This document shows, piece by piece, positions 1 through 64,000 of a stretch of DNA of 64,000 nt. This DNA is from Alkalicoccobacillus plakortidis (GTDB lineage: Bacteria; Bacillota; Bacilli; Bacillales; Bacillaceae_D). The translations under genes and the position numbers were made by a program. The notes under the pieces are model-generated. The model was not told the origin of the DNA, did not search any database, and saw only the letters and a program-made list of their open reading frames with translations. Numbering within the stretch: the stretch's first letter is position 1; each line of letters begins with the position of its first letter. The stretch is taken from NCBI RefSeq assembly GCF_023703085.1, contig NZ_JAMQJY010000001.1:2294001-2358000 (forward strand), read 5' to 3'.

Positions 1-332
1 CAACTGTTGACTTCACTCTATTATGGAGATACTTCTCTTGGGCGAATCAGTCAACTGCCGTCATTGCCTTATGGGTCGGTAGTATGTATTTGTTTATTGC
101 TAAACGAAATTATTGGATTGCGGTTATTCCTGGTATCTTTATGACGATGGCGTGTGCAACCTATATACTAAATGCACCGATTGGTTTAGGACTGTCCATG
201 AGTACATCGTATTTAATTGGAGCCGTTGTTACACTTCTCATTACTGCCTTGTTCTTTAAGGCAGCTGTAAAAGCAAGAGGGCAGAATATACCTCTTGAAG
301 AAGATGTTTCAGATTGGAAAAACCAAGCGTAA
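1..332 (+). CDS. cstA: CstA-family carbon starvation / peptide-pyruvate transporter, C-terminal part
   Basis: The gene enters from the left edge; the frame is open from base 3 and ends at TAA 330-332. The visible ~109 residues contain the stretch LLWRYFSWANQSTAVIALW followed by two or three hydrophobic segments and a short acidic tail. The LWRYF-x-WxNQ pattern is typical of the C-terminal part of CstA, a many-pass inner-membrane protein that imports peptides or pyruvate during carbon limitation. The N-terminal transmembrane core lies outside the window, so completeness cannot be judged. A hairpin terminator follows directly, so this is the last gene of its unit. The tail contains a CCAAGC hexamer (323-328) of the kind linked to frame breaks elsewhere here, so the last few residues are less certain. 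Confidence 0.8.
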   Translation, partial: TVDFTLLWRYFSWANQSTAVIALWVGSMYLFIAKRNYWIAVIPGIFMTMACATYILNAPIGLGLSMSTSYLIGAVVTLLITALFFKAAVKARGQNIPLEEDVSDWKNQA

Positions 333-338
333 GCCATT

Positions 339-375
339 CCCCTACTAAAGCCGAGCACTTTAGTAGGGGTTTTTA
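339..375 (+). terminator. Rho-independent terminator after cstA
   Basis: A perfect 12-bp stem (339-350 with 358-369), a 7-nt loop and a run of five T form a strong intrinsic terminator just after the cstA stop. Confidence 0.88.
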
Positions 376-446
376 TTGTTTTACATACTATTTCAATGTA
401 TAGTAGATGGGATTTATCTTATAGAGAGAAAGAGGAGTGAAGAGAC

Positions 447-2033
447 ATGAAACAGAGAAAGAAATTTGGATTAGGTGTCTTAGTCGTCTCGATCAGTGCT
501 GCGTTAATGGTAGGCTGCGCAAGCGATGATATCGGTTCGGATGAGACAGAATCAGAAGGCACTGCCGGTGGAGACCTTGTTGTAGATATGCAGTCAGACG
601 TGGTTTCATTGGATGTACATGGTTCAAACGACACGGCATCAAGTAATGTCACCTCGAACATTTTCGAAACACTAGTCACACAGAACGAAGACTTGGAGTT
701 GGAACCAGGATTGGCTGAAGATTGGAAACAAATTAGTGATACGGAGTGGGAATTTAATTTACGAGAAGGTGTCACTTTCCACGATGGAACCGAGTTTGAT
801 GGAGAAGCTGTAAAAGCTAATCTAGATCGTGTGCTTGATCCAGAGGTTAGCTCACCAAGAGCATTCTTATTTGAAATGATTAACGAAGTAGAAGTGGTTG
901 ATCCATATACCATTCGCCTACATACAGATTATCCTTTCGCACCACTTGCTGCGAATCTAGCTCACTACGGCGCGGCTATGATGAGCCCTGCAGCGATTGA
1001 AGAGGACTATCAAGCAATGGAAGACGGTGCCCAAGCAGGCAGCTATCTAAATGAACATCCTGTTGGTACTAGTTATTTTACATTTTATTCATGGAATACG
1101 GGTCAGTCCATTAAGCTGCTTAAAAATGAAGACTATTGGGGCGAACCTGCTCAAGTTGACTCTGTTACATTCCAAGTCATTCCTGAGGGTAATACACGTA
1201 TCGCGAATCTTGAAACAGAAGCTAGTCATATCGCTAATAATATGAGCTCAAGTGACTTGAACAGATTTGAGAGCACAGATGGACTAGAAGTAAATCAAAC
1301 CGAAAGTGTAGGCATGCTTTATCTCGGATTTAATAAACAGAATGAGATTTTGAATGACCCACTTGTACGCAAAGCTTTATCATTAGCGATAAATCGTACG
1401 GACATTGTTGAAGGGATCTTTAATGGTGTAGGTATTGAAGCTACCTCTCCACTTGCACCAAAGGTATTTGGACATGACGATTCCATTGTAAGCAATGAAT
1501 ACGATGTAGAGCAGGCAAAAGAACTGCTGGCTGAAGCAGGTTATGAAGATGGACTTGAAATCACATTAAATACAAGTGATCAGCGTGAACGTCAGGATAT
1601 TGCGGAATACATTCAATCTGCACTTGGAGAAATTGGTGTAGATGTTTCCATTGAAACAAATGAATGGGGTTCTTTTCTTGATCTGACCTCACAAGGAGAA
1701 CAAGAATTATTTATTTTAAGCTGGTCTACGGTTAATGGAGATGCCGATATGGGCTTATATCCACTTTTCCACTCAGATAACCAAGGGTCACAAGGGAACA
1801 GGACCTTTACATCTGAAGAAGATCTGGATGAGCTCCTTGAGCAAGCAAGAGTGAGCGAAGATGAAGACGAGCGTCTTGCATTGTATAACGAAGTGCAAAC
1901 CATCGTAGCTGAAGACAGTATTATTCAACCATTAATTCATGAAGAATTTTTAGTTGGACTAAGAAGTAACGTGAATGGATTCTGGCAAAGCCCAACAGGA
2001 GTTTTGGTCTTACATGATGTGACCATTCAATAA
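447..2033 (+). CDS. ABC transporter substrate-binding lipoprotein, family 5 (peptide/glutathione type)
   Basis: A 528-residue protein with a lipoprotein signal (basic N-terminus, hydrophobic core, VGC with Cys24 as the likely lipidated residue), an acidic linker, then a full SBP_bac_5 domain. Family features include SLDVHGSNDTASS near the start, the motif FHDGTEFDGEAVKANLDRV and LVRKALSLAINR in the second lobe. Family members bind oligopeptides, dipeptides or glutathione outside the membrane and deliver them to a DppBCDF/GsiCD-type importer. No permease or ATPase gene is adjacent, so it must share a transporter encoded elsewhere. A GAGG-type ribosome site precedes the ATG. The ligand cannot be assigned from sequence; a glutathione-binding-like role is a guess. 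Confidence 0.85.
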   Translation: MKQRKKFGLGVLVVSISAALMVGCASDDIGSDETESEGTAGGDLVVDMQSDVVSLDVHGSNDTASSNVTSNIFETLVTQNEDLELEPGLAEDWKQISDTEWEFNLREGVTFHDGTEFDGEAVKANLDRVLDPEVSSPRAFLFEMINEVEVVDPYTIRLHTDYPFAPLAANLAHYGAAMMSPAAIEEDYQAMEDGAQAGSYLNEHPVGTSYFTFYSWNTGQSIKLLKNEDYWGEPAQVDSVTFQVIPEGNTRIANLETEASHIANNMSSSDLNRFESTDGLEVNQTESVGMLYLGFNKQNEILNDPLVRKALSLAINRTDIVEGIFNGVGIEATSPLAPKVFGHDDSIVSNEYDVEQAKELLAEAGYEDGLEITLNTSDQRERQDIAEYIQSALGEIGVDVSIETNEWGSFLDLTSQGEQELFILSWSTVNGDADMGLYPLFHSDNQGSQGNRTFTSEEDLDELLEQARVSEDEDERLALYNEVQTIVAEDSIIQPLIHEEFLVGLRSNVNGFWQSPTGVLVLHDVTIQ

Positions 2034-2041
2034 GCATAGTT

Positions 2042-2072
2042 AAGACCGCAGCTAGATGTTGCGGTCTTTTTC
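2042..2072. terminator. Bidirectional terminator between SBP and yesN
   Basis: A 9-bp perfect stem AAGACCGCA/TGCGGTCTT (2042-2050, 2060-2068) followed by T-run. It sits between two convergent genes and can serve both. Confidence 0.85.
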
Positions 2073-3674
2073 TCACTGTGCTTTTGATTTTTTTTGGATC
2101 AAGTCTGTAGGGGTATATCCAGTATATTTTTTAAATGCGCTTGAAAAATATGCTGGGTTTCCATATCCTACATTCTCTGATATCTCATAAACGAGATACG
2201 TTCCTTCCTGTATCATCGATTTTGCCTTTTCCATACGAACACGCAGTAGATAATCTTTAAACGATTCTCCAACAACTTTCTTGAAGATTCTTCCTAAATA
2301 GTTTCTTGAGATATATAGTTGCTCTGCCAAATCCTGCAGCGTAATATTTTGATCCATTTGTTCCTGTACAAAATCTATAATTTGTTCAACAAGCTGACGA
2401 TGCTTGAGGTTTTCATCCCATTTTTGACTATGACAGATATTAATTACATTATTCTTAAAAAGCTCTGCAAACTCTTCCCATGAATGTTGATCAGATAATT
2501 CCTTGTAAATATCATACCCACTTGGGAACAGATCTTCTATTCGAATGCCTATGTCATAAAGAGAATGCGTTTTTAATGTCCACAATTCAATTCCTAAGCG
2601 AATCGCTGTTTCTTTGTGAAAAGGATCCTCTTTTAACGTCTCGTATATGGAATTAATAACAGCACATGCACTGTCTTCGTCTGCATATCGAATCGCTTCA
2701 GATAATTTCTTATTACTTGTAATTAGATCTTCAGATAGTGCTGTTTTACTTGACTCAGTGATGGAAACTTTCCCTTGCTGAATAGGTACTAGTTTAAGCG
2801 CATCATTAGTCGATAAGTGAATCTGTGTCCAATTACTCACAATCGTACCTACCGTAATTAGAGGTTTAATTCCTAGATGCGTATTTAACCTTTCATCTAG
2901 CACTTCTTTTAGCTTCTGCAACTTGGATAATTGATCACTATGATTCTCTCGATCAAGATGAATGAGTAATGCAGCCTGATTGGAATGAAACTCCGTATAG
3001 TGGAAATGTTTAAAGATCGTTGATGCCGTTTCTTTTATGACATTACCTAATACAAATCGAAAAAGATACCAATCTCTATTCAAAAGCTGTGAGCGATCCT
3101 TTTGTTCAACGTAGGTAATTAATACACTTGCATGATCTAATTGTTCCCATTGCTCAGTCAGTTTTTTGGCAACCTCAGGAGTGCTTTTTGTAACTGTTGA
3201 GTCAGTGATGACAGATTTGATCCATTCCTTCTCTATAAGTGGTTCATAAAGCATAACCTTATTTCTTAGTTCAGAGAGCTTCATCTCTTCTATATATTTT
3301 TCTTCTAGTTGCGAAATTGTCCTCATTAATACTTCTTCTATTGTGGCTCTTGAAGCTGGTTTTGAAAGGTAGTCGTTTATCTTAAGACGCATTGCTTTTC
3401 TAGCGTATTCAAAATCACTATAACCACTTAGAATAATGACGTGTCCATTAAATCCCGAATCTCGAAGTTCTTCAACCATATCCAAACCGTTTTTAATAGG
3501 CATGTAGATGTCTGTGATCACCAAGTCCGGACTTGTATCATAGATAAGCTGTAATCCCTCTTGTCCATTGTTTGCCTGTCCTACCCATTTGCACTCTAAA
3601 CGGTCCCAAGGGATAATCATCTTTAATCCTCTTAGCACTCGTTCATCGTCATCAATAATAACGACCTTCCACAT
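2073..3674 (-). CDS. yesN: YesN-type response regulator, receiver plus AraC-type HTH
   Basis: A 533-residue response regulator. Residues 1-120 form a CheY-like receiver with the acidic pair D8-D10, phosphoacceptor Asp55 (ITDIYMP) and the conserved Lys in YLSKPA near 105. A long middle region (about 130-420) has no clear motif, as is usual in YesN relatives. The C-terminal ~100 residues are an AraC-type double helix-turn-helix (ITLQDLAEQLYISRNYLGRIF and YGNPAYFSSAFKKYTGYTP). The start is placed at the ATG at 3674 because AAAGGAGG lies seven bases upstream; a longer reading would overlap the kinase gene. It follows yesM by 13 bases and is cotranscribed with it. Its expected target is the adjacent sugar importer and fucosidase genes (inference from context). 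Confidence 0.9.
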   Translation of the reverse strand: MWKVVIIDDDERVLRGLKMIIPWDRLECKWVGQANNGQEGLQLIYDTSPDLVITDIYMPIKNGLDMVEELRDSGFNGHVIILSGYSDFEYARKAMRLKINDYLSKPASRATIEEVLMRTISQLEEKYIEEMKLSELRNKVMLYEPLIEKEWIKSVITDSTVTKSTPEVAKKLTEQWEQLDHASVLITYVEQKDRSQLLNRDWYLFRFVLGNVIKETASTIFKHFHYTEFHSNQAALLIHLDRENHSDQLSKLQKLKEVLDERLNTHLGIKPLITVGTIVSNWTQIHLSTNDALKLVPIQQGKVSITESSKTALSEDLITSNKKLSEAIRYADEDSACAVINSIYETLKEDPFHKETAIRLGIELWTLKTHSLYDIGIRIEDLFPSGYDIYKELSDQHSWEEFAELFKNNVINICHSQKWDENLKHRQLVEQIIDFVQEQMDQNITLQDLAEQLYISRNYLGRIFKKVVGESFKDYLLRVRMEKAKSMIQEGTYLVYEISENVGYGNPAYFSSAFKKYTGYTPTDLIQKKSKAQ

Positions 3675-3687
3675 CCAACCGCCTCCT

Positions 3688-5454
3688 TTACTCATCCTGG
3701 TCTTGCAAATGAAAGTATTCGGCATTCACTTTTGGAATTACTAATTGAACGGTCACACCACCAAATTGGTTCTCAGTTAGTTGGACACTTGCTTCCGTTC
3801 CAAAATAGACATCAAGTCGCTCTCTAACATTTTTAATACCATAACCACCTGTCTCAAATTTAGGGTGTTCTAGGTCTTGCTCAGGAAACCCGCTGCCGTT
3901 ATCAATAATTTCAATCGTAAGAGTTTGATCTTGTTCAGTAATGATGATGTGAATGGAGCAAGTATTCATTCCCGAAAAACCATGGATGACTGCATTTTCA
4001 ACAAATGGCTGAAGTGTCAACTTCGGGATAAAATAGTTATTCATATCTCCTTCACTCGTTATTTCATAGGTTAACCGATTGTCACTGTTAATCTTTTGAA
4101 GCTCTACATAGTTAACTAAGTATTCTAACTCGCGCGATACAGAAATGATATTATCTCCTTTTGATAATCCAATTCGAAGCATATTGCCTAACAGCTCGAG
4201 CATTTTGCTCATATCATCATCGCCACGTTCTATTGCTCTCCAGTTTAATTGATCAAGTGTGTTGTAGAGAAAGTGTGGGTTAATATTCGCTTGTAGTGCT
4301 TTGATCTCAGCAATCCTCTGTCTTTTTGTTTGTTCAATAACAGAGGCATGTAATGAATCGCTCCTTTTTACAAGCTCTCTATATCCATTATATAGAAGAC
4401 CAATCTCGTTCTGATAGTCCGTTGGTAATTCTTCAGTTACTCTAGTGTGCGGATACTTCTGCATGACATTTTTTAATTGAATAATAGGTTCAGTGAATTT
4501 TTTTGTTAAGAATAATGTCACAGCTGTTAATAGTAAAATTGACAGGATCCCTATACATGAAAGCCAGATTGAAATTGACTTACTTCCTGCTGTTATTACT
4601 TCCTTTGGCGTTACTTCTATAATTGTCCAATCAGAGGATGGCACAGCACTAGAGACAACTAGATCCCCATTGGTAATCGTTGCCTGTTCCGATACACCTC
4701 TTTGTTCCTGTAATCTCTGTGCCGATTGCTGCAAAAAAGAGCTTAATTCAGTTGAGACGTCATCTACATTGTGGTTTGAGAGAAAAGAGGCATCGCCATC
4801 TAAAATGAATAAGCTAGATCCTTCTCCTTTTTGATGAAGCCAGTCTCGAATGAATTGGGTGTGTATATTTAGAATTAATACAGCTTCAAGGTCTCCCCTT
4901 GTTGAATACACATTTCTCCCATAACTAATGACCTCGTCCGTGTTAAACAATAAGCTTACTTCCCTCTCTCCTAACCAGCCTCCAGTTACATCAGCAAGCT
5001 TCATAGCCCAATTTGAAGAACGAAACTCTTCTATTTCATGATATTGAACAGGATGCTGCGAATTAACAGGGGGATTGTCCATGTATACAGATACAGATTG
5101 CAACCCTGGAACACTATAAACAATATTTGAAAAATCCAGATCCACTAATGTTCGTTGACGAGAGGACGCAGGTAACTCATTCATTTCTGCTTCCTTTGCC
5201 TGAGTAATAAGGTCTTGAAAAGCCTTCTGTCTCGACATACCGATTGAAGTTTCTTGAAAGCTACCTAACTCACTACTTAATTCACTGCTTAATATATTTA
5301 ACTTCTCTTCTTGATGCTTAATAATTGTTTGAGTATTTTCCCTTGTTGTTAGTTGATAGGTCACAACAATAATCGTTAAAAGTAGCAACAAGACAAATGT
5401 AAAAAAACTACTAAAAAAGATCTGTCTAATTTTATATTTTTTAAACACGTCCAT
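3688..5454 (-). CDS. yesM: YesM-type sensor histidine kinase
   Basis: A 588-residue membrane kinase: transmembrane helix at about 14-34, a large extracellular dCache-like sensor (35-290), a second helix near 295-317, a HAMP linker (318-370), then the His_kinase domain with phosphoacceptor His394 in NINPHFLYNTLDQLNW and an HATPase_c domain (LQPFVENAVIHG at 481-492, DNGSG at 518-522, GYGIKN at 537-542). It senses an extracellular signal, probably an oligosaccharide or the loaded binding protein, and phosphorylates YesN. It has its own promoter overlapped by a perfect cre site, and a hairpin separates it from yesL upstream, so it can be expressed apart from the transporter. Confidence 0.92.
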   Translation of the reverse strand: MDVFKKYKIRQIFFSSFFTFVLLLLLTIIVVTYQLTTRENTQTIIKHQEEKLNILSSELSSELGSFQETSIGMSRQKAFQDLITQAKEAEMNELPASSRQRTLVDLDFSNIVYSVPGLQSVSVYMDNPPVNSQHPVQYHEIEEFRSSNWAMKLADVTGGWLGEREVSLLFNTDEVISYGRNVYSTRGDLEAVLILNIHTQFIRDWLHQKGEGSSLFILDGDASFLSNHNVDDVSTELSSFLQQSAQRLQEQRGVSEQATITNGDLVVSSAVPSSDWTIIEVTPKEVITAGSKSISIWLSCIGILSILLLTAVTLFLTKKFTEPIIQLKNVMQKYPHTRVTEELPTDYQNEIGLLYNGYRELVKRSDSLHASVIEQTKRQRIAEIKALQANINPHFLYNTLDQLNWRAIERGDDDMSKMLELLGNMLRIGLSKGDNIISVSRELEYLVNYVELQKINSDNRLTYEITSEGDMNNYFIPKLTLQPFVENAVIHGFSGMNTCSIHIIITEQDQTLTIEIIDNGSGFPEQDLEHPKFETGGYGIKNVRERLDVYFGTEASVQLTENQFGGVTVQLVIPKVNAEYFHLQDQDE

Positions 5455-5479
5455 AGTCTCTTCTCCAAACTATCTCGTC

Positions 5480-5509
5480 ATGTTACCGCTTTCAACTATA
5501 TCTTATCAA
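5480..5509 (-). promoter_or_regulatory. Probable sigma-A promoter of yesMN
   Basis: On the minus strand TTGATA (5504-5509), an 18-base spacer and TAACAT (5480-5485) lie about 26 bases before the yesM start. The -10 box falls inside the cre site described next. Confidence 0.5.
5481..5494. promoter_or_regulatory. Perfect cre site (CcpA) over the yesMN promoter
   Basis: Read on the minus strand, TGAAAGCGGTAACA matches the Bacillus catabolite-responsive element consensus TGWAANCGNTNWCA at every defined position. It covers the likely -10 region, which predicts repression by CcpA when preferred sugars are present. Confidence 0.75.
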
Positions 5510-5530
5510 ATTACTCTCATATTGGAAATA

Positions 5531-5552
5531 AGGGAAGGCATGAGCCTTCCCT
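5531..5552 (-). terminator. Hairpin between yesL and yesM
   Basis: A perfect 9-bp stem AGGGAAGGC/GCCTTCCCT with a 4-nt loop, followed on the minus strand by a weak T-rich stretch. It probably terminates or attenuates the transporter-yesL transcript before yesM. Confidence 0.65.
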
Positions 5553-5565
5553 ATAGGTACATTAT

Positions 5566-6208
5566 TTATACTGTTTGATAACTAGCGGCAAGACCCGCCT
5601 TTGTGAAAATACGTAAAGCAAACTGCATGATAAGCGCAGCAGGTAAACTGACCCCATAAAAGAGTAGTAAACCAGGGAATAAAAAGTATAGATACGTAAT
5701 CAAGCTTAGCAAGATGCATAACAGTAAAACATAATGCAAATTGGCTACACCAAGAAGAAGTGCATATCTAACTGCTTGAAGAGAAGGCAGATCCATATAA
5801 GCTTTTAATGGAAATGCTAATAGTGAAATAGATACAAATAGAAAGACAATCGTTAACAGAAGCATTCGTGGCAGTATACCGGCCTCCATTAATATCATTG
5901 CACGACCACTAATGACTAGTGAAAGTAAACCCAATGCGATGGTCCAACCAAAGAGATTAGCATGTACAAACTCTTTTTTATAACTAGCTTTAAACTCCTT
6001 AAATAGAGAAGCTGTACGGGTCCCAGTCAGTCCTGCCCCTAAAAAGGACTTTTTCATGACAGAATAAGCAGCAGCTGAAGCTGGAGCCCAACCAAATAGT
6101 CCTAGTCCAAGCAACCGTAAACCCGATCCACATCAGATTAATCACAGCGAGTCTCATTAGAATTTCACAATAGTACATGACGCCTTCTCCAAGTTTCTGA
6201 ATATTCAT
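5566..6208 (-). CDS. yesL: YesL family (DUF624) membrane protein, frameshifted
   Basis: A YesL-like protein of ~213 residues, read in two frames. The first part (MNIQKLGEGVMYYCEILMRL, then VINLMWIGFTVA) and the second (GLGLFGWAPASAAAYSVMKK onward) together match the DUF624 family, which has about five transmembrane segments and accompanies YesMN/Lpl-type sugar importers. The frame breaks at CCAAGC 6107-6112; removing one base gives the continuous conserved string TVAGLGLFGWAPASAA. The start at 6208 has GGAGG seven bases upstream and lies just after the second permease gene. Function is not established for the family; a role in signalling or transporter assembly is inferred from its constant company. 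Confidence 0.8.
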
Positions 6209-6236
6209 TAGGCCCTCCTTTTTCTTCTGCGGCTTA

Positions 6237-7082
6237 TTATTTAAGACCAGTTGTTGCAATACCTTCTACTAAATATCGTTGGAAAAACATGAATAGAATC
6301 AGCTGTGGTAATAAGGACAATGACGACATAGCAAGCAATGGTCCCCATGACGTACCAGCTTCTGCATCCATAAAGTTTCTTAACCCTAATGAAATCGTAT
6401 GAATTTCAGAGCTATTCAAATAGATAAGAGGAGAAAGAAAATCATCCCATGACCACATAAAAGCAAAGATCGCAACTGTTACAAGCGCTGGCTTAAGCAA
6501 CGGTAGAATGATACGCCAAAACACGCCGAAAGTTGAGCAACCATCAATAATCGCTGCCTCATCTAATTCTTTAGGAATACCTCTAATAAACTGGATCAAC
6601 AGAAAGATAAAAAACGGTGTTCCACCAAGAAAAGCAGGCACAATTAGAGGATAAAATGTATTTACCCAATTAAACTGCTGGAACAAGATGTATTGCGGAA
6701 TGAGGGTGATCTGCATTGGTAACATCACTGTTGAGATTAGGCAGGCAAATAGTATTTTTTTGAATCTAAAGCGTAATCTCGCAAATCCATACGCTACAAT
6801 ACTAGATGATAGTATGGCTCCTACAACAACACTACCCGTTACAAATAATGAGTTTCTAAAATAAACATCAAAACCTATTCCTCCAAATCCTGCCCATCCC
6901 TCAGGATAATTAAGCCAATCCACCTCTATTGGAATTAAAGAGATTGCGTTTGCAAAAATCTCCGTCTCTGGTTTAAGCGAGCTTCCAAACATCCACAGAA
7001 TTGGGTACAACATAAGAAAACTAAAACCGATGACAAATATATAATAGATAGAGTTAGATAATTTGGTTGGTTTGTTCATCAT
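6237..7082 (-). CDS. Carbohydrate ABC importer permease, MalG/LplC type
   Basis: A 281-residue inner-membrane permease with six predicted helices and the ATPase-coupling loop ELDEAAIIDGCSTFGVFWRIILP, the EAA motif of binding-protein-dependent importers. Its profile fits the YesQ/LplC/MalG class that handles oligosaccharides. The ATG overlaps the stop of the preceding permease gene as TAATG and is preceded by GGAGG, so the two are translationally coupled. No ATPase gene is present in the locus; such importers usually share the MsmX-type ATPase encoded elsewhere. Confidence 0.9.
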   Translation of the reverse strand: MMNKPTKLSNSIYYIFVIGFSFLMLYPILWMFGSSLKPETEIFANAISLIPIEVDWLNYPEGWAGFGGIGFDVYFRNSLFVTGSVVVGAILSSSIVAYGFARLRFRFKKILFACLISTVMLPMQITLIPQYILFQQFNWVNTFYPLIVPAFLGGTPFFIFLLIQFIRGIPKELDEAAIIDGCSTFGVFWRIILPLLKPALVTVAIFAFMWSWDDFLSPLIYLNSSEIHTISLGLRNFMDAEAGTSWGPLLAMSSLSLLPQLILFMFFQRYLVEGIATTGLK

Positions 7083-8029
7083 TAGTTCCCTCCATCCGAA
7101 TCATAGTGTACCCATAGACTAGATGTTTTGAAGATAATCAGTGTGAACACTCCGATTATGACAAGAAGCACCCAAGCCATTGCTGATGCGTAACCCATAT
7201 TTAAGAACTCAAAAGCAACTTCGTACAAATACACAGCATAAAACAATGTTGCGTCTCTTGGGCCTCCTCCAGTGACTAGGAAAGCCTGTGTAAATGTCAT
7301 GAATCCTCCTATCATTTCCATGATAAGGTTAAAAAAGATGATCGGTGTAAGCATCGGTAAGGTTATTTTGAAAAATTGTCTGACTCGATTTGCACCATCA
7401 ACACTAGCCGCTTCATACAAGTCTTTTGGGATCTGTCTTAAGCCAGCTAAAAAGATAATCATCGGCGCTCCAAATTGCCAAACAACAAGTAAAACTAGAA
7501 TAGACATCGATGCATTGGGGTCTCCAAAAAAACTGATCGTACTTAACCCTAAGGAGTCTAGCATCGAATTAACTGCCCCGTTCCGACCAAATAACTGTCT
7601 CCATACCACCGCAATCGCAACACTTCCTCCGATTATAGATGGAACATAATAAATGGTTGTAAAGAGTCCAGAGCCCTTTTTACCAGCATTAAAAATCATC
7701 GCAAGAAATAAGGAAAAGGCAAGCTTTAAAGGTACGGCGATAATGACAAATGTAAAGGTTGCCTTCAGGGATTGAATAAACCTCGGATCATTTGTAAACA
7801 GCTTTACATAGTTACTAATACCAGTCCAAACAGGCGCTGTTAGCATATTGTAATTTGTGAAGGATAAATAAAATGAATAGATCATGGGTCCTATAACTAA
7901 GCCAAAGAAACCAATTAGCCAAGGAGATATCACAAGATAAGCAGTTAAACTTTCTTTCCAGCTTTTCTTTCTAATTCTTTTCTTTTCATCAAGCGTAAGC
8001 TTTTGAGCTGTTGATTTGACTGTCTCCAT
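7082..8029 (-). CDS. Carbohydrate ABC importer permease, LacF/UgpA type
   Basis: A 315-residue permease with a cytoplasmic lysine-rich N-terminus, six helices and the EAA loop DLYEAASVDGANRVRQFFKITLP. It resembles YesP/LplB/UgpA, the partner of MalG-type permeases. It lies between the binding protein gene and the second permease gene in the order typical for CUT1 importers. An intercistronic hairpin upstream probably lowers its expression relative to the binding protein. Confidence 0.9.
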   Translation of the reverse strand: METVKSTAQKLTLDEKKRIRKKSWKESLTAYLVISPWLIGFFGLVIGPMIYSFYLSFTNYNMLTAPVWTGISNYVKLFTNDPRFIQSLKATFTFVIIAVPLKLAFSLFLAMIFNAGKKGSGLFTTIYYVPSIIGGSVAIAVVWRQLFGRNGAVNSMLDSLGLSTISFFGDPNASMSILVLLVVWQFGAPMIIFLAGLRQIPKDLYEAASVDGANRVRQFFKITLPMLTPIIFFNLIMEMIGGFMTFTQAFLVTGGGPRDATLFYAVYLYEVAFEFLNMGYASAMAWVLLVIIGVFTLIIFKTSSLWVHYDSDGGN

Positions 8030-8081
8030 TTCCCACCTCTATTTATTAGACATTTTTAGACAGGTAAAAAGAAAAGAGAAA

Positions 8082-8107
8082 AGGTCAGTCCAAAATTGGC
8101 CTGACCT
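8082..8107 (-). terminator. Intercistronic hairpin between binding protein and permease genes
   Basis: AGGTCAG (8082-8088) pairs with CTGACCT (8101-8107), with a further CCAA/TTGG inner pairing. On the minus strand it is followed by a pyrimidine-rich TTTTCTCTTTTC tract. Such hairpins stabilise the upstream binding-protein message and attenuate read-through. Confidence 0.6.
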
Positions 8108-8137
8108 CTACCCATACTCGTGTATGTGAAGCCAATG

Positions 8138-9430
8138 TTAGTCGAGAATTTGCTCAGCTTCAGAGCGGAAAGTCTCCGCACCTTCTTCAGGAGTCATATC
8201 TCCGTACTTAACTGCTTCTAACATACGATTAAATGAAGCTCTCACTTCAGCCTCTCCTGGTGGTGGTAAAGGTTCTGATTCACCCGCGCGTTCTCCTACA
8301 ATCTCTAAGAACTCAAATGTTTTGGCTACACTTTCATCAACCTGATCTAATAAATGATTACGAACCTCTGATGAAATCGGAACACCACGTTCTGCCATTA
8401 AGATCTCATTACCTTCAATATCATTGGTCATAAAATCAATAAATTTACCTGCTGCTTCTTGTTTGTCTGTTGCAGCTGAGATGCTAAATGACATACTTGG
8501 ACGGATCCAATCTCCTGGAGCTGTAGCTCCTTCAGCTACAGGAAGTACATTCACACCAATTGGGTCCTCAGACATTGGCTGAATTCCAATTACACCGTTA
8601 CTCGCACCAACCGCCATTGCTGCTTCTCTGTTTGCAATCATCGACTCACCGCTGTCGTTGATCTCCACTGTTACATCGTGTGGAGTGGAAACTCCATTAT
8701 CAATCATGTTTTTCTCTAACGTTAAGAAGTCTACGAGCGTCTGATCCTCAAAACCTAGTTGCCCATCTTCTCCATAGAGATGTTGTTCAAACTGGCGTGC
8801 ATAATGGGTGAATGCTTCATACTCAGCTTTTACAAAGTCAAAGCCCCATGCCCCATCTCCTTCACCCTTGGATACTGTATCCATCGCCTCATAAAGGTCG
8901 TCATAGGTATATCCAGGCTCTAGATTTATATCATATTTCTCAAATAATGCTTCATTATATAGTGTAGAAAAGGCATTCGCTCCCGAAGCTATCGCGTACG
9001 TACTACCATCCTTAATGTTCATTTCCTGATACACATCTTCTACATCATCCATATTAATCGTACCGTTCTCAATTAGTTCATTTAGATCTAGCACTAGTTC
9101 ACTTGAAATATACTGTTCAAGCTTAGATGTATCCATTTGAATAACGTCTGGTAGATTGCTACCAGCAGCTTGTGTTGTTAACCTCTCCCAGTAACTATCA
9201 AACCCAGTGTACTCAGGTTCAACACGAATATCAGGATTTTTCTCTTCAAATAATGCGATGGCCTCTGTCGTCATATTATGACGCTCATCTGATCCCCACC
9301 AAGACACACGTATGACAGTCTGTCCATCTCCTGAGTCTTGATTTCCCCCAGTTGGTCCACCAGGAGTACAGCCAGCAACAACTAAACTTAATACGGTTAC
9401 ACCTGTGATCATTCCCCATTTTCTATTCAA
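8138..9430 (-). CDS. Sugar ABC importer substrate-binding lipoprotein (family 1)
   Basis: About 430 residues with a lipoprotein signal ending VVAGC (Cys21) followed by a Gly/Asp-rich linker and an SBP_bac_1 fold: the early strand TVIRVSWWGSDERH, IQMDTSKLEQYI, and a C-terminal lobe with IRPSMSFSISAATDKQEAAGKFIDFM. It should capture the oligosaccharide at the cell surface for the two permeases encoded next. I chose the TTG at 9430 because a GGGGGTTGG tract lies a suitable distance upstream; a start 21 bases earlier is also possible. The divergent fucosidase suggests a fucose-containing ligand, which is inference. Confidence 0.88.
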   Translation of the reverse strand: MNRKWGMITGVTVLSLVVAGCTPGGPTGGNQDSGDGQTVIRVSWWGSDERHNMTTEAIALFEEKNPDIRVEPEYTGFDSYWERLTTQAAGSNLPDVIQMDTSKLEQYISSELVLDLNELIENGTINMDDVEDVYQEMNIKDGSTYAIASGANAFSTLYNEALFEKYDINLEPGYTYDDLYEAMDTVSKGEGDGAWGFDFVKAEYEAFTHYARQFEQHLYGEDGQLGFEDQTLVDFLTLEKNMIDNGVSTPHDVTVEINDSGESMIANREAAMAVGASNGVIGIQPMSEDPIGVNVLPVAEGATAPGDWIRPSMSFSISAATDKQEAAGKFIDFMTNDIEGNEILMAERGVPISSEVRNHLLDQVDESVAKTFEFLEIVGERAGESEPLPPPGEAEVRASFNRMLEAVKYGDMTPEEGAETFRSEAEQILD

Positions 9431-9453
9431 AAGTAACCAACCCCCGCTCAATT

Positions 9454-9490
9454 TGTAAGTGCTTTCATATTCTAATTATAAGCGCTTACA
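9454..9490. promoter_or_regulatory. Two cre-like operators upstream of the sugar importer
   Basis: TGTAAGTGCTTTCA (9454-9467) and TATAAGCGCTTACA (9477-9490) each differ from the cre consensus by one base. On the minus strand, a possible promoter TTGATA-16-TATATA lies upstream of them, so a bound protein would block elongation. CcpA or a LacI-family repressor could bind. Confidence 0.55.
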
Positions 9491-9651
9491 TTATGTAGAT
9501 ATATATAATAAATGTTAAATATCTATCAAAAACCAACACACTTACAAAAGTCTTCACGCATTTTAACTTTATCACATAAATATCGCCATTTTTTATTTCA
9601 AAGAGTCATACACTTATGCAGAGTTGTGATATGATCTTATTAATTAATTTA

Positions 9652-9665
9652 TGTATACGCTTACA
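9652..9665. promoter_or_regulatory. cre-like operator upstream of the fucosidase gene
   Basis: TGTATACGCTTACA lies about 27 bases before the GTG start and differs from the cre consensus at one position. Together with the two sites facing the importer it suggests that both divergent units answer to the same repressor. Confidence 0.5.
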
Positions 9666-9691
9666 ATTAAAATTATGAAGGATGTGTATCA

Positions 9692-12063
9692 GTGAAGCTT
9701 CAATACGAAAAACCTGCTGAACTTTGGACAGACGCACTACCCATCGGAAATGGAAGTCTTGGAGCCATGGTATTTGGAGGTGTTCACAATGAACGACTTC
9801 AATGCAATCAGGATACACTTTGGTCCGGTTCACCTCGGGATCAGTCTAACCCCGAAGCTTACGAACACCTTCCACATGTTCGTAAGCTGTTAAAAGAAAA
9901 AAAGTACATCGAGGCTGATGAAGCTGCCAAGAAATTAATGGGGGCGTATACTCAATCGTATCTGCCTTTCTGTGACATCCATCTTGCATTTGATCATGAG
10001 GACTCTTATTCCAACTATCAAAGAAATCTCGATTTAACAAGAGCCGTTTTGAATACAAGCTATGAATCTCGAGGTGTTACATATAAGAGAGAACTATTTT
10101 CCTCCTTTCCAGATCGTGCGATTGTGCTGAAACTATCTTCTAATCAGCCTCAAGCCTTATCATTTTCTGTTCGTATATCAAGCCAATTACAAACCATTAG
10201 TCAAGCGAGTGGTCAGCAAATTCATTTAATAGGACGTTGTCCAGATCACGTAGATCCTTCTTATTACAACACACCAGATCCAATTATATATAAAAACGAT
10301 CTTGAATCGGAGGCCATTCGTTTTGAAGCTATATTAGATCTTCAACATATTGATGGCGAGATCAACGTTTCCAAGGATTCTTTGATCATTACAGATGCAA
10401 CAGAAGTTATCATTCGTTTTGCAGCTGCTACAAGCTTTAATGGCTATGATCGCTTGCCAAAAACAGAGGGTAAGGATTATCGGGCTGAGGTATCGACTAT
10501 TCTTCAACAAGCTGTCGCCAAACCGTATCATGATCTTCTTCGTTCTCACCTGGAAGATTACCAACCACTTTTTCAAAGAGTAGACTTTGAGCTGGATTCA
10601 AGCGCATCAAAAAACAACCTACCTACAGATCAAAGAATTAGTAAATATGGTGCACGGGATCAAGGGTTAGTTGAGCTATTATTTCACTATGGACGCTACT
10701 TGATGATTGCGAGTTCAAGGCCTGGTTCACAACCCGCTAATCTACAAGGGATATGGAATGATGAGCTTCGCCCACCGTGGAGCAGTAATTATACATTAAA
10801 TATTAATGCACAAATGAACTACTGGCCGGTTGAAGTTTGCCAAGCTTTCAGAATGCCATACACCTTTTTTAGGCTTCATTCAAGAACTGAGCGAGACTGG
10901 CAAACAAACTGCTTCCATTCATTATGGATGTGATGGTTGGACGGCTCATCATAATTCTGACATTTGGAGACACTCTCTTCCAAGCAGGAAACAAAAATCA
11001 TGGTGAAACAATATGGACCATATGGCCAATGGCTAGCGCTTGGCTGTCTCAACATGTTTGGGAGCATTACCTGTTCCACTTAGATGAACAATATCTAAGT
11101 GAATTCGCCTATCCTATCATGAAAGGAGCTGCTGAATTTTGCCTTGATTGGCTTATCCTAAATCAAGATGGCTATCTCATTACATCGCCATCTACTTCTC
11201 CTGAGCACTGCTTTATGATAAACGGTAAACCATGTGGTGTAAGTGAAGCCTCAACGATGGATATGGCGTTAATAAGGGAGTTGTTTGTAAATGTGTTAGA
11301 GGCAGCAACCATTTTAGATACGGACCAAGCTTTCAGTTTAAATCTAGAGAAGGCATTAGAGAAGCTGATCCCCTATCAAATCGGTGAGCGTAATCGACTA
11401 CAAGAGTGGTCAGAGGATTTTCTGGATCATGAAGAAAAGCACAGGCACGTTTCACATCTATATGGTGTCTATCCTGGCAGTCATCTTACTCAAAAAAGTG
11501 CTGAACCATTCTTAGATGCAGCCAAAAAAGCACTTATTATACGAAGTAACGAGGGCACTGGCTGGAGTTTAGCATGGAAAATCTGTTTATGGGCTCGATT
11601 TGGAGATGGAGAACAAGCTCATCAACTAATTGAAAACTTACTCGAGCTAGCTGAGGATCAATCTGGATTTGCACAAAAAGGTGGCGTGTACAACAATTTA
11701 TTTGATGCCCATCCTCCCTTTCAGATTGATGGTAATTTCGGCTACACTGCCGGAGTTGTTGAGATGTTAGTCCAGTCTCATAACGATTATCTTGAATTTT
11801 TACCTACTCTGCCAAAACAATGGAATAAAGGAAGACTAAAAGGGGTTAGAGCTCGCGGCGGATTTATTATTGATATAGAATGGGTCGAAGAAAAGTTAGT
11901 TCATGCTTCCATATTATCTGAAAAAGGTCAGCCCATAAAATTATTCTCTACACATCAAGTGCTCGTACATTCAGAAGGAGAACAAGTGGAAACGACTTTT
12001 AACTCAAAAGAAAGTATTCTGTCCTTTCCAACTACAGCTTGGACAAAAATATCAAATTACTAG
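9692..12063 (+). CDS. GH95 alpha-L-fucosidase, two frame breaks
   Basis: A glycoside hydrolase family 95 protein of ~789 residues without a signal peptide, so it should act on imported oligosaccharides. The N-terminus has the family hallmark (LWTDALPIGNGSLGAMVFGG, NQDTLWSGSPRD). The catalytic region carries LNINAQMNYWPVE with the two Asn that position the water, TSPSTSPEH with the acid Glu, and QIDGNFGYTAGV with the conserved Asp. Two frame breaks lie 140 bases apart at CCAAGC 10840-10845 and 10980-10985; between them the third frame encodes LSECHTPFLGFIQELSETGK and DGWTAHHNSDIW, exactly as in GH95. Removing one A at each site gives an intact enzyme. Start is GTG after AAGGA. Confidence 0.88.
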
Positions 12064-12084
12064 TCATTAATTGGAGGAATATAC

Positions 12085-12708
12085 ATGTTAAATAAAAACG
12101 ATACACTCATTCTAATAGGAGATAGCATTACTGAAAATGGTCGATTTGAGGACCCACAAGAAATCGGGATTGGCTACGCAGCCATCATTCATGATTTTCT
12201 CACCGTTAAACATCCTGAGTTAAACCTTACTGTCTTAAATAAAGGCATTGGTGGTAATCGAGTGACCGATCTTGAAGCAAGATGGCAGCAGGATGTCATT
12301 GAACTTGAACCAGATTGGGTCTCAATTTCGATTGGTATTAATGATGTTTGGAGACAATTCGACCAACCAGAAATGGAACAGGTGCACCCCGAGCTTTTCG
12401 AAGAAGTCTACGACCGTCTTCTTAAACAGGTGGTTGACCGGACTGATGCCGGAATCATTCTAATGGAACCAACGATTATTCAGGAACAGACAGATTCTAA
12501 AGAGAACCTGACGTTGAAGCCTTATATTGAAGCAACAAATAAACTTGCTTCAAAGTATCAGGCCATACTCGTTCCTACCCATCAGGCTTTTCAAAACTAC
12601 CTTGAAGCAGGTTCAAAGGTTCCATTAACAACTGATGGAGTTCATATGAATTCTAAAGGAGATATCCTCATGGCCTCTACGTGGCTCCACTCCTTTTATA
12701 AGAGTTAA
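12085..12708 (+). CDS. SGNH/GDSL-family hydrolase (carbohydrate esterase-like)
   Basis: A 207-residue cytoplasmic SGNH hydrolase with the four family blocks: LILIGDSITENGR (nucleophile Ser), GIGGNRVTDL (oxyanion Gly), SIGINDVW (Asn) and TDGVHMNSKGD (Asp/His of the triad). Close relatives include acetylxylan and rhamnogalacturonan acetylesterases. It starts 21 bases after the fucosidase gene with GGAGG upstream, so the two are cotranscribed; removing acetyl groups from the same oligosaccharide is the likely role. A terminator follows. Confidence 0.88.
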   Translation: MLNKNDTLILIGDSITENGRFEDPQEIGIGYAAIIHDFLTVKHPELNLTVLNKGIGGNRVTDLEARWQQDVIELEPDWVSISIGINDVWRQFDQPEMEQVHPELFEEVYDRLLKQVVDRTDAGIILMEPTIIQEQTDSKENLTLKPYIEATNKLASKYQAILVPTHQAFQNYLEAGSKVPLTTDGVHMNSKGDILMASTWLHSFYKS

Positions 12709-12710
12709 CC

Positions 12711-12744
12711 AAAAAACCCTCCATTTCATCATGGAGGGTTTTTT
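12711..12744. terminator. Bidirectional terminator
   Basis: A 14-bp A/T-flanked stem (12711-12724 with 12731-12744) with a 6-nt loop, A-run on one side and T-run on the other, placed between convergent genes. Confidence 0.9.
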
Positions 12745-12747
12745 GTA

Positions 12748-13840
12748 TTATTTCTTTAAAGGTTGGTTCGATAAATCGCCAGTCATATTTAATTCAAATA
12801 ATCCTGCTTCCTTTGCAGATCGAATAGCAATATATACAAATGGCCCAAGGATTAATCCCATAACACCAAAGAACACATAACCAAAATACATCGATAAAAC
12901 AGTTGGCAATGCAGCTAGGCCAATGGAGTCTCCGAGTACTTTAGGTTCAATAATTCGTCTAACAATAAGTAAAACAGCTGCCAAAATCATTAATTGAAGT
13001 CCTGTATTTGTACCGCCCAACACCATAGCTAGGATTCCCCAAGGTACAAGAATTAAGGCTTGGTCCTACATACAGTGGAATAATGTCCACAAGCCAAATT
13101 AGGACAGACATAATCAATGCATACTTTGGCGAGACAAATAACAAACTGATATAAGTAACAATAAAAACCCCTACGCTCAAAATGAATTGAGCTTTCCAAT
13201 ATCCTAGAAACACCTTGCTCATACGTTGAAACACAAATCTAAGCTTGCTGGCTGTTTCCATTTTAAATAAATTAAAAAACAGGTTAAGCAGCCTTGGAAG
13301 ATCCAAACTGAATAAGAACAATGTAATCAAATACACAAGTAATACAAATAGCATATTAGGAATAGCCGTTAAAATAGAAGTTATACCTGAGAGAATATCG
13401 GAAGTAATGCCTACAGCCCGATCAAATAAACCCTCTGATTGTCTTTCTATTTCACGCACGATTTGATTTCCCTGTGGAATTTCAGCAATGGTCTGGTTAA
13501 AGCTAACAATAAAGTTATCAATAAAGATTTGAACTTCTCGAGCATATTGTGGCAGCTGCAGTGACAAATCATAGATAACTCGAATGACCCTAGTAAAGGT
13601 TAAGTATAGTAGATAACCACCAACTGTAACAAAAAGCAAAAACACAATGGTTACAGGAAGAATTCTCTTCTCTGTTTTAAGATGTTTCTTGAGCATTTTC
13701 ACAAAAGGCTCAAAAATCATAGCAGTCAGTAAGGCGAACAAAATCGGTGAAAACAGCGAAAAGTTAAAATATACAAAAACAGTGATTGCAAGAATAGCAA
13801 TCAAAGTCAAAATTCGTTTGACTAAAACTTGATTAAACAA
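12748..13840 (-). CDS. AI-2E family transporter (YtvI/PerM-like), frameshifted
   Basis: A ~363-residue membrane protein of the AI-2E/UPF0118 family with about eight helices: two N-terminal pairs, a soluble helical region (about 95-150), and the C-terminal block around WLVDIIPLYVGP, WGILAMVLGGTNTG and RRIIEPKVLGDSIGL. Family members export small solutes or act as Na+/H+ antiporters; the substrate here is unknown. The frame breaks at GCTTGG 13058-13063; dropping one base gives VGPALILVPWGILAMVLGG, the conserved family string. Translation starts at TTG 13840 with AGGAGG seven bases upstream. Confidence 0.82.
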
Positions 13841-13953
13841 TAAACAACCTCCTGACCACGATTAAAAAGGTGATGCCTCATTATTATATCAGGATGGCGA
13901 AACGATACACAATTTTTTGAGAAGTTTTTCTTGATTCTTTTTTAACACACGAT

Positions 13954-14002
13954 AAAAAGAGTTACGCACCTGTTTTGAACCCTGGATGCGTAACTCTTTT
14001 TT
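13954..14002 (-). terminator. Terminator downstream of the SDR gene
   Basis: AAAGAGTTACGCA pairs with TGCGTAACTCTTT across an 18-nt loop; T-runs occur on both outer sides. It lies just past the stop of the gene ending at 14014. Confidence 0.85.
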
Positions 14003-14013
14003 AAGCTTTTAAA

Positions 14014-14783
14014 TTAAACGGAAGTAGCTCCTTGTCCACCATCAATTCGGTAGTACGTTCCGGAAATAAAGGCAGCATCATCTGAGGCTAGGAATGCCAT
14101 AAGATTTGCGATTTCTTCTGAGGTCGCATATCGATTTAACGGAACACTAGCTTCAAATTGCTTTCTTGGATCTTTTGCACCAGTTGATTCTGCGTTTGAT
14201 TCAATTGATCTCATCATTTGTGTGTCCACACCTGATGGAGCAACTGCATTTACTCTTATATTGTTTGGTGCTCCTTCAAGTGCTGCTGTTTTTGTTAAAC
14301 CTATCACACCATGTTTTGAAGCTACGTATAGTCCCATACCTGGAGCACCTAATAGTCCACCATTAGAAGCTGTATTCACAATTGCACCGCTCTTTTGTTC
14401 ATTCATTACACGCATAACGTGTTTCAAACCATAAAATACACCTTTTAGGTTAACGTTCATAACCATTTCAAAATTCTCAGTTGTTTGATCTACAAGATTT
14501 TTAAACTCACCGTTGATACCAGCATTGTTAACAAATACATCAATTCGACCGTATTTTTCTTTTGTTTTAGAAACAAACGCTTCAACATCCTCTTCTTTTC
14601 CTACATTTCCATCAAGTAAAAGAAGATCAGTTGCGTCAATACCTTCAGCCGCTTTTTTCAAGACATCTAATTTTAAATCCACCAATGCAAGCTTTGCTCC
14701 TTCTAGGGCAAATTTCTTTGCTGCGGCAATTCCAATTCCCCAGCAGCACCAGTAATGAGTACAACTTTGTTATGAAAATCCAT
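14014..14783 (-). CDS. SDR family oxidoreductase, frameshifted near N-terminus
   Basis: A classical short-chain dehydrogenase of ~256 residues. The N-terminal Rossmann motif reads VVLITGAAG, then the frame breaks in a run of four G (14738-14741 on the plus strand); adding one G restores GGIGIAAAKKFALEGAKLALVD. The rest is intact: NNAGING, catalytic Tyr-Lys in YVASKHG, and the C-terminal YRIDGGQGA. This break differs from most in the window in being a missing homopolymer base. The substrate is unknown. Start is ATG 14783 after AGGAAG; it has its own terminator. Confidence 0.82.
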
Positions 14784-14830
14784 CTTCCTATCCCCTTTTC
14801 ACATTCGTTATTTATTTCTATACACGAAAT

Positions 14831-14862
14831 AATACTACTTTCTCCTGAGGAAAAGTAGTATT
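14831..14862. terminator. Hairpin at the end of a small gene
   Basis: AATACTACTTT (14831-14841) pairs perfectly with AAAGTAGTATT (14852-14862) over a 10-nt loop. It overlaps the stop codon of the 48-residue gene and has no strong T-run, so it may be a weak terminator or an mRNA stabiliser. Confidence 0.5.
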
Positions 14863-15007
14863 ATGACTTATCATTTCTAAACTCGTTTGGCTCTTCGTGT
14901 TTGGTTGAATTATGATTCTTTATTTGGCTGAGTCTGCCATTACGGTGTTCACCATGGTTTGTATTTTCTTTAAATTGGTTATCTGGTTTATGATCTTTTT
15001 TTGACAT
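14861..15007 (-). CDS. Small hydrophilic protein, 48 residues
   Basis: A short gene with ATG at 15007, AGAGGG six bases upstream and TAA at 14861. The product (starting MSKKDHKPDNQFKENTNHGE) is very polar, with 9 Asn and 7 Lys, no hydrophobic core and no cysteine, so it is probably disordered. It resembles small spore or stress-associated proteins in composition, but I recognise no family. It is transcribed away from azoR and toward the SDR gene, with a hairpin at its end. The clear ribosome site and hairpin support a real gene. Confidence 0.6.
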   Translation of the reverse strand: MSKKDHKPDNQFKENTNHGEHRNGRLSQIKNHNSTKHEEPNEFRNDKS

Positions 15008-15215
15008 CAATAGCCCTCTTTTCCTAATGTATTAAGGATAGTTTTTGCTATTTAGCACAATCTATACATTCAGAAAGTGGCTTACCATTCATTAGTATCC
15101 TTTAGGAAACTATATTACTTTAAAGTGCGTACTACTATCATACATATCACTAATGTATACTAACGAAATACTGAGTAATCTGTATATCAATATTAACTTT
15201 TGGAGGAAATGACTA

Positions 15216-15842
15216 ATGTCTAAAGTTTTATTTATCAAAGCAAATGACCGCCCTGCTGATCAAGCAGTAAGCGTTATGATGTATGATGCATTCCTTGCAT
15301 CTTATAAAGAAGCTAATCCTAGCGACACTGTTACAGAATTGGATCTTTTCAAAGCGGACCTTCCTTACTATGGTAACGAAGCGATCACTGCTAACTACAA
15401 AAAGAGCCAAGGAATGGAATTAACTTCAGAGGATCAAACGTACATTGATCTTACTGAGCAATACCTTGGTCAGTTCTTCGACGCTGATAAAATTGTTTTC
15501 GCTACACCTTTATGGAATGGAACGGTTCCAGCACCACTTGTAACGTACATTTCGTACCTTGCACAAGCTGGACGTACATTTAAATATACAGCAGAAGGTC
15601 CAGTTGGACTTGCTGGTGATAAAAAAGTAGCCGTACTTGCTGCACGTGGTTCTGACTACGCTCTTGATTTCATGGTAGACGGTGAAATGGCTGTACGTTT
15701 TGTAAACAGAAACCTTGCTCTTTGGGGTATTCTTGAGCCAACTGAACTAATTATTGAAGGTCACAATCAATACCCTGAGCGTTCTCAGGAAATTATTGCT
15801 GACGGATTAGTTGAAGTAACAAAAGCTGCTGCTTCATTCTAA
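15216..15842 (+). CDS. azoR: FMN-dependent NADH-azoreductase / quinone reductase AzoR
   Basis: A 208-residue flavodoxin-fold enzyme of the AzoR family, with MSKVLFIKANDRPADQAVS at the phosphate-binding start, FATPLWNGTVPAPLVTYI at the FMN-binding loop, and LAARGSDY. It reduces quinones and azo compounds with two electrons using NADH, protecting against electrophile stress. GGAGG lies upstream of the ATG. Relatives in B. subtilis are repressed by YodB/CatR-type thiol sensors; the ~200-base AT-rich leader may hold such operators, but I cannot define one. It is a single-gene unit with a strong terminator. Confidence 0.92.
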   Translation: MSKVLFIKANDRPADQAVSVMMYDAFLASYKEANPSDTVTELDLFKADLPYYGNEAITANYKKSQGMELTSEDQTYIDLTEQYLGQFFDADKIVFATPLWNGTVPAPLVTYISYLAQAGRTFKYTAEGPVGLAGDKKVAVLAARGSDYALDFMVDGEMAVRFVNRNLALWGILEPTELIIEGHNQYPERSQEIIADGLVEVTKAAASF

Positions 15843-15849
15843 TTCATAT

Positions 15850-15897
15850 AAAAAAGCTGTCCTCTCTCACATTTCGTGGAGAAGGACAGCTTTTTTT
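15850..15897. terminator. Bidirectional terminator after azoR
   Basis: A 14-bp stem (15850-15863 with 15883-15896) with A-run and T-run on the two sides, between convergent genes. Confidence 0.9.
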
Positions 15898-16681
15898 AAT
15901 CAAACATCAAAGGACGAGCAATTTTATTAATCGCGGCCCCGTCTACCATCAACGTTTGGCCACTGACGTATGTTGCTTCATCAGAAACCATAAACAAGCA
16001 TGCATTCGCAATGTCATCAACCGTACCAATTCGGCCAAACGGCTGGAATTTAAGGGTTTGATTAAAAGCTTCTTCTGGATCATCAAGACTTGCGAAGGTT
16101 TTCTCTAATAACGGCGTATCTACTGTACTTGGACATACCGCATTTACACGAATATTATGTGGCCCTAAGTCAAGCGACATCTGTCTTGTCAGTGCAGTTA
16201 AACCACCCTTCGATGCAGCGTATGCTGCAAGACGTGTGATTGTTTTTTCCGCATGCCAAGACGCAATGTTAACAATCGCACCTCCCCCACGCTTTTTCAT
16301 CTCAGCAATTGCATATTTCGAACATAAAAAAGCTCCGGTTAGATTCACACCTAAAATCTGCTGCCACTCTTCAAACGTGGTATCTTCAACTGATTTACGT
16401 ACCGTCATGGCTGCATTATTAATGAGGATATCCACCCCACCAAATACATCAACTGTTTTATTTATTAACTGTTTAACTTGATCTTCCTTACTAACATCTG
16501 CCTCAACAAAGTATGCAGCTACACCATTTTCTTTTAGTTCGTTCACTAGATTGGTTCCCAGTTCTGTATTCACATCCGCAACAACTACACTCGCGCCTTC
16601 TCTAGCAAAGGTTCGCGTAATGCCCTCGCCAATACCTTGACTTGCTCCTGTCACAATGGCTATTTTGGTTTTTAACCTCAT
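15896..16681 (-). CDS. SDR family NAD(P)-dependent oxidoreductase
   Basis: A 261-residue classical SDR with TGASQGIGEGI (cofactor loop), NNAAMTVRKS, the Tyr-Lys pair in YAASKGG, NIRVNAVCPSTVDTPL and the C-terminal VSGQTLMVDGAA. The Asp after the second strand (VVADVN) favours NAD+ over NADP+. It resembles glucose/cyclohexanol dehydrogenase-type SDRs but the substrate is not recognisable. GGAGG is seven bases before the ATG. It appears monocistronic, 54 bases downstream of the 114-residue gene on the same strand. Confidence 0.88.
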   Translation of the reverse strand: MRLKTKIAIVTGASQGIGEGITRTFAREGASVVVADVNTELGTNLVNELKENGVAAYFVEADVSKEDQVKQLINKTVDVFGGVDILINNAAMTVRKSVEDTTFEEWQQILGVNLTGAFLCSKYAIAEMKKRGGGAIVNIASWHAEKTITRLAAYAASKGGLTALTRQMSLDLGPHNIRVNAVCPSTVDTPLLEKTFASLDDPEEAFNQTLKFQPFGRIGTVDDIANACLFMVSDEATYVSGQTLMVDGAAINKIARPLMFD

Positions 16682-16735
16682 TTGTTTCCCTCCAAATTTA
16701 AAAAGGAACCCTATAGTGCATAGGGCTCCACCTCT

Positions 16736-17080
16736 TTAATTCATGCTACTTAAGTCTAGTTTGTAGCCGTTCTCATCATTACTTTCTTTTTCAGGTGCAT
16801 TAAAAAGCGTTTCTTTATTAATCTTATGTTTCTCAGCTGCACGATCAGCAAATGCATCTGCAATCTCAGTGTCCTCATTTAATACAAATTCAAGTGCGTT
16901 AATTTGTGTACGAAGACGTTGAACTGTACGATCAAGATAAATGTATACTTGTTGATCATATTGAGATAGCTCTCTAAATGTTTTCTCGTCAACCTGCATT
17001 TCTTTAACCTTCTTAATACAATTTACAAGTTCACCACGTAACTCATTACGCTGTTCCTTCACTACTGCAAGATCTCTCAT
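16736..17080 (-). CDS. Hypothetical protein, 114 residues, helical
   Basis: I do not recognise a family. The ATG at 17080 was chosen because GGGTGG lies seven bases upstream. The product is charged and helical, with a likely coiled coil over residues ~5-75 (KEQRNELRGELVNCIKKVKEM, FRELSQYDQQVYIYLDRTVQRL) and an acidic C-terminal tail (KESNDENG). It has no signal peptide or membrane segment and one cysteine. It could be a small structural or anti-regulator protein. It may be cotranscribed with the SDR gene that follows. Confidence 0.65.
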   Translation of the reverse strand: MRDLAVVKEQRNELRGELVNCIKKVKEMQVDEKTFRELSQYDQQVYIYLDRTVQRLRTQINALEFVLNEDTEIADAFADRAAEKHKINKETLFNAPEKESNDENGYKLDLSSMN

Positions 17081-17248
17081 TCTCATGCCACCCTTTCTAA
17101 TGATGCAAAATTCATTCAAATTTCCACTTTTCCAACTAATTCTAGTATATCGTTATCACGCTTGCTTTTAAAGTGAAAATTGTTCTCTTTCTTTCGCTTT
17201 CAATGTAAGACTCGATTTCTAATGGTTTTTTTTGGTTGTCCAATCTAT

Positions 17249-17277
17249 TTGACAGAATAGAACCTGAGGCTTATGAT
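17249..17277 (+). promoter_or_regulatory. Consensus sigma-A promoter of the yxe operon
   Basis: TTGACA (17249-17254), exactly 17 bases, then TATGAT (17272-17277), about 75 bases before yxeK. The transcribed leader contains ATTCCGATAAAACTAC, which weakly recalls CymR-type sulfur operators; that part is tentative. Confidence 0.75.
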
Positions 17278-17351
17278 TTCATTATTCCGATAAAACTACT
17301 AAACATAATCAGTTTAATGATAGATCTTTTTCTGAAATGAGGTAAATCATC

Positions 17352-18696
17352 ATGTATAACAACAAGAAAAAACAGATGAAATTAGGCGTATTTCTAGCAG
17401 GAACAGGCCATCATGTTGCTTCATGGAGACACCCTCGTGCTATAAAAAACGGTTCGATGAATCTAAACTATTTTCAAGAGCTAGCTAAAACAGCAGAACG
17501 CGGTAAATTTGATCTTCTGTTTTTAGCAGACAGCTTGTCTATTAATCCTAAATCACATCCAAATGTTATGACACGTTTTGAACCTTTTACGATACTCGGC
17601 GCTTTGGCTCAGGCAACTGAAAAGATCGGTTTGGTTGCTACAGCTTCAACTACTTATAGCGAGCCATTTCATATTGCCCGTCAATTTGCTTCATTAGATC
17701 ATCTTTCTGATGGCAGAGCAGGTTGGAATGTCGTAACTTCTTCCATTGCAGACACAGCAAAGAATTTCAGTGGCACTGACCATTTAGAACATCATCTCAG
17801 ATATAAGCGAGCTGATGAATTTGTAGGGGTTGTTCAAGGTTTGTGGGATTCATGGGAAGAAGATTCGTTCATCCGCAATCAAGAAGCAGGGGTATTTTTT
17901 GACTCTACCAAATACCATGAACTGCATCATACGGGTGACTACTTCAAAGTGAAAGGCCCACTTAATGTGGAACGAACACCACAAGGCCAACCAGTCATCG
18001 TTCAAGCTGGATCATCAAAGGATGGAATGGCGCTTGCCTCTAAATATGCTGAGGTGATCTTCACTGCACAAAATAATGTAGACGCTGCTCAAGCATTCTA
18101 TACAGATATTAAAAAACAGGTTGAATTAAACGGGCGTGATGCTGATCAAGTTCATGTTCTACCAGGAATTTTCCCGGTCATTGGTTTAACCGAAGAAGAA
18201 GCAGAAACTAAATATAAGGAACTTCAGGATCTCATTCAGCCAGAAGTAGGTTTGAGCATTCTTTCAACCGCACTTGGAGGCTTTGACCTTACAGGTTACC
18301 CACTAGATGGACCACTTCCCGACATTGATGTAGAGCAATCTAATGCTGTCAAAAGTCGCGCACAGCTTGTCATTGATTTAGCGAAACGTGATCAGTTAAG
18401 CATTCGACAGCTATATCAATATGTCGCTTGGGTCGCGTGGACATCACATCTTTGTAGGTACTCCAGTGCAACTAGCTGACAAATTAGAAGAATGGTTTAC
18501 ACGTGATGCGTGTGATGGATTTAATATCATGCCTCCATTGTTACCTGAGGGACTGGAACTATTTGTAGATCAGGTCGTTCCGATTTTACAAGAGCGCGGA
18601 CTCTATCGAAGTGAATATACAACATCGACTTTACGTGGACATCTTGGTCTACATGAACCAGTGAATCGCTATGCAACGGGACCTGAAAATGAATAA
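17352..18696 (+). CDS. yxeK: FMN-dependent monooxygenase, NtaA/SnaA/SoxA family (YxeK-like), frameshifted
   Basis: A luciferase-like flavin monooxygenase of ~447 residues with the hallmarks of the NtaA/SnaA/DszA group: FLAGTGHHVASWRHP, FDLLFLADS, GLVATASTTYSEPFHIARQFASLDHLS and GRAGWNVVTS. In B. subtilis YxeK oxidises N-acetyl-S-(2-succino)cysteine so that the C-S bond breaks, releasing N-acetylcysteine and oxaloacetate. The frame breaks at GCTTGG 18426-18431; dropping one base gives QYVAGSRGHHIFVGTP, the conserved C-terminal FMN-binding part. It is the first gene of the operon and overlaps the next by eight bases. Reduced FMN must come from a reductase elsewhere. Confidence 0.85.
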
Positions 18697-19210
18697 TCGA
18701 ATCTCCTTTAGACTAGCTATGTTAGAAGATGCTGAGGCGCTACTTGAACTAACATTGCGTGCTTATGCACCTATTCGAGAGTTAGGCATTCATTTTGCCG
18801 CTGCAACAGCAGACCTCGACCTTGTGAAGAAAAATGTTCTAAATAACGCATGCTACGTCATGCTACGTGATGATGTCATCATCGCAACGGCAAGTCTGCG
18901 TATGCCATGGGGTCAACAACCTGGACCATTTGGTGTGCCACATCTTTGGTGGTTTGCAACTGACCCAGCAACTTCTCAAAAAGGGGATGGAAGTGCCTTC
19001 TTACATTGGCTTGAGACAGCAGTAGTAAAGGATCAGTTAAAGACTCCATACCTTTCTCTCGGGACCGCCGACAATCATCCATGGCTTATTGAGATGTATG
19101 AACGGCGTGGATATGTACGTTCTGGGAGCGCTGATCTTGGCAAGGGGCACCTTACCATTTATCTTAAAAAAACAATATTGCCTCATCTTATAAACAAATC
19201 AAACACCTAA
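18689..19210 (+). CDS. yxeL: GNAT acetyltransferase (YxeL-like)
   Basis: A 173-residue GNAT protein: RLAMLEDAEALLELTLRAY at the first helix, a central strand with FATDPATSQKGDGSAFLHWLE replacing the usual acetyl-CoA loop, and NHPWLIEMYERRGYVRSG at the end. YxeL N-acetylates S-(2-succino)cysteine before attack by YxeK; the gene order supports that role here. The ATG at 18689 overlaps the yxeK stop, implying translational coupling. The acetyl-CoA loop is less regular than the usual Q-x-x-G-x-G/A, a feature also seen in SnaB-type relatives. Confidence 0.8.
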   Translation: MNNRISFRLAMLEDAEALLELTLRAYAPIRELGIHFAAATADLDLVKKNVLNNACYVMLRDDVIIATASLRMPWGQQPGPFGVPHLWWFATDPATSQKGDGSAFLHWLETAVVKDQLKTPYLSLGTADNHPWLIEMYERRGYVRSGSADLGKGHLTIYLKKTILPHLINKSNT

Positions 19211-19230
19211 GAGAACACAGGAGGAGAACA

Positions 19231-20037
19231 ATGAAACGTACACATTCAATTACACTTGCACTTGGTCTGACAGCTATAATCGCTTTATCAGCTTGCGGAA
19301 ATGGAGATTCATCTACTGAAGGTGGATCAGAAGATAAGGTTTTGAAGGTTGGGGCAACAGGACAAAGCTATCCATTTGCTTATAAAGAGGGAGATACGTT
19401 ACAAGGATTTGATGTAGAGGTCATTGAGCATGTTGCCGATAAGATCGGCTATGATGTCGATTGGACACTTATGGAATTTAGTGGAGTTATGGGGCAACTA
19501 CAAGCAGGAAAACTTGATACAGTGGCCAACCAAGTTGCCGTTACTGAAGAAAGAAAAGAACTCTATGACTTCTCAGACACATATTCCTATGCTTGGACTC
19601 AAATTGTTGTTGCAGAAGATAACAACGAAATAAAAGGTCTAGATGATCTGGCGGGTAAAGAAGTCGCTGCTGTTCTTGGTTCAAACCATGCCAAAAATCT
19701 AGAAAGTAAAGATCCAGATGGCGAGATTAATATTCGCACATATGAAACCCAAGAAGGTACATTAAATGACGTTGCCTTAGGCCGTGTTGATGCGTACGTA
19801 AATGGACGCAGTGTACTACTTGCACAATTGGAATTAAATGACCTTCCACTTAAGCTTGTAGGTGATCCTATTGTGTATGAAGAGGTTGGTTTCCCATTCT
19901 CCAAAGATGACACAGAGCTTAGAGAAGAAGTAAACCAAGCGTTAGATGAACTACGCGAAGACGGAACACTTACTGAGCTATCAGAGAAATATTTTAAAGA
20001 TGATGTATCAGTTCCAATTAATGAAGAACAAGAGTAA
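19231..20037 (+). CDS. yxeM: Amino-acid ABC importer binding lipoprotein (YxeM-like)
   Basis: A 268-residue family 3 solute-binding protein with lipobox ending LSAC (Cys22) and a Ser/Glu linker. The domain runs from LKVGATGQSYPFAY through FDVEVIEHVADKIGYDVDWT to LREDGTLTELSEKYF, as in cystine and S-compound binding proteins (TcyJ/YtmK/YxeM). It should capture S-(2-succino)cysteine or a related thioether outside the cell. AGGAGG precedes the ATG; the permease gene starts 15 bases after its stop. Confidence 0.88.
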   Translation: MKRTHSITLALGLTAIIALSACGNGDSSTEGGSEDKVLKVGATGQSYPFAYKEGDTLQGFDVEVIEHVADKIGYDVDWTLMEFSGVMGQLQAGKLDTVANQVAVTEERKELYDFSDTYSYAWTQIVVAEDNNEIKGLDDLAGKEVAAVLGSNHAKNLESKDPDGEINIRTYETQEGTLNDVALGRVDAYVNGRSVLLAQLELNDLPLKLVGDPIVYEEVGFPFSKDDTELREEVNQALDELREDGTLTELSEKYFKDDVSVPINEEQE

Positions 20038-20052
20038 TTTGGGGTGAGTGTT

Positions 20053-20724
20053 ATGAATTTTGATTTTGATTATATGATTAGTGTCTTCCCTGTTCTATTA
20101 AAGGCTCTTCCGCTCACCCTACTTATGGCTGTGGTTTCAATGATTCTTGCGGTCATTATGGGTGGCGTTCTCGCCCTTATAACAAAAGGGAAGATTCCAG
20201 TACTTTATCAGCTGGCTTCCATTTACATCTCATTTTTTAGAGCAGTGCCTACCATTGTCCAATTGTTTTTAATCTATTTTGGACTACCACAGCTATTTCC
20301 GGTGTTTAGTTCGTTAGACGCACTATCCGCTGCCATTATTGGACTCAGTTTGAAGAACTCATCGTATCTTGCTGAAATTTTCCGTGCTGCTCTTTACTCA
20401 GTAGATGAAGGCCAGATAGAAGCTTGTATGACTGTCGGTATGACAAAAACCCAAGCCTATATCCACATTATTATTCCACAAGCGATTAGAAATGCTATTC
20501 CTGCTACCGGGAACACATTTATTGGTCTGCTTAAAGAAACAGCTCTTGCATTCACCATTGGTGTTACGGAAATGCTTGCTTCAGGAAAAATGGCTGCCGC
20601 TTCAACATTACGTTTCTTTGAAGCCTATATGGCGGTTGCTCTTATTTACTGGGTTCTGGTAATTGGATACAGTGCTGTTCAGAGTTGGTTTGAACGCATT
20701 ATCAACAAACCATATGTGCGTTAG
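20053..20724 (+). CDS. yxeN: Amino-acid ABC importer permease (YxeN-like)
   Basis: A ~223-residue HisM-type permease with about five helices and the coupling loop QIEACMTVGMTKTQAYIHIIIPQAI. Such permeases usually act as homodimers when only one permease gene is present, as here. ATG 20053 has GGGGTG at good spacing; an in-frame GTG at 20044 is less likely. It lies between the binding protein and ATPase genes. Confidence 0.9.
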   Translation: MNFDFDYMISVFPVLLKALPLTLLMAVVSMILAVIMGGVLALITKGKIPVLYQLASIYISFFRAVPTIVQLFLIYFGLPQLFPVFSSLDALSAAIIGLSLKNSSYLAEIFRAALYSVDEGQIEACMTVGMTKTQAYIHIIIPQAIRNAIPATGNTFIGLLKETALAFTIGVTEMLASGKMAAASTLRFFEAYMAVALIYWVLVIGYSAVQSWFERIINKPYVR

Positions 20725-20735
20725 GAGGGAACTCA

Positions 20736-21491
20736 TTGATTGACATTAAGAACTTAAAAAAGCGATTTGGTGATCAAATTGTACTAGATGGAATTGACTT
20801 AACCGTTGGCAATGGTGAGGTTGTGGCTGTTATTGGTCCTTCTGGATCTGGGAAGTCTACACTACTTCGTTGTCTAAACCTTCTCGAAGAACCCGAAGAA
20901 GGTATGATACAAGTCGGTGATATAAAAATTAATGCCACAAGCTATACAAAAAAAGAAACATATGAATTACGTAAACAATCAGCAATGGTTTTTCAAAACT
21001 ATAACTTATTTAAGAATAAAACCGTTTTAGAGAACATTGCTGCCTCCTTACGAATTACTAAGAAAATGAGCAAAACTGAGGCGCATCAAATCGCGTTTGG
21101 TCTACTTGAACAAGTTGGTTTAACTGAAAAAGCTTCCGCTTATCCAGTTACACTTTCTGGTGGACAGCAACAACGTGTAGGCATTGCCAGAGCATTAGCC
21201 GTGAATCCTACAGCCTTGCTGCTTGATGAGCCAACCTCAGCACTCGATCCAGAGCTTGTTTCAGAGGTTCTTCAGGTTATCAGGTCGATTGCAAAAAAAG
21301 ACACAACAATGATGATTGTTACACATGAACTAGCCTTCGCCCGCGAAGTTGCCGACCGTGTTATTTTTATGGCAGACGGACATATTATTGAGCAAGGCCG
21401 TGCACGTGATTTATTTGACCACCCTAAGCATGAACGAACAAAACGTTTTATTAAACAAATTAACCAATCAGATGAACCCGTAACGATTTAA
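20736..21491 (+). CDS. yxeO: Amino-acid ABC importer ATPase (YxeO-like)
   Basis: A 251-residue ABC ATPase with Walker A GPSGSGKST, Q-loop MVFQNYNLFKNKT, signature LSGGQQQRV, Walker B ALLLDEPTSALD and the switch His in IVTHE. It is a polar amino acid (GlnQ/TcyN) type. Translation starts at TTG 20736 with AGGAGG seven bases upstream, eleven bases after the permease stop. A terminator follows. Confidence 0.93.
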   Translation: MIDIKNLKKRFGDQIVLDGIDLTVGNGEVVAVIGPSGSGKSTLLRCLNLLEEPEEGMIQVGDIKINATSYTKKETYELRKQSAMVFQNYNLFKNKTVLENIAASLRITKKMSKTEAHQIAFGLLEQVGLTEKASAYPVTLSGGQQQRVGIARALAVNPTALLLDEPTSALDPELVSEVLQVIRSIAKKDTTMMIVTHELAFAREVADRVIFMADGHIIEQGRARDLFDHPKHERTKRFIKQINQSDEPVTI

Positions 21492-21501
21492 TTTTTGTAA
21501 G

Positions 21502-21530
21502 AGACCGGTAGAAGCAATACCGGTCTTTTT
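21502..21530 (+). terminator. Terminator between yxeO and yxeQ
   Basis: A perfect 9-bp stem AGACCGGTA/TACCGGTCT with a 7-nt loop and five T. It stands where yxeP lies in the B. subtilis operon, so yxeQ is reached only by read-through or an own promoter. Confidence 0.85.
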
Positions 21531-21550
21531 CTTTATAGGAGTGAATGGTG

Positions 21551-22895
21551 ATGACAAATATAACTTCTACTCTAGCTGAGTTAGTTGTTCATTCAAAACC
21601 AGATAGTGAAGCACTTAAGTCTGCTCAAAAAGGATTAATTGATTATTTCGCCTCTAGTTTAACAGCTAAAGATTCAGGCACAGGAAAACATCTCAAAGAA
21701 TGGTTTAAAGAAGAAGGTGGCCATAAGCAAGTTCCATTAATTGGCCAGCACACTTCAGCTTCGGCAAAGCAGGCAGCATTATTTAACGGATATCTTGGTC
21801 ATGCACTAGATCTTGATGATGTGCATACAGAGGTTCGTGGTCATCCTAGTACAGTCATCATCCAAGCGCTACTTTCAGCCGGCGCTTCTGGTGAATTTTC
21901 AGGCAAACGATTTTTAGAGGCTTATACAATCGGTGTAGAAGTTATGGCGCGAATGGGGCTCGCTATCGGGAATGAACATTATACAAAAGGCTTGGCACAA
22001 TACTGCTACACTAGGCGGAATTGCTGCTGCATGTGCCTGTGCGTATTTAAAAGAATTCACTGTAAAACAAACGGAGCGAGTTATTGGGCTCGCTGCAACA
22101 CAGGCCTCGGGCATGCGCAATCAGTTTGGAACAGAGACAAAACCTCTACACGCAGGATTAGCAGCCGAGCAAGCCTACTCATCGGTTCGTTTCATTGAAT
22201 TTGGCTTATCTAGTTCAAGGGAGTCGCTAGATGGGGAAAACGGGTTTCTTAATTTATATGGAGCTGATGAGCATCAGGCAGATTTATTAACCTCAGACTG
22301 GGGTCATAGCTGGAGGATCACCTCTCCTGGACTTTGGTTTAAAGTCTACCCATTCTGCTCAGCTGCTTTCCATGCTGCCGATGCAACATTTGAATTACTT
22401 ACACAATCTAATGTTCAAGTAGAAAACATTCAGCGAATTGAAGTCATTTTCCCTCCAGGTGGTGATGCCGCTTTGGTAAATAAGTGTCCAAAAAACACTG
22501 ATGAAGGACGTTTTAGTGTGGAGTATGTCGTAGCTCTTATCCTAATTAAAAAATCAGTATCATTAGATGATTTTAATCAAGGAACAATTGGGGCAGACAT
22601 ACGTGCGTTAATGGATAAAATAAATCGAAGGCACGATCCAGATATTACTGCTTCCCGTCGATCTGCTCCAAAAGGAAGATTCACGATTGTCCGTCTCTTT
22701 CAGGAAGATGGTGAAGTTCTCGAGGCTAGAGTTGACGCACCAACTGGATCTCCACAAAAACCACTTAAGCTCAGTCAGCTTGAACAAAAACTGAGAGACT
22801 CATGTGATGAAACTCAGTTTGAAAACATTAAAAAAGCAGTTAACGAGTTATCATCAGTTGAACAGTTAACTAACCTATTGAAAGCTCTTTACTGA
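21551..22895 (+). CDS. yxeQ: MmgE/PrpD family protein (YxeQ-like), frameshifted
   Basis: About 447 residues of the MmgE/PrpD fold: N-terminal helical domain with GLIDYFASSLTAKDSGTGKH, the conserved GYLGHALDLDDVH and RGHPST, the block GWHNTATLGGIAAACAC, TKPLHAGLAAEQA, and a C-terminal lid domain with FSVEYVVALIL. Members are 2-methylcitrate dehydratase, cis-aconitate decarboxylase and iminodisuccinate epimerase. The frame breaks at GCTTGG 21990-21995; dropping one base gives KGWHNTATLG. ATG 21551 has GGAGTG eight bases upstream. The role of YxeQ in 2-succinocysteine use is not settled; handling a succinyl-type intermediate or stereoisomer fits the fold but is inference. Confidence 0.82.
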
Positions 22896-23002
22896 CATAC
22901 CACTGATACACCTCTTCGATATCCAAGTATTAACTTGTTTATCATGATTTCCTCTGCTACCATGGAATAATGTTTTGAAGAGGAAAAGAGGACGTATACA
23001 TC

Positions 23003-24373
23003 ATGTCAAATGCAACTGAACAATGGTCATCAAAGCTTGGATTTATCTATGCAACCGCGGGTAGTGCAATTGGACTCGGTGCAATTTGGAAATTTCCGTA
23101 CATCGTTGGTCAAAGCGGAGGCGGTGCATTTTTTATTGTTTTTCTATTATTAACGCTTTTCTTAGGCGTCCCACTTCTTATTGGTGAATATATTCTAGGA
23201 CGGCACACTGGTAAAGATGCCATCCTTACTTACAAAACATTAGCTCCCCGTTCCGCCTTTCAAATGACAGGTTGGCTAGGGGTGATCTGCTGTTTTCTCA
23301 TTCTCTCCTTTTATAGTGTAATAGGTGGTTGGTCCCTCTTGTATTTGGGCTCAGCCCTTTCTGGACAGCTTTCAGAGTTATCACTAGGGGAATCCCAGAA
23401 TTATTTTGGTAATCTTATTGCAAGTCCTGCGCTTTCGCTTGGGGCACAGCTTTTGTTTCTTATGCTAACCGCGTTAGTTGTCGCAAAAGGTGTGCAAAAA
23501 GGAATAGAACGAGTGAGCAAATGGATGATTCCTGCTTTGCTTGTGTTATTGCTCATTCTTGCCATCTATTCACTTACCCTTGATGGAGCGGCTCAAGGTA
23601 TTCAATATCTACTTGCCCCAAATTTCTCAGCAGTAGATGGCGAAACGATTCTATTTGCGTTAGGGCAAGCTTTTTTTGCATTATCTGTTGGTGTCTCCGT
23701 TATGGTTACCTTCAGTTCCTATGCCTCAAAACAACAAAACCTGCCTGCATCGGCTATGACCTTAGCCTTAATGAATATCTTTGTAGCTCTACTTGCTGGT
23801 CTGGTTATCTTCCCAGGAGTCTTTACATTTGGGTTCCAACCAGATGAAGGTCCTGAATTAATTTTTGCTGTTTTGCCAGCTATCTTTGAACAGATGGCCT
23901 TTGGACAGTTGTTGCTTATTGCTTTTTTCGTCTTATTTATGTTTGCTGCACTAAGTACTGCGTTCTCTTTACTAGAAATTATCGTGGCTGCTTTTGTCCG
24001 TGGAGATCAAGATAAACGAAAACGCGCAAGTTGGTTCTTCGCTCTTCTTATTTTTATTGTTGGCGTTCCGTCTACTCTTTCCTACGGTTTATTAGCTGAC
24101 TTAGAGTTTGGCGGAAGATCGTTTTTTGACACGATTGATTATTTAACAAGTAATATCTTAATGCCGCTTGGCGCTTTATTAATCTGTCTTTTTATACCAA
24201 GAAAGATAAGCAAAGAAACGTTATGGAATGAATTTTCTTCAGGTTCCAATACAGGAAAACGACTGTTTGCCCTGTGGTATTCATTAGTAAAATACGTTGC
24301 TCCGATTGCCATTTGTATTGTGTTTATTGATCAACTATTTGGCTTAAATTTGATCACGATTTTATTTGGATAA
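23003..24373 (+). CDS. Sodium-dependent transporter, SNF/NSS family
   Basis: A 456-residue neurotransmitter:sodium symporter homologue with 11-12 helices. The N-terminal WSSKLGFIYATAGSAIGLGAIWKFPY carries the Na1/Na2 and substrate-binding backbone of helix 1, and GGGAFFIVFLLLTLFLGVPLL is helix 2. Bacterial members take up amino acids with Na+, which suits an alkaliphile-like host; the substrate is not predictable (YocR/YhdH group). It is a single gene between the yxe operon and an inverted-repeat element. Confidence 0.9.
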   Translation: MSNATEQWSSKLGFIYATAGSAIGLGAIWKFPYIVGQSGGGAFFIVFLLLTLFLGVPLLIGEYILGRHTGKDAILTYKTLAPRSAFQMTGWLGVICCFLILSFYSVIGGWSLLYLGSALSGQLSELSLGESQNYFGNLIASPALSLGAQLLFLMLTALVVAKGVQKGIERVSKWMIPALLVLLLILAIYSLTLDGAAQGIQYLLAPNFSAVDGETILFALGQAFFALSVGVSVMVTFSSYASKQQNLPASAMTLALMNIFVALLAGLVIFPGVFTFGFQPDEGPELIFAVLPAIFEQMAFGQLLLIAFFVLFMFAALSTAFSLLEIIVAAFVRGDQDKRKRASWFFALLIFIVGVPSTLSYGLLADLEFGGRSFFDTIDYLTSNILMPLGALLICLFIPRKISKETLWNEFSSGSNTGKRLFALWYSLVKYVAPIAICIVFIDQLFGLNLITILFG

Positions 24374-24384
24374 AAGTGAATGAG

Positions 24385-24470
24385 TGGGGCTGTCTTGACT
24401 CTATACATTGTTGATTTTGAGGTTTAGCAAGAATGAATTGCGCGAAACCATAATGTAAGAGACAGTCCCA
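24385..24470. repeat. 86-bp element bounded by inverted repeats
   Basis: TGGGGCTGTCT (24385-24395) and AGACAGTCCCA (24460-24470) are inverted copies with one G-T mismatch. Such GGGCTGTCT-type ends resemble those of several transposon families, and the interior holds no gene. It could be a MITE or an insertion-sequence scar; a large hairpin acting as a transcription end is the alternative. Confidence 0.45.
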
Positions 24471-24563
24471 TTTATCAGTAAAATTAAAGAGTTACTGAAT
24501 GGACAAGTGATTATATCGCTCCATTTCTCCTGCAACCCCTCCACTCCCTCCTCACCGTACTAT

Positions 24564-24600
24564 CAAAAAAAGCAATGAACCCTTTCAGGCTCACTGCTTT
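24564..24600 (-). terminator. Terminator after the YxeA-like gene
   Basis: On the minus strand AAAGCAGTGAGCC pairs with GGGTTCATTGCTTT (two G-T pairs) followed by seven T. Confidence 0.8.
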
Positions 24601-24616
24601 ATCATCACGCACGTTA

Positions 24617-24958
24617 TCATTGATTATCTAATTCCGTTTTTATATCAGCTGGAACATCTGACTCACTCACTTCTTCGTAGGTTACTGCATGATCATCTCT
24701 CATTTTCACCTTTAGATAAGCACCGATACGGAGTTTTTTCATGCCCATAAATTCAATCGTTCCACTTTCCCCATTCTCTGTAATGCCAAGTGTTTCATAG
24801 TTACGGTGATTAGCCTGTTCTGGCCCCTCCTCAATAGCAACTCCTTCATCTACAATTTTCACGTAGTAGTCATCTTCTTGAAGGCTATTAAATATCATAT
24901 AACCAGCTACGGCTGCTACGATTAAACAAATGACTGTGATTCCTACTTTTTTCATCAT
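24617..24958 (-). CDS. yxeA: YxeA family (DUF1093) exported protein
   Basis: A 113-residue protein with one N-terminal membrane segment or signal (VGITVICLIVAAVAGYMIF) and a small beta domain with DDYYVKI, NYETLGITENGESGTIEFMG, LRIGAYLKVKM and the ending TYEEVSESDVP. This matches DUF1093 (YxeA), predicted extracytoplasmic and of unknown function, often induced by lantibiotic or cell-envelope stress. The ATG at 24958 follows GGTGAGGTG; a second ATG comes right after it. It is monocistronic with its own terminator. Confidence 0.78.
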   Translation of the reverse strand: MMKKVGITVICLIVAAVAGYMIFNSLQEDDYYVKIVDEGVAIEEGPEQANHRNYETLGITENGESGTIEFMGMKKLRIGAYLKVKMRDDHAVTYEEVSESDVPADIKTELDNQ

Positions 24959-25050
24959 TTCGCACCTCACCTCTACCTAGAATTCTACTAGTAAAAAGGA
25001 ATAGGTCCTATTCAATTCTATTACACGAACCTTACATTTTTGTTAGGTAC

Positions 25051-25981
25051 CTAGAACAGCATTTGACTAAGATAGATAAAAAATGTCACTGTGAAGCAGC
25101 TGGCAATTGTAGAGACCAACACTGCTTGGGCGGCATAGTCAGGATAGTTGTCATACTCTAAAGCAAACAACGCGCTATTTCTCGACATTGGAAATGAACT
25201 TGCGATTAGAAGTCCTTGGGCAACGGTACCATCTAGTCCCATCACCCATATGATACCCAAACCAATCAAGGGTGCTGCGATCAAGCGTGCAAAAATCGAG
25301 ACAAAAAATAAAAAGGAAAACTGTTTTAACGTAGGATACGCGATTTGTGCCCCTAACACGACAAGAGCTAAAGCAATAAAGCCATTAGAAACCTGCTGCA
25401 TCGGTGTTTGAATAAATGTTGGCAGCTCCCACGGCATTTGATAAAAAAGGAGTCCTAGCACAAGCGCATAAATAATTGGTGTTTTAAAAAGCTCAGAGAG
25501 ATTACGCCAAAATCCTGTAGATCTCGTTGAAGCGGAAATGATCACACCGTATGTATACGTTATTAAATTTTGAAACATTAATACAATCACTTGAACCGAA
25601 ATACCGAGTGGATTGCCAGCAAACACAAGCTGACTAACAGGCAATCCAAAGTTACCAGAATTCATTAAGACAATACTATTTTGAAAGGTTGGGGCAAGCT
25701 TCGGGTCCACCTTAAATAGCTTAACCATGCCCCAAGCTCAAACTGGCTAAGATCACAAATTGAATCATTAAAAAGCCACCGATTTCAACCAACAATGACG
25801 CATCCAAGTTACTATTTGAAATATTAACAAACACAACAACTGGAAGAAAAAAATAGGTTAATAGTTTTGAAAAGGATGATAAATGAAATGAGAATTTTCG
25901 ATGTAGCAATGCACCCGCTACCAATAACACAAAGATAGGCAGCATGACCTGAAAGATAATCTCAACTAAAAATGTCCACAT
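25051..25981 (-). CDS. AEC family transporter (auxin efflux carrier type), frameshifted
   Basis: About 309 residues and ten helices in two repeats, typical of the AEC family (malate/malonate permeases and auxin carrier homologues). Marks include PIFVLLVAGALLHRKF, FFLPVVVFVNI, LMNSGNFGLPVSQL and the second-half SSFPMSRNSALFALEY. The frame breaks at CCAAGC 25732-25737; dropping one base joins ILASLSWGMVKLFKVDPKL without gap. It starts at ATG 25981, 24 bases after the HIBYL-CoA hydrolase stop region on the same strand, so cotranscription is likely. It is the first of two AEC genes in the window. Confidence 0.83.
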
Positions 25982-26005
25982 ACACCGCTGATCCCTCTTT
26001 TATAA

Positions 26006-27049
26006 CTAATTTTCGATAAATGACCTGACGTATTCAGTAGGTACTTCATCTACATCTTGGAACTCAAATGTTGGATGTGCACCTTTATCAATTAACAAAC
26101 AGCGTACTCCTTCATAAAAATCCGGACACTCCATAAATCGTGCCGCAACCTGTTTATCAAATTCAAGTGCTTCCGAAAATGATGTAAAGGTCTCACTGTG
26201 CAATAAATGCGCAAAGGTTACAAGCAATGAAACAGGTGACCTCTCACTCAGAGTTTGGTAGAGATCTTGTGCCTGCTGGAATCGATCCCCTCTTAATGAT
26301 TTTAGAATCTCCGTTAACGATTGATGTGAAAAATGTTTCTCTATAAAGAACGAGGATTCAGCTAGCTCACTTCGAGCAGGAGCCTCACTATATAAAGCAA
26401 GAGATGCAAGCACTTGTTGTTCGACGTTATTTTCTTTGGACCAATCCCTTTTCAGCACGTCATCTCGTAGTCTTTTTACAGATGAACTTGGTACGTAAAA
26501 GTCAGCTGCTCCAATATAAATAGCATCTTCAGCTTTAATTACTTTTCCAGTTAGTCCAAGATACATACCTATATGCCCTGGCGACTGATTTAGAAAATAA
26601 CCCGCTCCAATATCCGGGAAAAAACTAATCGCCGTCTCTGGCATGGCCCACTTAGTTGCCTCAGTTACAACTCGATATGTGGCACCATAGGAGAGTCCCA
26701 CTCCTCCTCCCATAACAATTCCATCCATTAAAGCAATGATTGGTTTAGAATACTCAGAAATGAGGCGATCCATATCATACTCAGTGTTTAGGAATGCTTT
26801 AGACTTTGCCATTCCTTCATTTGATGAGCCATTATGATAAATTTCCTTAATATCTCCGCCAGCACAAAAGGCCTTCTCTCCTGAACCTTCTATTATAATG
26901 ACACGCACAGAGCGGTCATTCTTCCATTGTTGTAGGGTTTCATATATTACCTGAACCATACCAGACGAAAGAGAGTGTAGTGCCTTTTCTCTAGTAAGCG
27001 TGATGATTCCTACTCCTGTTTCCGTTACAACTATTTGAACGTCTGCCAT
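26006..27049 (-). CDS. 3-hydroxyisobutyryl-CoA hydrolase-like protein (crotonase fold)
   Basis: A 347-residue crotonase-fold enzyme. The first oxyanion-hole motif is EKAFCAGGDIKEIY and the second MDGIVMGGGVGLS. The catalytic block PETAISFFPDIGAGYFL has the Glu and Asp that mark HIBYL-CoA hydrolases rather than hydratases, and the C-terminal extension (~100 residues) also fits. It would release 3-hydroxyisobutyrate in valine breakdown. AGAGGGG precedes the ATG. Other valine-pathway genes are not in the window. Confidence 0.85.
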   Translation of the reverse strand: MADVQIVVTETGVGIITLTREKALHSLSSGMVQVIYETLQQWKNDRSVRVIIIEGSGEKAFCAGGDIKEIYHNGSSNEGMAKSKAFLNTEYDMDRLISEYSKPIIALMDGIVMGGGVGLSYGATYRVVTEATKWAMPETAISFFPDIGAGYFLNQSPGHIGMYLGLTGKVIKAEDAIYIGAADFYVPSSSVKRLRDDVLKRDWSKENNVEQQVLASLALYSEAPARSELAESSFFIEKHFSHQSLTEILKSLRGDRFQQAQDLYQTLSERSPVSLLVTFAHLLHSETFTSFSEALEFDKQVAARFMECPDFYEGVRCLLIDKGAHPTFEFQDVDEVPTEYVRSFIEN

Positions 27050-27145
27050 GCTTTTGCCCCTCTTTCTTATACTACTCTACTAATTGACCTTAGCAGATCA
27101 TTAGGAACAACCGCAAGCGCTTAACATAAGAACAAACAGAAAGTC

Positions 27146-27167
27146 CTGTCACGATTTACCATGACAG
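27146..27167 (-). terminator. Probable terminator after the PadR-HAAS operon
   Basis: CTGTCACG (27146-27153) pairs with CATGACAG (27160-27167) with one G-T pair; a short T-stretch follows on the minus strand. Weak but well placed. Confidence 0.5.
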
Positions 27168-27175
27168 AACGTTGA

Positions 27176-27802
27176 TTAAGCTGTTCGTTTATAAACAAAG
27201 AAATAAATGGACAACGGCCACCATAATACGGCGAAGATTGGATAGACAGCCCAAATGACGTCTGGAGTGGTTAATGTATTAACATTCCAAAAGAAAATTG
27301 CTACTAACAACGTACCAAACATGGAAAAAAGCATAGGACGTTTTGCAAATGTCACAGATAACGGCCACCATAAAATGACAAAGGCCGGGAAGATCAACCA
27401 TGGGAATCCTGGTTCAAAATAAAGATTAAGCCCAACATAATAAACGACAAATACAATGCTTGCGATTACAGCAAAGTTTGGTGAAGCAGCACGTTTGCCT
27501 GCAAACATGATAAGCGGCCAATATAAAAGCGGAAGCCACGCATACAGAATCCACAAATAGTCAGGCGTCTGTATAAGATTAATCGTTAACAAAACAAGAA
27601 TAAGCAGGATTGACGCAATCAATGAGTACCACTTATGTCCATCCTGAAACTTGAACAATGCATTGAGTGGCCAAAAAAGCAAAAATAAGGCCGGGTAGAT
27701 CGCCCAAATCTCAGAAGGTGTAGTAAGCCAATTCACTACAAAAAGGAATAGGATGGTGAAAAGAGAAGCAATAATGGAAAAAGGTACATACCCCCTCTGC
27801 AT
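27176..27802 (-). CDS. Membrane protein made of four ~50-residue repeats
   Basis: A 208-residue membrane protein built from four tandem copies of a two-helix unit with a period near 50 residues. Each ends with the pattern TP-x-x-x-W-x-x-Y-P followed by L-x-WPL (around residues 28-46, 79-97, 130-148 and 179-197). The same unit ends the preceding HAAS protein. It looks like the 2TM domain expanded by duplication. The gene is coupled to the HAAS gene by TAATG. Function is unknown; PadR-HAAS operons often control envelope or transport functions, so a sensor or small-molecule channel is possible. Confidence 0.75.
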   Translation of the reverse strand: MQRGYVPFSIIASLFTILFLFVVNWLTTPSEIWAIYPALFLLFWPLNALFKFQDGHKWYSLIASILLILVLLTINLIQTPDYLWILYAWLPLLYWPLIMFAGKRAASPNFAVIASIVFVVYYVGLNLYFEPGFPWLIFPAFVILWWPLSVTFAKRPMLFSMFGTLLVAIFFWNVNTLTTPDVIWAVYPIFAVLWWPLSIYFFVYKRTA

Positions 27803-28221
27803 TATTTCCCTCCTCCTTGCCTACGCCAGTAGTAATACATCGACAATGGCCACCAAAGGATCGCAAATGTTGGATACACAAACCAAATCGTATTAGGGGA
27901 ATACTCCACATTCATAAACCACATCAGGGAAATAAACAGTACACTGCCCCACACAGAAAACCACAGGTTTAAGCGCGTATGTTTCTTTTTCACAGGACTC
28001 ATTTGTTCTGATGGCTGCTGTAACTCGGCTTTAATCTCATCAATATCACCAAAATCAACAATTGTTTTATTTATGGCATCTTCTTCTGTTTTCCCTTGGA
28101 CCATCAGATCTTGTGCTTTCTCCTGCAAGTTCAGAACAATTTCTTCTTTCACTTGAATGACTTCTTCTGTCTCAGGCAGATCGTGAAACAAACGCTCTAC
28201 ATGGTTTCGTATCTTCTTCAT
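27802..28221 (-). CDS. HAAS domain protein with C-terminal 2TM unit
   Basis: A 139-residue protein. Residues 1-75 form a HAAS-type helical domain (MKKIRNHVERLFHDLPET, VIQVKEEIVLNLQEKAQDLM, TIVDFGDIDEIKAEL) known to accompany PadR regulators as a partner or anti-regulator. Residues ~90-139 are one two-helix unit with SPNTIWFVYPTFAILWWPL, the same unit that occurs four times in the next gene. Its ATG overlaps the padR stop as ATGA and its stop overlaps the next start as TAATG, so all three are coupled. Confidence 0.82.
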   Translation of the reverse strand: MKKIRNHVERLFHDLPETEEVIQVKEEIVLNLQEKAQDLMVQGKTEEDAINKTIVDFGDIDEIKAELQQPSEQMSPVKKKHTRLNLWFSVWGSVLFISLMWFMNVEYSPNTIWFVYPTFAILWWPLSMYYYWRRQGGGK

Positions 28222-28550
28222 GAATCAAGCCCCTCCATAAATAAGTTCATAATGTTCTTCATCTCGTGCCACTCATTCATTGTTTCTTTTAAATAGGCTT
28301 TGCCTAAAGTAGTGATGGAATAGTACTTTCGCTTTCCTCCTTGCGATTGCTCTCCAAAATACGATGTAATGAGCTCTTTCTTCTCTAATCTCTGAAATAC
28401 GGCGTAAAGTGTTGCTTCTTTTATTTCAAATTTCCCCTCAGTTCGTAGGCTAATTTCCTTGGAGATCTCATAGCCATATCGATCCTTTTCATAAACCAAA
28501 CGAAGAATAATCGAGTCAACATGCCCTCTTAATATGTCACTACGGATAAT
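28218..28550 (-). CDS. PadR family transcriptional regulator, probable ATT start
   Basis: A ~110-residue PadR-type winged-helix regulator. The helix-turn-helix has RYGYEISKEIS, and the wing reads ATLYAVFQRLEKKELITSYFGE with QGGKRKYYSIT, followed by the C-terminal dimer helix. The conserved first helix (IRSDILRGHVDSIILRLV) lies upstream of the first in-frame ATG (28499), so the true start must be earlier. The only well-placed codon is ATT at 28550, with AAGGTG four bases upstream. A consensus promoter and direct-repeat operator stand just upstream, which suggests autoregulation. Confidence 0.82.
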   Translation of the reverse strand: MIRSDILRGHVDSIILRLVYEKDRYGYEISKEISLRTEGKFEIKEATLYAVFQRLEKKELITSYFGEQSQGGKRKYYSITTLGKAYLKETMNEWHEMKNIMNLFMEGLDS

Positions 28551-28570
28551 TCGACACCTTCTTTCAAATT

Positions 28571-28632
28571 ACTCTGTCTGATAGAACTATATCTGATAGA
28601 GTAATCATAGAACGGATTATTCTATCTGTCAA
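28571..28632 (-). promoter_or_regulatory. Promoter and operator of the PadR-HAAS operon
   Basis: On the minus strand TTGACA (28627-28632), 17 bases and TATGAT (28604-28609) form a consensus sigma-A promoter. Just downstream lie two direct copies of TCTGATAGA (28577-28585 and 28592-28600, plus strand, 15-bp spacing), with the partly palindromic CTATCAGATATAG. This is a likely PadR operator blocking the promoter. Confidence 0.75.
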
Positions 28633-28883
28633 AGTAATTTTTAACCTAAAAATTTGTATTCAAACTATTTTACTTTTGCAACACACAAGCTTTCGTAATT
28701 AACCTTGAGTTTCCTTCACCATTTAATAAATGCTATCATTACACCTAACAATTAAATGACTGAGGGAGCAAATTCCCGGCAGAATTCTATTTTTGAGCAT
28801 GAAGTTTTCATTCTTGAAAACCCACATTCTATTTTTGTGCACACGTCAGCTTCTACTCAACAAATGCAAGGAGGATCCATTCG

Positions 28884-29231
28884 ATGTTTGCCTGTAAGGT
28901 CAGGTGCCGCACGACCGTTTTTATTAAATATGGAGAAGGCACCCCCACACTCGAATCAACAAAAGCTTTATTTAAACAGCTTCGAAAACAATCCAAGTTG
29001 ATATCGGTCAAAAAAATCTATGATTATAAACATTGGAAAAATGACTTTGGTGAAGTAGCAGCTACTCTTGAGGTTGATGTATTGGTCGAGCATGATCAAA
29101 ATGTGGACTATCTTTCTGATTATGAGTTACGAGCCTGTCGAGTTGTCCGTGAACAGTTTTTTACAGCTTGGTACGGCTATCCAGGCGTTAGACTCTCACC
29201 GTTATCAGCCTTTACGTGTGAGGGCTTTTAG
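28884..29231 (+). CDS. Hypothetical protein, 115 residues
   Basis: I do not recognise a family. ATG 28884 has a strong GGAGG eight bases upstream. The product is soluble, mixed alpha/beta by pattern, with two Cys in the first eight residues, a basic middle (FKQLRKQSKLISVKKIYDYKHW) and an acidic second half (LEVDVLVEHDQNVDYL), ending in the glycine/proline stretch WYGYPGVRLSPLSAF. The region 28633-28883 upstream holds no gene but two direct copies of ATTCTATTTTTG (about 28784 and 28828) that might be operators. It is transcribed alone. Confidence 0.6.
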   Translation: MFACKVRCRTTVFIKYGEGTPTLESTKALFKQLRKQSKLISVKKIYDYKHWKNDFGEVAATLEVDVLVEHDQNVDYLSDYELRACRVVREQFFTAWYGYPGVRLSPLSAFTCEGF

Positions 29232-29233
29232 GT

Positions 29234-29266
29234 AAAAAAAAGCAGCGAGCTAGTATGCCCGCTGCC
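29234..29266 (-). terminator. Terminator after the M48-ankyrin gene
   Basis: On the minus strand GCAGCGGGC and GCTCGCTGC form a stem with a short loop, followed by eight T. Confidence 0.85.
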
Positions 29267-29272
29267 TTGTAT

Positions 29273-30593
29273 TTATTCAGTTAATGCTTCTCGGAGTTCT
29301 TCTTCGGTTTCAACGTTTAATAAATTCATAGCACTATCTCCATCTAAATCTTCTAGTTCTGGATTTGCCCCATAATCTAATAGAAGTAACGCTCCATCTA
29401 AATAATCGTAATAAACAGCTGCAATTAATGGTGTGGTTTCACGTTCGTTCTCATGATTAGGATCTGCACCTGCTTCTAGCAAAATTCCAACGATTTCTGT
29501 ATTCCCATAAAAAACAGCATAGTGTAAAGCTGTTTCACCATATCCATCTTGATCGTTAAGATTTACTCCCGATTCAATTAAACGATTGACCTCGTCTAGA
29601 TCCTCCGCATTAACAGCATCCATTAATTCGGTTGTTTCATACTCATAAAAAGTATCATCATATTCACCAAATCCTATCTCTTCTTCAAGCTCAGTTATTA
29701 TACTCCCATATAACACAGTACCACCTGCCACACTTCCAATAATAGCAAAGTAAGCACCAATTGTTGCTGCACCAAGAATGAGCACTCCAACAACTACTTT
29801 TCCAGCATTTTCTGTATATATAGGTCTTGATGTTTCCCCCATAAATACACTGACTGATTGAATTCGTTTTGGTAGATTTGGGTGAGACGATAGAATTTCA
29901 CTTACCCATACCACTCCGTGCGATTCAGCTGAAATTTGTTCAACAAATGCATCCTCATTTACTTCTCGATATACTTGTTTTCCGACACTTAAAATCGTGA
30001 GTGCTCGTTTGGCTGCAGGTGCGTTGTTTATAATATATGCCGCTTCCCGATCACATGTATATTCACATGAACGGCTGTAGGCTTGTGCTAGAAAGGGGAT
30101 AAACTGAGCTTGGTGCGATTAAGATATTTTTCCACACATGGCGACGTTTCACGTGTGACAGCTCATGAGCAATAATAAAATCAAGCTCATCTTTGCCTTG
30201 TTCGCGTCCTAAATCAAAAATTTCTGAGTATAATACAACCATATTACGCCCCCAGAACCTTGTTGCAAAAGCATTTAGGATACCTTCTGATTGGATAACA
30301 AAGACATCGGGTACTTTTTGTAGTCCCATTTGCTCTGACATGACCTTTACTCGTTCATACACATCCGGAAACTGATTCTCACTAATGCGAACTCCGTTTC
30401 CTCGAATGGATCCTAGCATCGTCATATTTACAAAAAACATAAAAGCGAAGATAAATAAGGCAATTCCAATACCTATGATTGATATTGCCGCAATAACATA
30501 CACCAGTACACTAAAAATAATGGCTAATACAAAATAAATAGTTTCTCTTGATGAAGCGATATTCTGTTGGTTCAACTCTTTTTCCTCCTGCAA
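29273..30593 (-). CDS. M48 membrane metallopeptidase fused to ankyrin repeats, frameshifted
   Basis: One gene of ~439 residues once a single base at GCTTGG 30108-30113 is removed. Two N-terminal helices (~18-60) precede an HtpX/M48-type zinc peptidase domain with HELSH (His143, Glu144, His147) and the third ligand Glu177 in YSRSCEYTCDREA. A glycine-rich membrane segment follows (~VVVGVLILGAATIGAYFAIIG), then an acidic linker and about three ankyrin repeats (TELMDAVNAEDLDEVNRLI, GETALHYAVFYGNTEIVGIL, TTPLIAAVYYDYLDGALLLL). The fusion suggests a membrane protease whose substrate recruitment or regulation uses the ankyrin part. Its function is not known to me. A downstream terminator makes it monocistronic. 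Confidence 0.8.
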
Positions 30594-30683
30594 TTCCCTT
30601 AAAATAAATTTCTATTCTATCATAAGGTAAAGGGACGGAAAATAATAGATAATTTTGTCATGTGTTAGTTGGTTAAACCAATA

Positions 30684-32153
30684 TCAGTTACCTGAATGAT
30701 AGGTCTCGTAAAAGTAATTCATAAACCGTTCCTCTGGATCAAACTCTCTTTTTCTCTCAAAGAAGGTGTTGATCGTTGGGTAGGCTTGCTCTAATTGTCC
30801 CTTTTCAGGAAACGTTTGATAGGTTAAATAATATGTACCGTCTACTTCAATCGCAGCCTCAACCATTTGAATTGTCGCCTGCTCCATATGAGCCTTTCCC
30901 TCATCCGAAAGGGGATGATTAAATAGGAGAACAATGGCTAGCGTGTCTTCTCGGGCATAGTTCAAATAAGCTTCATGCTGCTCCGGTGTAAATCGTACTG
31001 TTGCGTTTAATAGATTTAACTCTTCATCTTCAACAATATCATTTAACTTCTCAACAAAGGTGGGAAACTCATTAACCGGTATAAAGTACTCCTGTAAGAT
31101 ATCTGTATCCTTAGTAGATTCATAGTCCAAAAACTTCACAGGTGGACGCATGGCATTATTTCGTGTGATGATCTGCACCTCGTCTGTATTTGAATATAAT
31201 TTTTGCTGTAAATACCAAACAGCATTTTTACCCCAGTCATATGATCGGGCAAGATCTAAGAAAAATTGATCACGTTTGATATTCTTCTCCTCCAGTAATG
31301 GCCATAATTCATCGGCGTCAGCACCTTGCGGATAGACTGGATCCTCCTCATCTATTTTATAAAAAGTCGTTGTGTACATTTCTTCAAATAGACTTCCTGG
31401 AGTCGCAGAGAGACGAGCAAAGTGCAGGCCGATGTCCTCCTGATTTTTGATGTGGTTGTTTATATAGGCTGGATATTCCTCGTAGGTAATCGATTCTGTT
31501 TTAGACATATATACATCATTATCCGTCAACTCAAGAGTTACATCTAAGATAACCCCAAACAAACCAAATCCACCAATAGCTAGCTCAAAAAGCTCTGCAT
31601 TTTCTTCTCTACTAACATGTTGAACAACTCCATCTCCATTTAAAAGCCTAAATGATTCTACAGTATCAATAATTGGACCAAATCTAGGATCACGGCCGTG
31701 AACATTCGAGCTTAACGATCCCCCAATTGTGAATATATTTGAGGACTGCATCACTTTAACAGATAATGCATAAGGGTTAATATACTCTTGAATCGCTTCC
31801 CATGTTATCCCGCTTTGAACGGTAATGGTTTTGCCTTCTTCGTCTAAAGAAAGAACCTGATCAAAACCCTTCATATTCAACCAGACAGAGTCTTCATAGA
31901 AGGCATGTCCACCCTGGCTATGTCTCGCTCCAGCAATAGAAACCTTAAGGTCTTGTCTTTTAGCCCTTAAAACAGCATCAATAAGTGCTTGTTCTTCTTT
32001 TCCTTCTACTATCTCTTGAACGTAAACTGACTGTAATCGGCTCACATCATTGATGAGATGGGGATTTTCCGTTGATTGATCTGAGGACGAAGAGATGATG
32101 AGTATAGTAAGAGCTAGTAACAAGCTCAGAGATGCAACATGTTTCTTTTTCAT
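30684..32153 (-). CDS. Exported FAD-binding oxidoreductase (FAD_binding_4 / aldonolactone oxidase-like)
   Basis: A 489-residue protein with an N-terminal export signal or membrane anchor (MKKKHVASLSLLLALTILI, no lipobox Cys). The PCMH-type FAD domain spans about 40-210: SIAGARHSQGGHAFYEDSV, the phosphate loop IFTIGGSLSSNVHGRDP and GGFGLFGVILDVTLEL. The C-terminal half resembles D-arabinono/gulono-lactone oxidases. The His in ARHSQGGH is a possible site for covalent flavin. It likely oxidises a sugar lactone, alcohol or cytokinin-like compound outside the cytoplasm; the substrate is unknown. GGGAGG precedes the ATG. Confidence 0.82.
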   Translation of the reverse strand: MKKKHVASLSLLLALTILIISSSSDQSTENPHLINDVSRLQSVYVQEIVEGKEEQALIDAVLRAKRQDLKVSIAGARHSQGGHAFYEDSVWLNMKGFDQVLSLDEEGKTITVQSGITWEAIQEYINPYALSVKVMQSSNIFTIGGSLSSNVHGRDPRFGPIIDTVESFRLLNGDGVVQHVSREENAELFELAIGGFGLFGVILDVTLELTDNDVYMSKTESITYEEYPAYINNHIKNQEDIGLHFARLSATPGSLFEEMYTTTFYKIDEEDPVYPQGADADELWPLLEEKNIKRDQFFLDLARSYDWGKNAVWYLQQKLYSNTDEVQIITRNNAMRPPVKFLDYESTKDTDILQEYFIPVNEFPTFVEKLNDIVEDEELNLLNATVRFTPEQHEAYLNYAREDTLAIVLLFNHPLSDEGKAHMEQATIQMVEAAIEVDGTYYLTYQTFPEKGQLEQAYPTINTFFERKREFDPEERFMNYFYETYHSGN

Positions 32154-32274
32154 TTAGAAAAGCCTCCCCCTTTATGACTCGCTTTCACACTTATGTAAAT
32201 AATACCATATCAACCATTATTAAATGGTTACTAGTTTGAGTAGACGGTTCGCTAAAATTTTGGTATATTTTTAA

Positions 32275-32295
32275 TGATAATGATTTTCATTATTA
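32275..32295. promoter_or_regulatory. Fur box
   Basis: A 21-bp sequence starting TGATAATGAT and ending CATTATTA closely fits the Bacillus Fur consensus (TGATAATNATTATCA overlaps). It lies 25 bases before the ribosome site of the siderophore-binding protein gene, so that gene should be induced by iron limitation. Confidence 0.8.
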
Positions 32296-32319
32296 TTTAC
32301 TTTAGGAGGAAAAAGATAG

Positions 32320-33295
32320 ATGACATCGACTAAATGGTTTTTAGGGCTACTCACTTTATGTATGGTTCTATTTGTTAGCGCATGCAATACAAATTCAGAT
32401 ACGGAAGACAAATCAGATGGGAACAATGAAACAGCTGAAGCGGAAACAAAGATCTTTGCATCTGAGAGCGGAGATGTAGAGATTCCAGGAAAAACCCGAA
32501 CGGATTGTAACAGACATCTACGCAGGAGAATTTTTCTCGGTAGGAGCAAACGTTGTTGGTGCAGGATCTTGGACCTTTGGAAACCCAATACTTGAAGAGC
32601 AGCTCGAGGATGTTACTGACATTGGTGATCCAGTGAATCTAGAGAGTGTCTTGGAATCAAAGCCTGATTTGATTGTGGTCATGAGTGATGATCAATATGA
32701 AGAGCTTTCACAAATTGCACCAACGATTGTTATTCCTTATAACACAACAACAAATATTCAAGATACCGTAGAGATGTTTGGCGAAATAGCTGGTGCCGAA
32801 GAAGAAGCTGATTCTTTTATAGCTGACTTTGAAGAGAAAGCGGCTCAAGCTCGTGAGGAAATTAATGGAGTGATTGATGAGGGTGCTACAGTTGGCATCT
32901 ATGAGATCACAGACCAAGGATCCTTCTGGGTGTTTGGAGAAAATGGCGGTCGTGGTGGACAAGCACTTTATAATGCCTTAGAACTAGAGGCACCCGCGTC
33001 TATAAAAGCTGACATTATCGAAACCGATGAGGTTAAAGAACTTTCGATGGAAGTTGTTCCTGAGTATGCCGCTGATTATATGTTTATCACAGACTATAAC
33101 CCAGACGGGACAAGTGACAGTCTCAATCAGTTTACAGAATCATCTATTTGGCAAGATTTAGAGGCTGTAAAGAACAATCGTGTCTTTGTGAATGATTTTG
33201 ATACCTTTTATCCTTATAATCCGATTTCTGTTTCCCATCAAATTGATTTATTTGTTGAGATGATTAAGGATCGTGCAGAGGAAAACGGCGAATAA
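32320..33295 (+). CDS. Iron-siderophore ABC importer binding lipoprotein, frameshifted
   Basis: About 324 residues: lipobox ending VSAC (Cys22), an acidic linker, then a FecB/FepB-type periplasmic binding domain (DIYAGEFFSVGANVVGAG, LESVLESKPDLIVV, WVFGENGGRGGQALYNAL, VFVNDFDTFYPYNPISV). It should bind a ferric siderophore, probably a citrate or hydroxamate type, for a permease encoded elsewhere. The frame breaks at about 32488-32494, within GGAAAAA; removing one base gives the usual VEIPEKPERIV or VEIPGKPERIV. This break is homopolymer-like, unlike the GCTTGG cases. A Fur box precedes it and a terminator follows. Confidence 0.85.
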
Positions 33296-33298
33296 GCA

Positions 33299-33337
33299 AA
33301 AGCGGGTGAGAGACTTACGTTTTCTCAGCCGCTTTTT
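33299..33337 (+). terminator. Probable terminator after the siderophore-binding protein
   Basis: AAGCGG-TGAGA pairs with TCTCA-CCGCTT with small bulges and is followed by five T. Confidence 0.65.
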
Positions 33338-33421
33338 CCCGTTCCTGTACAATGAACGGTGATTATTGTATGGTTAAGTCACTAAAATCATATGAACAAT
33401 CAATGCTAGGATGTGTGAGAG

Positions 33422-34129
33422 ATGCGAATTAACAAATTTATAAGTGAAACGGGCAAGTCTTCTAGGCGTGGTGCTGATAAACTCATTAACGATGGTCGAG
33501 TAAGCATTAACGGTAAAGTGGCAAAGCTCGGTGACCAAGTAAATCCAGGTGATCATGTTGTAGTAAACGGGGAAACGATTAATATCGTAAAAAACAATGT
33601 TTATATTGCCTTAAATAAACCAGTTGGAATTACGAGTACATCCGAGAAAAAGGTCAAAGGTAATATTATTGATCTTGTGAACCATCCGCTTAAGGTGAAT
33701 CACGTCGGTCGTTTGGACAAGGATTCAGAAGGCTTAATCCTACTGACAAATGACGGTGACATTGTAAACGAAATTCTTCGTGCGGAAAATCGCCATGAAA
33801 AAGAATACATCGTCTCAGTCGATAAACCAATCACTCCCGATTTTCTTAAGCAAATGGCAGAAGGTGTGAACATACTCGGAACCAAAACCTTGCCATGTGA
33901 GGTAACTCAGCTCTCCAAGTTTGAGTTCCAAATCATTTTGACACAAGGTCTAAACCGCCAAATCCGTAGAATGTGCGAAGAGTTAGGCTATGAAGTATAT
34001 CGCCTTCAACGCACACGCATCATGAATATTCATCTAAAAAACCTACCTGTCGGGCAATGGCGCGATCTAACAAAAAAAGAGCGGACGCAGCTTTTTAAAG
34101 AATTGGATTATGAGCCAAGGGATTGGTAA
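33422..34129 (+). CDS. rluF: 23S rRNA pseudouridine synthase, RluF type
   Basis: A 235-residue RsuA-family pseudouridine synthase: N-terminal S4 RNA-binding domain (RINKFISETGKSSRRGADKL, GRVSINGKVAKLGDQV), then the catalytic domain with Asp in HVGRLDKDSEGLILLTND and RQIRRMCEELGYEV. The GKSSRRGADKLI variant of S4 and the overall length fit RluF, which modifies U2604 of 23S rRNA, better than RluB or RsuA. The ribosome site before ATG 33422 is weak. A strong terminator follows. Confidence 0.87.
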   Translation: MRINKFISETGKSSRRGADKLINDGRVSINGKVAKLGDQVNPGDHVVVNGETINIVKNNVYIALNKPVGITSTSEKKVKGNIIDLVNHPLKVNHVGRLDKDSEGLILLTNDGDIVNEILRAENRHEKEYIVSVDKPITPDFLKQMAEGVNILGTKTLPCEVTQLSKFEFQIILTQGLNRQIRRMCEELGYEVYRLQRTRIMNIHLKNLPVGQWRDLTKKERTQLFKELDYEPRDW

Positions 34130-34134
34130 AAACA

Positions 34135-34173
34135 AAGTGAGCCAAGCGATATATCAATCGTTGGCTCACTTCT
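34135..34173. terminator. Bidirectional terminator with a CCAAGC irregularity
   Basis: AAGTGAGCCA pairs with TGGCTCACTT, and the stem continues to CGAT/ATCG. The left arm reads GCCAAGCGAT while the right arm would pair with GCCAACGAT or, with one G-T pair, GCCAGCGAT. The bulge lies exactly in a CCAAGC hexamer (34142-34147), the motif linked to the frame breaks. Confidence 0.85.
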
Positions 34174-34181
34174 TTTATAAC

Positions 34182-35189
34182 TTAAAAACCTTCTACAACA
34201 ACCTTACCAATCATACCCCCACTCTCGACCATTTTATGAGCTTCTTTGATTGTGCGCGCTTCAATAGGTGATAATGTCTCAGTTAAAGTAGTTTGTAAAT
34301 GCCCTTCTTCTATCAGCTTACTGACTTTGTTTAACAATTGATGCTGCTTACTCATATCGTCCGTTTCATACATCGCACGTGTAAACATAAACTCCCAAAC
34401 AAAAGTTGCGCTTTTACTTTTAAGTACATTCAGATCTAGTGGTTCTTTATTTTCAACAATTGAGCAGATTTTACCTTGAGGCTTGATAATCTCTGCTATG
34501 GCCTGCCAATGCTGATCCGTATTATTGAGGCATAGAATGTAATCAACCTCTGCATCCAGCTGTTCTTTTAAAGATTCATGATGATTCACTACGTTATCTG
34601 CTCCAAGCTTTTTCACCCAGGTGGAGGTTTCCTCACGTGATGCAGTAGCTGTAACTGTTAGTCCAGCCCATTTTGCAAGTTGAATCGCTATGGAACCGAC
34701 ACCACCTGCTCCTCCAATGATTAACAGATGGCTTTTCTTATTTATCTCGCTCGCTTCTGGATCAATAGCAAGTCGTTCAAATAATGCTTCCCAAGCTGTA
34801 ATCGTGGTTAACGGTAGGGCAGCTGCCTTGGCAAAACTGAGAGAGCTTGGTTTTTTACCAACAATTCGCTCATCCACAAGCTGATACTCGCTGTAAGAGC
34901 CAGACCTGGTAATACTGCCTGCATAATAAACCTCATCACCCACTTTAAATTCCGTACAACCTTCGCCAACTTCCTCCACAATACCACTAGCATCCCAACC
35001 AAGAATTCGAGGCTCTTCTTCAACCTCATCCTTCGGCGCACGTTGTTTTGTATCAACTGGATTCACAGAGATCGCATGTACTTTTACAAGCAGGTCGCAT
35101 CCTTTTGGTACGGGTCTTGCCATTTCTACATCTAGAAAACTCTCGTCATGTTCAATAGGTAAGTATCTTTTTAGTCCAACTGCTTTCAT
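34182..35189 (-). CDS. Zinc-free alcohol dehydrogenase / quinone oxidoreductase family protein
   Basis: A 335-residue medium-chain reductase: MKAVGLKRYLPIE at the start, LVKVHAISVNPVDTKQR, LGWDASGIVEEVGEG and the NADPH-binding LLIIGGAGGVGSIAIQLAKWAG. The zinc-ligand cysteines are absent, so it belongs to the QOR/ZADH-like group that reduces quinones or enones. ATG 35189 has AAAGGAG at good spacing. It follows the ZIP-like membrane protein gene by 29 bases on the same strand and is probably cotranscribed. Confidence 0.87.
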   Translation of the reverse strand: MKAVGLKRYLPIEHDESFLDVEMARPVPKGCDLLVKVHAISVNPVDTKQRAPKDEVEEEPRILGWDASGIVEEVGEGCTEFKVGDEVYYAGSITRSGSYSEYQLVDERIVGKKPSSLSFAKAAALPLTTITAWEALFERLAIDPEASEINKKSHLLIIGGAGGVGSIAIQLAKWAGLTVTATASREETSTWVKKLGADNVVNHHESLKEQLDAEVDYILCLNNTDQHWQAIAEIIKPQGKICSIVENKEPLDLNVLKSKSATFVWEFMFTRAMYETDDMSKQHQLLNKVSKLIEEGHLQTTLTETLSPIEARTIKEAHKMVESGGMIGKVVVEGF

Positions 35190-35218
35190 TTTAACGACTC
35201 CTTTGTATAAATCTGTTT

Positions 35219-35923
35219 TCACCAATTATAAATTGATTTCAGTGCAATAATTGCCGTTGCGTATACTAGCGCTGATATTAAAAAGGTTGGTAGATGTGCG
35301 TTTCTCTCGTTAGGAATTTCTTTGCTTATTACATTTAGAATCATTGCTCCAGAGGTGAACGCAATAAGCGAATCAACAAATAGTCCTGATGATGGACCTA
35401 TCACACCTATTATAGCTCCTATGAGTGTAGATCCGGCTAATATATAGCGTCCGACCTTCTTAAATAATCTCTGGTTTTCATGCCAAAGGTTATAGGAGAT
35501 CCCAATAAAATGCAACCCTACGGCCATTCCATAAAAAATAGCTTCAACTGCTTGAACATCTGATGAAAAAACGATGTACGTAACCATAAACGTATACAAA
35601 GCGAAAAATCCTACTTGCATATAATAAAAATGAGGGTGACCTTCTCCCTCCCTCGATGCGGCCAATTTATAGACGGCAAAATAAATTAAAAGCCCAATCA
35701 AACCAAGAAAATAAAGCTCAGAATCTAGAGCTAAGCTTCCACCAAGTTTACTCTGTTCCTCATGTAAGGTGGGCAGGATATACACAAAAACATACGAGAT
35801 TGCTACGCCTCCCGAAAGAGACAGCCACTTTTGCGTATGAAGCTTTGAAGATGAGATTAGTTGAAAGGCGAATAGTTGAATCAAGATAAAAAGGATCCCA
35901 ATTATTAAAGAGTCTACGGTCAA
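35219..35923 (-). CDS. Multi-pass membrane protein, ZIP-transporter-like
   Basis: A 234-residue protein with seven to eight hydrophobic segments. LSGGVAISYVFVYILPTLHEEQ in the second helix and GMAVGLHFIGISYNLWHEN with histidines in a later one recall the metal-site helices of ZIP permeases, and DSLIAFTSGAMILNVISKEIPNER the last part. The match is partial and the usual HxxPEG motif is not plain, so metal transport is uncertain. Translation starts at TTG 35923 with AGGAGG eight bases upstream. Confidence 0.65.
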   Translation of the reverse strand: MTVDSLIIGILFILIQLFAFQLISSSKLHTQKWLSLSGGVAISYVFVYILPTLHEEQSKLGGSLALDSELYFLGLIGLLIYFAVYKLAASREGEGHPHFYYMQVGFFALYTFMVTYIVFSSDVQAVEAIFYGMAVGLHFIGISYNLWHENQRLFKKVGRYILAGSTLIGAIIGVIGPSSGLFVDSLIAFTSGAMILNVISKEIPNERNAHLPTFLISALVYATAIIALKSIYNW

Positions 35924-36074
35924 TCGTCATTCCTCCTAATGGCTATACCCCTTTCATACCCTTGAATGCGAATGTATAACTTCCCAAATTGTAACAAGTT
36001 TTCTCCCTTTATCTCATATCTCAGTTGGACGAGCATATGCTTGTACAAAGCTTACTGAGAAAGGATCCGTACCT

Positions 36075-36975
36075 ATGTCCTTTGTAAAACCATCAACGAC
36101 TGCTTCTATGTATGCACTGCTCTCCATTAGCTTCTGGGGTGTTTCCTTTGTATCAACTAAAGCGGTTCTAGGTACTCTCGACCCCCTCACATTACTTGTT
36201 ATGCGGTTTGGAATTGGCGCGGTGTTTTTATTTATATTAATAGTCGCTCAAAAACATAGTCTGCGTATTCAATTCAGCTATCTTCCACACCTTTTGATCC
36301 TTGGCGTATTAGGTGTGTTTGTGCATCAACTCATCCAAGCCTCCGCACTCTTAACCATTGATGCAACAGATGCAGGCTGGATGATCTCATTTTCACCCAT
36401 TTTTACAGTGGTTCTTTCCATCCTGTTTCTTCATGAACGAGTAACGATTTTCAAGGTCAGTGGGATGTTGCTCGCAGTAATCGGTGTCCTGTTCATTACA
36501 ACTGCTTGGACCTGACCGCTCTCTCTCGTTTGGACTTCATATTGGTTATTTCCTCATGCTACTCAGTACCTTTAATTGGGCTGTGTATTCTATTTTGCTG
36601 AAAAAGTTGCAGATTCCTATGCCTTCTATAGTCATTACCTTTTATATGTGTACGATTGGTTTCCTGTTCACACTGCCATTTATCATTCGAAATAATGGAT
36701 GGGAAGCCCTTCCTCTTCTATCTGAGTCCGAGTGGATCCACCTACTTTTTCTTGGTGTCTTTGTTTCAAGTGTCTCCTATTGGTTTTGGGCAAAATCACT
36801 TGAAGTCATGGAGGCTTCAAAGGTCTCGGTCTTTCTTTATCTCGAGCCACTAACAACACTTATCGCAGCAGTGTTCCTTTTAAACGAACAGATTTTACTC
36901 ATAAGTGTACTTGGTGGCTTCATAATTATCTTAGGAGTGGTCTTAGTTAATCGACCGGTGTCATCAAACCGATAA
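36075..36975 (+). CDS. EamA/DMT family transporter, frameshifted
   Basis: About 299 residues, ten helices in two EamA repeats: MYALLSISFWGVSFVSTKAVLG and LEPLTTLIAAVFLLNEQIL mark the two halves. DMT carriers export amino acids or other metabolites. The frame breaks at GCTTGG 36504-36509 between the repeats; dropping one base gives ITTAGPDRSLSFGLHIGYF. The cysteine dioxygenase gene starts eleven bases after its stop with GGAGG, so cotranscription suggests export of a cysteine-related compound (inference). Confidence 0.83.
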
Positions 36976-36985
36976 GGAGGTTTTC

Positions 36986-37567
36986 ATGGATTACCTCAAG
37001 AGAATAGAACTGTATTTAGAGCATTTGGAATCCCCAAGCCCTGAGGACTTGCGAAATGCACTCGTTACGTTAGATACAAAGCTTAGCGACCTCACTCCGT
37101 TTCTTCACACAGATCACAAAAAGCCGTATTATCGTAAGCTACTTTTTCAGAATACTGAGGTTGAACTACTTCTGATGAATTGGTCACAAATTGCTTGCGC
37201 TCCGCATGATCACGGACAATCATGTGGCTGGATTCAAGTGATATCGGGCACAACCATCAATACCATTTATCAAAGTAGAGATCGTTATTTGCCTGAAGCC
37301 TATTTCTCTCAAAAAATGCAGCAGGGCTCAGTGTTTTTCGCCCCTAAAACAGGCATTCATCATATGAAAGCAAAAGACGAAGAATTGGTAACTCTGCACC
37401 TCTACTCCCCACCGATTAAGAATATGAAGGTATATGACCTTAACGCGTGCGCCGCCTGCGTGGTTACAGAGCAATGCGGGGCATGGTGGCCAGAGGAACA
37501 GCGCGAGAAGGTGATGGAAATCAAACTAAAAAAACAGCGGATGCAGCCAACCAAAGAGCCAAAATAA
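36986..37567 (+). CDS. cdoA: Cysteine dioxygenase type I
   Basis: A 193-residue cupin. The iron ligands are in PHDHGQSCGWIQVISG (His-x-His) and HHMKA (third His), and the following LHLYSPPIKNMKVYDL is typical of bacterial CDO (YubC-like). It oxidises L-cysteine to cysteine sulfinate, controlling cysteine level and feeding taurine or sulfite formation. The C-terminal tail is Cys-rich (NACAACVV) and Lys-rich and overlaps the end of the convergent AEC gene by 42 bases. Confidence 0.9.
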   Translation: MDYLKRIELYLEHLESPSPEDLRNALVTLDTKLSDLTPFLHTDHKKPYYRKLLFQNTEVELLLMNWSQIACAPHDHGQSCGWIQVISGTTINTIYQSRDRYLPEAYFSQKMQQGSVFFAPKTGIHHMKAKDEELVTLHLYSPPIKNMKVYDLNACAACVVTEQCGAWWPEEQREKVMEIKLKKQRMQPTKEPK

Positions 37568-38446
37568 CAGCGGCAGTGTGCCTGATGCAGCTAATGTAGT
37601 GATTAATACGGAGACAGTTGCAAGATTTGTGTCTCCCCCGTATTTCTCTGCAAATAAACTTATAGTCGGCGCACACGGTGTCGCAGATAATAAGACAGCT
37701 ACCGCCAGCCACTCAAATGGAATACCTAGTAGAAGCACGGGTAGAAATAAACAAACTGGAAAAATAAGTAACCGCATGAAAATAACGATCCACACCGTTT
37801 TTGAAGAGAGATATTGACCTAATTCCTTGAGCGAGATAGAAGCCACAAAACAACCAATCACAAGCATCGACAATGGGACTGTCATCTCACCAATATCGCT
37901 TAACGCTTGAAATACAGGCGTCGGCAATGAGATCGGCATAAAAAAGAAACATAGGCCAACAGCTGTTGCAATAAGTCCAGGATTTTTCCACAAAGAGCTC
38001 AGTTTTATTGTTGATATTTCTCTACCCATCACCCAAATTCCATACGTCCAAATGAGAACAAAATAAACAAGATTAAATACAACAGCTAAAAACAAGCCCG
38101 ACGTGCCAATTAACTGCGACACAACGGCTATGCCAATAAATCCCTGGTTTCCAAACAGCAGCAAATTCTGAAACACACCAGTCGTTTGGACACCTAGATT
38201 TAAACGACTTGCTGTCCATTTAGCAATAACCGCCGTACTACCAAGAAAATAAATAGAAAGCAGAATAAGGACAAAGATACCTTCCCCCAAACTCACGTCA
38301 AACGGGATGTGCAAAGAAGAAATAATCAAACAAGGCAACGTCACATACAGCAACAAATTCGTTAATACTAACCGACTTACAGGTACGAGCCAACCCACAC
38401 GATACGCAATAAAGCCTGCGATAAAAATAAGATATAGTTCAAGCAA
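37526..38446 (-). CDS. AEC family transporter
   Basis: A ~306-residue carrier with ten helices: LLELYLIFIAGFIAYRVGWL, NLLLYVTLPCLIISSL, LLFGNQGFIGIAVVSQL and SATPCAPTISLFAEKYGGD in the second half. The last motif matches the core helix of AEC permeases. TTG 38446 is the likely start because GGAGG lies seven bases upstream; a start at 38491 lacks a site. It is the second AEC gene here and shares little with the first outside family motifs. The upstream region is filled with a repeat array. Confidence 0.82.
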   Translation of the reverse strand: MLELYLIFIAGFIAYRVGWLVPVSRLVLTNLLLYVTLPCLIISSLHIPFDVSLGEGIFVLILLSIYFLGSTAVIAKWTASRLNLGVQTTGVFQNLLLFGNQGFIGIAVVSQLIGTSGLFLAVVFNLVYFVLIWTYGIWVMGREISTIKLSSLWKNPGLIATAVGLCFFFMPISLPTPVFQALSDIGEMTVPLSMLVIGCFVASISLKELGQYLSSKTVWIVIFMRLLIFPVCLFLPVLLLGIPFEWLAVAVLLSATPCAPTISLFAEKYGGDTNLATVSVLITTLAASGTLPLLFWLFGWLHPLFF

Positions 38447-38531
38447 AGTACTCCCTCCAGATAAAGATCGTTGGAGTATGGTATTCATCAAGATGTGTGT
38501 CTGCGACTAACGTAATGGTGAGAGGGGGGTG

Positions 38532-38981
38532 TGGCTCGTTACCTCCTCTCTTTGGCTTGTTAGACTCCTCCTTGGCCTATTACCTTCTCCCTTTGGCTCG
38601 TTAGACCTCGCCTTGGCCTGTTACCTTCTCTCTTTGGCTCGTTAGACCCCTCCTTGGCCTATTACCTCCTCCCTTTGGCTTGTTAGACCCCTCCTTGGCC
38701 TGTTACCTTCTCTCTTTGGCTCGTTAGACCTCCCCTTGGCTCGTTACCTCCTCCCTTTGGCTTGTTAGACCCCTCCTTGGCCTGTTACCTTCTCTCTTTG
38801 GCTCGTTAGACCTCCCCTTGGCTCGTTACCTCCTCCCTTTGGCCTGTTACCTTCTCCCTTTGGCTCGTTAGACCTCCCCTTGGCTCGTTACCTCCTCCCT
38901 TTGGCCTGTTACCTCCTCCCTTTGGCTTGTTAGACCTCTCCTTGGCCTGTTACCTTCCCGTTCTGGCCCATTAACTCCTCC
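38532..38981. repeat. Degenerate ~20-bp tandem repeat array (about 22 units)
   Basis: Roughly 22 units of 20-21 bp alternate between two types: CTTTGGCTCGTTAGACCYC and CCTTGGCCTGTTACCTTCT, with variants (TTGTTAG, CTATTAC). The region is free of genes and fills the gap between the AEC gene start and the exporter's terminator. The units are diverged but keep GGCYYGTTA cores in phase. Function is unknown; its translation gives low-complexity peptides and should not be annotated. Confidence 0.85.
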
Positions 38982-39000
38982 TTTTTCTACTTCTGTCCAT

Positions 39001-39032
39001 AAAAAAAGAGACACACCTCTTCGGCATGTCTC
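39001..39032 (-). terminator. Terminator after the ABC exporter
   Basis: On the minus strand GAGACATGCC pairs with GGTGTGTCTC (G-T pairs allowed), then seven T. Confidence 0.83.
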
Positions 39033-39045
39033 GTTTTCTTATATC

Positions 39046-40776
39046 TTAAGCACCCGCATAATCAAAATCAAATTGCGCATGATGAAGGCGGCTGTATGCT
39101 CCTTTTTTCTGCAGTAATTCTTGGTGTGTACCTTCTTCTTCTATCCCATTTTCCGTTACAACAAAGATACGGTCTGCTTCTTTAATTGTAGCTAAACGGT
39201 GAGCAATGATAATAGTTGTGCGGCCTACCGCTAGTTCAGCAAGTGCACTTTGAATCGCTGCTTCTGTTTCTGTATCAAGGGCAGATGTCGCTTCGTCCAG
39301 GATGAGAATAGCTGGATTTTTCAAGAACATGCGAGCAATCGAAAGCCGTTGTTTTTGACCTCCAGATAGCTTCACACCACGTTCTCCAATTAGGGTATCT
39401 AAACCTTCTGGAAGTGCTTTGATAATGGAGGTCATTTGAGCTCGTTCTGCTGCCTTCCAAATCTCATCGTCTGTAGCATCAAGCTTTCCGTAAGCAATGT
39501 TTTCTCTGATGGATGCGTCAAACAAGAAGACATCCTGTTGAACCACTCCAATTTGTTCTCTTAATGATGCCATTGAAAGATCATGGATATCCATTGAATC
39601 AATTGAAATCTCTCCACTTTCAATCTCATAAAATCGTGGCAATAGACTACAAATCGTGGTTTTACCTGCTCCTGAAGGTCCTACAAGTGCAACGGTTTCG
39701 CCCGCCTTTATGTTGAAATTAACACCATTTAGTACCTTGTTTTTATTTTCATAACCAAACACAACGTCCTTATACGAGATTTCTCCCTTTACTTCATCTA
39801 CATGAATGGCATTAGGTCGATCCTCTTGCTCCGGCTTCATGTTTAACAGATCAAGATATCGTCTAAAACCAGCAATTCCTTTAGGATACATCTCCATAAC
39901 CGCGTTTAATTTATTTATTGGACCAACCATAACATTGGCAAGCAAAACAAACGCTACAAACTCACCGTAAGTCAGTTGGCCATCGATCACAAACCATGTT
40001 CCGCATAACAAAACAAAAATAAGTAGAAACTTCATTAGAATTTGGCTGAATGCTGTGTGTTTTGCCATGATTTTATAGGACGCTAATTTTGAAAAGCGAA
40101 AATGATTATTGTTAGCTGAGAATTTATCCATCTCATGCTTTTCATTTACAAATGCTTTCACTACACGAATACCTGTTACATTGTTCTCGACGCGAGAGTT
40201 AAAGTCGGCAATACTGCCAAACAACATCGTCATGGCAACCGACATTTTCTTCCCGAAATAATAAGTAAATAAAATTAAAAATGGAACGAGCACAAAGGTT
40301 AATACAGCAAGCTTCCAGTTGATTGAAAGCATAATACCAAACGCACCTAAGAGAGTCATAATAGAAATAGCCAATTCCTCTGGACCATGGTGAGCAACTT
40401 CACCTATATCCATCAAGTCATTTGTAAGACGAGAGATCAAATGTCCCGTTTTGGTATTATCAAAATATTGTACAGACTGATTTTGGATATGCGCAAACAA
40501 ATCTCGTCTCATATCTGTTTCAATATTAATACCTAGCTTATGTCCCCAATACGTTACCACATAATGAAAACCACCATTAAAGATATACATGGAGAAAAGA
40601 CCTAATCCACCCCAAAAAATCCATTGCCAATTCCCTGAAGGCAGCAGGTTATCAATAACATGATTAACCGCAAGAGGAAATGCAAGTTCTAAGGCTCCAG
40701 CTAATATTCCACAAAACAGCGTAAACGCAAACAGACGTTTATACGGTTTGTAATAAGACATAAATGCTCGTAACAT
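39046..40776 (-). CDS. ABC exporter, fused membrane and ATPase domains
   Basis: A 576-residue half-transporter: six helices (about 15-300, with FDNTKTGHLISRLTNDL in the coupling region) and an ATPase domain with Walker A GPSGAGKTT, Q-loop VQQDVFLFDASIRENIAYG, signature LSGGQKQRLSIARMFL and Walker B ILILDEATSALDTE. It acts as a homodimer or with a partner in drug or lipid export (BmrA/MdlB/YknUV group). AAGGAG is upstream of ATG 40776. It is monocistronic. Confidence 0.92.
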   Translation of the reverse strand: MLRAFMSYYKPYKRLFAFTLFCGILAGALELAFPLAVNHVIDNLLPSGNWQWIFWGGLGLFSMYIFNGGFHYVVTYWGHKLGINIETDMRRDLFAHIQNQSVQYFDNTKTGHLISRLTNDLMDIGEVAHHGPEELAISIMTLLGAFGIMLSINWKLAVLTFVLVPFLILFTYYFGKKMSVAMTMLFGSIADFNSRVENNVTGIRVVKAFVNEKHEMDKFSANNNHFRFSKLASYKIMAKHTAFSQILMKFLLIFVLLCGTWFVIDGQLTYGEFVAFVLLANVMVGPINKLNAVMEMYPKGIAGFRRYLDLLNMKPEQEDRPNAIHVDEVKGEISYKDVVFGYENKNKVLNGVNFNIKAGETVALVGPSGAGKTTICSLLPRFYEIESGEISIDSMDIHDLSMASLREQIGVVQQDVFLFDASIRENIAYGKLDATDDEIWKAAERAQMTSIIKALPEGLDTLIGERGVKLSGGQKQRLSIARMFLKNPAILILDEATSALDTETEAAIQSALAELAVGRTTIIIAHRLATIKEADRIFVVTENGIEEEGTHQELLQKKGAYSRLHHAQFDFDYAGA

Positions 40777-40939
40777 GGTTTTGCTCCTTTTTCACACTTC
40801 TGATATTCATTCTCATTTATCTAGTTTACGATACTGGCTTTTACTTAGCAATAATTAGTTTCTGAAGTTTTACACAATAGGAGACATTGCTTCACACACT
40901 AAGAGAATATATTACAAAAGTGATTGAATTTCTGCCCAC

Positions 40940-40983
40940 AAAAAAAGTAAGATGAACAGCTGACGTGTTCACCTTACTTTTTT
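40940..40983 (-). terminator. Terminator at the end of the pyrimidine-degradation operon
   Basis: GTAAGRTGAACA pairs with TGTTCACCTTAC across a short loop; seven T follow on the minus strand. Confidence 0.87.
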
Positions 40984-40989
40984 CTACTG

Positions 40990-42345
40990 TCATGTCATTG
41001 AGTTGATAACCTCCGCAACGGTTTTCACCAAAAAGCGAAGATCCTGCTCTGTTGAGGTTAGAGGAGGAGCAATAATAAGCACGTTTCCTCCATCAGGTAT
41101 GGTATCGCTGTTTTTACCGATGATTAGTCCTTTTGCCTGACATGCAGCTACGATAGACTTCATCGTTGCATCAGAGGCGGGCTTCTTAGATTCTTTGTCT
41201 ATTACTAATTCAATTCCATATAGAAAGCCGATCCCACGGACATCGCCTACCCACTCGTTTTCTGTAAGTTGCTTCAGCTCACCTAAAACCGTTTCACCTA
41301 ACTCTTCTACTCGATCAACAATCTTTTCACGCTCAAGTATTTCAATTGCTTTTAAAGCCACTGCACAAGAGGCAGGATGACCACCATATGTAGAAATGTG
41401 CCGGAAGTGATGGTCATCAGATCCTTCTTTAAACGATTCATAAATGCTTTGCTTCACGCATGTTGCTCCGAGCGGCAAATACCCACTCGTTAACCCTTTT
41501 GCTAACGTGATGATATCTGGTTTGAAATTTTCCGCATGCATATACCCAAACATTTTGCCGGTGCGACCAAAGCCCGATACCACTTCATCCAAAATTAACA
41601 AGACATTATACTTGTCACAGATCTCCCTCACTCGATCGTAATATAAGGAGGTTTGAGGATATAAAACGCCACCTCCCGAAATAATTGGCTCCATGATAAA
41701 GGCTGCAACCGATTCTGGTCCCTCCCAGAGAATGGTCTGCTCCAGATAATTTGCAGCTAGTTCATCATCTCTCTGTGAATCTCCAAAGCTTGAGCGATAG
41801 GCGTATGGAGGAGGTACATGTAAAAACCCAGGGGCTACAGGATCATATTTCATCTTGCGGTTAGCCTGCGCAGTGGCACTAAGAGCCCCCAGTGAGTTCC
41901 CGTGATAGGCGCGATAACGCGAGATGATCTTATACTTCTCTGGATGCCCTGTCTGTTTATGGTGTTGTCTTGCAATTTTAAAGGCTGTTTCATTTGCATC
42001 TGACCCTCCATTCGCAAAAAAGGTGCGGTATCCGCCCAAAAGCTGATCAAGCTTTTCAGCCAGCGCAATGGCTGGCTTATGACCAAAAGATAATGGAAAA
42101 TATGCGAGTTCACTCATTTGTTTTGTTGCAGCTTCTATCATCTCCGTTTGTCCATGGCCGAGATTAAGGCACCATAATCCAGATACACCATCCATAAACC
42201 GATTACCATTTGTATCTGTAAACCACGATCCATCTCCTTTGTCAGCAATAAAAGGTAATGCATCGGGATGGTAACGATGCACGGCATGCCACAAATACGA
42301 TTGATCTTTATCTTCTATCGTTTTGTTTGCTGGTGTATTCATCAT
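40990..42345 (-). CDS. Class III aminotransferase (beta-alanine/omega-amino acid type)
   Basis: A 451-residue PLP enzyme: FMDGVSGLWCLNLGHG, TFFANGGSDANETAFKIARQ (cofactor phosphate loop), RYRAYHGNSLGALSAT, LILDEVVSGFGRTGKMF with the Asp, and the Schiff-base Lys in ITLAKGLTSGYLPLGA. As the last gene of the pyrimidine operon it should move the amino group of beta-alanine to pyruvate or 2-oxoglutarate, making malonate semialdehyde. ATG 42345 has AGGGAG upstream; the gene follows the M20 hydrolase immediately. Confidence 0.9.
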   Translation of the reverse strand: MMNTPANKTIEDKDQSYLWHAVHRYHPDALPFIADKGDGSWFTDTNGNRFMDGVSGLWCLNLGHGQTEMIEAATKQMSELAYFPLSFGHKPAIALAEKLDQLLGGYRTFFANGGSDANETAFKIARQHHKQTGHPEKYKIISRYRAYHGNSLGALSATAQANRKMKYDPVAPGFLHVPPPYAYRSSFGDSQRDDELAANYLEQTILWEGPESVAAFIMEPIISGGGVLYPQTSLYYDRVREICDKYNVLLILDEVVSGFGRTGKMFGYMHAENFKPDIITLAKGLTSGYLPLGATCVKQSIYESFKEGSDDHHFRHISTYGGHPASCAVALKAIEILEREKIVDRVEELGETVLGELKQLTENEWVGDVRGIGFLYGIELVIDKESKKPASDATMKSIVAACQAKGLIIGKNSDTIPDGGNVLIIAPPLTSTEQDLRFLVKTVAEVINSMT

Positions 42346-42362
42346 GAGGCGTTCTCCCTTCA

Positions 42363-43598
42363 TCATTTAGCTTCAGAAAGCTCTAACACTGTCTCCAATA
42401 AGACATTAACGCCATTCTCACATTCTTTCCACGTTGTATATTCATCTTCATCGTGACTTTTGCCTCCTGCACTCGGAACAAAAATCATAGCAGTAGGTAC
42501 CATGGTTGCGATGAATTGAGCATCGTGCCCCGCTCCACTAACCATACGTTTATAGGGTAGATTTAATGTCTGAGCTGACTTCTCAATCGTTTGAACCAAA
42601 TCCGAATCAAACCAAACAGTCTCTCTGGACCAAAGCTTTTTGACTGTGAGGGAGCAACCACTTTTTTGTTGCTTCACAATTTCATCTATAATAGCCTCAA
42701 CCTCTTGTAAAATCTCTTCATTTTGATGCCGCGCTTCAAGAGAAAAAACAACTTTATTTGGAATGACTGTATGGATATTTGGGTAGACATTAAATCGCCC
42801 CATTGTATAAACAAGCGTGTCATTAAGACTACTTAATCGTTGATGAAGTTCACTCATACACAAATTTGCAGTCGTGAGCGCATCCTTTCTCATGTTCTGC
42901 GGTGTAGTCCCTGCGTGGTTTGATTCACCGGTAATCTCTATTTCATAACAACCCATTCCTACTACACATTCAACTGCTCCAATTTGTAGAGACTCCGCTT
43001 CTAAGATCGGTCCTTGTTCAATGTGAAGTTCGAGAAAGGCTTTGCCACTTAATAAGCGATTTTCTATAGAACCCACATAACCGATTTTGTTTAATGCATC
43101 TGCAAATGTAACTCCTTCTGTATCTGTAACACCCATCATTGTCTCTTTATCAAATTTTCCAGAGACTATTCCAGAAGTCATCATGGAAGGCTCAAATCGT
43201 GCTCCTTCTTCATTTGTAAAATTAATGAGGACAATCGAACACTCTGGTTTGATCTTGTTCCGGACAAAACTGCGCGCCACTTCTAGTCCCGCCACGACTC
43301 CTAGCACACCGTCAAAGCGTCCTCCTTTTTTGACAGAATCAAGATGAGAACCCATATAGATAGCTGGTCTATCGGGATCTTCTCCTTCTAACGTACTGTA
43401 CATAATACCTAAATCATCGACTGTAACGACCATATCTAATGCTTCACATTGGCTACGGAAATACTCTCTAGCCTGTAAATCCTCTTCTGAAAGAGCTAGT
43501 CTTGTTACTCCTTGATTTTCTGTCGCTCCAAATGCAGAAAAATCTTCTAGAGTCTGTCGCAATTGTGCTCCATCAATGACTAGTTTCTGTTGATTCAT
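42363..43598 (-). CDS. M20 family N-carbamoyl-beta-alanine amidohydrolase
   Basis: A 411-residue metallohydrolase: GSHLDSVKKGGRFDGVLGV with His and Asp ligands, NEEGARFEPSMMTS with Glu-Glu, ELHIEQGPIL, GESNHAGTTPQNMRKDA in the dimer domain and GAGHDAQFI. These are shared by beta-ureidopropionase, allantoate amidohydrolase and L-N-carbamoylase. The company of dihydropyrimidinase and PreTA points to N-carbamoyl-beta-alanine as substrate, releasing beta-alanine, CO2 and ammonia. Its ATG overlaps the preceding small gene (ATGA). Confidence 0.9.
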   Translation of the reverse strand: MNQQKLVIDGAQLRQTLEDFSAFGATENQGVTRLALSEEDLQAREYFRSQCEALDMVVTVDDLGIMYSTLEGEDPDRPAIYMGSHLDSVKKGGRFDGVLGVVAGLEVARSFVRNKIKPECSIVLINFTNEEGARFEPSMMTSGIVSGKFDKETMMGVTDTEGVTFADALNKIGYVGSIENRLLSGKAFLELHIEQGPILEAESLQIGAVECVVGMGCYEIEITGESNHAGTTPQNMRKDALTTANLCMSELHQRLSSLNDTLVYTMGRFNVYPNIHTVIPNKVVFSLEARHQNEEILQEVEAIIDEIVKQQKSGCSLTVKKLWSRETVWFDSDLVQTIEKSAQTLNLPYKRMVSGAGHDAQFIATMVPTAMIFVPSAGGKSHDEDEYTTWKECENGVNVLLETVLELSEAK

Positions 43599-43822
43599 GT
43601 GGCTCTCCTTTCATTTGCTAGCTGCAAGGCAAGCATCGTCGTCACGTATTTCCTTGCATTCGCATTGCCTAATTGCAGAGTGGTTGGTTCAGTAGAATCG
43701 GCTCGTTTCAACAGCACTTCGGACCCGTTTAAATGATCCTTTACATCATCAATTAAATAACCCTGCTCTAGCAATTCATCTAGCTTCTGCTTTTCATCTA
43801 TATATTGTTGATGCTCGGCCAT
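43595..43822 (-). CDS. Small protein in the pyrimidine operon, 75 residues
   Basis: A soluble 75-residue protein starting MAEHQQYIDEKQKLDELLEQ, with GGAGGGAG before its ATG and a stop that overlaps the M20 hydrolase start. The first half looks like an amphipathic helix pair, the second contains VLLKRADSTEPTTLQLGNAN followed by a helix. It has no Cys, membrane segment or catalytic motif that I recognise. Its place between transporter and hydrolase, with translational coupling, indicates a role in the pathway, for example as regulator or chaperone of the hydrolase. Confidence 0.72.
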   Translation of the reverse strand: MAEHQQYIDEKQKLDELLEQGYLIDDVKDHLNGSEVLLKRADSTEPTTLQLGNANARKYVTTMLALQLANERRAT

Positions 43823-43837
43823 GCGACTCCCTCCGCT

Positions 43838-45313
43838 CTATGCTTCTTCTGCTAATAATTCTTCTTTCCCTGATTCAGTTTCATCGATTGTCCAATCTCG
43901 ACCAACCGTTAGTCCTAGGTAAAGTTCGTCATTTGGGTTCTCAAGCTCCGCCTGTTTGTACTTTTTAAACCACCAATACTTTGCACTCACGTAATATAGT
44001 AGACCGCCAACGACAAATCCTACTAGATAGGAATAACTAGGTATGAGTAGAGAGACACCTCCACCAATCACCCAGGATAGTAATCCAGCAAGATTCATTC
44101 CTTTCCAATAATGGTACTGCCCTTTATCTTCATAGAGCTCGGTGACATTCACTCGCCTTTTCCGAATAAAATAATAATCTGCTACCAATATGCCTACGAT
44201 AGAGGCAAGAATACCACCAACGATTAATAAAGCCGGTACAATAATTGCAAATAGATTCCATGGCTGAACTAGGACCCCGATTAAACCGGCAATGATTACA
44301 CCAACCCAGTGTGGAACACGAGGACCGCCCACATTAGAAAAAATAGTGGCTGCAGGAATTAAGTTTGAAGATGTGTTTGTGGACCATTGCGCCAACGCAA
44401 TCATCAGCATCAATACACCAAGTAGCAGAATATTATTTGTTGTTTCAAGCAATGCATCGACTGGATTCGAGATGGATACAGCGATATAAGAAACCGCTCC
44501 AACAATCACCATAAAGGTATGAACCAAGGGCATTGCAATTAAACTGCCAATCAATTGACCTTTATTACGCTTAAACCAATTTCGCTCGTACTTTGGTGCT
44601 TTTATAAATCTAGAAATAGATGGCATGTCTGCAGCCAAGGTTCCCCAGAAACCCATTGTAGCCATAGCAATAACGGCAAACGATCCGATCATCGCTGGAC
44701 CTGCTACCGGATTTTCTACCCATCCCCAGATATTTCGGCCGGCTGCCTGCGCTTGATCTGATAAGGTGATATACATCCACCCTGAAATGATCACGATGAT
44801 AGGAGCAGCTAGGTTCGCAAATCGTTCTACAGCTTTTATTCCAAAAGCTGTATTAAACAACTGGAGTGCTGCAAATACAAGGAAGCAAAGAAACCACTGA
44901 TCAATGCCAAATACCATTAGTAAAATAGCATTCATTCCTGTTGCCCCAAAAAACGTGTTTACACCAAACCAACAGGAAGCGACAAATCCTCGCATGATGG
45001 ATGGGATATGTGTACCAATTGTGCCAAATGGAGCTCTGAGATAGACAGGAAAGGAGAGCCCATGTTCAATACCGATATCTCCCGTTAAGGTCATACAGAT
45101 TCCAATTCCAATGGATCCGACAAGCGTCGCCAAAATGACTAGGTGGAGCGGAAGTTGTTGAATTCCGTCTCCTCCAATCGCAAACGCAGCTAGCACCACC
45201 GCCATACTTACCCAAAGAATGGCAAAACAAGCTGTACTCATTTTTCGATTTTGCTGAGAGATAGGAAACAAATCAGGAGATTTCAGATACCCACTTTTGG
45301 CCATTGTACACAT
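43838..45313 (-). CDS. NCS1 family nucleobase:cation symporter
   Basis: A 491-residue, 12-helix NCS1 carrier: NRKMSTACFAILWVSMAVV, GIGICMTLTGDIGIEHGLSFPVYLRAPFG, MRGFVASCWFGVNTFFGA and WGTLAADMPSISRFIK are family blocks. In this operon it should import uracil, thymine or dihydropyrimidine with Na+ or H+. The start is ATG 45313 or the ATG three codons later; the ribosome site GAGAGG fits either poorly. Confidence 0.9.
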   Translation of the reverse strand: MCTMAKSGYLKSPDLFPISQQNRKMSTACFAILWVSMAVVLAAFAIGGDGIQQLPLHLVILATLVGSIGIGICMTLTGDIGIEHGLSFPVYLRAPFGTIGTHIPSIMRGFVASCWFGVNTFFGATGMNAILLMVFGIDQWFLCFLVFAALQLFNTAFGIKAVERFANLAAPIIVIISGWMYITLSDQAQAAGRNIWGWVENPVAGPAMIGSFAVIAMATMGFWGTLAADMPSISRFIKAPKYERNWFKRNKGQLIGSLIAMPLVHTFMVIVGAVSYIAVSISNPVDALLETTNNILLLGVLMLMIALAQWSTNTSSNLIPAATIFSNVGGPRVPHWVGVIIAGLIGVLVQPWNLFAIIVPALLIVGGILASIVGILVADYYFIRKRRVNVTELYEDKGQYHYWKGMNLAGLLSWVIGGGVSLLIPSYSYLVGFVVGGLLYYVSAKYWWFKKYKQAELENPNDELYLGLTVGRDWTIDETESGKEELLAEEA

Positions 45314-45339
45314 TCATCCTCTCATTATGGTTTTACACA

Positions 45340-46755
45340 TTACACTCGTTCTGCTAAGGCTGAGTTTCTTAATTGCTCGCTGTATTTAGCTCTTTTAATA
45401 TACGTTCCATCTCCTATCGTTCCTTTGTACGTATCATCCTGGATAATGACTTTTCCTTTTGAGAGCACCGTTTGTACCACCCCTTTTACCCGTTTGCCTT
45501 CAAACGCGTTATAATCAACTTTCATATGATGAGTTTCACTTGAAATCGTTCGAACAGTAAAAGGGTCAAAGATAACAAGGTCTGCATCTGCACCTACGGA
45601 GATCGTCCCCTTTTTTGGATAGAGTCCAAAAAGCTTTGCCGCACGCGTTGAGGTAATGTCCACAAATTGGTTTAGGCTAATTCTGCCCTCCGCGACGCCT
45701 TCTGAATAGAGAATACTCATACGATCTTCTATCATCGGTCCACCATTTGGTATCTTGGTAAAATCATCAATGCCTAGACTTTTCTGGCCTTTAAAGTCAA
45801 AGGAACATTGATCACTTCCAATCGTCTGCAAAGCCCCTGTGCGTAATGCATTCCATAAGACCTCTTGATGCTTTTTCTCACGCAAAGGCGGTGACCACAC
45901 ATATTTAGCTCCTTCAAAATCCGGTTTTCTCAGATCATCTAGATCAAGAGTTAGATACTGCGGACATGTCTCTCCCCATACATCCGCACCCTTACGACGG
46001 GCTGATTCGATTTGTTTCACTGCTTCTTCACAGCTTACATGAACAACATATAGCTGCGAGCCAGCAAGTGATGTGAGCTGACACGCACGTCCGGTCGCTT
46101 CGCCTTCTGCTTCAACAGGTCGAGTCAGTGCATGATAAATCGGATCTGTTTGACCGTTTGCTAATGCTTCTTTGGTCAAATAATCAATGACGTCTCCATT
46201 TTCCGCGTGCACCATCACAAGTGCTCCTAATTCCTTTGCTTTTATAAGCGTTTGAAACAAGGTGGCATCATCTGCCTGGAAGACATTTTTGTAAGCCATA
46301 AATACTTTAAAAGATGTGATACCATCCTCTTGGATAACAGAAGGTAATTCTGCTAATACATCTTCTGTCATTTCACCAATCATGAGGTGAAAACTATAAT
46401 CAATCGCTGCTTTTCCTTTTGATTTTTCATGCCATGTCTTAATCGCGTTTTTGAGTGGCTTTCCCTTCTCTGTTAAACAAAAATCAACGACTGTGGTTGT
46501 CCCTCCAAATGCAGCCGCAGTTGTTCCTGATGTAAAATCATCCTTTGTCACTGTGCCTCCAAAAGGCATATCTAAATGTGTATGAGGATCTACTCCTCCA
46601 GGAAATACATAACAACCTTCCGCTTCAATGACATCTGCTCCTTCTAGTGGAAAGTCCCTGCCAATCGCCGCTATCTGCTCACCTTCAATTAATAGATCTG
46701 CTTCAAATGTATCCGATGCCGTTACAATAATGCCGTTTTGAATGATTGTTCTCAT
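45340..46755 (-). CDS. hydA: Dihydropyrimidinase (hydantoinase)
   Basis: A 471-residue amidohydrolase with HTHLDMPFGG (metal His pair), the carbamylated Lys in FKVFMAYKN, MVHAENGDVI, VHVSCEEA and the Asp in GSDQCSFD. Dihydropyrimidinase opens dihydrouracil or dihydrothymine to the N-carbamoyl beta-amino acid. GGAGG precedes the ATG, and the gene lies eleven bases after preA. Confidence 0.93.
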   Translation of the reverse strand: MRTIIQNGIIVTASDTFEADLLIEGEQIAAIGRDFPLEGADVIEAEGCYVFPGGVDPHTHLDMPFGGTVTKDDFTSGTTAAAFGGTTTVVDFCLTEKGKPLKNAIKTWHEKSKGKAAIDYSFHLMIGEMTEDVLAELPSVIQEDGITSFKVFMAYKNVFQADDATLFQTLIKAKELGALVMVHAENGDVIDYLTKEALANGQTDPIYHALTRPVEAEGEATGRACQLTSLAGSQLYVVHVSCEEAVKQIESARRKGADVWGETCPQYLTLDLDDLRKPDFEGAKYVWSPPLREKKHQEVLWNALRTGALQTIGSDQCSFDFKGQKSLGIDDFTKIPNGGPMIEDRMSILYSEGVAEGRISLNQFVDITSTRAAKLFGLYPKKGTISVGADADLVIFDPFTVRTISSETHHMKVDYNAFEGKRVKGVVQTVLSKGKVIIQDDTYKGTIGDGTYIKRAKYSEQLRNSALAERV

Positions 46756-46766
46756 CGCTTTCCCTC

Positions 46767-48041
46767 CTAAGAATTAGACACATGTAATGACTTCATTGCT
46801 CGCTGCCTGTCATTCCAAGATAGTGGTGGTAGCCCGTTTGCTATTGTGACCATATCAATGGCACCATCAACAGGACACACAATCGAACAAAGATTACAGC
46901 CTACACATTCATCTTCGTCAACCATTAAGTATGATGCGCCCGTTCCATCCTTGTACCTGCTAATACATTGATGAGCGGTATCTTCGCATGCTATTTGACA
47001 CTTATTACAGTTAATACAGGTCTCTGTATTGATTCGAGCGACAATTTGGTGATTCAGATTCACATTGCCCCAATCTGAATATTTGTGTACAGAACGCCCA
47101 ATTAGCTGCTGGACTGAATCGAGTCCTTTTTCATCTAAATAGTTACTTAATCCATCAATCATATCCTCAACAATTCGGAATCCATGATGCATTGCTGCTG
47201 TACAAACCTGAACATTTGAAGCCCCCATCAGCATAAACTCAACCACGTTCTGCCAATTAGAGATCCCACCAATGCCTGAGATTGGTACAGTTACTCGCTC
47301 ATTTCTGGCACACTCACCAAGCATATGCAGTGCAATCGGTTTAACCGCCGGACCACAATAACCACCATGCGTTCCGATCCCATCTACATTTGGAACGGTG
47401 TCCCATGTATGAATGTCCACCGACGCCAAACTATTTATTGTGTTGATGAGGCTGATCGAGTCTGCACCACCAAGAACAGCCGCCTCTGCCGTTGATGTAA
47501 TATCCGTGATGTTTGGGGTGAGTTTAACAATGACAGGAGTCTCCGCAACCTCTTTAACCCAATAGGTCTGTTGTTCCACCAAGGATGGAACTTGACCAGA
47601 AGCTGCTCCCATGCCTCTCTCAGCCATACCGTGTGGACAGCCAAAGTTCAGCTCTAAGCCGTCTACCCCAATGGCTTCCACTTGCTTTACAATCTCATGC
47701 CACTTCTCCTGCTGTGGCTCAACCATTAACGACGCAACAATCGCTCGATCTGGAAATCGCTTTTTTGTCTCAGCAATCTCACGTAAGTTCACCTCAAGTG
47801 GTCGATCGCTAATAAGCTCAATATTGTTAAAACCAGCCACTCTCTGCCCATTAAATGAAACAGCAGCAAAGCGGGAGGTAGAATTAATAATTGGTTCGCC
47901 AAGTGTTTTCCAAACTACTCCTCCCCATCCTGCCTCAAACGCACGTTGCACCTGGTAGCCAGAATTAGTTGGTGGCGCGCTTGCCAGCCAAAATGGATTA
48001 GGTGATGCAATTCCTGCAAGATTGCTATATAAATCAGCCAT
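46767..48041 (-). CDS. preA: NAD-dependent dihydropyrimidine dehydrogenase subunit PreA
   Basis: A 424-residue protein: a dihydroorotate-dehydrogenase-like FMN barrel (IASPNPFWLASAPPTNSG, LELNFGCPHGM, VIVKLTPNITDI, ISGIGGISNW) followed by two 4Fe-4S ferredoxin motifs (CINCNKCQIACEDTAHQC and CVGCNLCSIVCPVDGA). With PreT it reduces uracil and thymine to the dihydro forms using NADH. AGGAGG precedes the ATG; it starts ten bases after preT. Confidence 0.93.
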   Translation of the reverse strand: MADLYSNLAGIASPNPFWLASAPPTNSGYQVQRAFEAGWGGVVWKTLGEPIINSTSRFAAVSFNGQRVAGFNNIELISDRPLEVNLREIAETKKRFPDRAIVASLMVEPQQEKWHEIVKQVEAIGVDGLELNFGCPHGMAERGMGAASGQVPSLVEQQTYWVKEVAETPVIVKLTPNITDITSTAEAAVLGGADSISLINTINSLASVDIHTWDTVPNVDGIGTHGGYCGPAVKPIALHMLGECARNERVTVPISGIGGISNWQNVVEFMLMGASNVQVCTAAMHHGFRIVEDMIDGLSNYLDEKGLDSVQQLIGRSVHKYSDWGNVNLNHQIVARINTETCINCNKCQIACEDTAHQCISRYKDGTGASYLMVDEDECVGCNLCSIVCPVDGAIDMVTIANGLPPLSWNDRQRAMKSLHVSNS

Positions 48042-48051
48042 AAACTACCTC

Positions 48052-49411
48052 CTACGCACTAGTTTCTGCTCGTTGTCCCATTAGCTTTTGATGAACGCCA
48101 TAAGCCGTTTGCTTTCCTTGCTCCGCTGCAGAGACGACCATCGCTTCACCTTGCCCATTTCCAAAAATCACATCCCCACAGGCAAATATCCCGCTGACGG
48201 ACGTTTCTAAAGTCTCTTGATCGACTTCGATCACACCATAAGTGGTTTTTATACCTGCCTTTTGTAGCCAGTCTGTATAGCGAGACTGACCAATGGCACG
48301 GATGACAAAATCAACGTCAAGCGAGTGACTCCGTTTGGTCGGAATTGCTCTGCGCCTGCCATCCACATCTGGCTCTGCAAGCTCCATATCTACACATTCA
48401 ATCGATTGCACTCTACCTGATTGATCACCATTAATCTTTGTTGGAGAAGTCAACCAACGAAACTCCACGCCATCTTGTTTGGCAAACTCATACTCAAAGT
48501 CGTAAGCAGTCATTTCTTCAGCCGTTCTCCGGTAAAGTATTTTTACGTTTTTTGCCCCTAGTCGAGTGGCACAAGTTGCTCCATCGATGGCAGTATTGCC
48601 AGCTCCAATCACCACTCCACTTTTTCCAATAAACTGATTAGAGAGCTGACCGTTTTTGGTAGCCTTTACAAATTCAACGGCATCATAAACTCCTTCAAGT
48701 TCTTCTCCTTCAATCTTTAAAAGAGGAACAGATGACATACCAATTGCGAGGATCACGGCATCAAATGTTTTGGTGAGTGTACGCAAATCGATATCCCTTC
48801 CGACTTTTGTATTTGTATGAATCGTGACACCAACTGATTTCACCTGTTCTACTTCCCAGAAAGACACTTGTTTCGGTAGTCGGAACGAGACAATGCCATA
48901 CGTGTTAAGACCTCCCGCTTCCGCTTCAGCCTCATATATCGCGACTTCATAACCCATCACAGCTAGTTCTCTGGCCGCTGATAATCCAGCTTGGACCTCC
49001 GCCTACAATAGCCACGGATTTACCTTTTGCATGTCCTGCCTTAAAAAGGACCTTTTCATTTTGCATTGCCCAATCCGTCGCATAACGCTGTAGTTTGCCA
49101 ATTAAGATCGGTTTAGTTGATTCATTAAGGACACAGGACCCCTCACACAGCTCTTCTGTTGGACAAACTCTTGCGCAGCTTGCCCCAACTGGGTTAGCTT
49201 CCATAATCGTGCGCGCCGAACCAAGCAAATTATCCGTCGTAATTTTTTTGATAAACGACGGAATATCAATACCCGTTGGACACGCGGTTATACAGGGTGC
49301 ATCATAGCAATACAAACAGCGACTTGCTTCCTCAAACGCTTCCTGAGCCGATAATGGCAGCTCCACTTCCTCAAAATTCAAACGCAACCTGTCTAGGTGA
49401 TTCTCATTCAT
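48052..49411 (-). CDS. preT: Dihydropyrimidine dehydrogenase subunit PreT, frameshifted
   Basis: About 452 residues. The N-terminal domain carries the Cys sets for 4Fe-4S clusters (CLYCYDAPCITACPTGIDI, CARVCPTEELCEG), then the FAD site VAIVGGGPAGLSAARELA and the NAD site VVIGAGNTAIDGATCATRLG, ending with FACGDVIFGNGQGEAMV. It passes electrons from NADH to PreA. The frame breaks at GCTTGG 48989-48994 in the FAD loop; dropping one base restores GGGPAGLSAAREL. It is the first gene of the operon, with a promoter upstream. Confidence 0.88.
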
Positions 49412-49462
49412 TTATGATTTCCCCCCATTCGCTGACAACTCCAATTACTATTTCCTACTACT

Positions 49463-49491
49463 ACCATAAAAGCGCAATATTCAGACATCAA
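49463..49491 (-). promoter_or_regulatory. Probable promoter of the pyrimidine-degradation operon
   Basis: On the minus strand TTGATG (49486-49491), 17 bases and TATGGT (49463-49468), about 50 bases before preT. No operator was recognised and no regulator gene is adjacent. Confidence 0.5.
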
Positions 49492-49708
49492 CGACCTTGT
49501 TAGATAATGTGATAGATAATTTGGTATAACTGCATGTCGACCATTTAATTAGATCAAATCTGACATAATTCGCACCCTAATAGCGAAAGATTGACAGATA
49601 TTGATCCTAGCTGATTATTAGATTTTCACAAAATGATGACATCTTATTTGGAATATGCGGTATCGTACGTGGTATGATGAAGTATACAACTATTTCGGGG
49701 GTGTCACT

Positions 49709-50620
49709 TTGGGCAAGCGTATTCTACTCTTTTTATTAACCAATATTTTGATTATGACAACCGTTGTCATCGTTTGGGGATTACTTGTTAATTTCACAAG
49801 CCTTGATTTAAACTTTAGAAATGACAGCGCACTAGGCATCAATCTTCCTGCTGTGATGATCTTTAGTTTGATTATTGGTTTTGGGGGAGCCTTCATTTCA
49901 TTGGCTATGTCAAGATGGGTAGCCAAAATGATGATGAAAGTAAAAGTCTTGAATCCAGACGAATCACTTACACAAGCAGAACGTGCCATCGTTGAGAAGG
50001 TTCATCGCCTTTCACGCGCAGCTGGTTTGGCTCACATGCCAGAAGTTGGGATTTATCAGTCAGCTGAGGTTAACGCCTTCGCAACTGGCCCATCAAAAAA
50101 ACGTTCATTAGTAGCCGTATCTTCAGGCTTACTTCAAACGATGGATGATGCTGCAGTTGAGGGTGTAATCGCTCACGAGGTTGCTCACGTAGCAAACGGA
50201 GACATGGTTACCATGACCCTACTTCAAGGCGTTGTGAATACATTTGTTGTATTCTTATCACGAGTAATCGCAATGATCGCTTCTCGTTTTGTCCGTCCAG
50301 AATTACAGTTTGTTGTGCAATTTGCAGCGATCATTATTCTGCAAATTCTCTTCTCGATTCTTGGTAGTATGGTTGTCAGCGCCTACTCACGCCATCGTGA
50401 ATTTCACGCAGACCGTGGCGGGGCAGACCTTGCTGGTAACGACAAAATGATTCATGCACTCCGTTCATTAAAACAATACGCTAATCGCGCTGTTGCAAAT
50501 GATCGTACCGATGATTCAGCCATTCAAACAATGAAAATTAGTGGTAAGGGCGGAATGATGAAACTTTTATCTACTCACCCTGACCTAAATGATCGTATCG
50601 CTCGTTTAGAGCAACGTTAA
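49709..50620 (+). CDS. htpX: HtpX-type membrane zinc protease
   Basis: A 303-residue M48B protease: two N-terminal helices ([15 protein letters not shown] and [19 protein letters not shown]), [10 protein letters not shown] with the zinc ligands, two later helices, and the third ligand Glu in [13 protein letters not shown]. It degrades damaged membrane proteins. The TTG at 49709 (GKRILLF start) has GGGGGTG five bases upstream and matches the usual HtpX N-terminus; an ATG 54 bases earlier lacks a site. A terminator follows. Confidence 0.93.
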
Positions 50621-50631
50621 TATTGAGGAAG

Positions 50632-50658
50632 CGACTCCATGATTGGGGTCGTTTTTTT
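50632..50658 (+). terminator. Terminator after htpX
   Basis: CGACTCC pairs with GGGGTCG (one G-T) over a 6-nt loop, followed by seven T. Confidence 0.85.
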
Positions 50659-50684
50659 GTGTGGGTTGGGGCTGGCGGGGCGCG

Positions 50685-50935
50685 GAGGCGTTTAGCAAGA
50701 GAGATTCGCGTGAAGGCAAGACGGACAGAAGATTTGGCAAGAGGGATGGATGTTTTAGCAAGACGAAAAAGCGTTAGCAAGACAAATAGCCATTTAAATA
50801 AGACCGATACGACCTGGAGCAAGAACTCCCCCTCCTCACCAAGATCTCTGCTCCCTCCATCAAGAACTACTCCTCCTTACCAAGACACCAGCTCCCTCCA
50901 TCAAGAACTACTCCTCCTTACCAAGACCAATTTCG
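50685..50935. repeat. Second degenerate ~20-bp repeat array
   Basis: About twelve units of 19-22 bp share a central YRGCAAGA / ACCAAGA core (for example GTTTAGCAAGA, AAGGCAAGAC, TTTAGCAAGACG). The last four form two near-identical 41-bp copies (CTCCCTCCATCAAGAACTAC then TCCTCCTTACCAAGACA). Sequence composition shifts from purine-rich to pyrimidine-rich along the array. It is noncoding and lies between two terminators. Period and layout resemble the array at 38.5 kb, but the core differs. Confidence 0.75.
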
Positions 50936-50957
50936 TCGCCATTTCTCATCCCCCCAA

Positions 50958-50997
50958 AAAAACGAGCACTACCCCAAATTGGGCTGTGCTCGTTTTA
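50958..50997. terminator. Bidirectional terminator downstream of a small gene
   Basis: AAAACGAGCAC pairs with GTGCTCGTTTT, with an inner CCCAAATTGGG pairing, and seven A/T outside. It serves the 49-residue gene on the minus strand. Confidence 0.83.
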
Positions 50998-51032
50998 TCT
51001 ATTCAGAACTTTATTGCTCATTCACGCACTAT

Positions 51033-51182
51033 CTATGTGTCTTTAAGTACCTTTTCTAAATGATTGATATCATCTTTTATCACGTTGGAGAAGCGAGTCT
51101 CTTTTTCGGTCATTTTCGCTCTTAACATTTTAAGAAAATCCAATTCCCGTTGAAATAGTTCTCGCTCTATGCGATCAATCAT
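51033..51182 (-). CDS. Small helical protein, 49 residues
   Basis: A short gene with ATG 51182, GAGGAG seven bases upstream, TAG at 51033 and a terminator 35 bases past it. The product (MIDRIERELFQRELDFLKML, ending NHLEKVLKDT) is one long charged amphipathic helix with heptad spacing of Leu/Ile/Phe, so a coiled coil or dimer is expected. I recognise no family. Such small acidic-basic helices occur as anti-regulators or scaffold peptides in bacilli. Confidence 0.65.
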   Translation of the reverse strand: MIDRIERELFQRELDFLKMLRAKMTEKETRFSNVIKDDINHLEKVLKDT

Positions 51183-51264
51183 AGATATTCTCCTCACTTC
51201 AAATAATGGCTGATTTCTATACTATCTCTATAACCATTTATGGGAAGGTAGAAACATGATCTAG

Positions 51265-51295
51265 TAAAAAACCGCAACCAGGTTTGGTCACGGTT
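51265..51295 (-). terminator. Terminator after ubiD
   Basis: On the minus strand AACCGTGACCA pairs with TGGTTGCGGTT (one mismatch or G-T) over a 4-nt loop, followed by six T. Confidence 0.83.
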
Positions 51296-51303
51296 CTCTC
51301 GTT

Positions 51304-53127
51304 TTATGCTTTAAATACACCATTATCCCCGAAAAAACGATCGATTCGACGTTCAACTTCATCGTTTTCGACAAGAGGTGGTGCATGATGTGGCTTAATT
51401 CTTGCATCAATAATGACTGCATCACATCCCCAGTGCTTATGCTCTGTAAAGCTGTTCACACCATAGATATCATGTGATGGATTGCTTCTTGTAAATGTGG
51501 TCCAGAGGAAGTTATCCTTAGTCTCGCTTACGAAACGACTATCATCGGCCAAAATAAGCAACGGACATGAGCTTAAGCTACCTGCTTCAGCTAATTCTTT
51601 TGTCAGTTGCTCAAGCTCTTGAGCTGCTTGATCGTAACTAACAAACGGGTTCAATTCAAAACTAACAACTCCCGGTGTGACAAGTTCCGCATTTTTTACA
51701 GATTGAAGCGCTACGAGTTCTTCTGGTACTGAGCCACAAAGAGTACGTTTTTTCTCACCATACGCAGCAAATACAACCTTACTTCCGCTATTTAAACCCG
51801 TTCCGCTATAATCGAGTGTATCAATGGTTGTATTTGTATAGAAGTGAAGATCGCGCCGAAGATCCATTCGTTCTAAGACATACCGCAAAAAGGCTAGCTC
51901 ATCATGTGTACTAATTGGCTGATCCTCTTCTGCTGTAATAAACAAATACTTCGCCAAGCTCAACTGCCCGAATCCGAGCACTCGGTTAGCAATCGTCAAA
52001 AGTTCTGTTGGCTGCTTAACCTTTTGATAAGGCGTATACCGTTCACTTCCTAGTGCAAATAAAAGCGGGTGCACACCGGCTGCATCAACAGCATGAACCT
52101 CTTTCACACCAGGGAGTTCTTGGGTGACAGCTTTTCCTGTTAACTCATGAATAATTGCACCAAAGCTGGTATCCTCTTGCGGAGGACGGCCCACCACGGT
52201 AAATGGCCAGATTGCATTTTGTTTTGCATATACTTTATGAACCTTCAGAACCGGAAATTCATGAATTAAGCTGTAATAACCAAGATGGTCACCAAACGGA
52301 CCCTCTGGTTTTGTTTCATCCGGATAAATTTCACCGGTAATCACAAAATCAGCGTCATGACTAACACAGTAGCCATCTTCATAGCTATAGCGGAATCTAC
52401 GTCCCGCCAATAGCCCAGCAAACAGCGTTTCGCTTAATCCTTCTGGTAGCGGCATCACTGCAGAGAGAGTATGTGCAGGTGGTCCACCAACAAAAATACT
52501 AACTTTGAGTGGCTCTCCTTTTTTAGCTGCCTCTGTTTGGTGCACTCCAATACCTCGTTGAATCTGGTAATGAAGCCCAATTTCTTTATTAGGCTCGTAT
52601 TCATTTCCTGTTAACTGTACTCTATACATGCCAACATTGGCACTTTTTATACCAGGATTAGATGGGTCTTCACTATATACTTGTGGCAAAGTAACAAATG
52701 CCCCTCCATCCATTGGCCAGGAATGAATTGGTGGCAAATCAGAAATTGAGATTTCCTCAAATCCAGCGCCAGAAAGACTTGATTTCTTTTGCGGCAAAGC
52801 CTTGAGTGCAGCCAGTCCCTTACCTGCATTCTTAATCGGGTGTTTGGCCGCCTTCATTGGATCATCACGTAATTCTACTAACTCTTTAATATCCTCCCAA
52901 TTTTTTCGGAACATAAATTTACTACGTTCGGGAGTACCAAATAAGTTGGAAACGGCACGATATTTTGATCCCTTCACGTTCTCAAACAAGATAGCTGGTC
53001 CACCCTGCTGATAAACTCTACGCTGAATTGAAGCCATCTCAAGATATGGGTCAACCTCTTCTTTTATACGAACAAGATGTCCGTGTTTCTCTAAATCTAT
53101 AATCGTTTCTTCTAGGTTTTGATACAT
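51304..53127 (-). CDS. UbiD family decarboxylase
   Basis: A 607-residue UbiD-like enzyme, longer than E. coli UbiD (about 500), matching the ~600-residue branch. Conserved blocks: AILFENVKGSKYRAVSNLFGT, NVGMYRVQLTG with the prenyl-FMN-binding region, IFVGGPPAHTLSAVMPLPEG, and EGPFGDHLGYYSL with the catalytic acids. Such enzymes need prenylated FMN made by UbiX and (de)carboxylate aromatic or unsaturated acids. No ubiX gene is in the window. The start lacks a clear ribosome site. It follows the uronate operon on the same strand, but the 168-base gap leaves cotranscription open. Confidence 0.85.
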   Translation of the reverse strand: MYQNLEETIIDLEKHGHLVRIKEEVDPYLEMASIQRRVYQQGGPAILFENVKGSKYRAVSNLFGTPERSKFMFRKNWEDIKELVELRDDPMKAAKHPIKNAGKGLAALKALPQKKSSLSGAGFEEISISDLPPIHSWPMDGGAFVTLPQVYSEDPSNPGIKSANVGMYRVQLTGNEYEPNKEIGLHYQIQRGIGVHQTEAAKKGEPLKVSIFVGGPPAHTLSAVMPLPEGLSETLFAGLLAGRRFRYSYEDGYCVSHDADFVITGEIYPDETKPEGPFGDHLGYYSLIHEFPVLKVHKVYAKQNAIWPFTVVGRPPQEDTSFGAIIHELTGKAVTQELPGVKEVHAVDAAGVHPLLFALGSERYTPYQKVKQPTELLTIANRVLGFGQLSLAKYLFITAEEDQPISTHDELAFLRYVLERMDLRRDLHFYTNTTIDTLDYSGTGLNSGSKVVFAAYGEKKRTLCGSVPEELVALQSVKNAELVTPGVVSFELNPFVSYDQAAQELEQLTKELAEAGSLSSCPLLILADDSRFVSETKDNFLWTTFTRSNPSHDIYGVNSFTEHKHWGCDAVIIDARIKPHHAPPLVENDEVERRIDRFFGDNGVFKA

Positions 53128-53295
53128 AGAGTTTTAATTGGAGCACATGTTACCGGCACCCCGTTCCTTTCTGCTGCTCATAAGCGGCTAATCAATATGT
53201 ATCTATCATATCATTAGTCATTACTGCGCTTCCAATGATATTGTATATTACAAAAAACCCTGCTTTCGCAAGGCTTTCAGGATATATAGTACATA

Positions 53296-54053
53296 TTATC
53301 TTCCTAACCAAGCCACCATCAACAGCTAGTGTAAATCCATTTACGTAGTCTGATGCAGAGGAAGCGAGAAATACGACTGCTCCCTGCATGTCTTTAGGTT
53401 GTCCCCATCTTTCTGCAGGGATTCGATCAAGAATTTGTTTACTGCGTGTTCCATCTTCAATTAAAGCCGTATTCATATCTGTTTCCATGTAGCCTGGTGC
53501 AATACAATTTATATTGATTCCATGCTTCGCCCACTCATTTGCTAGTGATTTAGTAAACTGCATCACTGCACCCTTACTTGCTGCATATGCCGGAACTGTG
53601 AGACCACCTTGGAACGATAATAATGAAGCTAAATTAATGATTTTACCGCTTTTTTGTTCAAGCATTCTTTTTCCAACCTTTTGACACAAAAAGAATACAG
53701 CGTTCGCATTCACATCCATAACCATATCCCAATCTTCTTTAGGGAATTCAACAGATGGGTGCCTAGACTGAACACCCGCATTATTTACCAAAATATCAAT
53801 GGATCCCATGCTCTGCTCAATCATATCAAGCAGTTCATCGTATTTATGGTGATCCTGCAAGTCAAAAGCAATACTCAAACCTTTTACACCTAATTCGGCC
53901 ATTTCATCAGCAAACGTATCCTGCTTCACTCTGGAAATAATGACAACATTAGCTCCAAGCATGAGCTAAGCCTTTTGCCATGTCTTTCCCAAGACCTCTA
54001 CTGCCTCCTGTTACGACTGCTACTTTTCCAGTTAAATCGAATAAATTAGACAC
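53296..54053 (-). CDS. kduD: 2-dehydro-3-deoxy-D-gluconate 5-dehydrogenase KduD, two frame breaks
   Basis: An SDR of ~251 residues. Starting at GTG 54053 (GGGGAGG upstream) it reads MSNLFDLTGKVAVVTGGSRG, continues through NNAGVQSRHPS, YAASKGAV with the Tyr-Lys pair, and APGYMETDMNTAL, and ends VDGGWLGR. Two frame breaks both lie in CCAAGC: 53955-53960 (restores AHAGANVV) and 53308-53313 (restores DGGWLGR with stop at 53296, the expected family end). Length after repair equals KduD. It reduces or oxidises 2,5-diketo-3-deoxygluconate to KDG in uronate breakdown. Last gene of the kdu operon. Confidence 0.85.
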
Positions 54054-54055
54054 TC

Positions 54056-55067
54056 TTACGCCTCCCCTGTAAAATCAAATAATACTTTTACGGCATCTGA
54101 TGATTGCGTTAACAAATCAAAGCCCTCTTTTGCCTCTTCTGGGGGTAATGTATGTGTGATAATCGCTTGATATTGATCATGTTTCATTAATAAATCTAAA
54201 GCAATATCAAAATCCTTATCTGTATACACACGAACAAATTGGATTGACAGCTCTTTAAACATTCCTTTTAGTAGATTCACTTCTGCAGGTTTTTTATAGC
54301 CAGCTATGATCACAATCTTACCTCTAACTCTTACAGATTCCATAACATTTGCAAGAACTGCGGGGTGTCCTGCACAATCAAATACACAGTCATACCCTGA
54401 TCCGTTTGTTTGAGTGTTAACAAAATCCATAACAGGAGTATCTAATGGATTAATAGCGACAAACCCTAACTCTTCAGCTTTTTTTAGTCGGTGAGCATTG
54501 GTCTCAACAATAACGACTTCTGATGCACCTGTTGCTCTTAACGTCAAAGCCAGACATAAGCCGATTGTACCTGCTCCAAATACTAATGCACGATCTCCTG
54601 GCGTGTAACCTCCTTGGCGAATCGCATGAACCGTTACAGCAACTGGTTCAGCAAGCGCACCGACCTCAAGTGGCATCTGCTCAGGTAGGGTGACAATATT
54701 TCCAACAGGTACATCAACAAATTCAGCCATTCCACCGTCACAATCAATTCCAATTAGCTTAAGAGTTTCGCAAACATGCGGGTGTCCAGTCGTACACGGT
54801 GTACACTGACCGCAAGAGAGTAATGGGTTAACCGTAACCTTAGTACCAGCAGGAAGGGAAGGGTGTCCATTCTCTATTGTCCCCGAAAATTCATGGCCCA
54901 TCGTTAGATTCTCTTGAGCACGTGGGTGGGTTCCCGCAAAAATACTTAAGTCTGTTCCACAGATTCCAAGCATACGCCGTTCGAATTCGCACAGATTGAG
55001 TAGTAAGCTCTAATTTTTTTTCTTTTGCTATTACCTTTCCGGCTTTTTCATAAACAATCGCTTTCAT
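54056..55067 (-). CDS. Zinc-dependent alcohol/polyol dehydrogenase, frameshifted
   Basis: About 336 residues, medium-chain zinc ADH: catalytic Cys and His in AGICGTDLSIF and GHEFSGTI, structural zinc Cys set in LSCGQCTPCTTGHPHVC, NAD fold VFGAGTIGLCLALTLRATG. It resembles threonine/galactitol/sorbitol dehydrogenases. The frame breaks at CCAAGC 54966-54971; dropping one base gives RTAYAGICGTD and joins the N-terminus MKAIVYEKAGK (ATG 55067 after GGAGG). In this operon it may oxidise a uronate-derived alcohol such as tagaturonate/altronate-type sugars; the substrate is inferred only from context. Confidence 0.85.
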
Positions 55068-55094
55068 TTCTCCACTCCTCCATACATTTCTCTA

Positions 55095-56402
55095 TTAATC
55101 AAACAATCCTAATAATTCAGGGACTATTAAAGACAGCTCCGGAATAAACGTTACGAGTAATAATACAGCTACTGTTACCACAAAAAACGGCATTAAAGGC
55201 TTAATGACATGTTCCAGTTTTAATCCGGCAACTTTTGATCCTACAAATAATACAGGTCCCATTGGAGGCGTAATCGTTCCAATACTTAAGTTAAAGACAA
55301 TCATGATCCCAAAGTGAACCGGATCAACACCATAGCTCTGAGCAATTGGCCAGAAAATTGGTGTGAAGATCAAAATCGCAGGGGTGGGATCTAGGAACGT
55401 CCCGATTAATAGAAGAACAATGTTCATAATCAATAGAATAATAATGATGTTATCTGTAAAACCAAATAATGAATTAGCTAATAAAGATGGAATATTTGTA
55501 TAGGCCATCACCCACGACATAATCATTGATACCCCAATCAAGAAAATAACAATAACCGTTGTTCGAGTGGCCGTTAAGAAAATTAATGGTAGATCCTTAA
55601 CCTTAACCGTTCGGTAGATAAAGGAGAGCAATAACGAATAAATAACAGCAATGGCTGATCCTTCTGTAGCTGTAAATACTCCACCTACAATCCCACCTAT
55701 AACAATCACAATCAACATCAGACTAGGTATAGCCTGTGCAAAGACCTTAAGTGCTTGCTTAAATGTAACAGATTCAGAGCGAGGCATATTTTTCTTTCTA
55801 GCCATAAAGAAAATAACAGCCATACAAGCTAGTCCCCAAAGGATTCCAGGTAGGTAACCAGCAATAAATAAAGCGGCAATCGAAGTCCCTCCACTTGCCA
55901 GTGAATAAACAATTAATGTGTTACTAGGAGGAATAATCATCCCTGCAGGAGCGGATCCAATATTAACAGCCGCACTGAATTCTTTTTTGTAGCCTTCCTT
56001 TTCTTGAAGTGGACCCATTGTCTGACCTACAGCCGCAGCCGATGCTACAGCAGAGCCACTAATTGACCCAAATAACATATTAGCTACTACGTTTGTGTGA
56101 GCAAGAGACCCAGGCATTCTTCCACTTATAACCTTCGCACAATTTATGAGACGAAGAGCCATTCCTCCATTATTCATAATGACTCCTGCTAAAACAAAGA
56201 ATGGAATAGCAAGAAGAGTAAAAGAGTTCATTCCAATAAACATTCGTTGAGCCGAAACGATTAAACCTTGATTCAATCCTACGATGCTGATGATTGCAAG
56301 CATCGAACCCAATCCTACACTAATACTGATTGGTACACCTAAGACAAGCATGACACCAACTACAGTGAATAAGATTAGAGCAGCCTGTAATGCTATATCC
56401 AT
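55095..56402 (-). CDS. dctM: TRAP transporter large permease, DctM type
   Basis: A 435-residue, about 12-helix protein of the DctM family: VLGVPISISVGLGSML, PFFVLAGVIMNNGGMALRLI, SGSAVASAAAVGQTMGP and NLSIGTITPPMGPVLFVG are family motifs. It forms the ion-coupled transport core with the small subunit. Gene order binding protein, small, large and the kdu neighbours indicate uptake of a (possibly unsaturated) uronate. Confidence 0.93.
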   Translation of the reverse strand: MDIALQAALILFTVVGVMLVLGVPISISVGLGSMLAIISIVGLNQGLIVSAQRMFIGMNSFTLLAIPFFVLAGVIMNNGGMALRLINCAKVISGRMPGSLAHTNVVANMLFGSISGSAVASAAAVGQTMGPLQEKEGYKKEFSAAVNIGSAPAGMIIPPSNTLIVYSLASGGTSIAALFIAGYLPGILWGLACMAVIFFMARKKNMPRSESVTFKQALKVFAQAIPSLMLIVIVIGGIVGGVFTATEGSAIAVIYSLLLSFIYRTVKVKDLPLIFLTATRTTVIVIFLIGVSMIMSWVMAYTNIPSLLANSLFGFTDNIIIILLIMNIVLLLIGTFLDPTPAILIFTPIFWPIAQSYGVDPVHFGIMIVFNLSIGTITPPMGPVLFVGSKVAGLKLEHVIKPLMPFFVVTVAVLLLVTFIPELSLIVPELLGLFD

Positions 56403-56420
56403 GTATTAACCCCCATATCG

Positions 56421-56894
56421 TTAGAAGCTCCGCTTACCTGTAAGCGCATACAAATTAGCTATACTATATAAAATAATAAACAACCCACTGATCGGAATTG
56501 CGCTATAAAGAAATCCGATTGGAACCCCTAGAGAGGCAGATGTCTGCGACCAGGTAATAATAACCAGCTGTAAGCCACCTACAAACATAACCAGCAGCGT
56601 GAAAACAATTGTCACAATCTCAATCATCCAATTTAAACCGTATTGAACAGGTTCGGAAAATTTTTCTTTAATAAAATCAATCGCCATATGTCCCTTTTCA
56701 CCAAATACAAAGGCTCCTCCAAATAACGCCAACCAAACAAAACAATACTTTGCCAATTCCTCAGAAAATGAACTTGGTGCATTAAAGAGAAATCGTGTTG
56801 CAACTTGCCAGGTTACTAGTGCTACAAGAAACACAAACAATGAGATACTGAATATACTAAGCACCTTATCTAATAGTAGCTTGATCTTATTCAT
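56421..56894 (-). CDS. dctQ: TRAP transporter small permease, DctQ type
   Basis: A 157-residue, four-helix protein with FLFNAPSSFSEELAKYCFVWLALFGGAFVF and SASLGVPIGFLYSAIPISG, typical of DctQ. It scaffolds the large subunit. It lies 18 bases upstream of dctM and 15 bases after dctP on the same strand. Confidence 0.92.
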   Translation of the reverse strand: MNKIKLLLDKVLSIFSISLFVFLVALVTWQVATRFLFNAPSSFSEELAKYCFVWLALFGGAFVFGEKGHMAIDFIKEKFSEPVQYGLNWMIEIVTIVFTLLVMFVGGLQLVIITWSQTSASLGVPIGFLYSAIPISGLFIILYSIANLYALTGKRSF

Positions 56895-56909
56895 CGCAGA
56901 TCTCCTTCT

Positions 56910-57932
56910 CTACTTAAATGATTCTGCAGCAGCCTGCACATCGTTATATAATTTCTCAGACTCAGGCGTACTGAGCTTACTTTGTATAACTGGGGCTACA
57001 GCTTCCTGAAAAACGTCCATGTCCACTTCATTAAATGTAGCGCCGACCTCTTCCGCTTTTTGAACGGCCTGCTCTACCTCTGCATCAAATAGTTCAACTT
57101 GATGATTTACTGCTAATTGGATTTCTTCCATAAAAATTTCTTGATGTTCATCAGACATTCCGTCTACAAAATTTTTGTGACCGATAATATAATCTGGTAC
57201 CATTAAGTGTTGTGTATATGAATAATAAGGTGCGATTTCAGAATGATTTAAATTAGAGAAAATTAGCTCGTTATTCTCTCCACCATCTAATACACCCGAT
57301 TGAATAGCAGTATACACTTCCCCTTGTCCCATAGGGGTTCCTGTCCCGCCCATTCGGCTCATCATCTGAATGTTAGTGTCACTATCTATGATTCGAATCT
57401 TCATTCCTGCTAGATCATCTGGTGTTTCAACTGGTTTATCCTTGTTATACACATTTCGAACCCCACCGTGAAAAGCACCCAAAACCTTCATACCTTCGTC
57501 TTCAACCGACGCATACAAATCATCTACAATTTCTGGATTTTGCAATACATCTAGTTGGTGTTCTTTTGAATAGAAAACATATGGCAAATTAAAAACAGCA
57601 AATTCATCCACAAGATTTTCCATTAGACTACCAACAACAACAGCCATATCAACAGCCCCAACCTGAACCATCTCCATTGACTCTCTCTGTGCACCTAACA
57701 ACTCACTAGGGTAGATCAACACCTCGTATGCGCCATTCGTTCTCTCTTTTAATCGCTCACCCATTTCTTCAAGAGCAATATATTGGGGATTACTCTCTGG
57801 CTGATTAAAGGATATTCGAATAATTTTGGCGTCGGTTTGCGGCGTTTCCACCGCACCGACTGAGACAGTATCTGAAGAACAACCTGCTAGTAAAAGTATA
57901 GAACCTGCTCCAACTGCCAAGAAACGTTTCAT
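56910..57932 (-). CDS. dctP: TRAP transporter substrate-binding lipoprotein, DctP type
   Basis: A 340-residue binding protein with lipobox LLAGC (Cys18). The DctP fold is clear: IIRISFNQPESNPQYIALEE, LGAQRESMEMVQVGAVDMAV, the substrate-carboxylate Arg in MKIRIIDSDTNIQMMSRMG, and AIQSGVLDGGENNELIF. It binds an organic acid through that Arg, consistent with uronates. ATG 57932 is in reach of GAGAGGAG; an earlier GTG-region start overlaps the preceding gene. Confidence 0.92.
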   Translation of the reverse strand: MKRFLAVGAGSILLLAGCSSDTVSVGAVETPQTDAKIIRISFNQPESNPQYIALEEMGERLKERTNGAYEVLIYPSELLGAQRESMEMVQVGAVDMAVVVGSLMENLVDEFAVFNLPYVFYSKEHQLDVLQNPEIVDDLYASVEDEGMKVLGAFHGGVRNVYNKDKPVETPDDLAGMKIRIIDSDTNIQMMSRMGGTGTPMGQGEVYTAIQSGVLDGGENNELIFSNLNHSEIAPYYSYTQHLMVPDYIIGHKNFVDGMSDEHQEIFMEEIQLAVNHQVELFDAEVEQAVQKAEEVGATFNEVDMDVFQEAVAPVIQSKLSTPESEKLYNDVQAAAESFK

Positions 57933-57952
57933 ATCATCTATAGCTCCTCTCA

Positions 57953-58918
57953 CTACTTTAAGTCATTAACTGGATAGTGAACTGGCTCACCCTGCAAAAA
58001 GCGCACAGCTTCAAGAGCAACCTTCTCTTTTAGCTCAACAGCAGCCTGCTCTGAATACCAGCCCATATGCGGAGTACACAGGAAGTTATCAAGCTTAAGA
58101 ATTGGGTGATCTTTTGCGACAGGTTCCTTCTCCAACACATCTACAGCTGCTCCTGCAATGTCTTTGTTCACTAATGCTTGCTCTAATGCCTCTTCATTAA
58201 TGATTCCTCCACGAGAGACGTTAATTAGGTAAGCATTATTCTTCATTTTCTTTAATTCATCTGCTCCAATTAAGTTCTGCGCACGGTCCAGTGGACAATG
58301 AATCGAGATCACATCAGATTCCGTCAGCAGATCCTCAAAGCTTTTATATTCAACAAACTCAGGCATTCTATTTTGCTTCTCTTGATCGTACTTAGGATCA
58401 TAAGCAATCACACGACATCCTAGCGCTGAAGCCTTCTGAGCAAATGCCGCACCAATACGACCAAGACCAATTACACCAACTGTTTGTTTACTGTGACGAA
58501 ATAGCGGAACAGCATGCTGATAGTTCCATTCGCCTTCTTTTACACCTTTGACCATCTTATAAATACCGCGTGTAAACGCCAACATAAATGCCAAAGCATG
58601 ATCCGCAACTTCCTGAGTTCCATAGTCAGGAACGTTACACACCTGAACTCCAAGCTCACTGGCAACATCTAGGTCTACATTGTTCACTCCTACACCATAA
58701 CGAACCACCAGCTTTACATCAGACAAAGCTTGAAGAACCTCTCGTGTGATAGGTGCATATTGATTAATCAACACACTTGCACCCTGACAATTCTTAATTA
58801 GATCTTCTTCGGTTTTACACTGTTTCAACTCAAATTCAATCTCATTTTTCTCTAGAATTTTTGTTTCATATTCAATATGTTCATGGTCACAATCCGTTAT
58901 ATATACTTTAGGTTCCAT
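57953..58918 (-). CDS. D-2-hydroxyacid dehydrogenase family protein
   Basis: A 321-residue D-isomer hydroxyacid dehydrogenase: NAD site VGVIGLGRIGAAFAQKASALG, catalytic Arg in NVSRGGIINEEAL, Glu in VLEKEPV and His in CTPHMGWYSE. The SerA/CtBP-like group reduces 2-keto acids such as hydroxypyruvate. Its place between kduI and the TRAP genes suggests a keto acid from uronate metabolism. The start lies 19 bases after kduI. Confidence 0.9.
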   Translation of the reverse strand: MEPKVYITDCDHEHIEYETKILEKNEIEFELKQCKTEEDLIKNCQGASVLINQYAPITREVLQALSDVKLVVRYGVGVNNVDLDVASELGVQVCNVPDYGTQEVADHALAFMLAFTRGIYKMVKGVKEGEWNYQHAVPLFRHSKQTVGVIGLGRIGAAFAQKASALGCRVIAYDPKYDQEKQNRMPEFVEYKSFEDLLTESDVISIHCPLDRAQNLIGADELKKMKNNAYLINVSRGGIINEEALEQALVNKDIAGAAVDVLEKEPVAKDHPILKLDNFLCTPHMGWYSEQAAVELKEKVALEAVRFLQGEPVHYPVNDLK

Positions 58919-58937
58919 TAGTCCACTCCTTAATTGA

Positions 58938-59769
58938 TTAACGTAAGTCCTTCATTTCTACAAAATCCATATCATCAAAATCCTGGTTCTCTCCACACAT
59001 TCCCCAGATAAATGTGTAGTTAGCCGTTCCTATGCCTGAATGAATCGACCAGCTTGGAGAGAGTACTGCTTGCTCATTTCTAACGACAATATGTCTTGTT
59101 TCATGCGGCTGACCCATTAGGTGGAATACATTTGTATCCTCTTCCATATTAAAATAAAAGTACACTTCCATTCTGCGCTCATGTGTGTGGCATGGCATTG
59201 TGTTCCAACCACTTCCTTTAGCGATTTCCGTCATTCCCATTGAGAGCTGACAGGTATCCAATACATCAGGATGAATGTATTGATTAATCACTCGCTCATT
59301 CATTGTGTCACTCGAACCAAGGAAGCGTTTTGCTGCTTGTTCTTTTGTGACTTTTCGAGTTGGATACGTATGGTGTGCAGGACAACTGTTTAAATAAAAC
59401 TTGGCTTGGAGTTTGTGAATCCACAGAATAAAACGTGACATTTTCAGCTCCCATTCCAATATAAAGTGCTTCAGCATGGCCCACTTGATAGGTCTCATCT
59501 CCCACCTCAACATAACCATCTCCACCAATATTAATTGCGCCCAATTCTCTTCTCTCTAAAAAATATGCTGCAGATAATTGGTTCCCTTCAGGTAAACTCA
59601 CGCCCGTATCAACAGGGTTTACGCCACCATAAATGATTCGATCTACGTGACTATAAGTAATCACAATTTCATTAGATTCAAAGACTTGCTCCATTAAAAA
59701 TTGCTCACGTAACTTCTCAGTAGTGTACAAACGTACATCGTCTGGATGATGCGGATAAAGAGTTTTCAA
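58938..59769 (-). CDS. kduI: 5-dehydro-4-deoxy-D-glucuronate isomerase KduI, frameshifted
   Basis: About 276 residues, the normal KduI length. N-terminal part [20 protein letters not shown], middle [20 protein letters not shown], and the metal site [17 protein letters not shown] are typical. The frame breaks at GCTTGG 59404-59409; dropping one base converts TPSQVLFKQ to [14 protein letters not shown]. It interconverts 5-keto-4-deoxyuronate and 2,5-diketo-3-deoxygluconate after pectin or heparin lyase action. Translation starts at TTG 59769, six bases after GAGAGG. First gene of the operon, under an IclR-type operator and a cre site. Confidence 0.88.
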
Positions 59770-59795
59770 AATAAACCTCTCCTTGTTTCATATTG

Positions 59796-59810
59796 TGGAA
59801 CAATGTTTCA
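59796..59810. promoter_or_regulatory. IclR/KdgR-type operator before kduI
   Basis: TGGAACAATGTTTCA is a 15-bp near-perfect palindrome of the type bound by IclR-family KdgR regulators, flanked by a further TGTTTCA half-site at 59784. It lies between the kduI promoter region and the gene; the divergent IclR gene encodes the likely binder. Confidence 0.65.
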
Positions 59811-59828
59811 TTATATATTCATCTTGAT

Positions 59829-59842
59829 TATAAGCGCTTTCA
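59829..59842. promoter_or_regulatory. cre-like site at the kduI promoter
   Basis: On the minus strand TGAAAGCGCTTATA differs from the cre consensus at one position, and TTATAAT, a likely -10 element, overlaps its end. It predicts CcpA repression of the uronate operon. Confidence 0.6.
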
Positions 59843-59985
59843 TAAATAAAGCAATGCTTTTTGGGAAATTTTATTCTAAATTTTTCCCTTGCTTATTTTT
59901 ATCTGTACGAAGGGACTTTCATTTCATTTACAAATACCACTCTCTTGATTAAGATTAGAAGAACTACTCACAAAGGTGGAAACCC

Positions 59986-60753
59986 ATGTCTACTGTCCAA
60001 TCCGTCACCAGAGCTTTGTCTATACTGAACGTGCTTGCGGAGCATCCGAACGGAATAAAGATTACAACCCTTGCTTCAGAGCTAGAATTGTCAAAAGCAA
60101 CAGTCCACCGACTTCTTGCGACATTAATATCGTCCAATTACGTACGACAGGACCCAGACACAGAACGCTACAAGATAGGCTATCAAATCGTTTCTCTAGC
60201 TACTCATTTTTTAAATCATTTTGATATTATTGAAGTTGCAAAACCACATCTAACAAAACTGTCCAACGATATTAATGAAACGGTCCACCTATGTATTGAA
60301 GATAAAGGACAAGCTTTATACATTGATAAAATAGAAAGTACACAGCCAATTGCGATGTATTCTCGTATTGGTACACGTGCGCCGATGTATTGTACTGCAG
60401 TTGGAAAGGTTCTCCTGTCCGGGATGTCTCCTACTAAATATGGAGAAGTGGTTCAAGAAATACAGTTCAATCAAGTGACAACTCACACGATTAACTCTGC
60501 TGAATCACTAGCCACTGAAATAAAGCTTGTGAAAGAGCAAAAATATGCGATCGATGAACAGGAGATTACAGAAGGTGTTCGGTGTCTAGCCTTTCCTTTA
60601 TATAATTTTAAAGGAGAAATTGTAGCTAGCTTTAGTGTATCCGGCCCGGTAAATCGAATTACGGAACAGTATCTTCATGACTCATTAAAGGAAAAAATGA
60701 GAGAGACCGCTAATACAATTTCTCGTGAATTAGGCCATCTTCATAGTTTATAA
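59986..60753 (+). CDS. kdgR: IclR family transcriptional regulator (KdgR-like)
   Basis: A 255-residue IclR protein: winged helix in the first ~65 residues (RALSILNVLAEHPNGIKITT, LSKATVHRLLATLI), then an effector domain with YIDKIESTQPIAMYSRIG, YCTAVGKVLLSG and EQEITEGVRCLAFPLYNFKG. It is divergent from kduI, and the palindrome in front of kduI fits IclR-type operators, so it probably represses the operon and is released by KDG or a related keto-deoxy sugar acid. AGGTGG precedes the ATG. The symbol is by analogy with Erwinia KdgR. Confidence 0.87.
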   Translation: MSTVQSVTRALSILNVLAEHPNGIKITTLASELELSKATVHRLLATLISSNYVRQDPDTERYKIGYQIVSLATHFLNHFDIIEVAKPHLTKLSNDINETVHLCIEDKGQALYIDKIESTQPIAMYSRIGTRAPMYCTAVGKVLLSGMSPTKYGEVVQEIQFNQVTTHTINSAESLATEIKLVKEQKYAIDEQEITEGVRCLAFPLYNFKGEIVASFSVSGPVNRITEQYLHDSLKEKMRETANTISRELGHLHSL

Positions 60754-60761
60754 AAGGATAC

Positions 60762-60808
60762 AAAAAAAGGAGAAACGGGCACTTAAGCTGTCCGCTTCTC
60801 CTTTTTAT
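60762..60808. terminator. Bidirectional terminator
   Basis: AAAAAGGAGAAACGGGCA pairs with TGTCCGCTTCTCCTTTTT (one bulge), with A-run and T-run flanks, between convergent kdgR and eutH. Confidence 0.88.
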
Positions 60809-60857
60809 TAAAATGAGAGGTCTTCTGATAAATCCAAGCTTCTACCTATTTGCTCAT

Positions 60858-61937
60858 CTAAACTGCTTCCCTCTCAAACCACAACGCTATAACAGCAGCA
60901 CTTATTCCCCCTACCAACTTACCAATCATCATATAAATCACCATGTCGCGATTAATACCAGCTACAAATCCAAGATGTCCTCCCAGTACAAATGCACCGC
61001 TAACGGAAAAAGCAACAACTACCACTTTGCCTTTAGCAGACATGTTATGTAACAAGGTGAAGGCTGGAATGACATGAGCAAGTGAGGCGACTAGACCCGT
61101 AACCGAATTCCCGTCTAAGCCAATTAAAGCACCAGCTTTTTCAAGTGGTTTGCGAAATATGGTCGAAATAAAGGCTACTAGAGGGAATGCGCCGGCTAGT
61201 ACAACTGCAATTGTTCCAACAATCATCAATCCTTCAGAATATGGCGCCATCTCTTGAAATACTCTGTAGCCAGTGAGTAGCTCTAAACCAGCAATGAATA
61301 AACCAATGACACCAACAAACTGAATACTTTTTCCGAAGTAGATAAAAAGAGTAATGCATACATCTGGCTTTTTCCAAAGACCAAGCATAATAATCAAGGA
61401 AAAAAGGATTGGGATTAGTAGATTTAGCAAGATCATACTTATCTCAAAGCCTGCAAAAACCGCACCAACAAAGCAGCCCAACGGAATTGTGCCAAGTCCT
61501 ATTAAAATTCCTTTTGAAAAAAATGCATAATCTTCTTTTTTTATGATTGATAAAGCAATTGGAAGGGTAAAGACAATGGTAGGACCTAGCATCGTACCAA
61601 GAAATACCCATGAGAATAAGCCTGCTTCAGGATCAATCGCCATCGCTTCCGCCAAAGCATATCCGCCCATATCCAACGCAAGGATTGTATTAGCAAACGA
61701 TGCTGGATCCGCACCAATCAGTATGTATAAGGGAGAAACAACGGGTATAAGAAACTGTGCTGCAATTGGCGCTAACGTAATAATGCCAATCATCGCTAAG
61801 GCAACTGACCCCATACTTCCTATTCCATCTTGAAAAGCTTTGCCGAGTCCCATCTTATTACCCAAACAGTAATCAAGAGCTCCTAGCCCTAGAAAAACTG
61901 TCAACATGAGCATAATGCCCTCATTAATCAAAATCAT
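60858..61937 (-). CDS. eutH: Ethanolamine transporter EutH family
   Basis: A 359-residue, about ten-helix protein of the EutH family: LGLGALDYCLGNKMGLGKAF, ILALDMGGYALAEAMA, FLGTMLGPTIVFTLPIAL and SAKGKVVVVAFSVSGAFVLGG are conserved. EutH moves ethanolamine across the membrane. No eutABC or microcompartment gene is near, so it is an orphan. It could instead serve a related amine or small alcohol. Confidence 0.85.
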   Translation of the reverse strand: MILINEGIMLMLTVFLGLGALDYCLGNKMGLGKAFQDGIGSMGSVALAMIGIITLAPIAAQFLIPVVSPLYILIGADPASFANTILALDMGGYALAEAMAIDPEAGLFSWVFLGTMLGPTIVFTLPIALSIIKKEDYAFFSKGILIGLGTIPLGCFVGAVFAGFEISMILLNLLIPILFSLIIMLGLWKKPDVCITLFIYFGKSIQFVGVIGLFIAGLELLTGYRVFQEMAPYSEGLMIVGTIAVVLAGAFPLVAFISTIFRKPLEKAGALIGLDGNSVTGLVASLAHVIPAFTLLHNMSAKGKVVVVAFSVSGAFVLGGHLGFVAGINRDMVIYMMIGKLVGGISAAVIALWFEREAV

Positions 61938-62061
61938 CTTAGCAACAGCCTCTCAGGTGAATGATCTACACTCAAGTATACTTCTAGATTGTTCATCATT
62001 AAATAGAGGCAGCGAACTTTTTCCCTATACGAACCATTACACTTATTAGGAGGCTATTATT

Positions 62062-62832
62062 ATGACTTGTGCAAAATGTGGAACAACACTATCACCAGAA
62101 AGTACATATTGCGAAAATTGCGGGGAGCACATTGCAACAGATCAACCCTCAATTGAACAACAGATCCCTCAACAAGAAGAGGCTAGTACGGTTGAGCAAG
62201 TAGAAAAAACACCTAATGAAACAGTTGAAAAAATAACAGCTGTAAGTAAAAGCTATTGGCAGTACTTCCTTGCTCACTTAAAGGCGCCAACTCAAAAAGG
62301 GATGGATTCGAACCACTCCAATACTAGTTTTGCCATCATTAACGCTGCACTTATTTCCATATTCTTTGCTTTGACTCTTTTTGCACAGCTTAGTCTACGT
62401 ACGTCTAGTATGTTTGGTCTAAGCTTTACAGAGACCTTTATTCCTGGTCTAGTCTTTATGCTGCTCTTAATAGGCATTACTACAGGTGGCTTATTCCTAG
62501 CTATCAAAATAGTCTTTAAGTCTGAAGTAGATTTTAAAGCGCTATTCGTCAAATTTGGCGGGGTTTTACCTCTTCCTGTTGCATTGTCCGTTGCCGCTTT
62601 TATTAGTGGATTAATCGGCATTAGTGAGCTCACAAGTTTATTTATCGGCTTACTATTCTTAACCATTTTCGCACTGATGGTTTTAACCTATCAATCCTAT
62701 CGCAAGCCCGGAGTCGACACGAACATTGATCCTTTATATGGGTTAGTTGGACTATTCGCGATCGTATTGATTCTACTATCTGTCATTTTTTCTTATATGT
62801 TAGCTGGGGTTTTGGTATCGATGTTGATGTAA
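62062..62832 (+). CDS. Zinc-ribbon membrane protein
   Basis: A 256-residue protein: N-terminal zinc ribbon with Cys3, Cys6, Cys17 and Cys20 (CAKCG and CENCG), a Gln/Glu-rich linker (to ~65), and five hydrophobic segments from residue 95 on. Such zinc_ribbon_2-plus-Yip1-like proteins are common in bacilli and of unknown function. AGGAGG precedes the ATG and a terminator follows. Confidence 0.75.
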   Translation: MTCAKCGTTLSPESTYCENCGEHIATDQPSIEQQIPQQEEASTVEQVEKTPNETVEKITAVSKSYWQYFLAHLKAPTQKGMDSNHSNTSFAIINAALISIFFALTLFAQLSLRTSSMFGLSFTETFIPGLVFMLLLIGITTGGLFLAIKIVFKSEVDFKALFVKFGGVLPLPVALSVAAFISGLIGISELTSLFIGLLFLTIFALMVLTYQSYRKPGVDTNIDPLYGLVGLFAIVLILLSVIFSYMLAGVLVSMLM

Positions 62833-62838
62833 ATAGAT

Positions 62839-62869
62839 AAAAGGCTCCAGTTAGTTTGGAGCCTTTTCT
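62839..62869 (+). terminator. Terminator after the zinc-ribbon gene
   Basis: AAAAGGCTCCA pairs perfectly with TGGAGCCTTTT over an 8-nt loop. Confidence 0.85.
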
Positions 62870-62912
62870 AATGTGAATTTTATTCGCATTCTATATTAAC
62901 TAGGAGGAAAAC

Positions 62913-63422
62913 ATGTCCAGAGAATCTGCTTTAAAGGAACCAATAAATCTTAATGAAATTCCCTCAACCGAAGAAGAAGCACTTCAACTGTATATAGGGG
63001 AGAAGTATGATTATTACAAGAAAAAATGGTCAATTGGTCGAAACAGAAAACCTGCATTAGTTAGCTTTAATGTAGGAGGGTTTTTCGGAACATTCTGGTG
63101 GTCAGCAGGACGAGCGATGTATCTCTATGCTTCTTTTTTCTTTCTGTTCATGTTTCTTGCAGATCTTTTATTCTTACTTACTGGGTATGAGGTTTGGGAA
63201 GATTCGATTTATCCCACTGTAGGACTTGTGGTGTATGGTTTATTCGGAAACTATAATTACTATTACTACGCTATGAAAAAGGTTAAGAAAATGATGGGTG
63301 AGAACCGATCCAGAAGAGAGATAATAGCTGCAGGTGGGTTTAGATGGAGGAGGTTTTTCGCATGTATAGGTCTTACCTTTATCTATTTTTTATTCAGTGT
63401 ATTTGTGTTAGGGATTGGATAA
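62913..63422 (+). CDS. DUF2628 family membrane protein
   Basis: A 169-residue protein with LYIGEKYDYYKKKW, FNVGGFFGTFWWSAGRAMYLY and three helices, matching DUF2628. The C-terminus has a basic loop (NRSRREIIAAGGFRWRR) before the last helix. Function unknown. GGAGG precedes the ATG. It may be cotranscribed by read-through with the zinc-ribbon gene, with which it shares a general architecture of soluble head and membrane tail. Confidence 0.72.
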   Translation: MSRESALKEPINLNEIPSTEEEALQLYIGEKYDYYKKKWSIGRNRKPALVSFNVGGFFGTFWWSAGRAMYLYASFFFLFMFLADLLFLLTGYEVWEDSIYPTVGLVVYGLFGNYNYYYYAMKKVKKMMGENRSRREIIAAGGFRWRRFFACIGLTFIYFLFSVFVLGIG

Positions 63423-63488
63423 GAGCTGTACATATTGGCCCCGCTTTGTAGAGCAAAGATCCTATTTCACTGAATCTGAATAAACCTA

Positions 63489-63518
63489 AAGAAGCTTCCG
63501 CCTGGACAGAAGCTTCTT
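63489..63518. terminator. Hairpin between convergent genes
   Basis: AAGAAGCTTC (63489-63498) pairs with GAAGCTTCTT (63509-63518) over a 10-nt loop; no strong T-run but suitable for both strands. Confidence 0.65.
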
Positions 63519-63526
63519 ATCGTTAA

Positions 63527-64000
63527 TTAGTTTGTTTCAGCTAACCAATCGGCCAATTCCTCGGTTTGCTCTACTATTGCAAAGGGATCGTAATACCAAG
63601 ATCTCTCTTCCTGCCAAACATATACGCGATCGTTTTTGACCGCATCTAAACCACTCCAAATTGGGTCGCTTTTTAAGTCATCTATGGTTTTGTCATTTGA
63701 TGTAAGAACAATATAATCTGCTGCATATTCATCCAGAACTTCAAATGATAGTTCTTTCCATTGTTCCTCCATGATAATATCTGCTACTTCCTCATCAGGT
63801 TGGAAATCAAGTGCTTGATACACAGCTTGTCCACCTCGGCCAAAATTATCTCCATACACATAGATCGATTTTCCTGTAGCCTCCAATATAGAGAAAGATG
63901 CATCTTCTCCAACGGCATCTTGTGCTTTTTGACGTGCTGCTTCAATTCGAGTCTGATAGTTCTCTAACCATTTTTCTCCTTGCTCTTCTTTTCCTAGTAG
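63527..64000 (-). CDS. Iron-siderophore ABC importer binding protein, partial
   Basis: The gene runs off the right edge; 157 C-terminal residues are visible. They contain YVYGDNFGRGGQAVYQAL, LSFEVLDEYAADYIVLT and VYVWQEERSWYYDPFAIV, and align with the C-terminal half of the binding protein at 32.3-33.3 kb (FGENGGRGGQALYNAL, VVPEYAADYMFIT). It is a paralog of the FecB/FepB group. The N-terminal lipobox and regulation lie outside the window. Confidence 0.82.
   Translation of the reverse strand, partial: LLGKEEQGEKWLENYQTRIEAARQKAQDAVGEDASFSILEATGKSIYVYGDNFGRGGQAVYQALDFQPDEEVADIIMEEQWKELSFEVLDEYAADYIVLTSNDKTIDDLKSDPIWSGLDAVKNDRVYVWQEERSWYYDPFAIVEQTEELADWLAETN

Follow-up and report, generated by a model that had tools for sequence, protein, structure and literature searches.

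Frame Breaks in the Window Coincide With GCTTGG

The window, that is, the whole 64-kb stretch of DNA that was analyzed, contains accessory sugar genes and other genes whose reading frames are broken at the word GCTTGG, or CCAAGC when read on the other strand (Table 1); four of them we take to code for AI-2E, YxeK, YxeQ and EamA, names carried over from an earlier note on this DNA. A motif search located GCTTGG/CCAAGC at all of the break coordinates (14/14) that the earlier note had placed in this word, with the motif in sense orientation to the gene at eight sites and antisense at six. Most of these sites also stood as frame breaks: a tblastn comparison with the ORFs of three congeners supported ten, and family profiles together with frame translation supported three more, but that at 53308 is weakly supported, and would affect the C-terminal tail alone, because the kduD ORF there extends to profile position 246 of 248. 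Additionally, the list had missed a fifteenth motif break, at 29166. The ten sites and 29166 were also backed by a comparison with 4651 stop-to-stop ORFs from 140 loci, which gave no support for 53308, 53955, 54966 and 59404; congener DNA matches around these four sites were short only. The frame shift was +1 in all supporting relatives, with a single exception at 21990 (-2, which leads to the same frame).

In the profile comparisons, two ORFs around 59404 span positions 1–130 and 122–277 of the kduI family profile, whereas profile coverage begins near position 34 in the ADH ORF (54966) and at position 29 in the kduD ORF (53955), the lost N-terminus being visible in another frame in both cases. 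Counting both strands, the window has 42 occurrences of GCTTGG (shuffled sequences: mean 27.2, largest 41), and GCTGG is not depleted there (82 vs. 82.1 in shuffles). At least one break, that at 32480–32505 of the window, lacks GCTTGG.

Table 1. Motif-associated frame breaks in the window and candidate methyltransferase genes, with neighboring features, in other loci (L185–L187) of the genome.
Feature	Position	Strand	Evidence or remark
GCTTGG at frame break, DUF624 (YesL-like) gene	6107..6112	-	relatives' ORFs
GCTTGG at frame break, GH95 gene (first of two)	10840..10845	-	relatives' ORFs
GCTTGG at frame break, GH95 gene (second of two)	10980..10985	-	relatives' ORFs
GCTTGG at frame break, putative AI-2E gene	13058..13063	+	relatives' ORFs
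GCTTGG at frame break, putative yxeK	18426..18431	+	relatives' ORFs
GCTTGG at frame break, putative yxeQ	21990..21995	+	relatives' ORFs
GCTTGG at frame break, Mem_trans (AEC) gene	25732..25737	-	relatives' ORFs
GCTTGG at frame break, small gene, absent from earlier list	29166..29171	+	relatives' ORFs
GCTTGG at frame break, M48 peptidase gene	30108..30113	+	relatives' ORFs
GCTTGG at frame break, putative EamA gene	36504..36509	+	relatives' ORFs
GCTTGG at frame break, pyridine nucleotide-disulphide oxidoreductase (PreT-like) gene	48989..48994	+	relatives' ORFs
GCTTGG near kduD C-terminus, last residues only	53308..53313	-	profile and frame translation, weak
GCTTGG at frame break, near kduD N-terminus	53955..53960	-	profile and frame translation
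GCTTGG at frame break, near N-terminus, zinc-dependent dehydrogenase (ADH) gene	54966..54971	-	profile and frame translation
GCTTGG at frame break, mid-kduI	59404..59409	+	profile and frame translation
Putative PD-(D/E)XK nuclease subunit	L185 2875-4683		DUF2357 and PDDEXK_7, both above cut-off
AAA-like protein	L185 4694-6178		AAA matches in Pfam below cut-off only
Adjacent C5 methyltransferase ORFs	L185 8245-9489, 9500-10666	-	both above PF00145 cut-off
Full-length C5 methyltransferase ORF	L186 8836-9897		among prophage-like genes
Further C5 methyltransferase match	L187		profile positions 1-169 of 324; among prophage-like genes

Motif Enrichment Beyond the Window

The source genome (G000; 4.37 Mb in nine contigs), whose nearest named relatives are Alkalicoccobacillus murimartini, A. 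porphyridii and A. gibsonii, was compared with four congeners (G001–G004, the last in one contig). Break sites were merged over 404 kb that include the window, using the congeners, which are 75–80% identical in aligned DNA, as controls. GCTTGG was present in 52 of the 83 merged sites, compared with 3% of 19,999 length-matched random intervals, and in 44 of the 61 sites seen with at least two relatives. Comparisons between congeners yielded 0 and 1 breaks with G002 as the target and 4 and 9 with G004, none of them with GCTTGG. Likewise, at the DNA level the word lay within 12 bases of 49 out of 99 isolated one-base insertions, vs. 0 out of 50 in the opposite direction. The earlier note had named beforehand a lack of enrichment at breaks in the rest of the genome as what would speak against its reading; in 340 kb outside of the window, GCTTGG was found in 41 of 70 break sites. 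The genome-wide count that it had proposed also pointed in the same direction, with 3178 occurrences, or 728 per Mb, vs. 507–544 per Mb in the four congeners. Errors are thus concentrated at one short word across the stretches and contigs examined.

No 5-mer of the 404 kb is more strongly depleted than GCTGG, the presumed original word (459 vs. 660), which is 24–30% less frequent there than in three congeners, a depletion that may be partly natural because of the limited identity with these genomes. The ratio of own to relatives' GCTGG depended on the preceding base (C, 0.41; G, 0.56; A, 0.78; T, 0.95), and this effect was the sole clear signal, so that a strict longer motif was discarded. GCCGG and GCAGG were also rejected as source words since they were not depleted (217 vs. 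193 and 634 vs. 640, respectively, in 404 vs. 398 kb). Among the 31 breaks without GCTTGG, 13 showed GCTGG in a relative (13% expected from chance intervals); neither GCTTGG nor a relative's GCTGG was present at 18 of the 83 sites, and these 18 are not accounted for by the motif.

GCTGG Is Altered in Several Ways

The earlier note held that every break is cured by the removal of one T/A. The claim is too narrow because insertions, deletions and substitutions all occur at GCTGG, whose altered forms include GCTTGG, GCTTG, GCTG and GCCTGG. Three relatives have GCTGG in common at 53 sites; G000 retains 24 of these words, and the remainder appear as GCTTG (six), GCTTGG (four), GCCTGG (one) or other states (18). 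We found no comparable G-to-T change in the control words TCTGG (74 sites), ACTGG (44) and CCTGG (45) among their six commonest states, which cover 74, 42, and 45 sites, respectively. Several -1 breaks also coincide with CCAGC in the relatives. GCTGG is thus subject to a wider disturbance, of which an added T/A is the form that most often breaks a frame. Change from GCTGG to GTTGG was not in excess (30/408 vs. 24/335 in the reverse direction), and there is therefore no sign of m5C deamination.

Essential Genes Are Split and rRNA Copies Disagree

In contig C5, 17 breaks, 10 of them with GCTTGG, fell within 60 kb surrounding the ribosomal operons. Pfam assigned nine of these ten to genes for a ClpC-like ATPase, IspD (two breaks), L7/L12, S7, S19, L5, SecY and S9; the remaining one is in a gene that, from its N-terminus, we take to be L24-like. 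Both S7 and SecY are represented in G000 by two adjacent complementary pieces, the longer SecY piece having three internal stops, whereas each is a single whole gene in four out of four congeners; no further copy of either was found in G000. In the dnaA stretch, GCTTGG was present in two of four breaks, both in small ORFs inside rRNA. The reverse control of this comparison gave 3 and 4 breaks and is unclean because the ORFs of G000 are themselves broken.

Seven copies were used for the rRNA comparison, leaving out those of contig C8 (L216, L233, L234) as divergent. One conserved 16S site read GCTGG in four copies, GCTTG in two and GCTTGG in one. Variable columns fell inside GCTGG in three of nine cases for 16S and in four of four for 23S (two deletions and two insertions), and a minority state was seen in 10 of 91 motif windows vs. 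80 of 31,080 other windows. When L216 and L233 were added, the motif was changed in 15/56 (16S) and 10/55 (23S) cases, compared with 1/312 and 19/538 for control words. Eight of those 15 changed 16S motifs correspond to one site, which is itself variable in G004.

Real changes of this kind in essential genes and rRNA are incompatible with a living cell. Because the single-copy genes for S7 and SecY are split and the rRNA copies disagree at conserved GCTGG, the breaks are best taken as an artefact and not as decay, and the altered words are almost certainly absent from the real DNA. The affected genes should then be intact in the living cell, since their breaks would be sequencing errors.

A Tandem Pair of C5 Methyltransferases

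The profile PF00145 (C5 methyltransferase) retrieved four matches in G000, one in G001 and none in G002–G004. Two of the four are adjacent ORFs, M1 and M2, in the minus strand of contig C1 (2593245–2595666, corresponding to L185 8245–10666), and none of the four congeners has such a tandem pair, since three of them lack any match and G001 has only one. Its neighbors encode three proteins, one AAA-like, one with DUF2357 and PDDEXK_7 and one with HNH_2, and relatives of the first two are found close together on several plasmids. The implied methyltransferase of the earlier note thus has a candidate in the genome, but as a pair within a cassette resembling a restriction-modification (R-M) system and not as the orphan enzyme that was suggested.

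Homologs of M1, at E values of up to 1e-80, occurred in 14 out of 397 genomes of the order, G000 included, and a homolog of M2 adjoined that of M1 in 10 out of 12 loci compared, one of which was cut by the end of the locus. GCTGG was not avoided in 11 homologous methyltransferase loci, being above expectation in eight, and GCTTGG was not in excess in an M1-bearing genome within its genus (340, 372, and 323 per Mb in three genomes). Protein searches with the pair did not retrieve any Listeria name among the best 120 of about 8000 entries each, which says little because most entries are nameless, and the solved structures retrieved were general C5 methyltransferases and their relatives. In the profile search, PF01555 had no match in G000, and PF02384 had one weak match there and matches in all four congeners. 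Among the papers listed by our literature search, there was no enzyme for GCTGG/CCAGC and a sole relevant paper (PMC10687267); in PMC5487053, CCAGC occurs only in a table ranking sites.

Probable Origin of the Breaks

The motif enrichment, the split genes for S7 and SecY and the discordant rRNA copies favor a motif-specific consensus error, which was also the preference of the earlier note. With a probability of roughly 0.86, we interpret the breaks as consensus base-calling errors in the single-molecule assembly of an Alkalicoccobacillus species, located at chemically modified GCTGG/CCAGC. The word would be modified in the organism, probably as m5C, and the disturbed signal would be read as GCTTGG, GCTTG, GCTG or GCCTGG; the platform was most likely nanopore with an older chemistry. 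The tandem methyltransferase pair, in its LlaJI-like cassette, is a likely, if far from assured, source of the mark.

The same artefact could arise if GCTGG were modified by another enzyme, either one of the C5 methyltransferases of the prophage regions or one of a class outside the search, which we consider possible but not probable. The ORF in L186 is full-length and L187 contains a further match, and an enzyme of the PF02086 or Eco57I type could lie beyond the models used (PF00145, PF01555 and PF02384); however, the absence of PF01555 matches in G000 argues against it. To mark both strands of an asymmetric word with a cytosine on each, a cell would need either a pair of enzymes or a single two-domain enzyme, and the tandem pair suits such a word.

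A bias of the basecaller or the polisher at GCTGG in the absence of modification is an improbable explanation. It would agree with a loss of GCTGG that varies with the preceding base in a k-mer-like manner, but GCTGG is common in bacterial genomes and such a bias would be expected in most genomes made alike, whereas seven Listeria isolates analyzed with the same pipeline had 0–40 mismatches according to PMC10687267. Far less credible is a biological mutator acting on GCTGG, with real breaks in decayed genes, which the earlier note had also deemed less likely. The single motif, and the number of breaks that the window shows in its accessory sugar genes, would fit, but the genes for S7, S19, L5, L7/L12, S9 and SecY are hit, rRNA copies differ in state at conserved sites, insertions, deletions and substitutions all occur at one word, and GTTGG is not in excess; a chromosome with such changes would not be viable. 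Finally, programmed translational frameshifting at GCTTGG, as one word common to many +1 breaks might suggest, can be practically dismissed because the word is not always in the sense strand (antisense at 6 of 14 window sites and, in the 404 kb, at 19 of 52, against 31 sense and two with both orientations) and rRNA is altered too.

Consensus errors at modified GCTGG/CCAGC would have consequences for the use of this assembly. Taking a congener mean of about 532 per Mb, the excess of GCTTGG would amount to approximately 850 sites (calculated with rounded genome sizes). This genome represents its species, and it contains many false breaks that make ribosomal and secretion genes look destroyed, so that counts of pseudogenes, gene losses and core genes derived from it would mislead. 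With two candidate genes named, the question of which enzyme modifies GCTGG becomes testable and, if our interpretation is right, the methylome would leave a trace in public assemblies that can be read from their consensus errors.

Comparison With Known Systems

The closest precedent for the errors is that of Listeria monocytogenes R20-0026 (ST1081), for which PMC10687267 describes ONT R9.4 errors centered on GCTGG, by an unclear mechanism, so that both cases share GCTGG/CCAGC as the error center in one lineage. Amplified, and hence demodified, DNA gave better genomes there, and seven isolates sequenced alike had few errors (0–40 mismatches). PMC11218467 reports that the Listeria isolates with errors were put right by R10.4. 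The errors in Listeria, from a pipeline that included Homopolish, are nevertheless mainly mismatches and not indels, whereas G000 also shows insertions and deletions. Moreover, artefact and modification were demonstrated in Listeria with Illumina hybrids and amplified DNA, while for G000 they are deduced from the assembly. PMC10687267 gives no difference in the number of 5mC calls between isolates of low and high quality, and it reports that all the low-quality ones, R20-0026 included, lack R-M systems, in contrast to the R-M-like cassette of G000; the case for a cause shared by both organisms, be it m5C or an R-M-type enzyme, is weakened by this, and we dropped the idea that the same enzymes are behind the Listeria errors.

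For the enzymes, RM.MhoVI from Mycoplasma hominis, which is HgaI-like, is described in PMC12376442 as having two m5C methyltransferases, one per strand, seen in nanopore data. It resembles the pair of G000 in using two such enzymes for an asymmetric 5-base word, although the word is GACGC/GCGTC and the likeness is from the description and not the sequence. The Lactococcus lactis plasmid p275D (NZ_CP016702) contains adjacent homologs of both methyltransferases (65.8 and 56.6% identity), but their annotated neighbor is a PLD-domain restriction endonuclease instead of the AAA-like and DUF2357 proteins. GACGC itself shows no clear disturbance in G000 (651 per Mb vs. 651–765 per Mb in relatives).

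LlaJI from L. lactis, as described in PMC1459862, comprises two m5C methyltransferases plus an McrB-like GTPase subunit (R1) and a PD-(D/E)XK nuclease subunit (R2) and has the site GACGC/GCGTC. G000 likewise combines two m5C methyltransferases with a putative PD-(D/E)XK protein and a putatively AAA-like one, with the difference that an HNH protein also adjoins the pair of G000; this likeness is from gene content and not from the sequence of LlaJI. The LlaJI site is an asymmetric 5-base word methylated by two enzymes, and GCTGG/CCAGC would be the corresponding word for the G000 pair. We consider it an even chance that this pair, in its LlaJI-like cassette, defines a new specificity, GCTGG/CCAGC, and that motif errors combined with lineage-specific methyltransferases could serve to assign recognition words to enzymes without raw data.

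Word usage and methyltransferase genes

The word GCTGG is absent from the LlaJI-like cassette with tandem C5 methyltransferases (0 occurrences against 4.6 expected; 3 of 300 shuffles), and GCTTGG is found there six times, against 1.6 expected (again 3/300 shuffles). These counts may reflect either self-avoidance of GCTGG by the cassette or the same errors that occur elsewhere; word counts at homologous methyltransferase loci revealed no avoidance of GCTGG.

The genome contains two further C5 methyltransferase genes, both with prophage-like neighbours (see table). That in locus L187 looks incomplete and matches only positions 1–169 of the 324 in the family profile. A second word, GCGTA, is also rarer in the 404-kb stretch that includes the window (866/Mb) than in three congeners (1063–1210/Mb), and it is the second most depleted 5-mer of this stretch in the comparison with congener G002.

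Features discussed in this section, with their coordinates
Feature	Locus or window position	Position on contig C1 of the assembly	Remarks
9.2-kb methyltransferase cassette	L185:2875-12107	2587875-2597107	
C5 methyltransferase gene	L186:8836-9897	near 17 kb	prophage-like neighbours
C5 methyltransferase gene	L187:9590-10264	near 1.65 Mb	prophage-like neighbours
+1 break vs G002	window 32480-32505		without GCTTGG
ABC-F gene	just beyond window end	near 2358862	break not at GCTTGG

rRNA operons and frame breaks without GCTTGG

Contig C8 (loci L216, L233 and L234) carries an rRNA operon copy that differs from the other seven; its 23S match is in two pieces and does not reach the 3′ end. It may be a copy that has diverged, the product of misassembly, or DNA of foreign origin.

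The table lists two of the frame breaks that do not coincide with GCTTGG. Besides the break at 32480–32505, the stop-to-stop ORF comparison gave a second signal at window positions 46756–46777, which may simply be the junction between two neighbouring ORFs. The congener copy of the broken ABC-F gene matches the NCBIfam ribosomal-protection-like ABC-F model.
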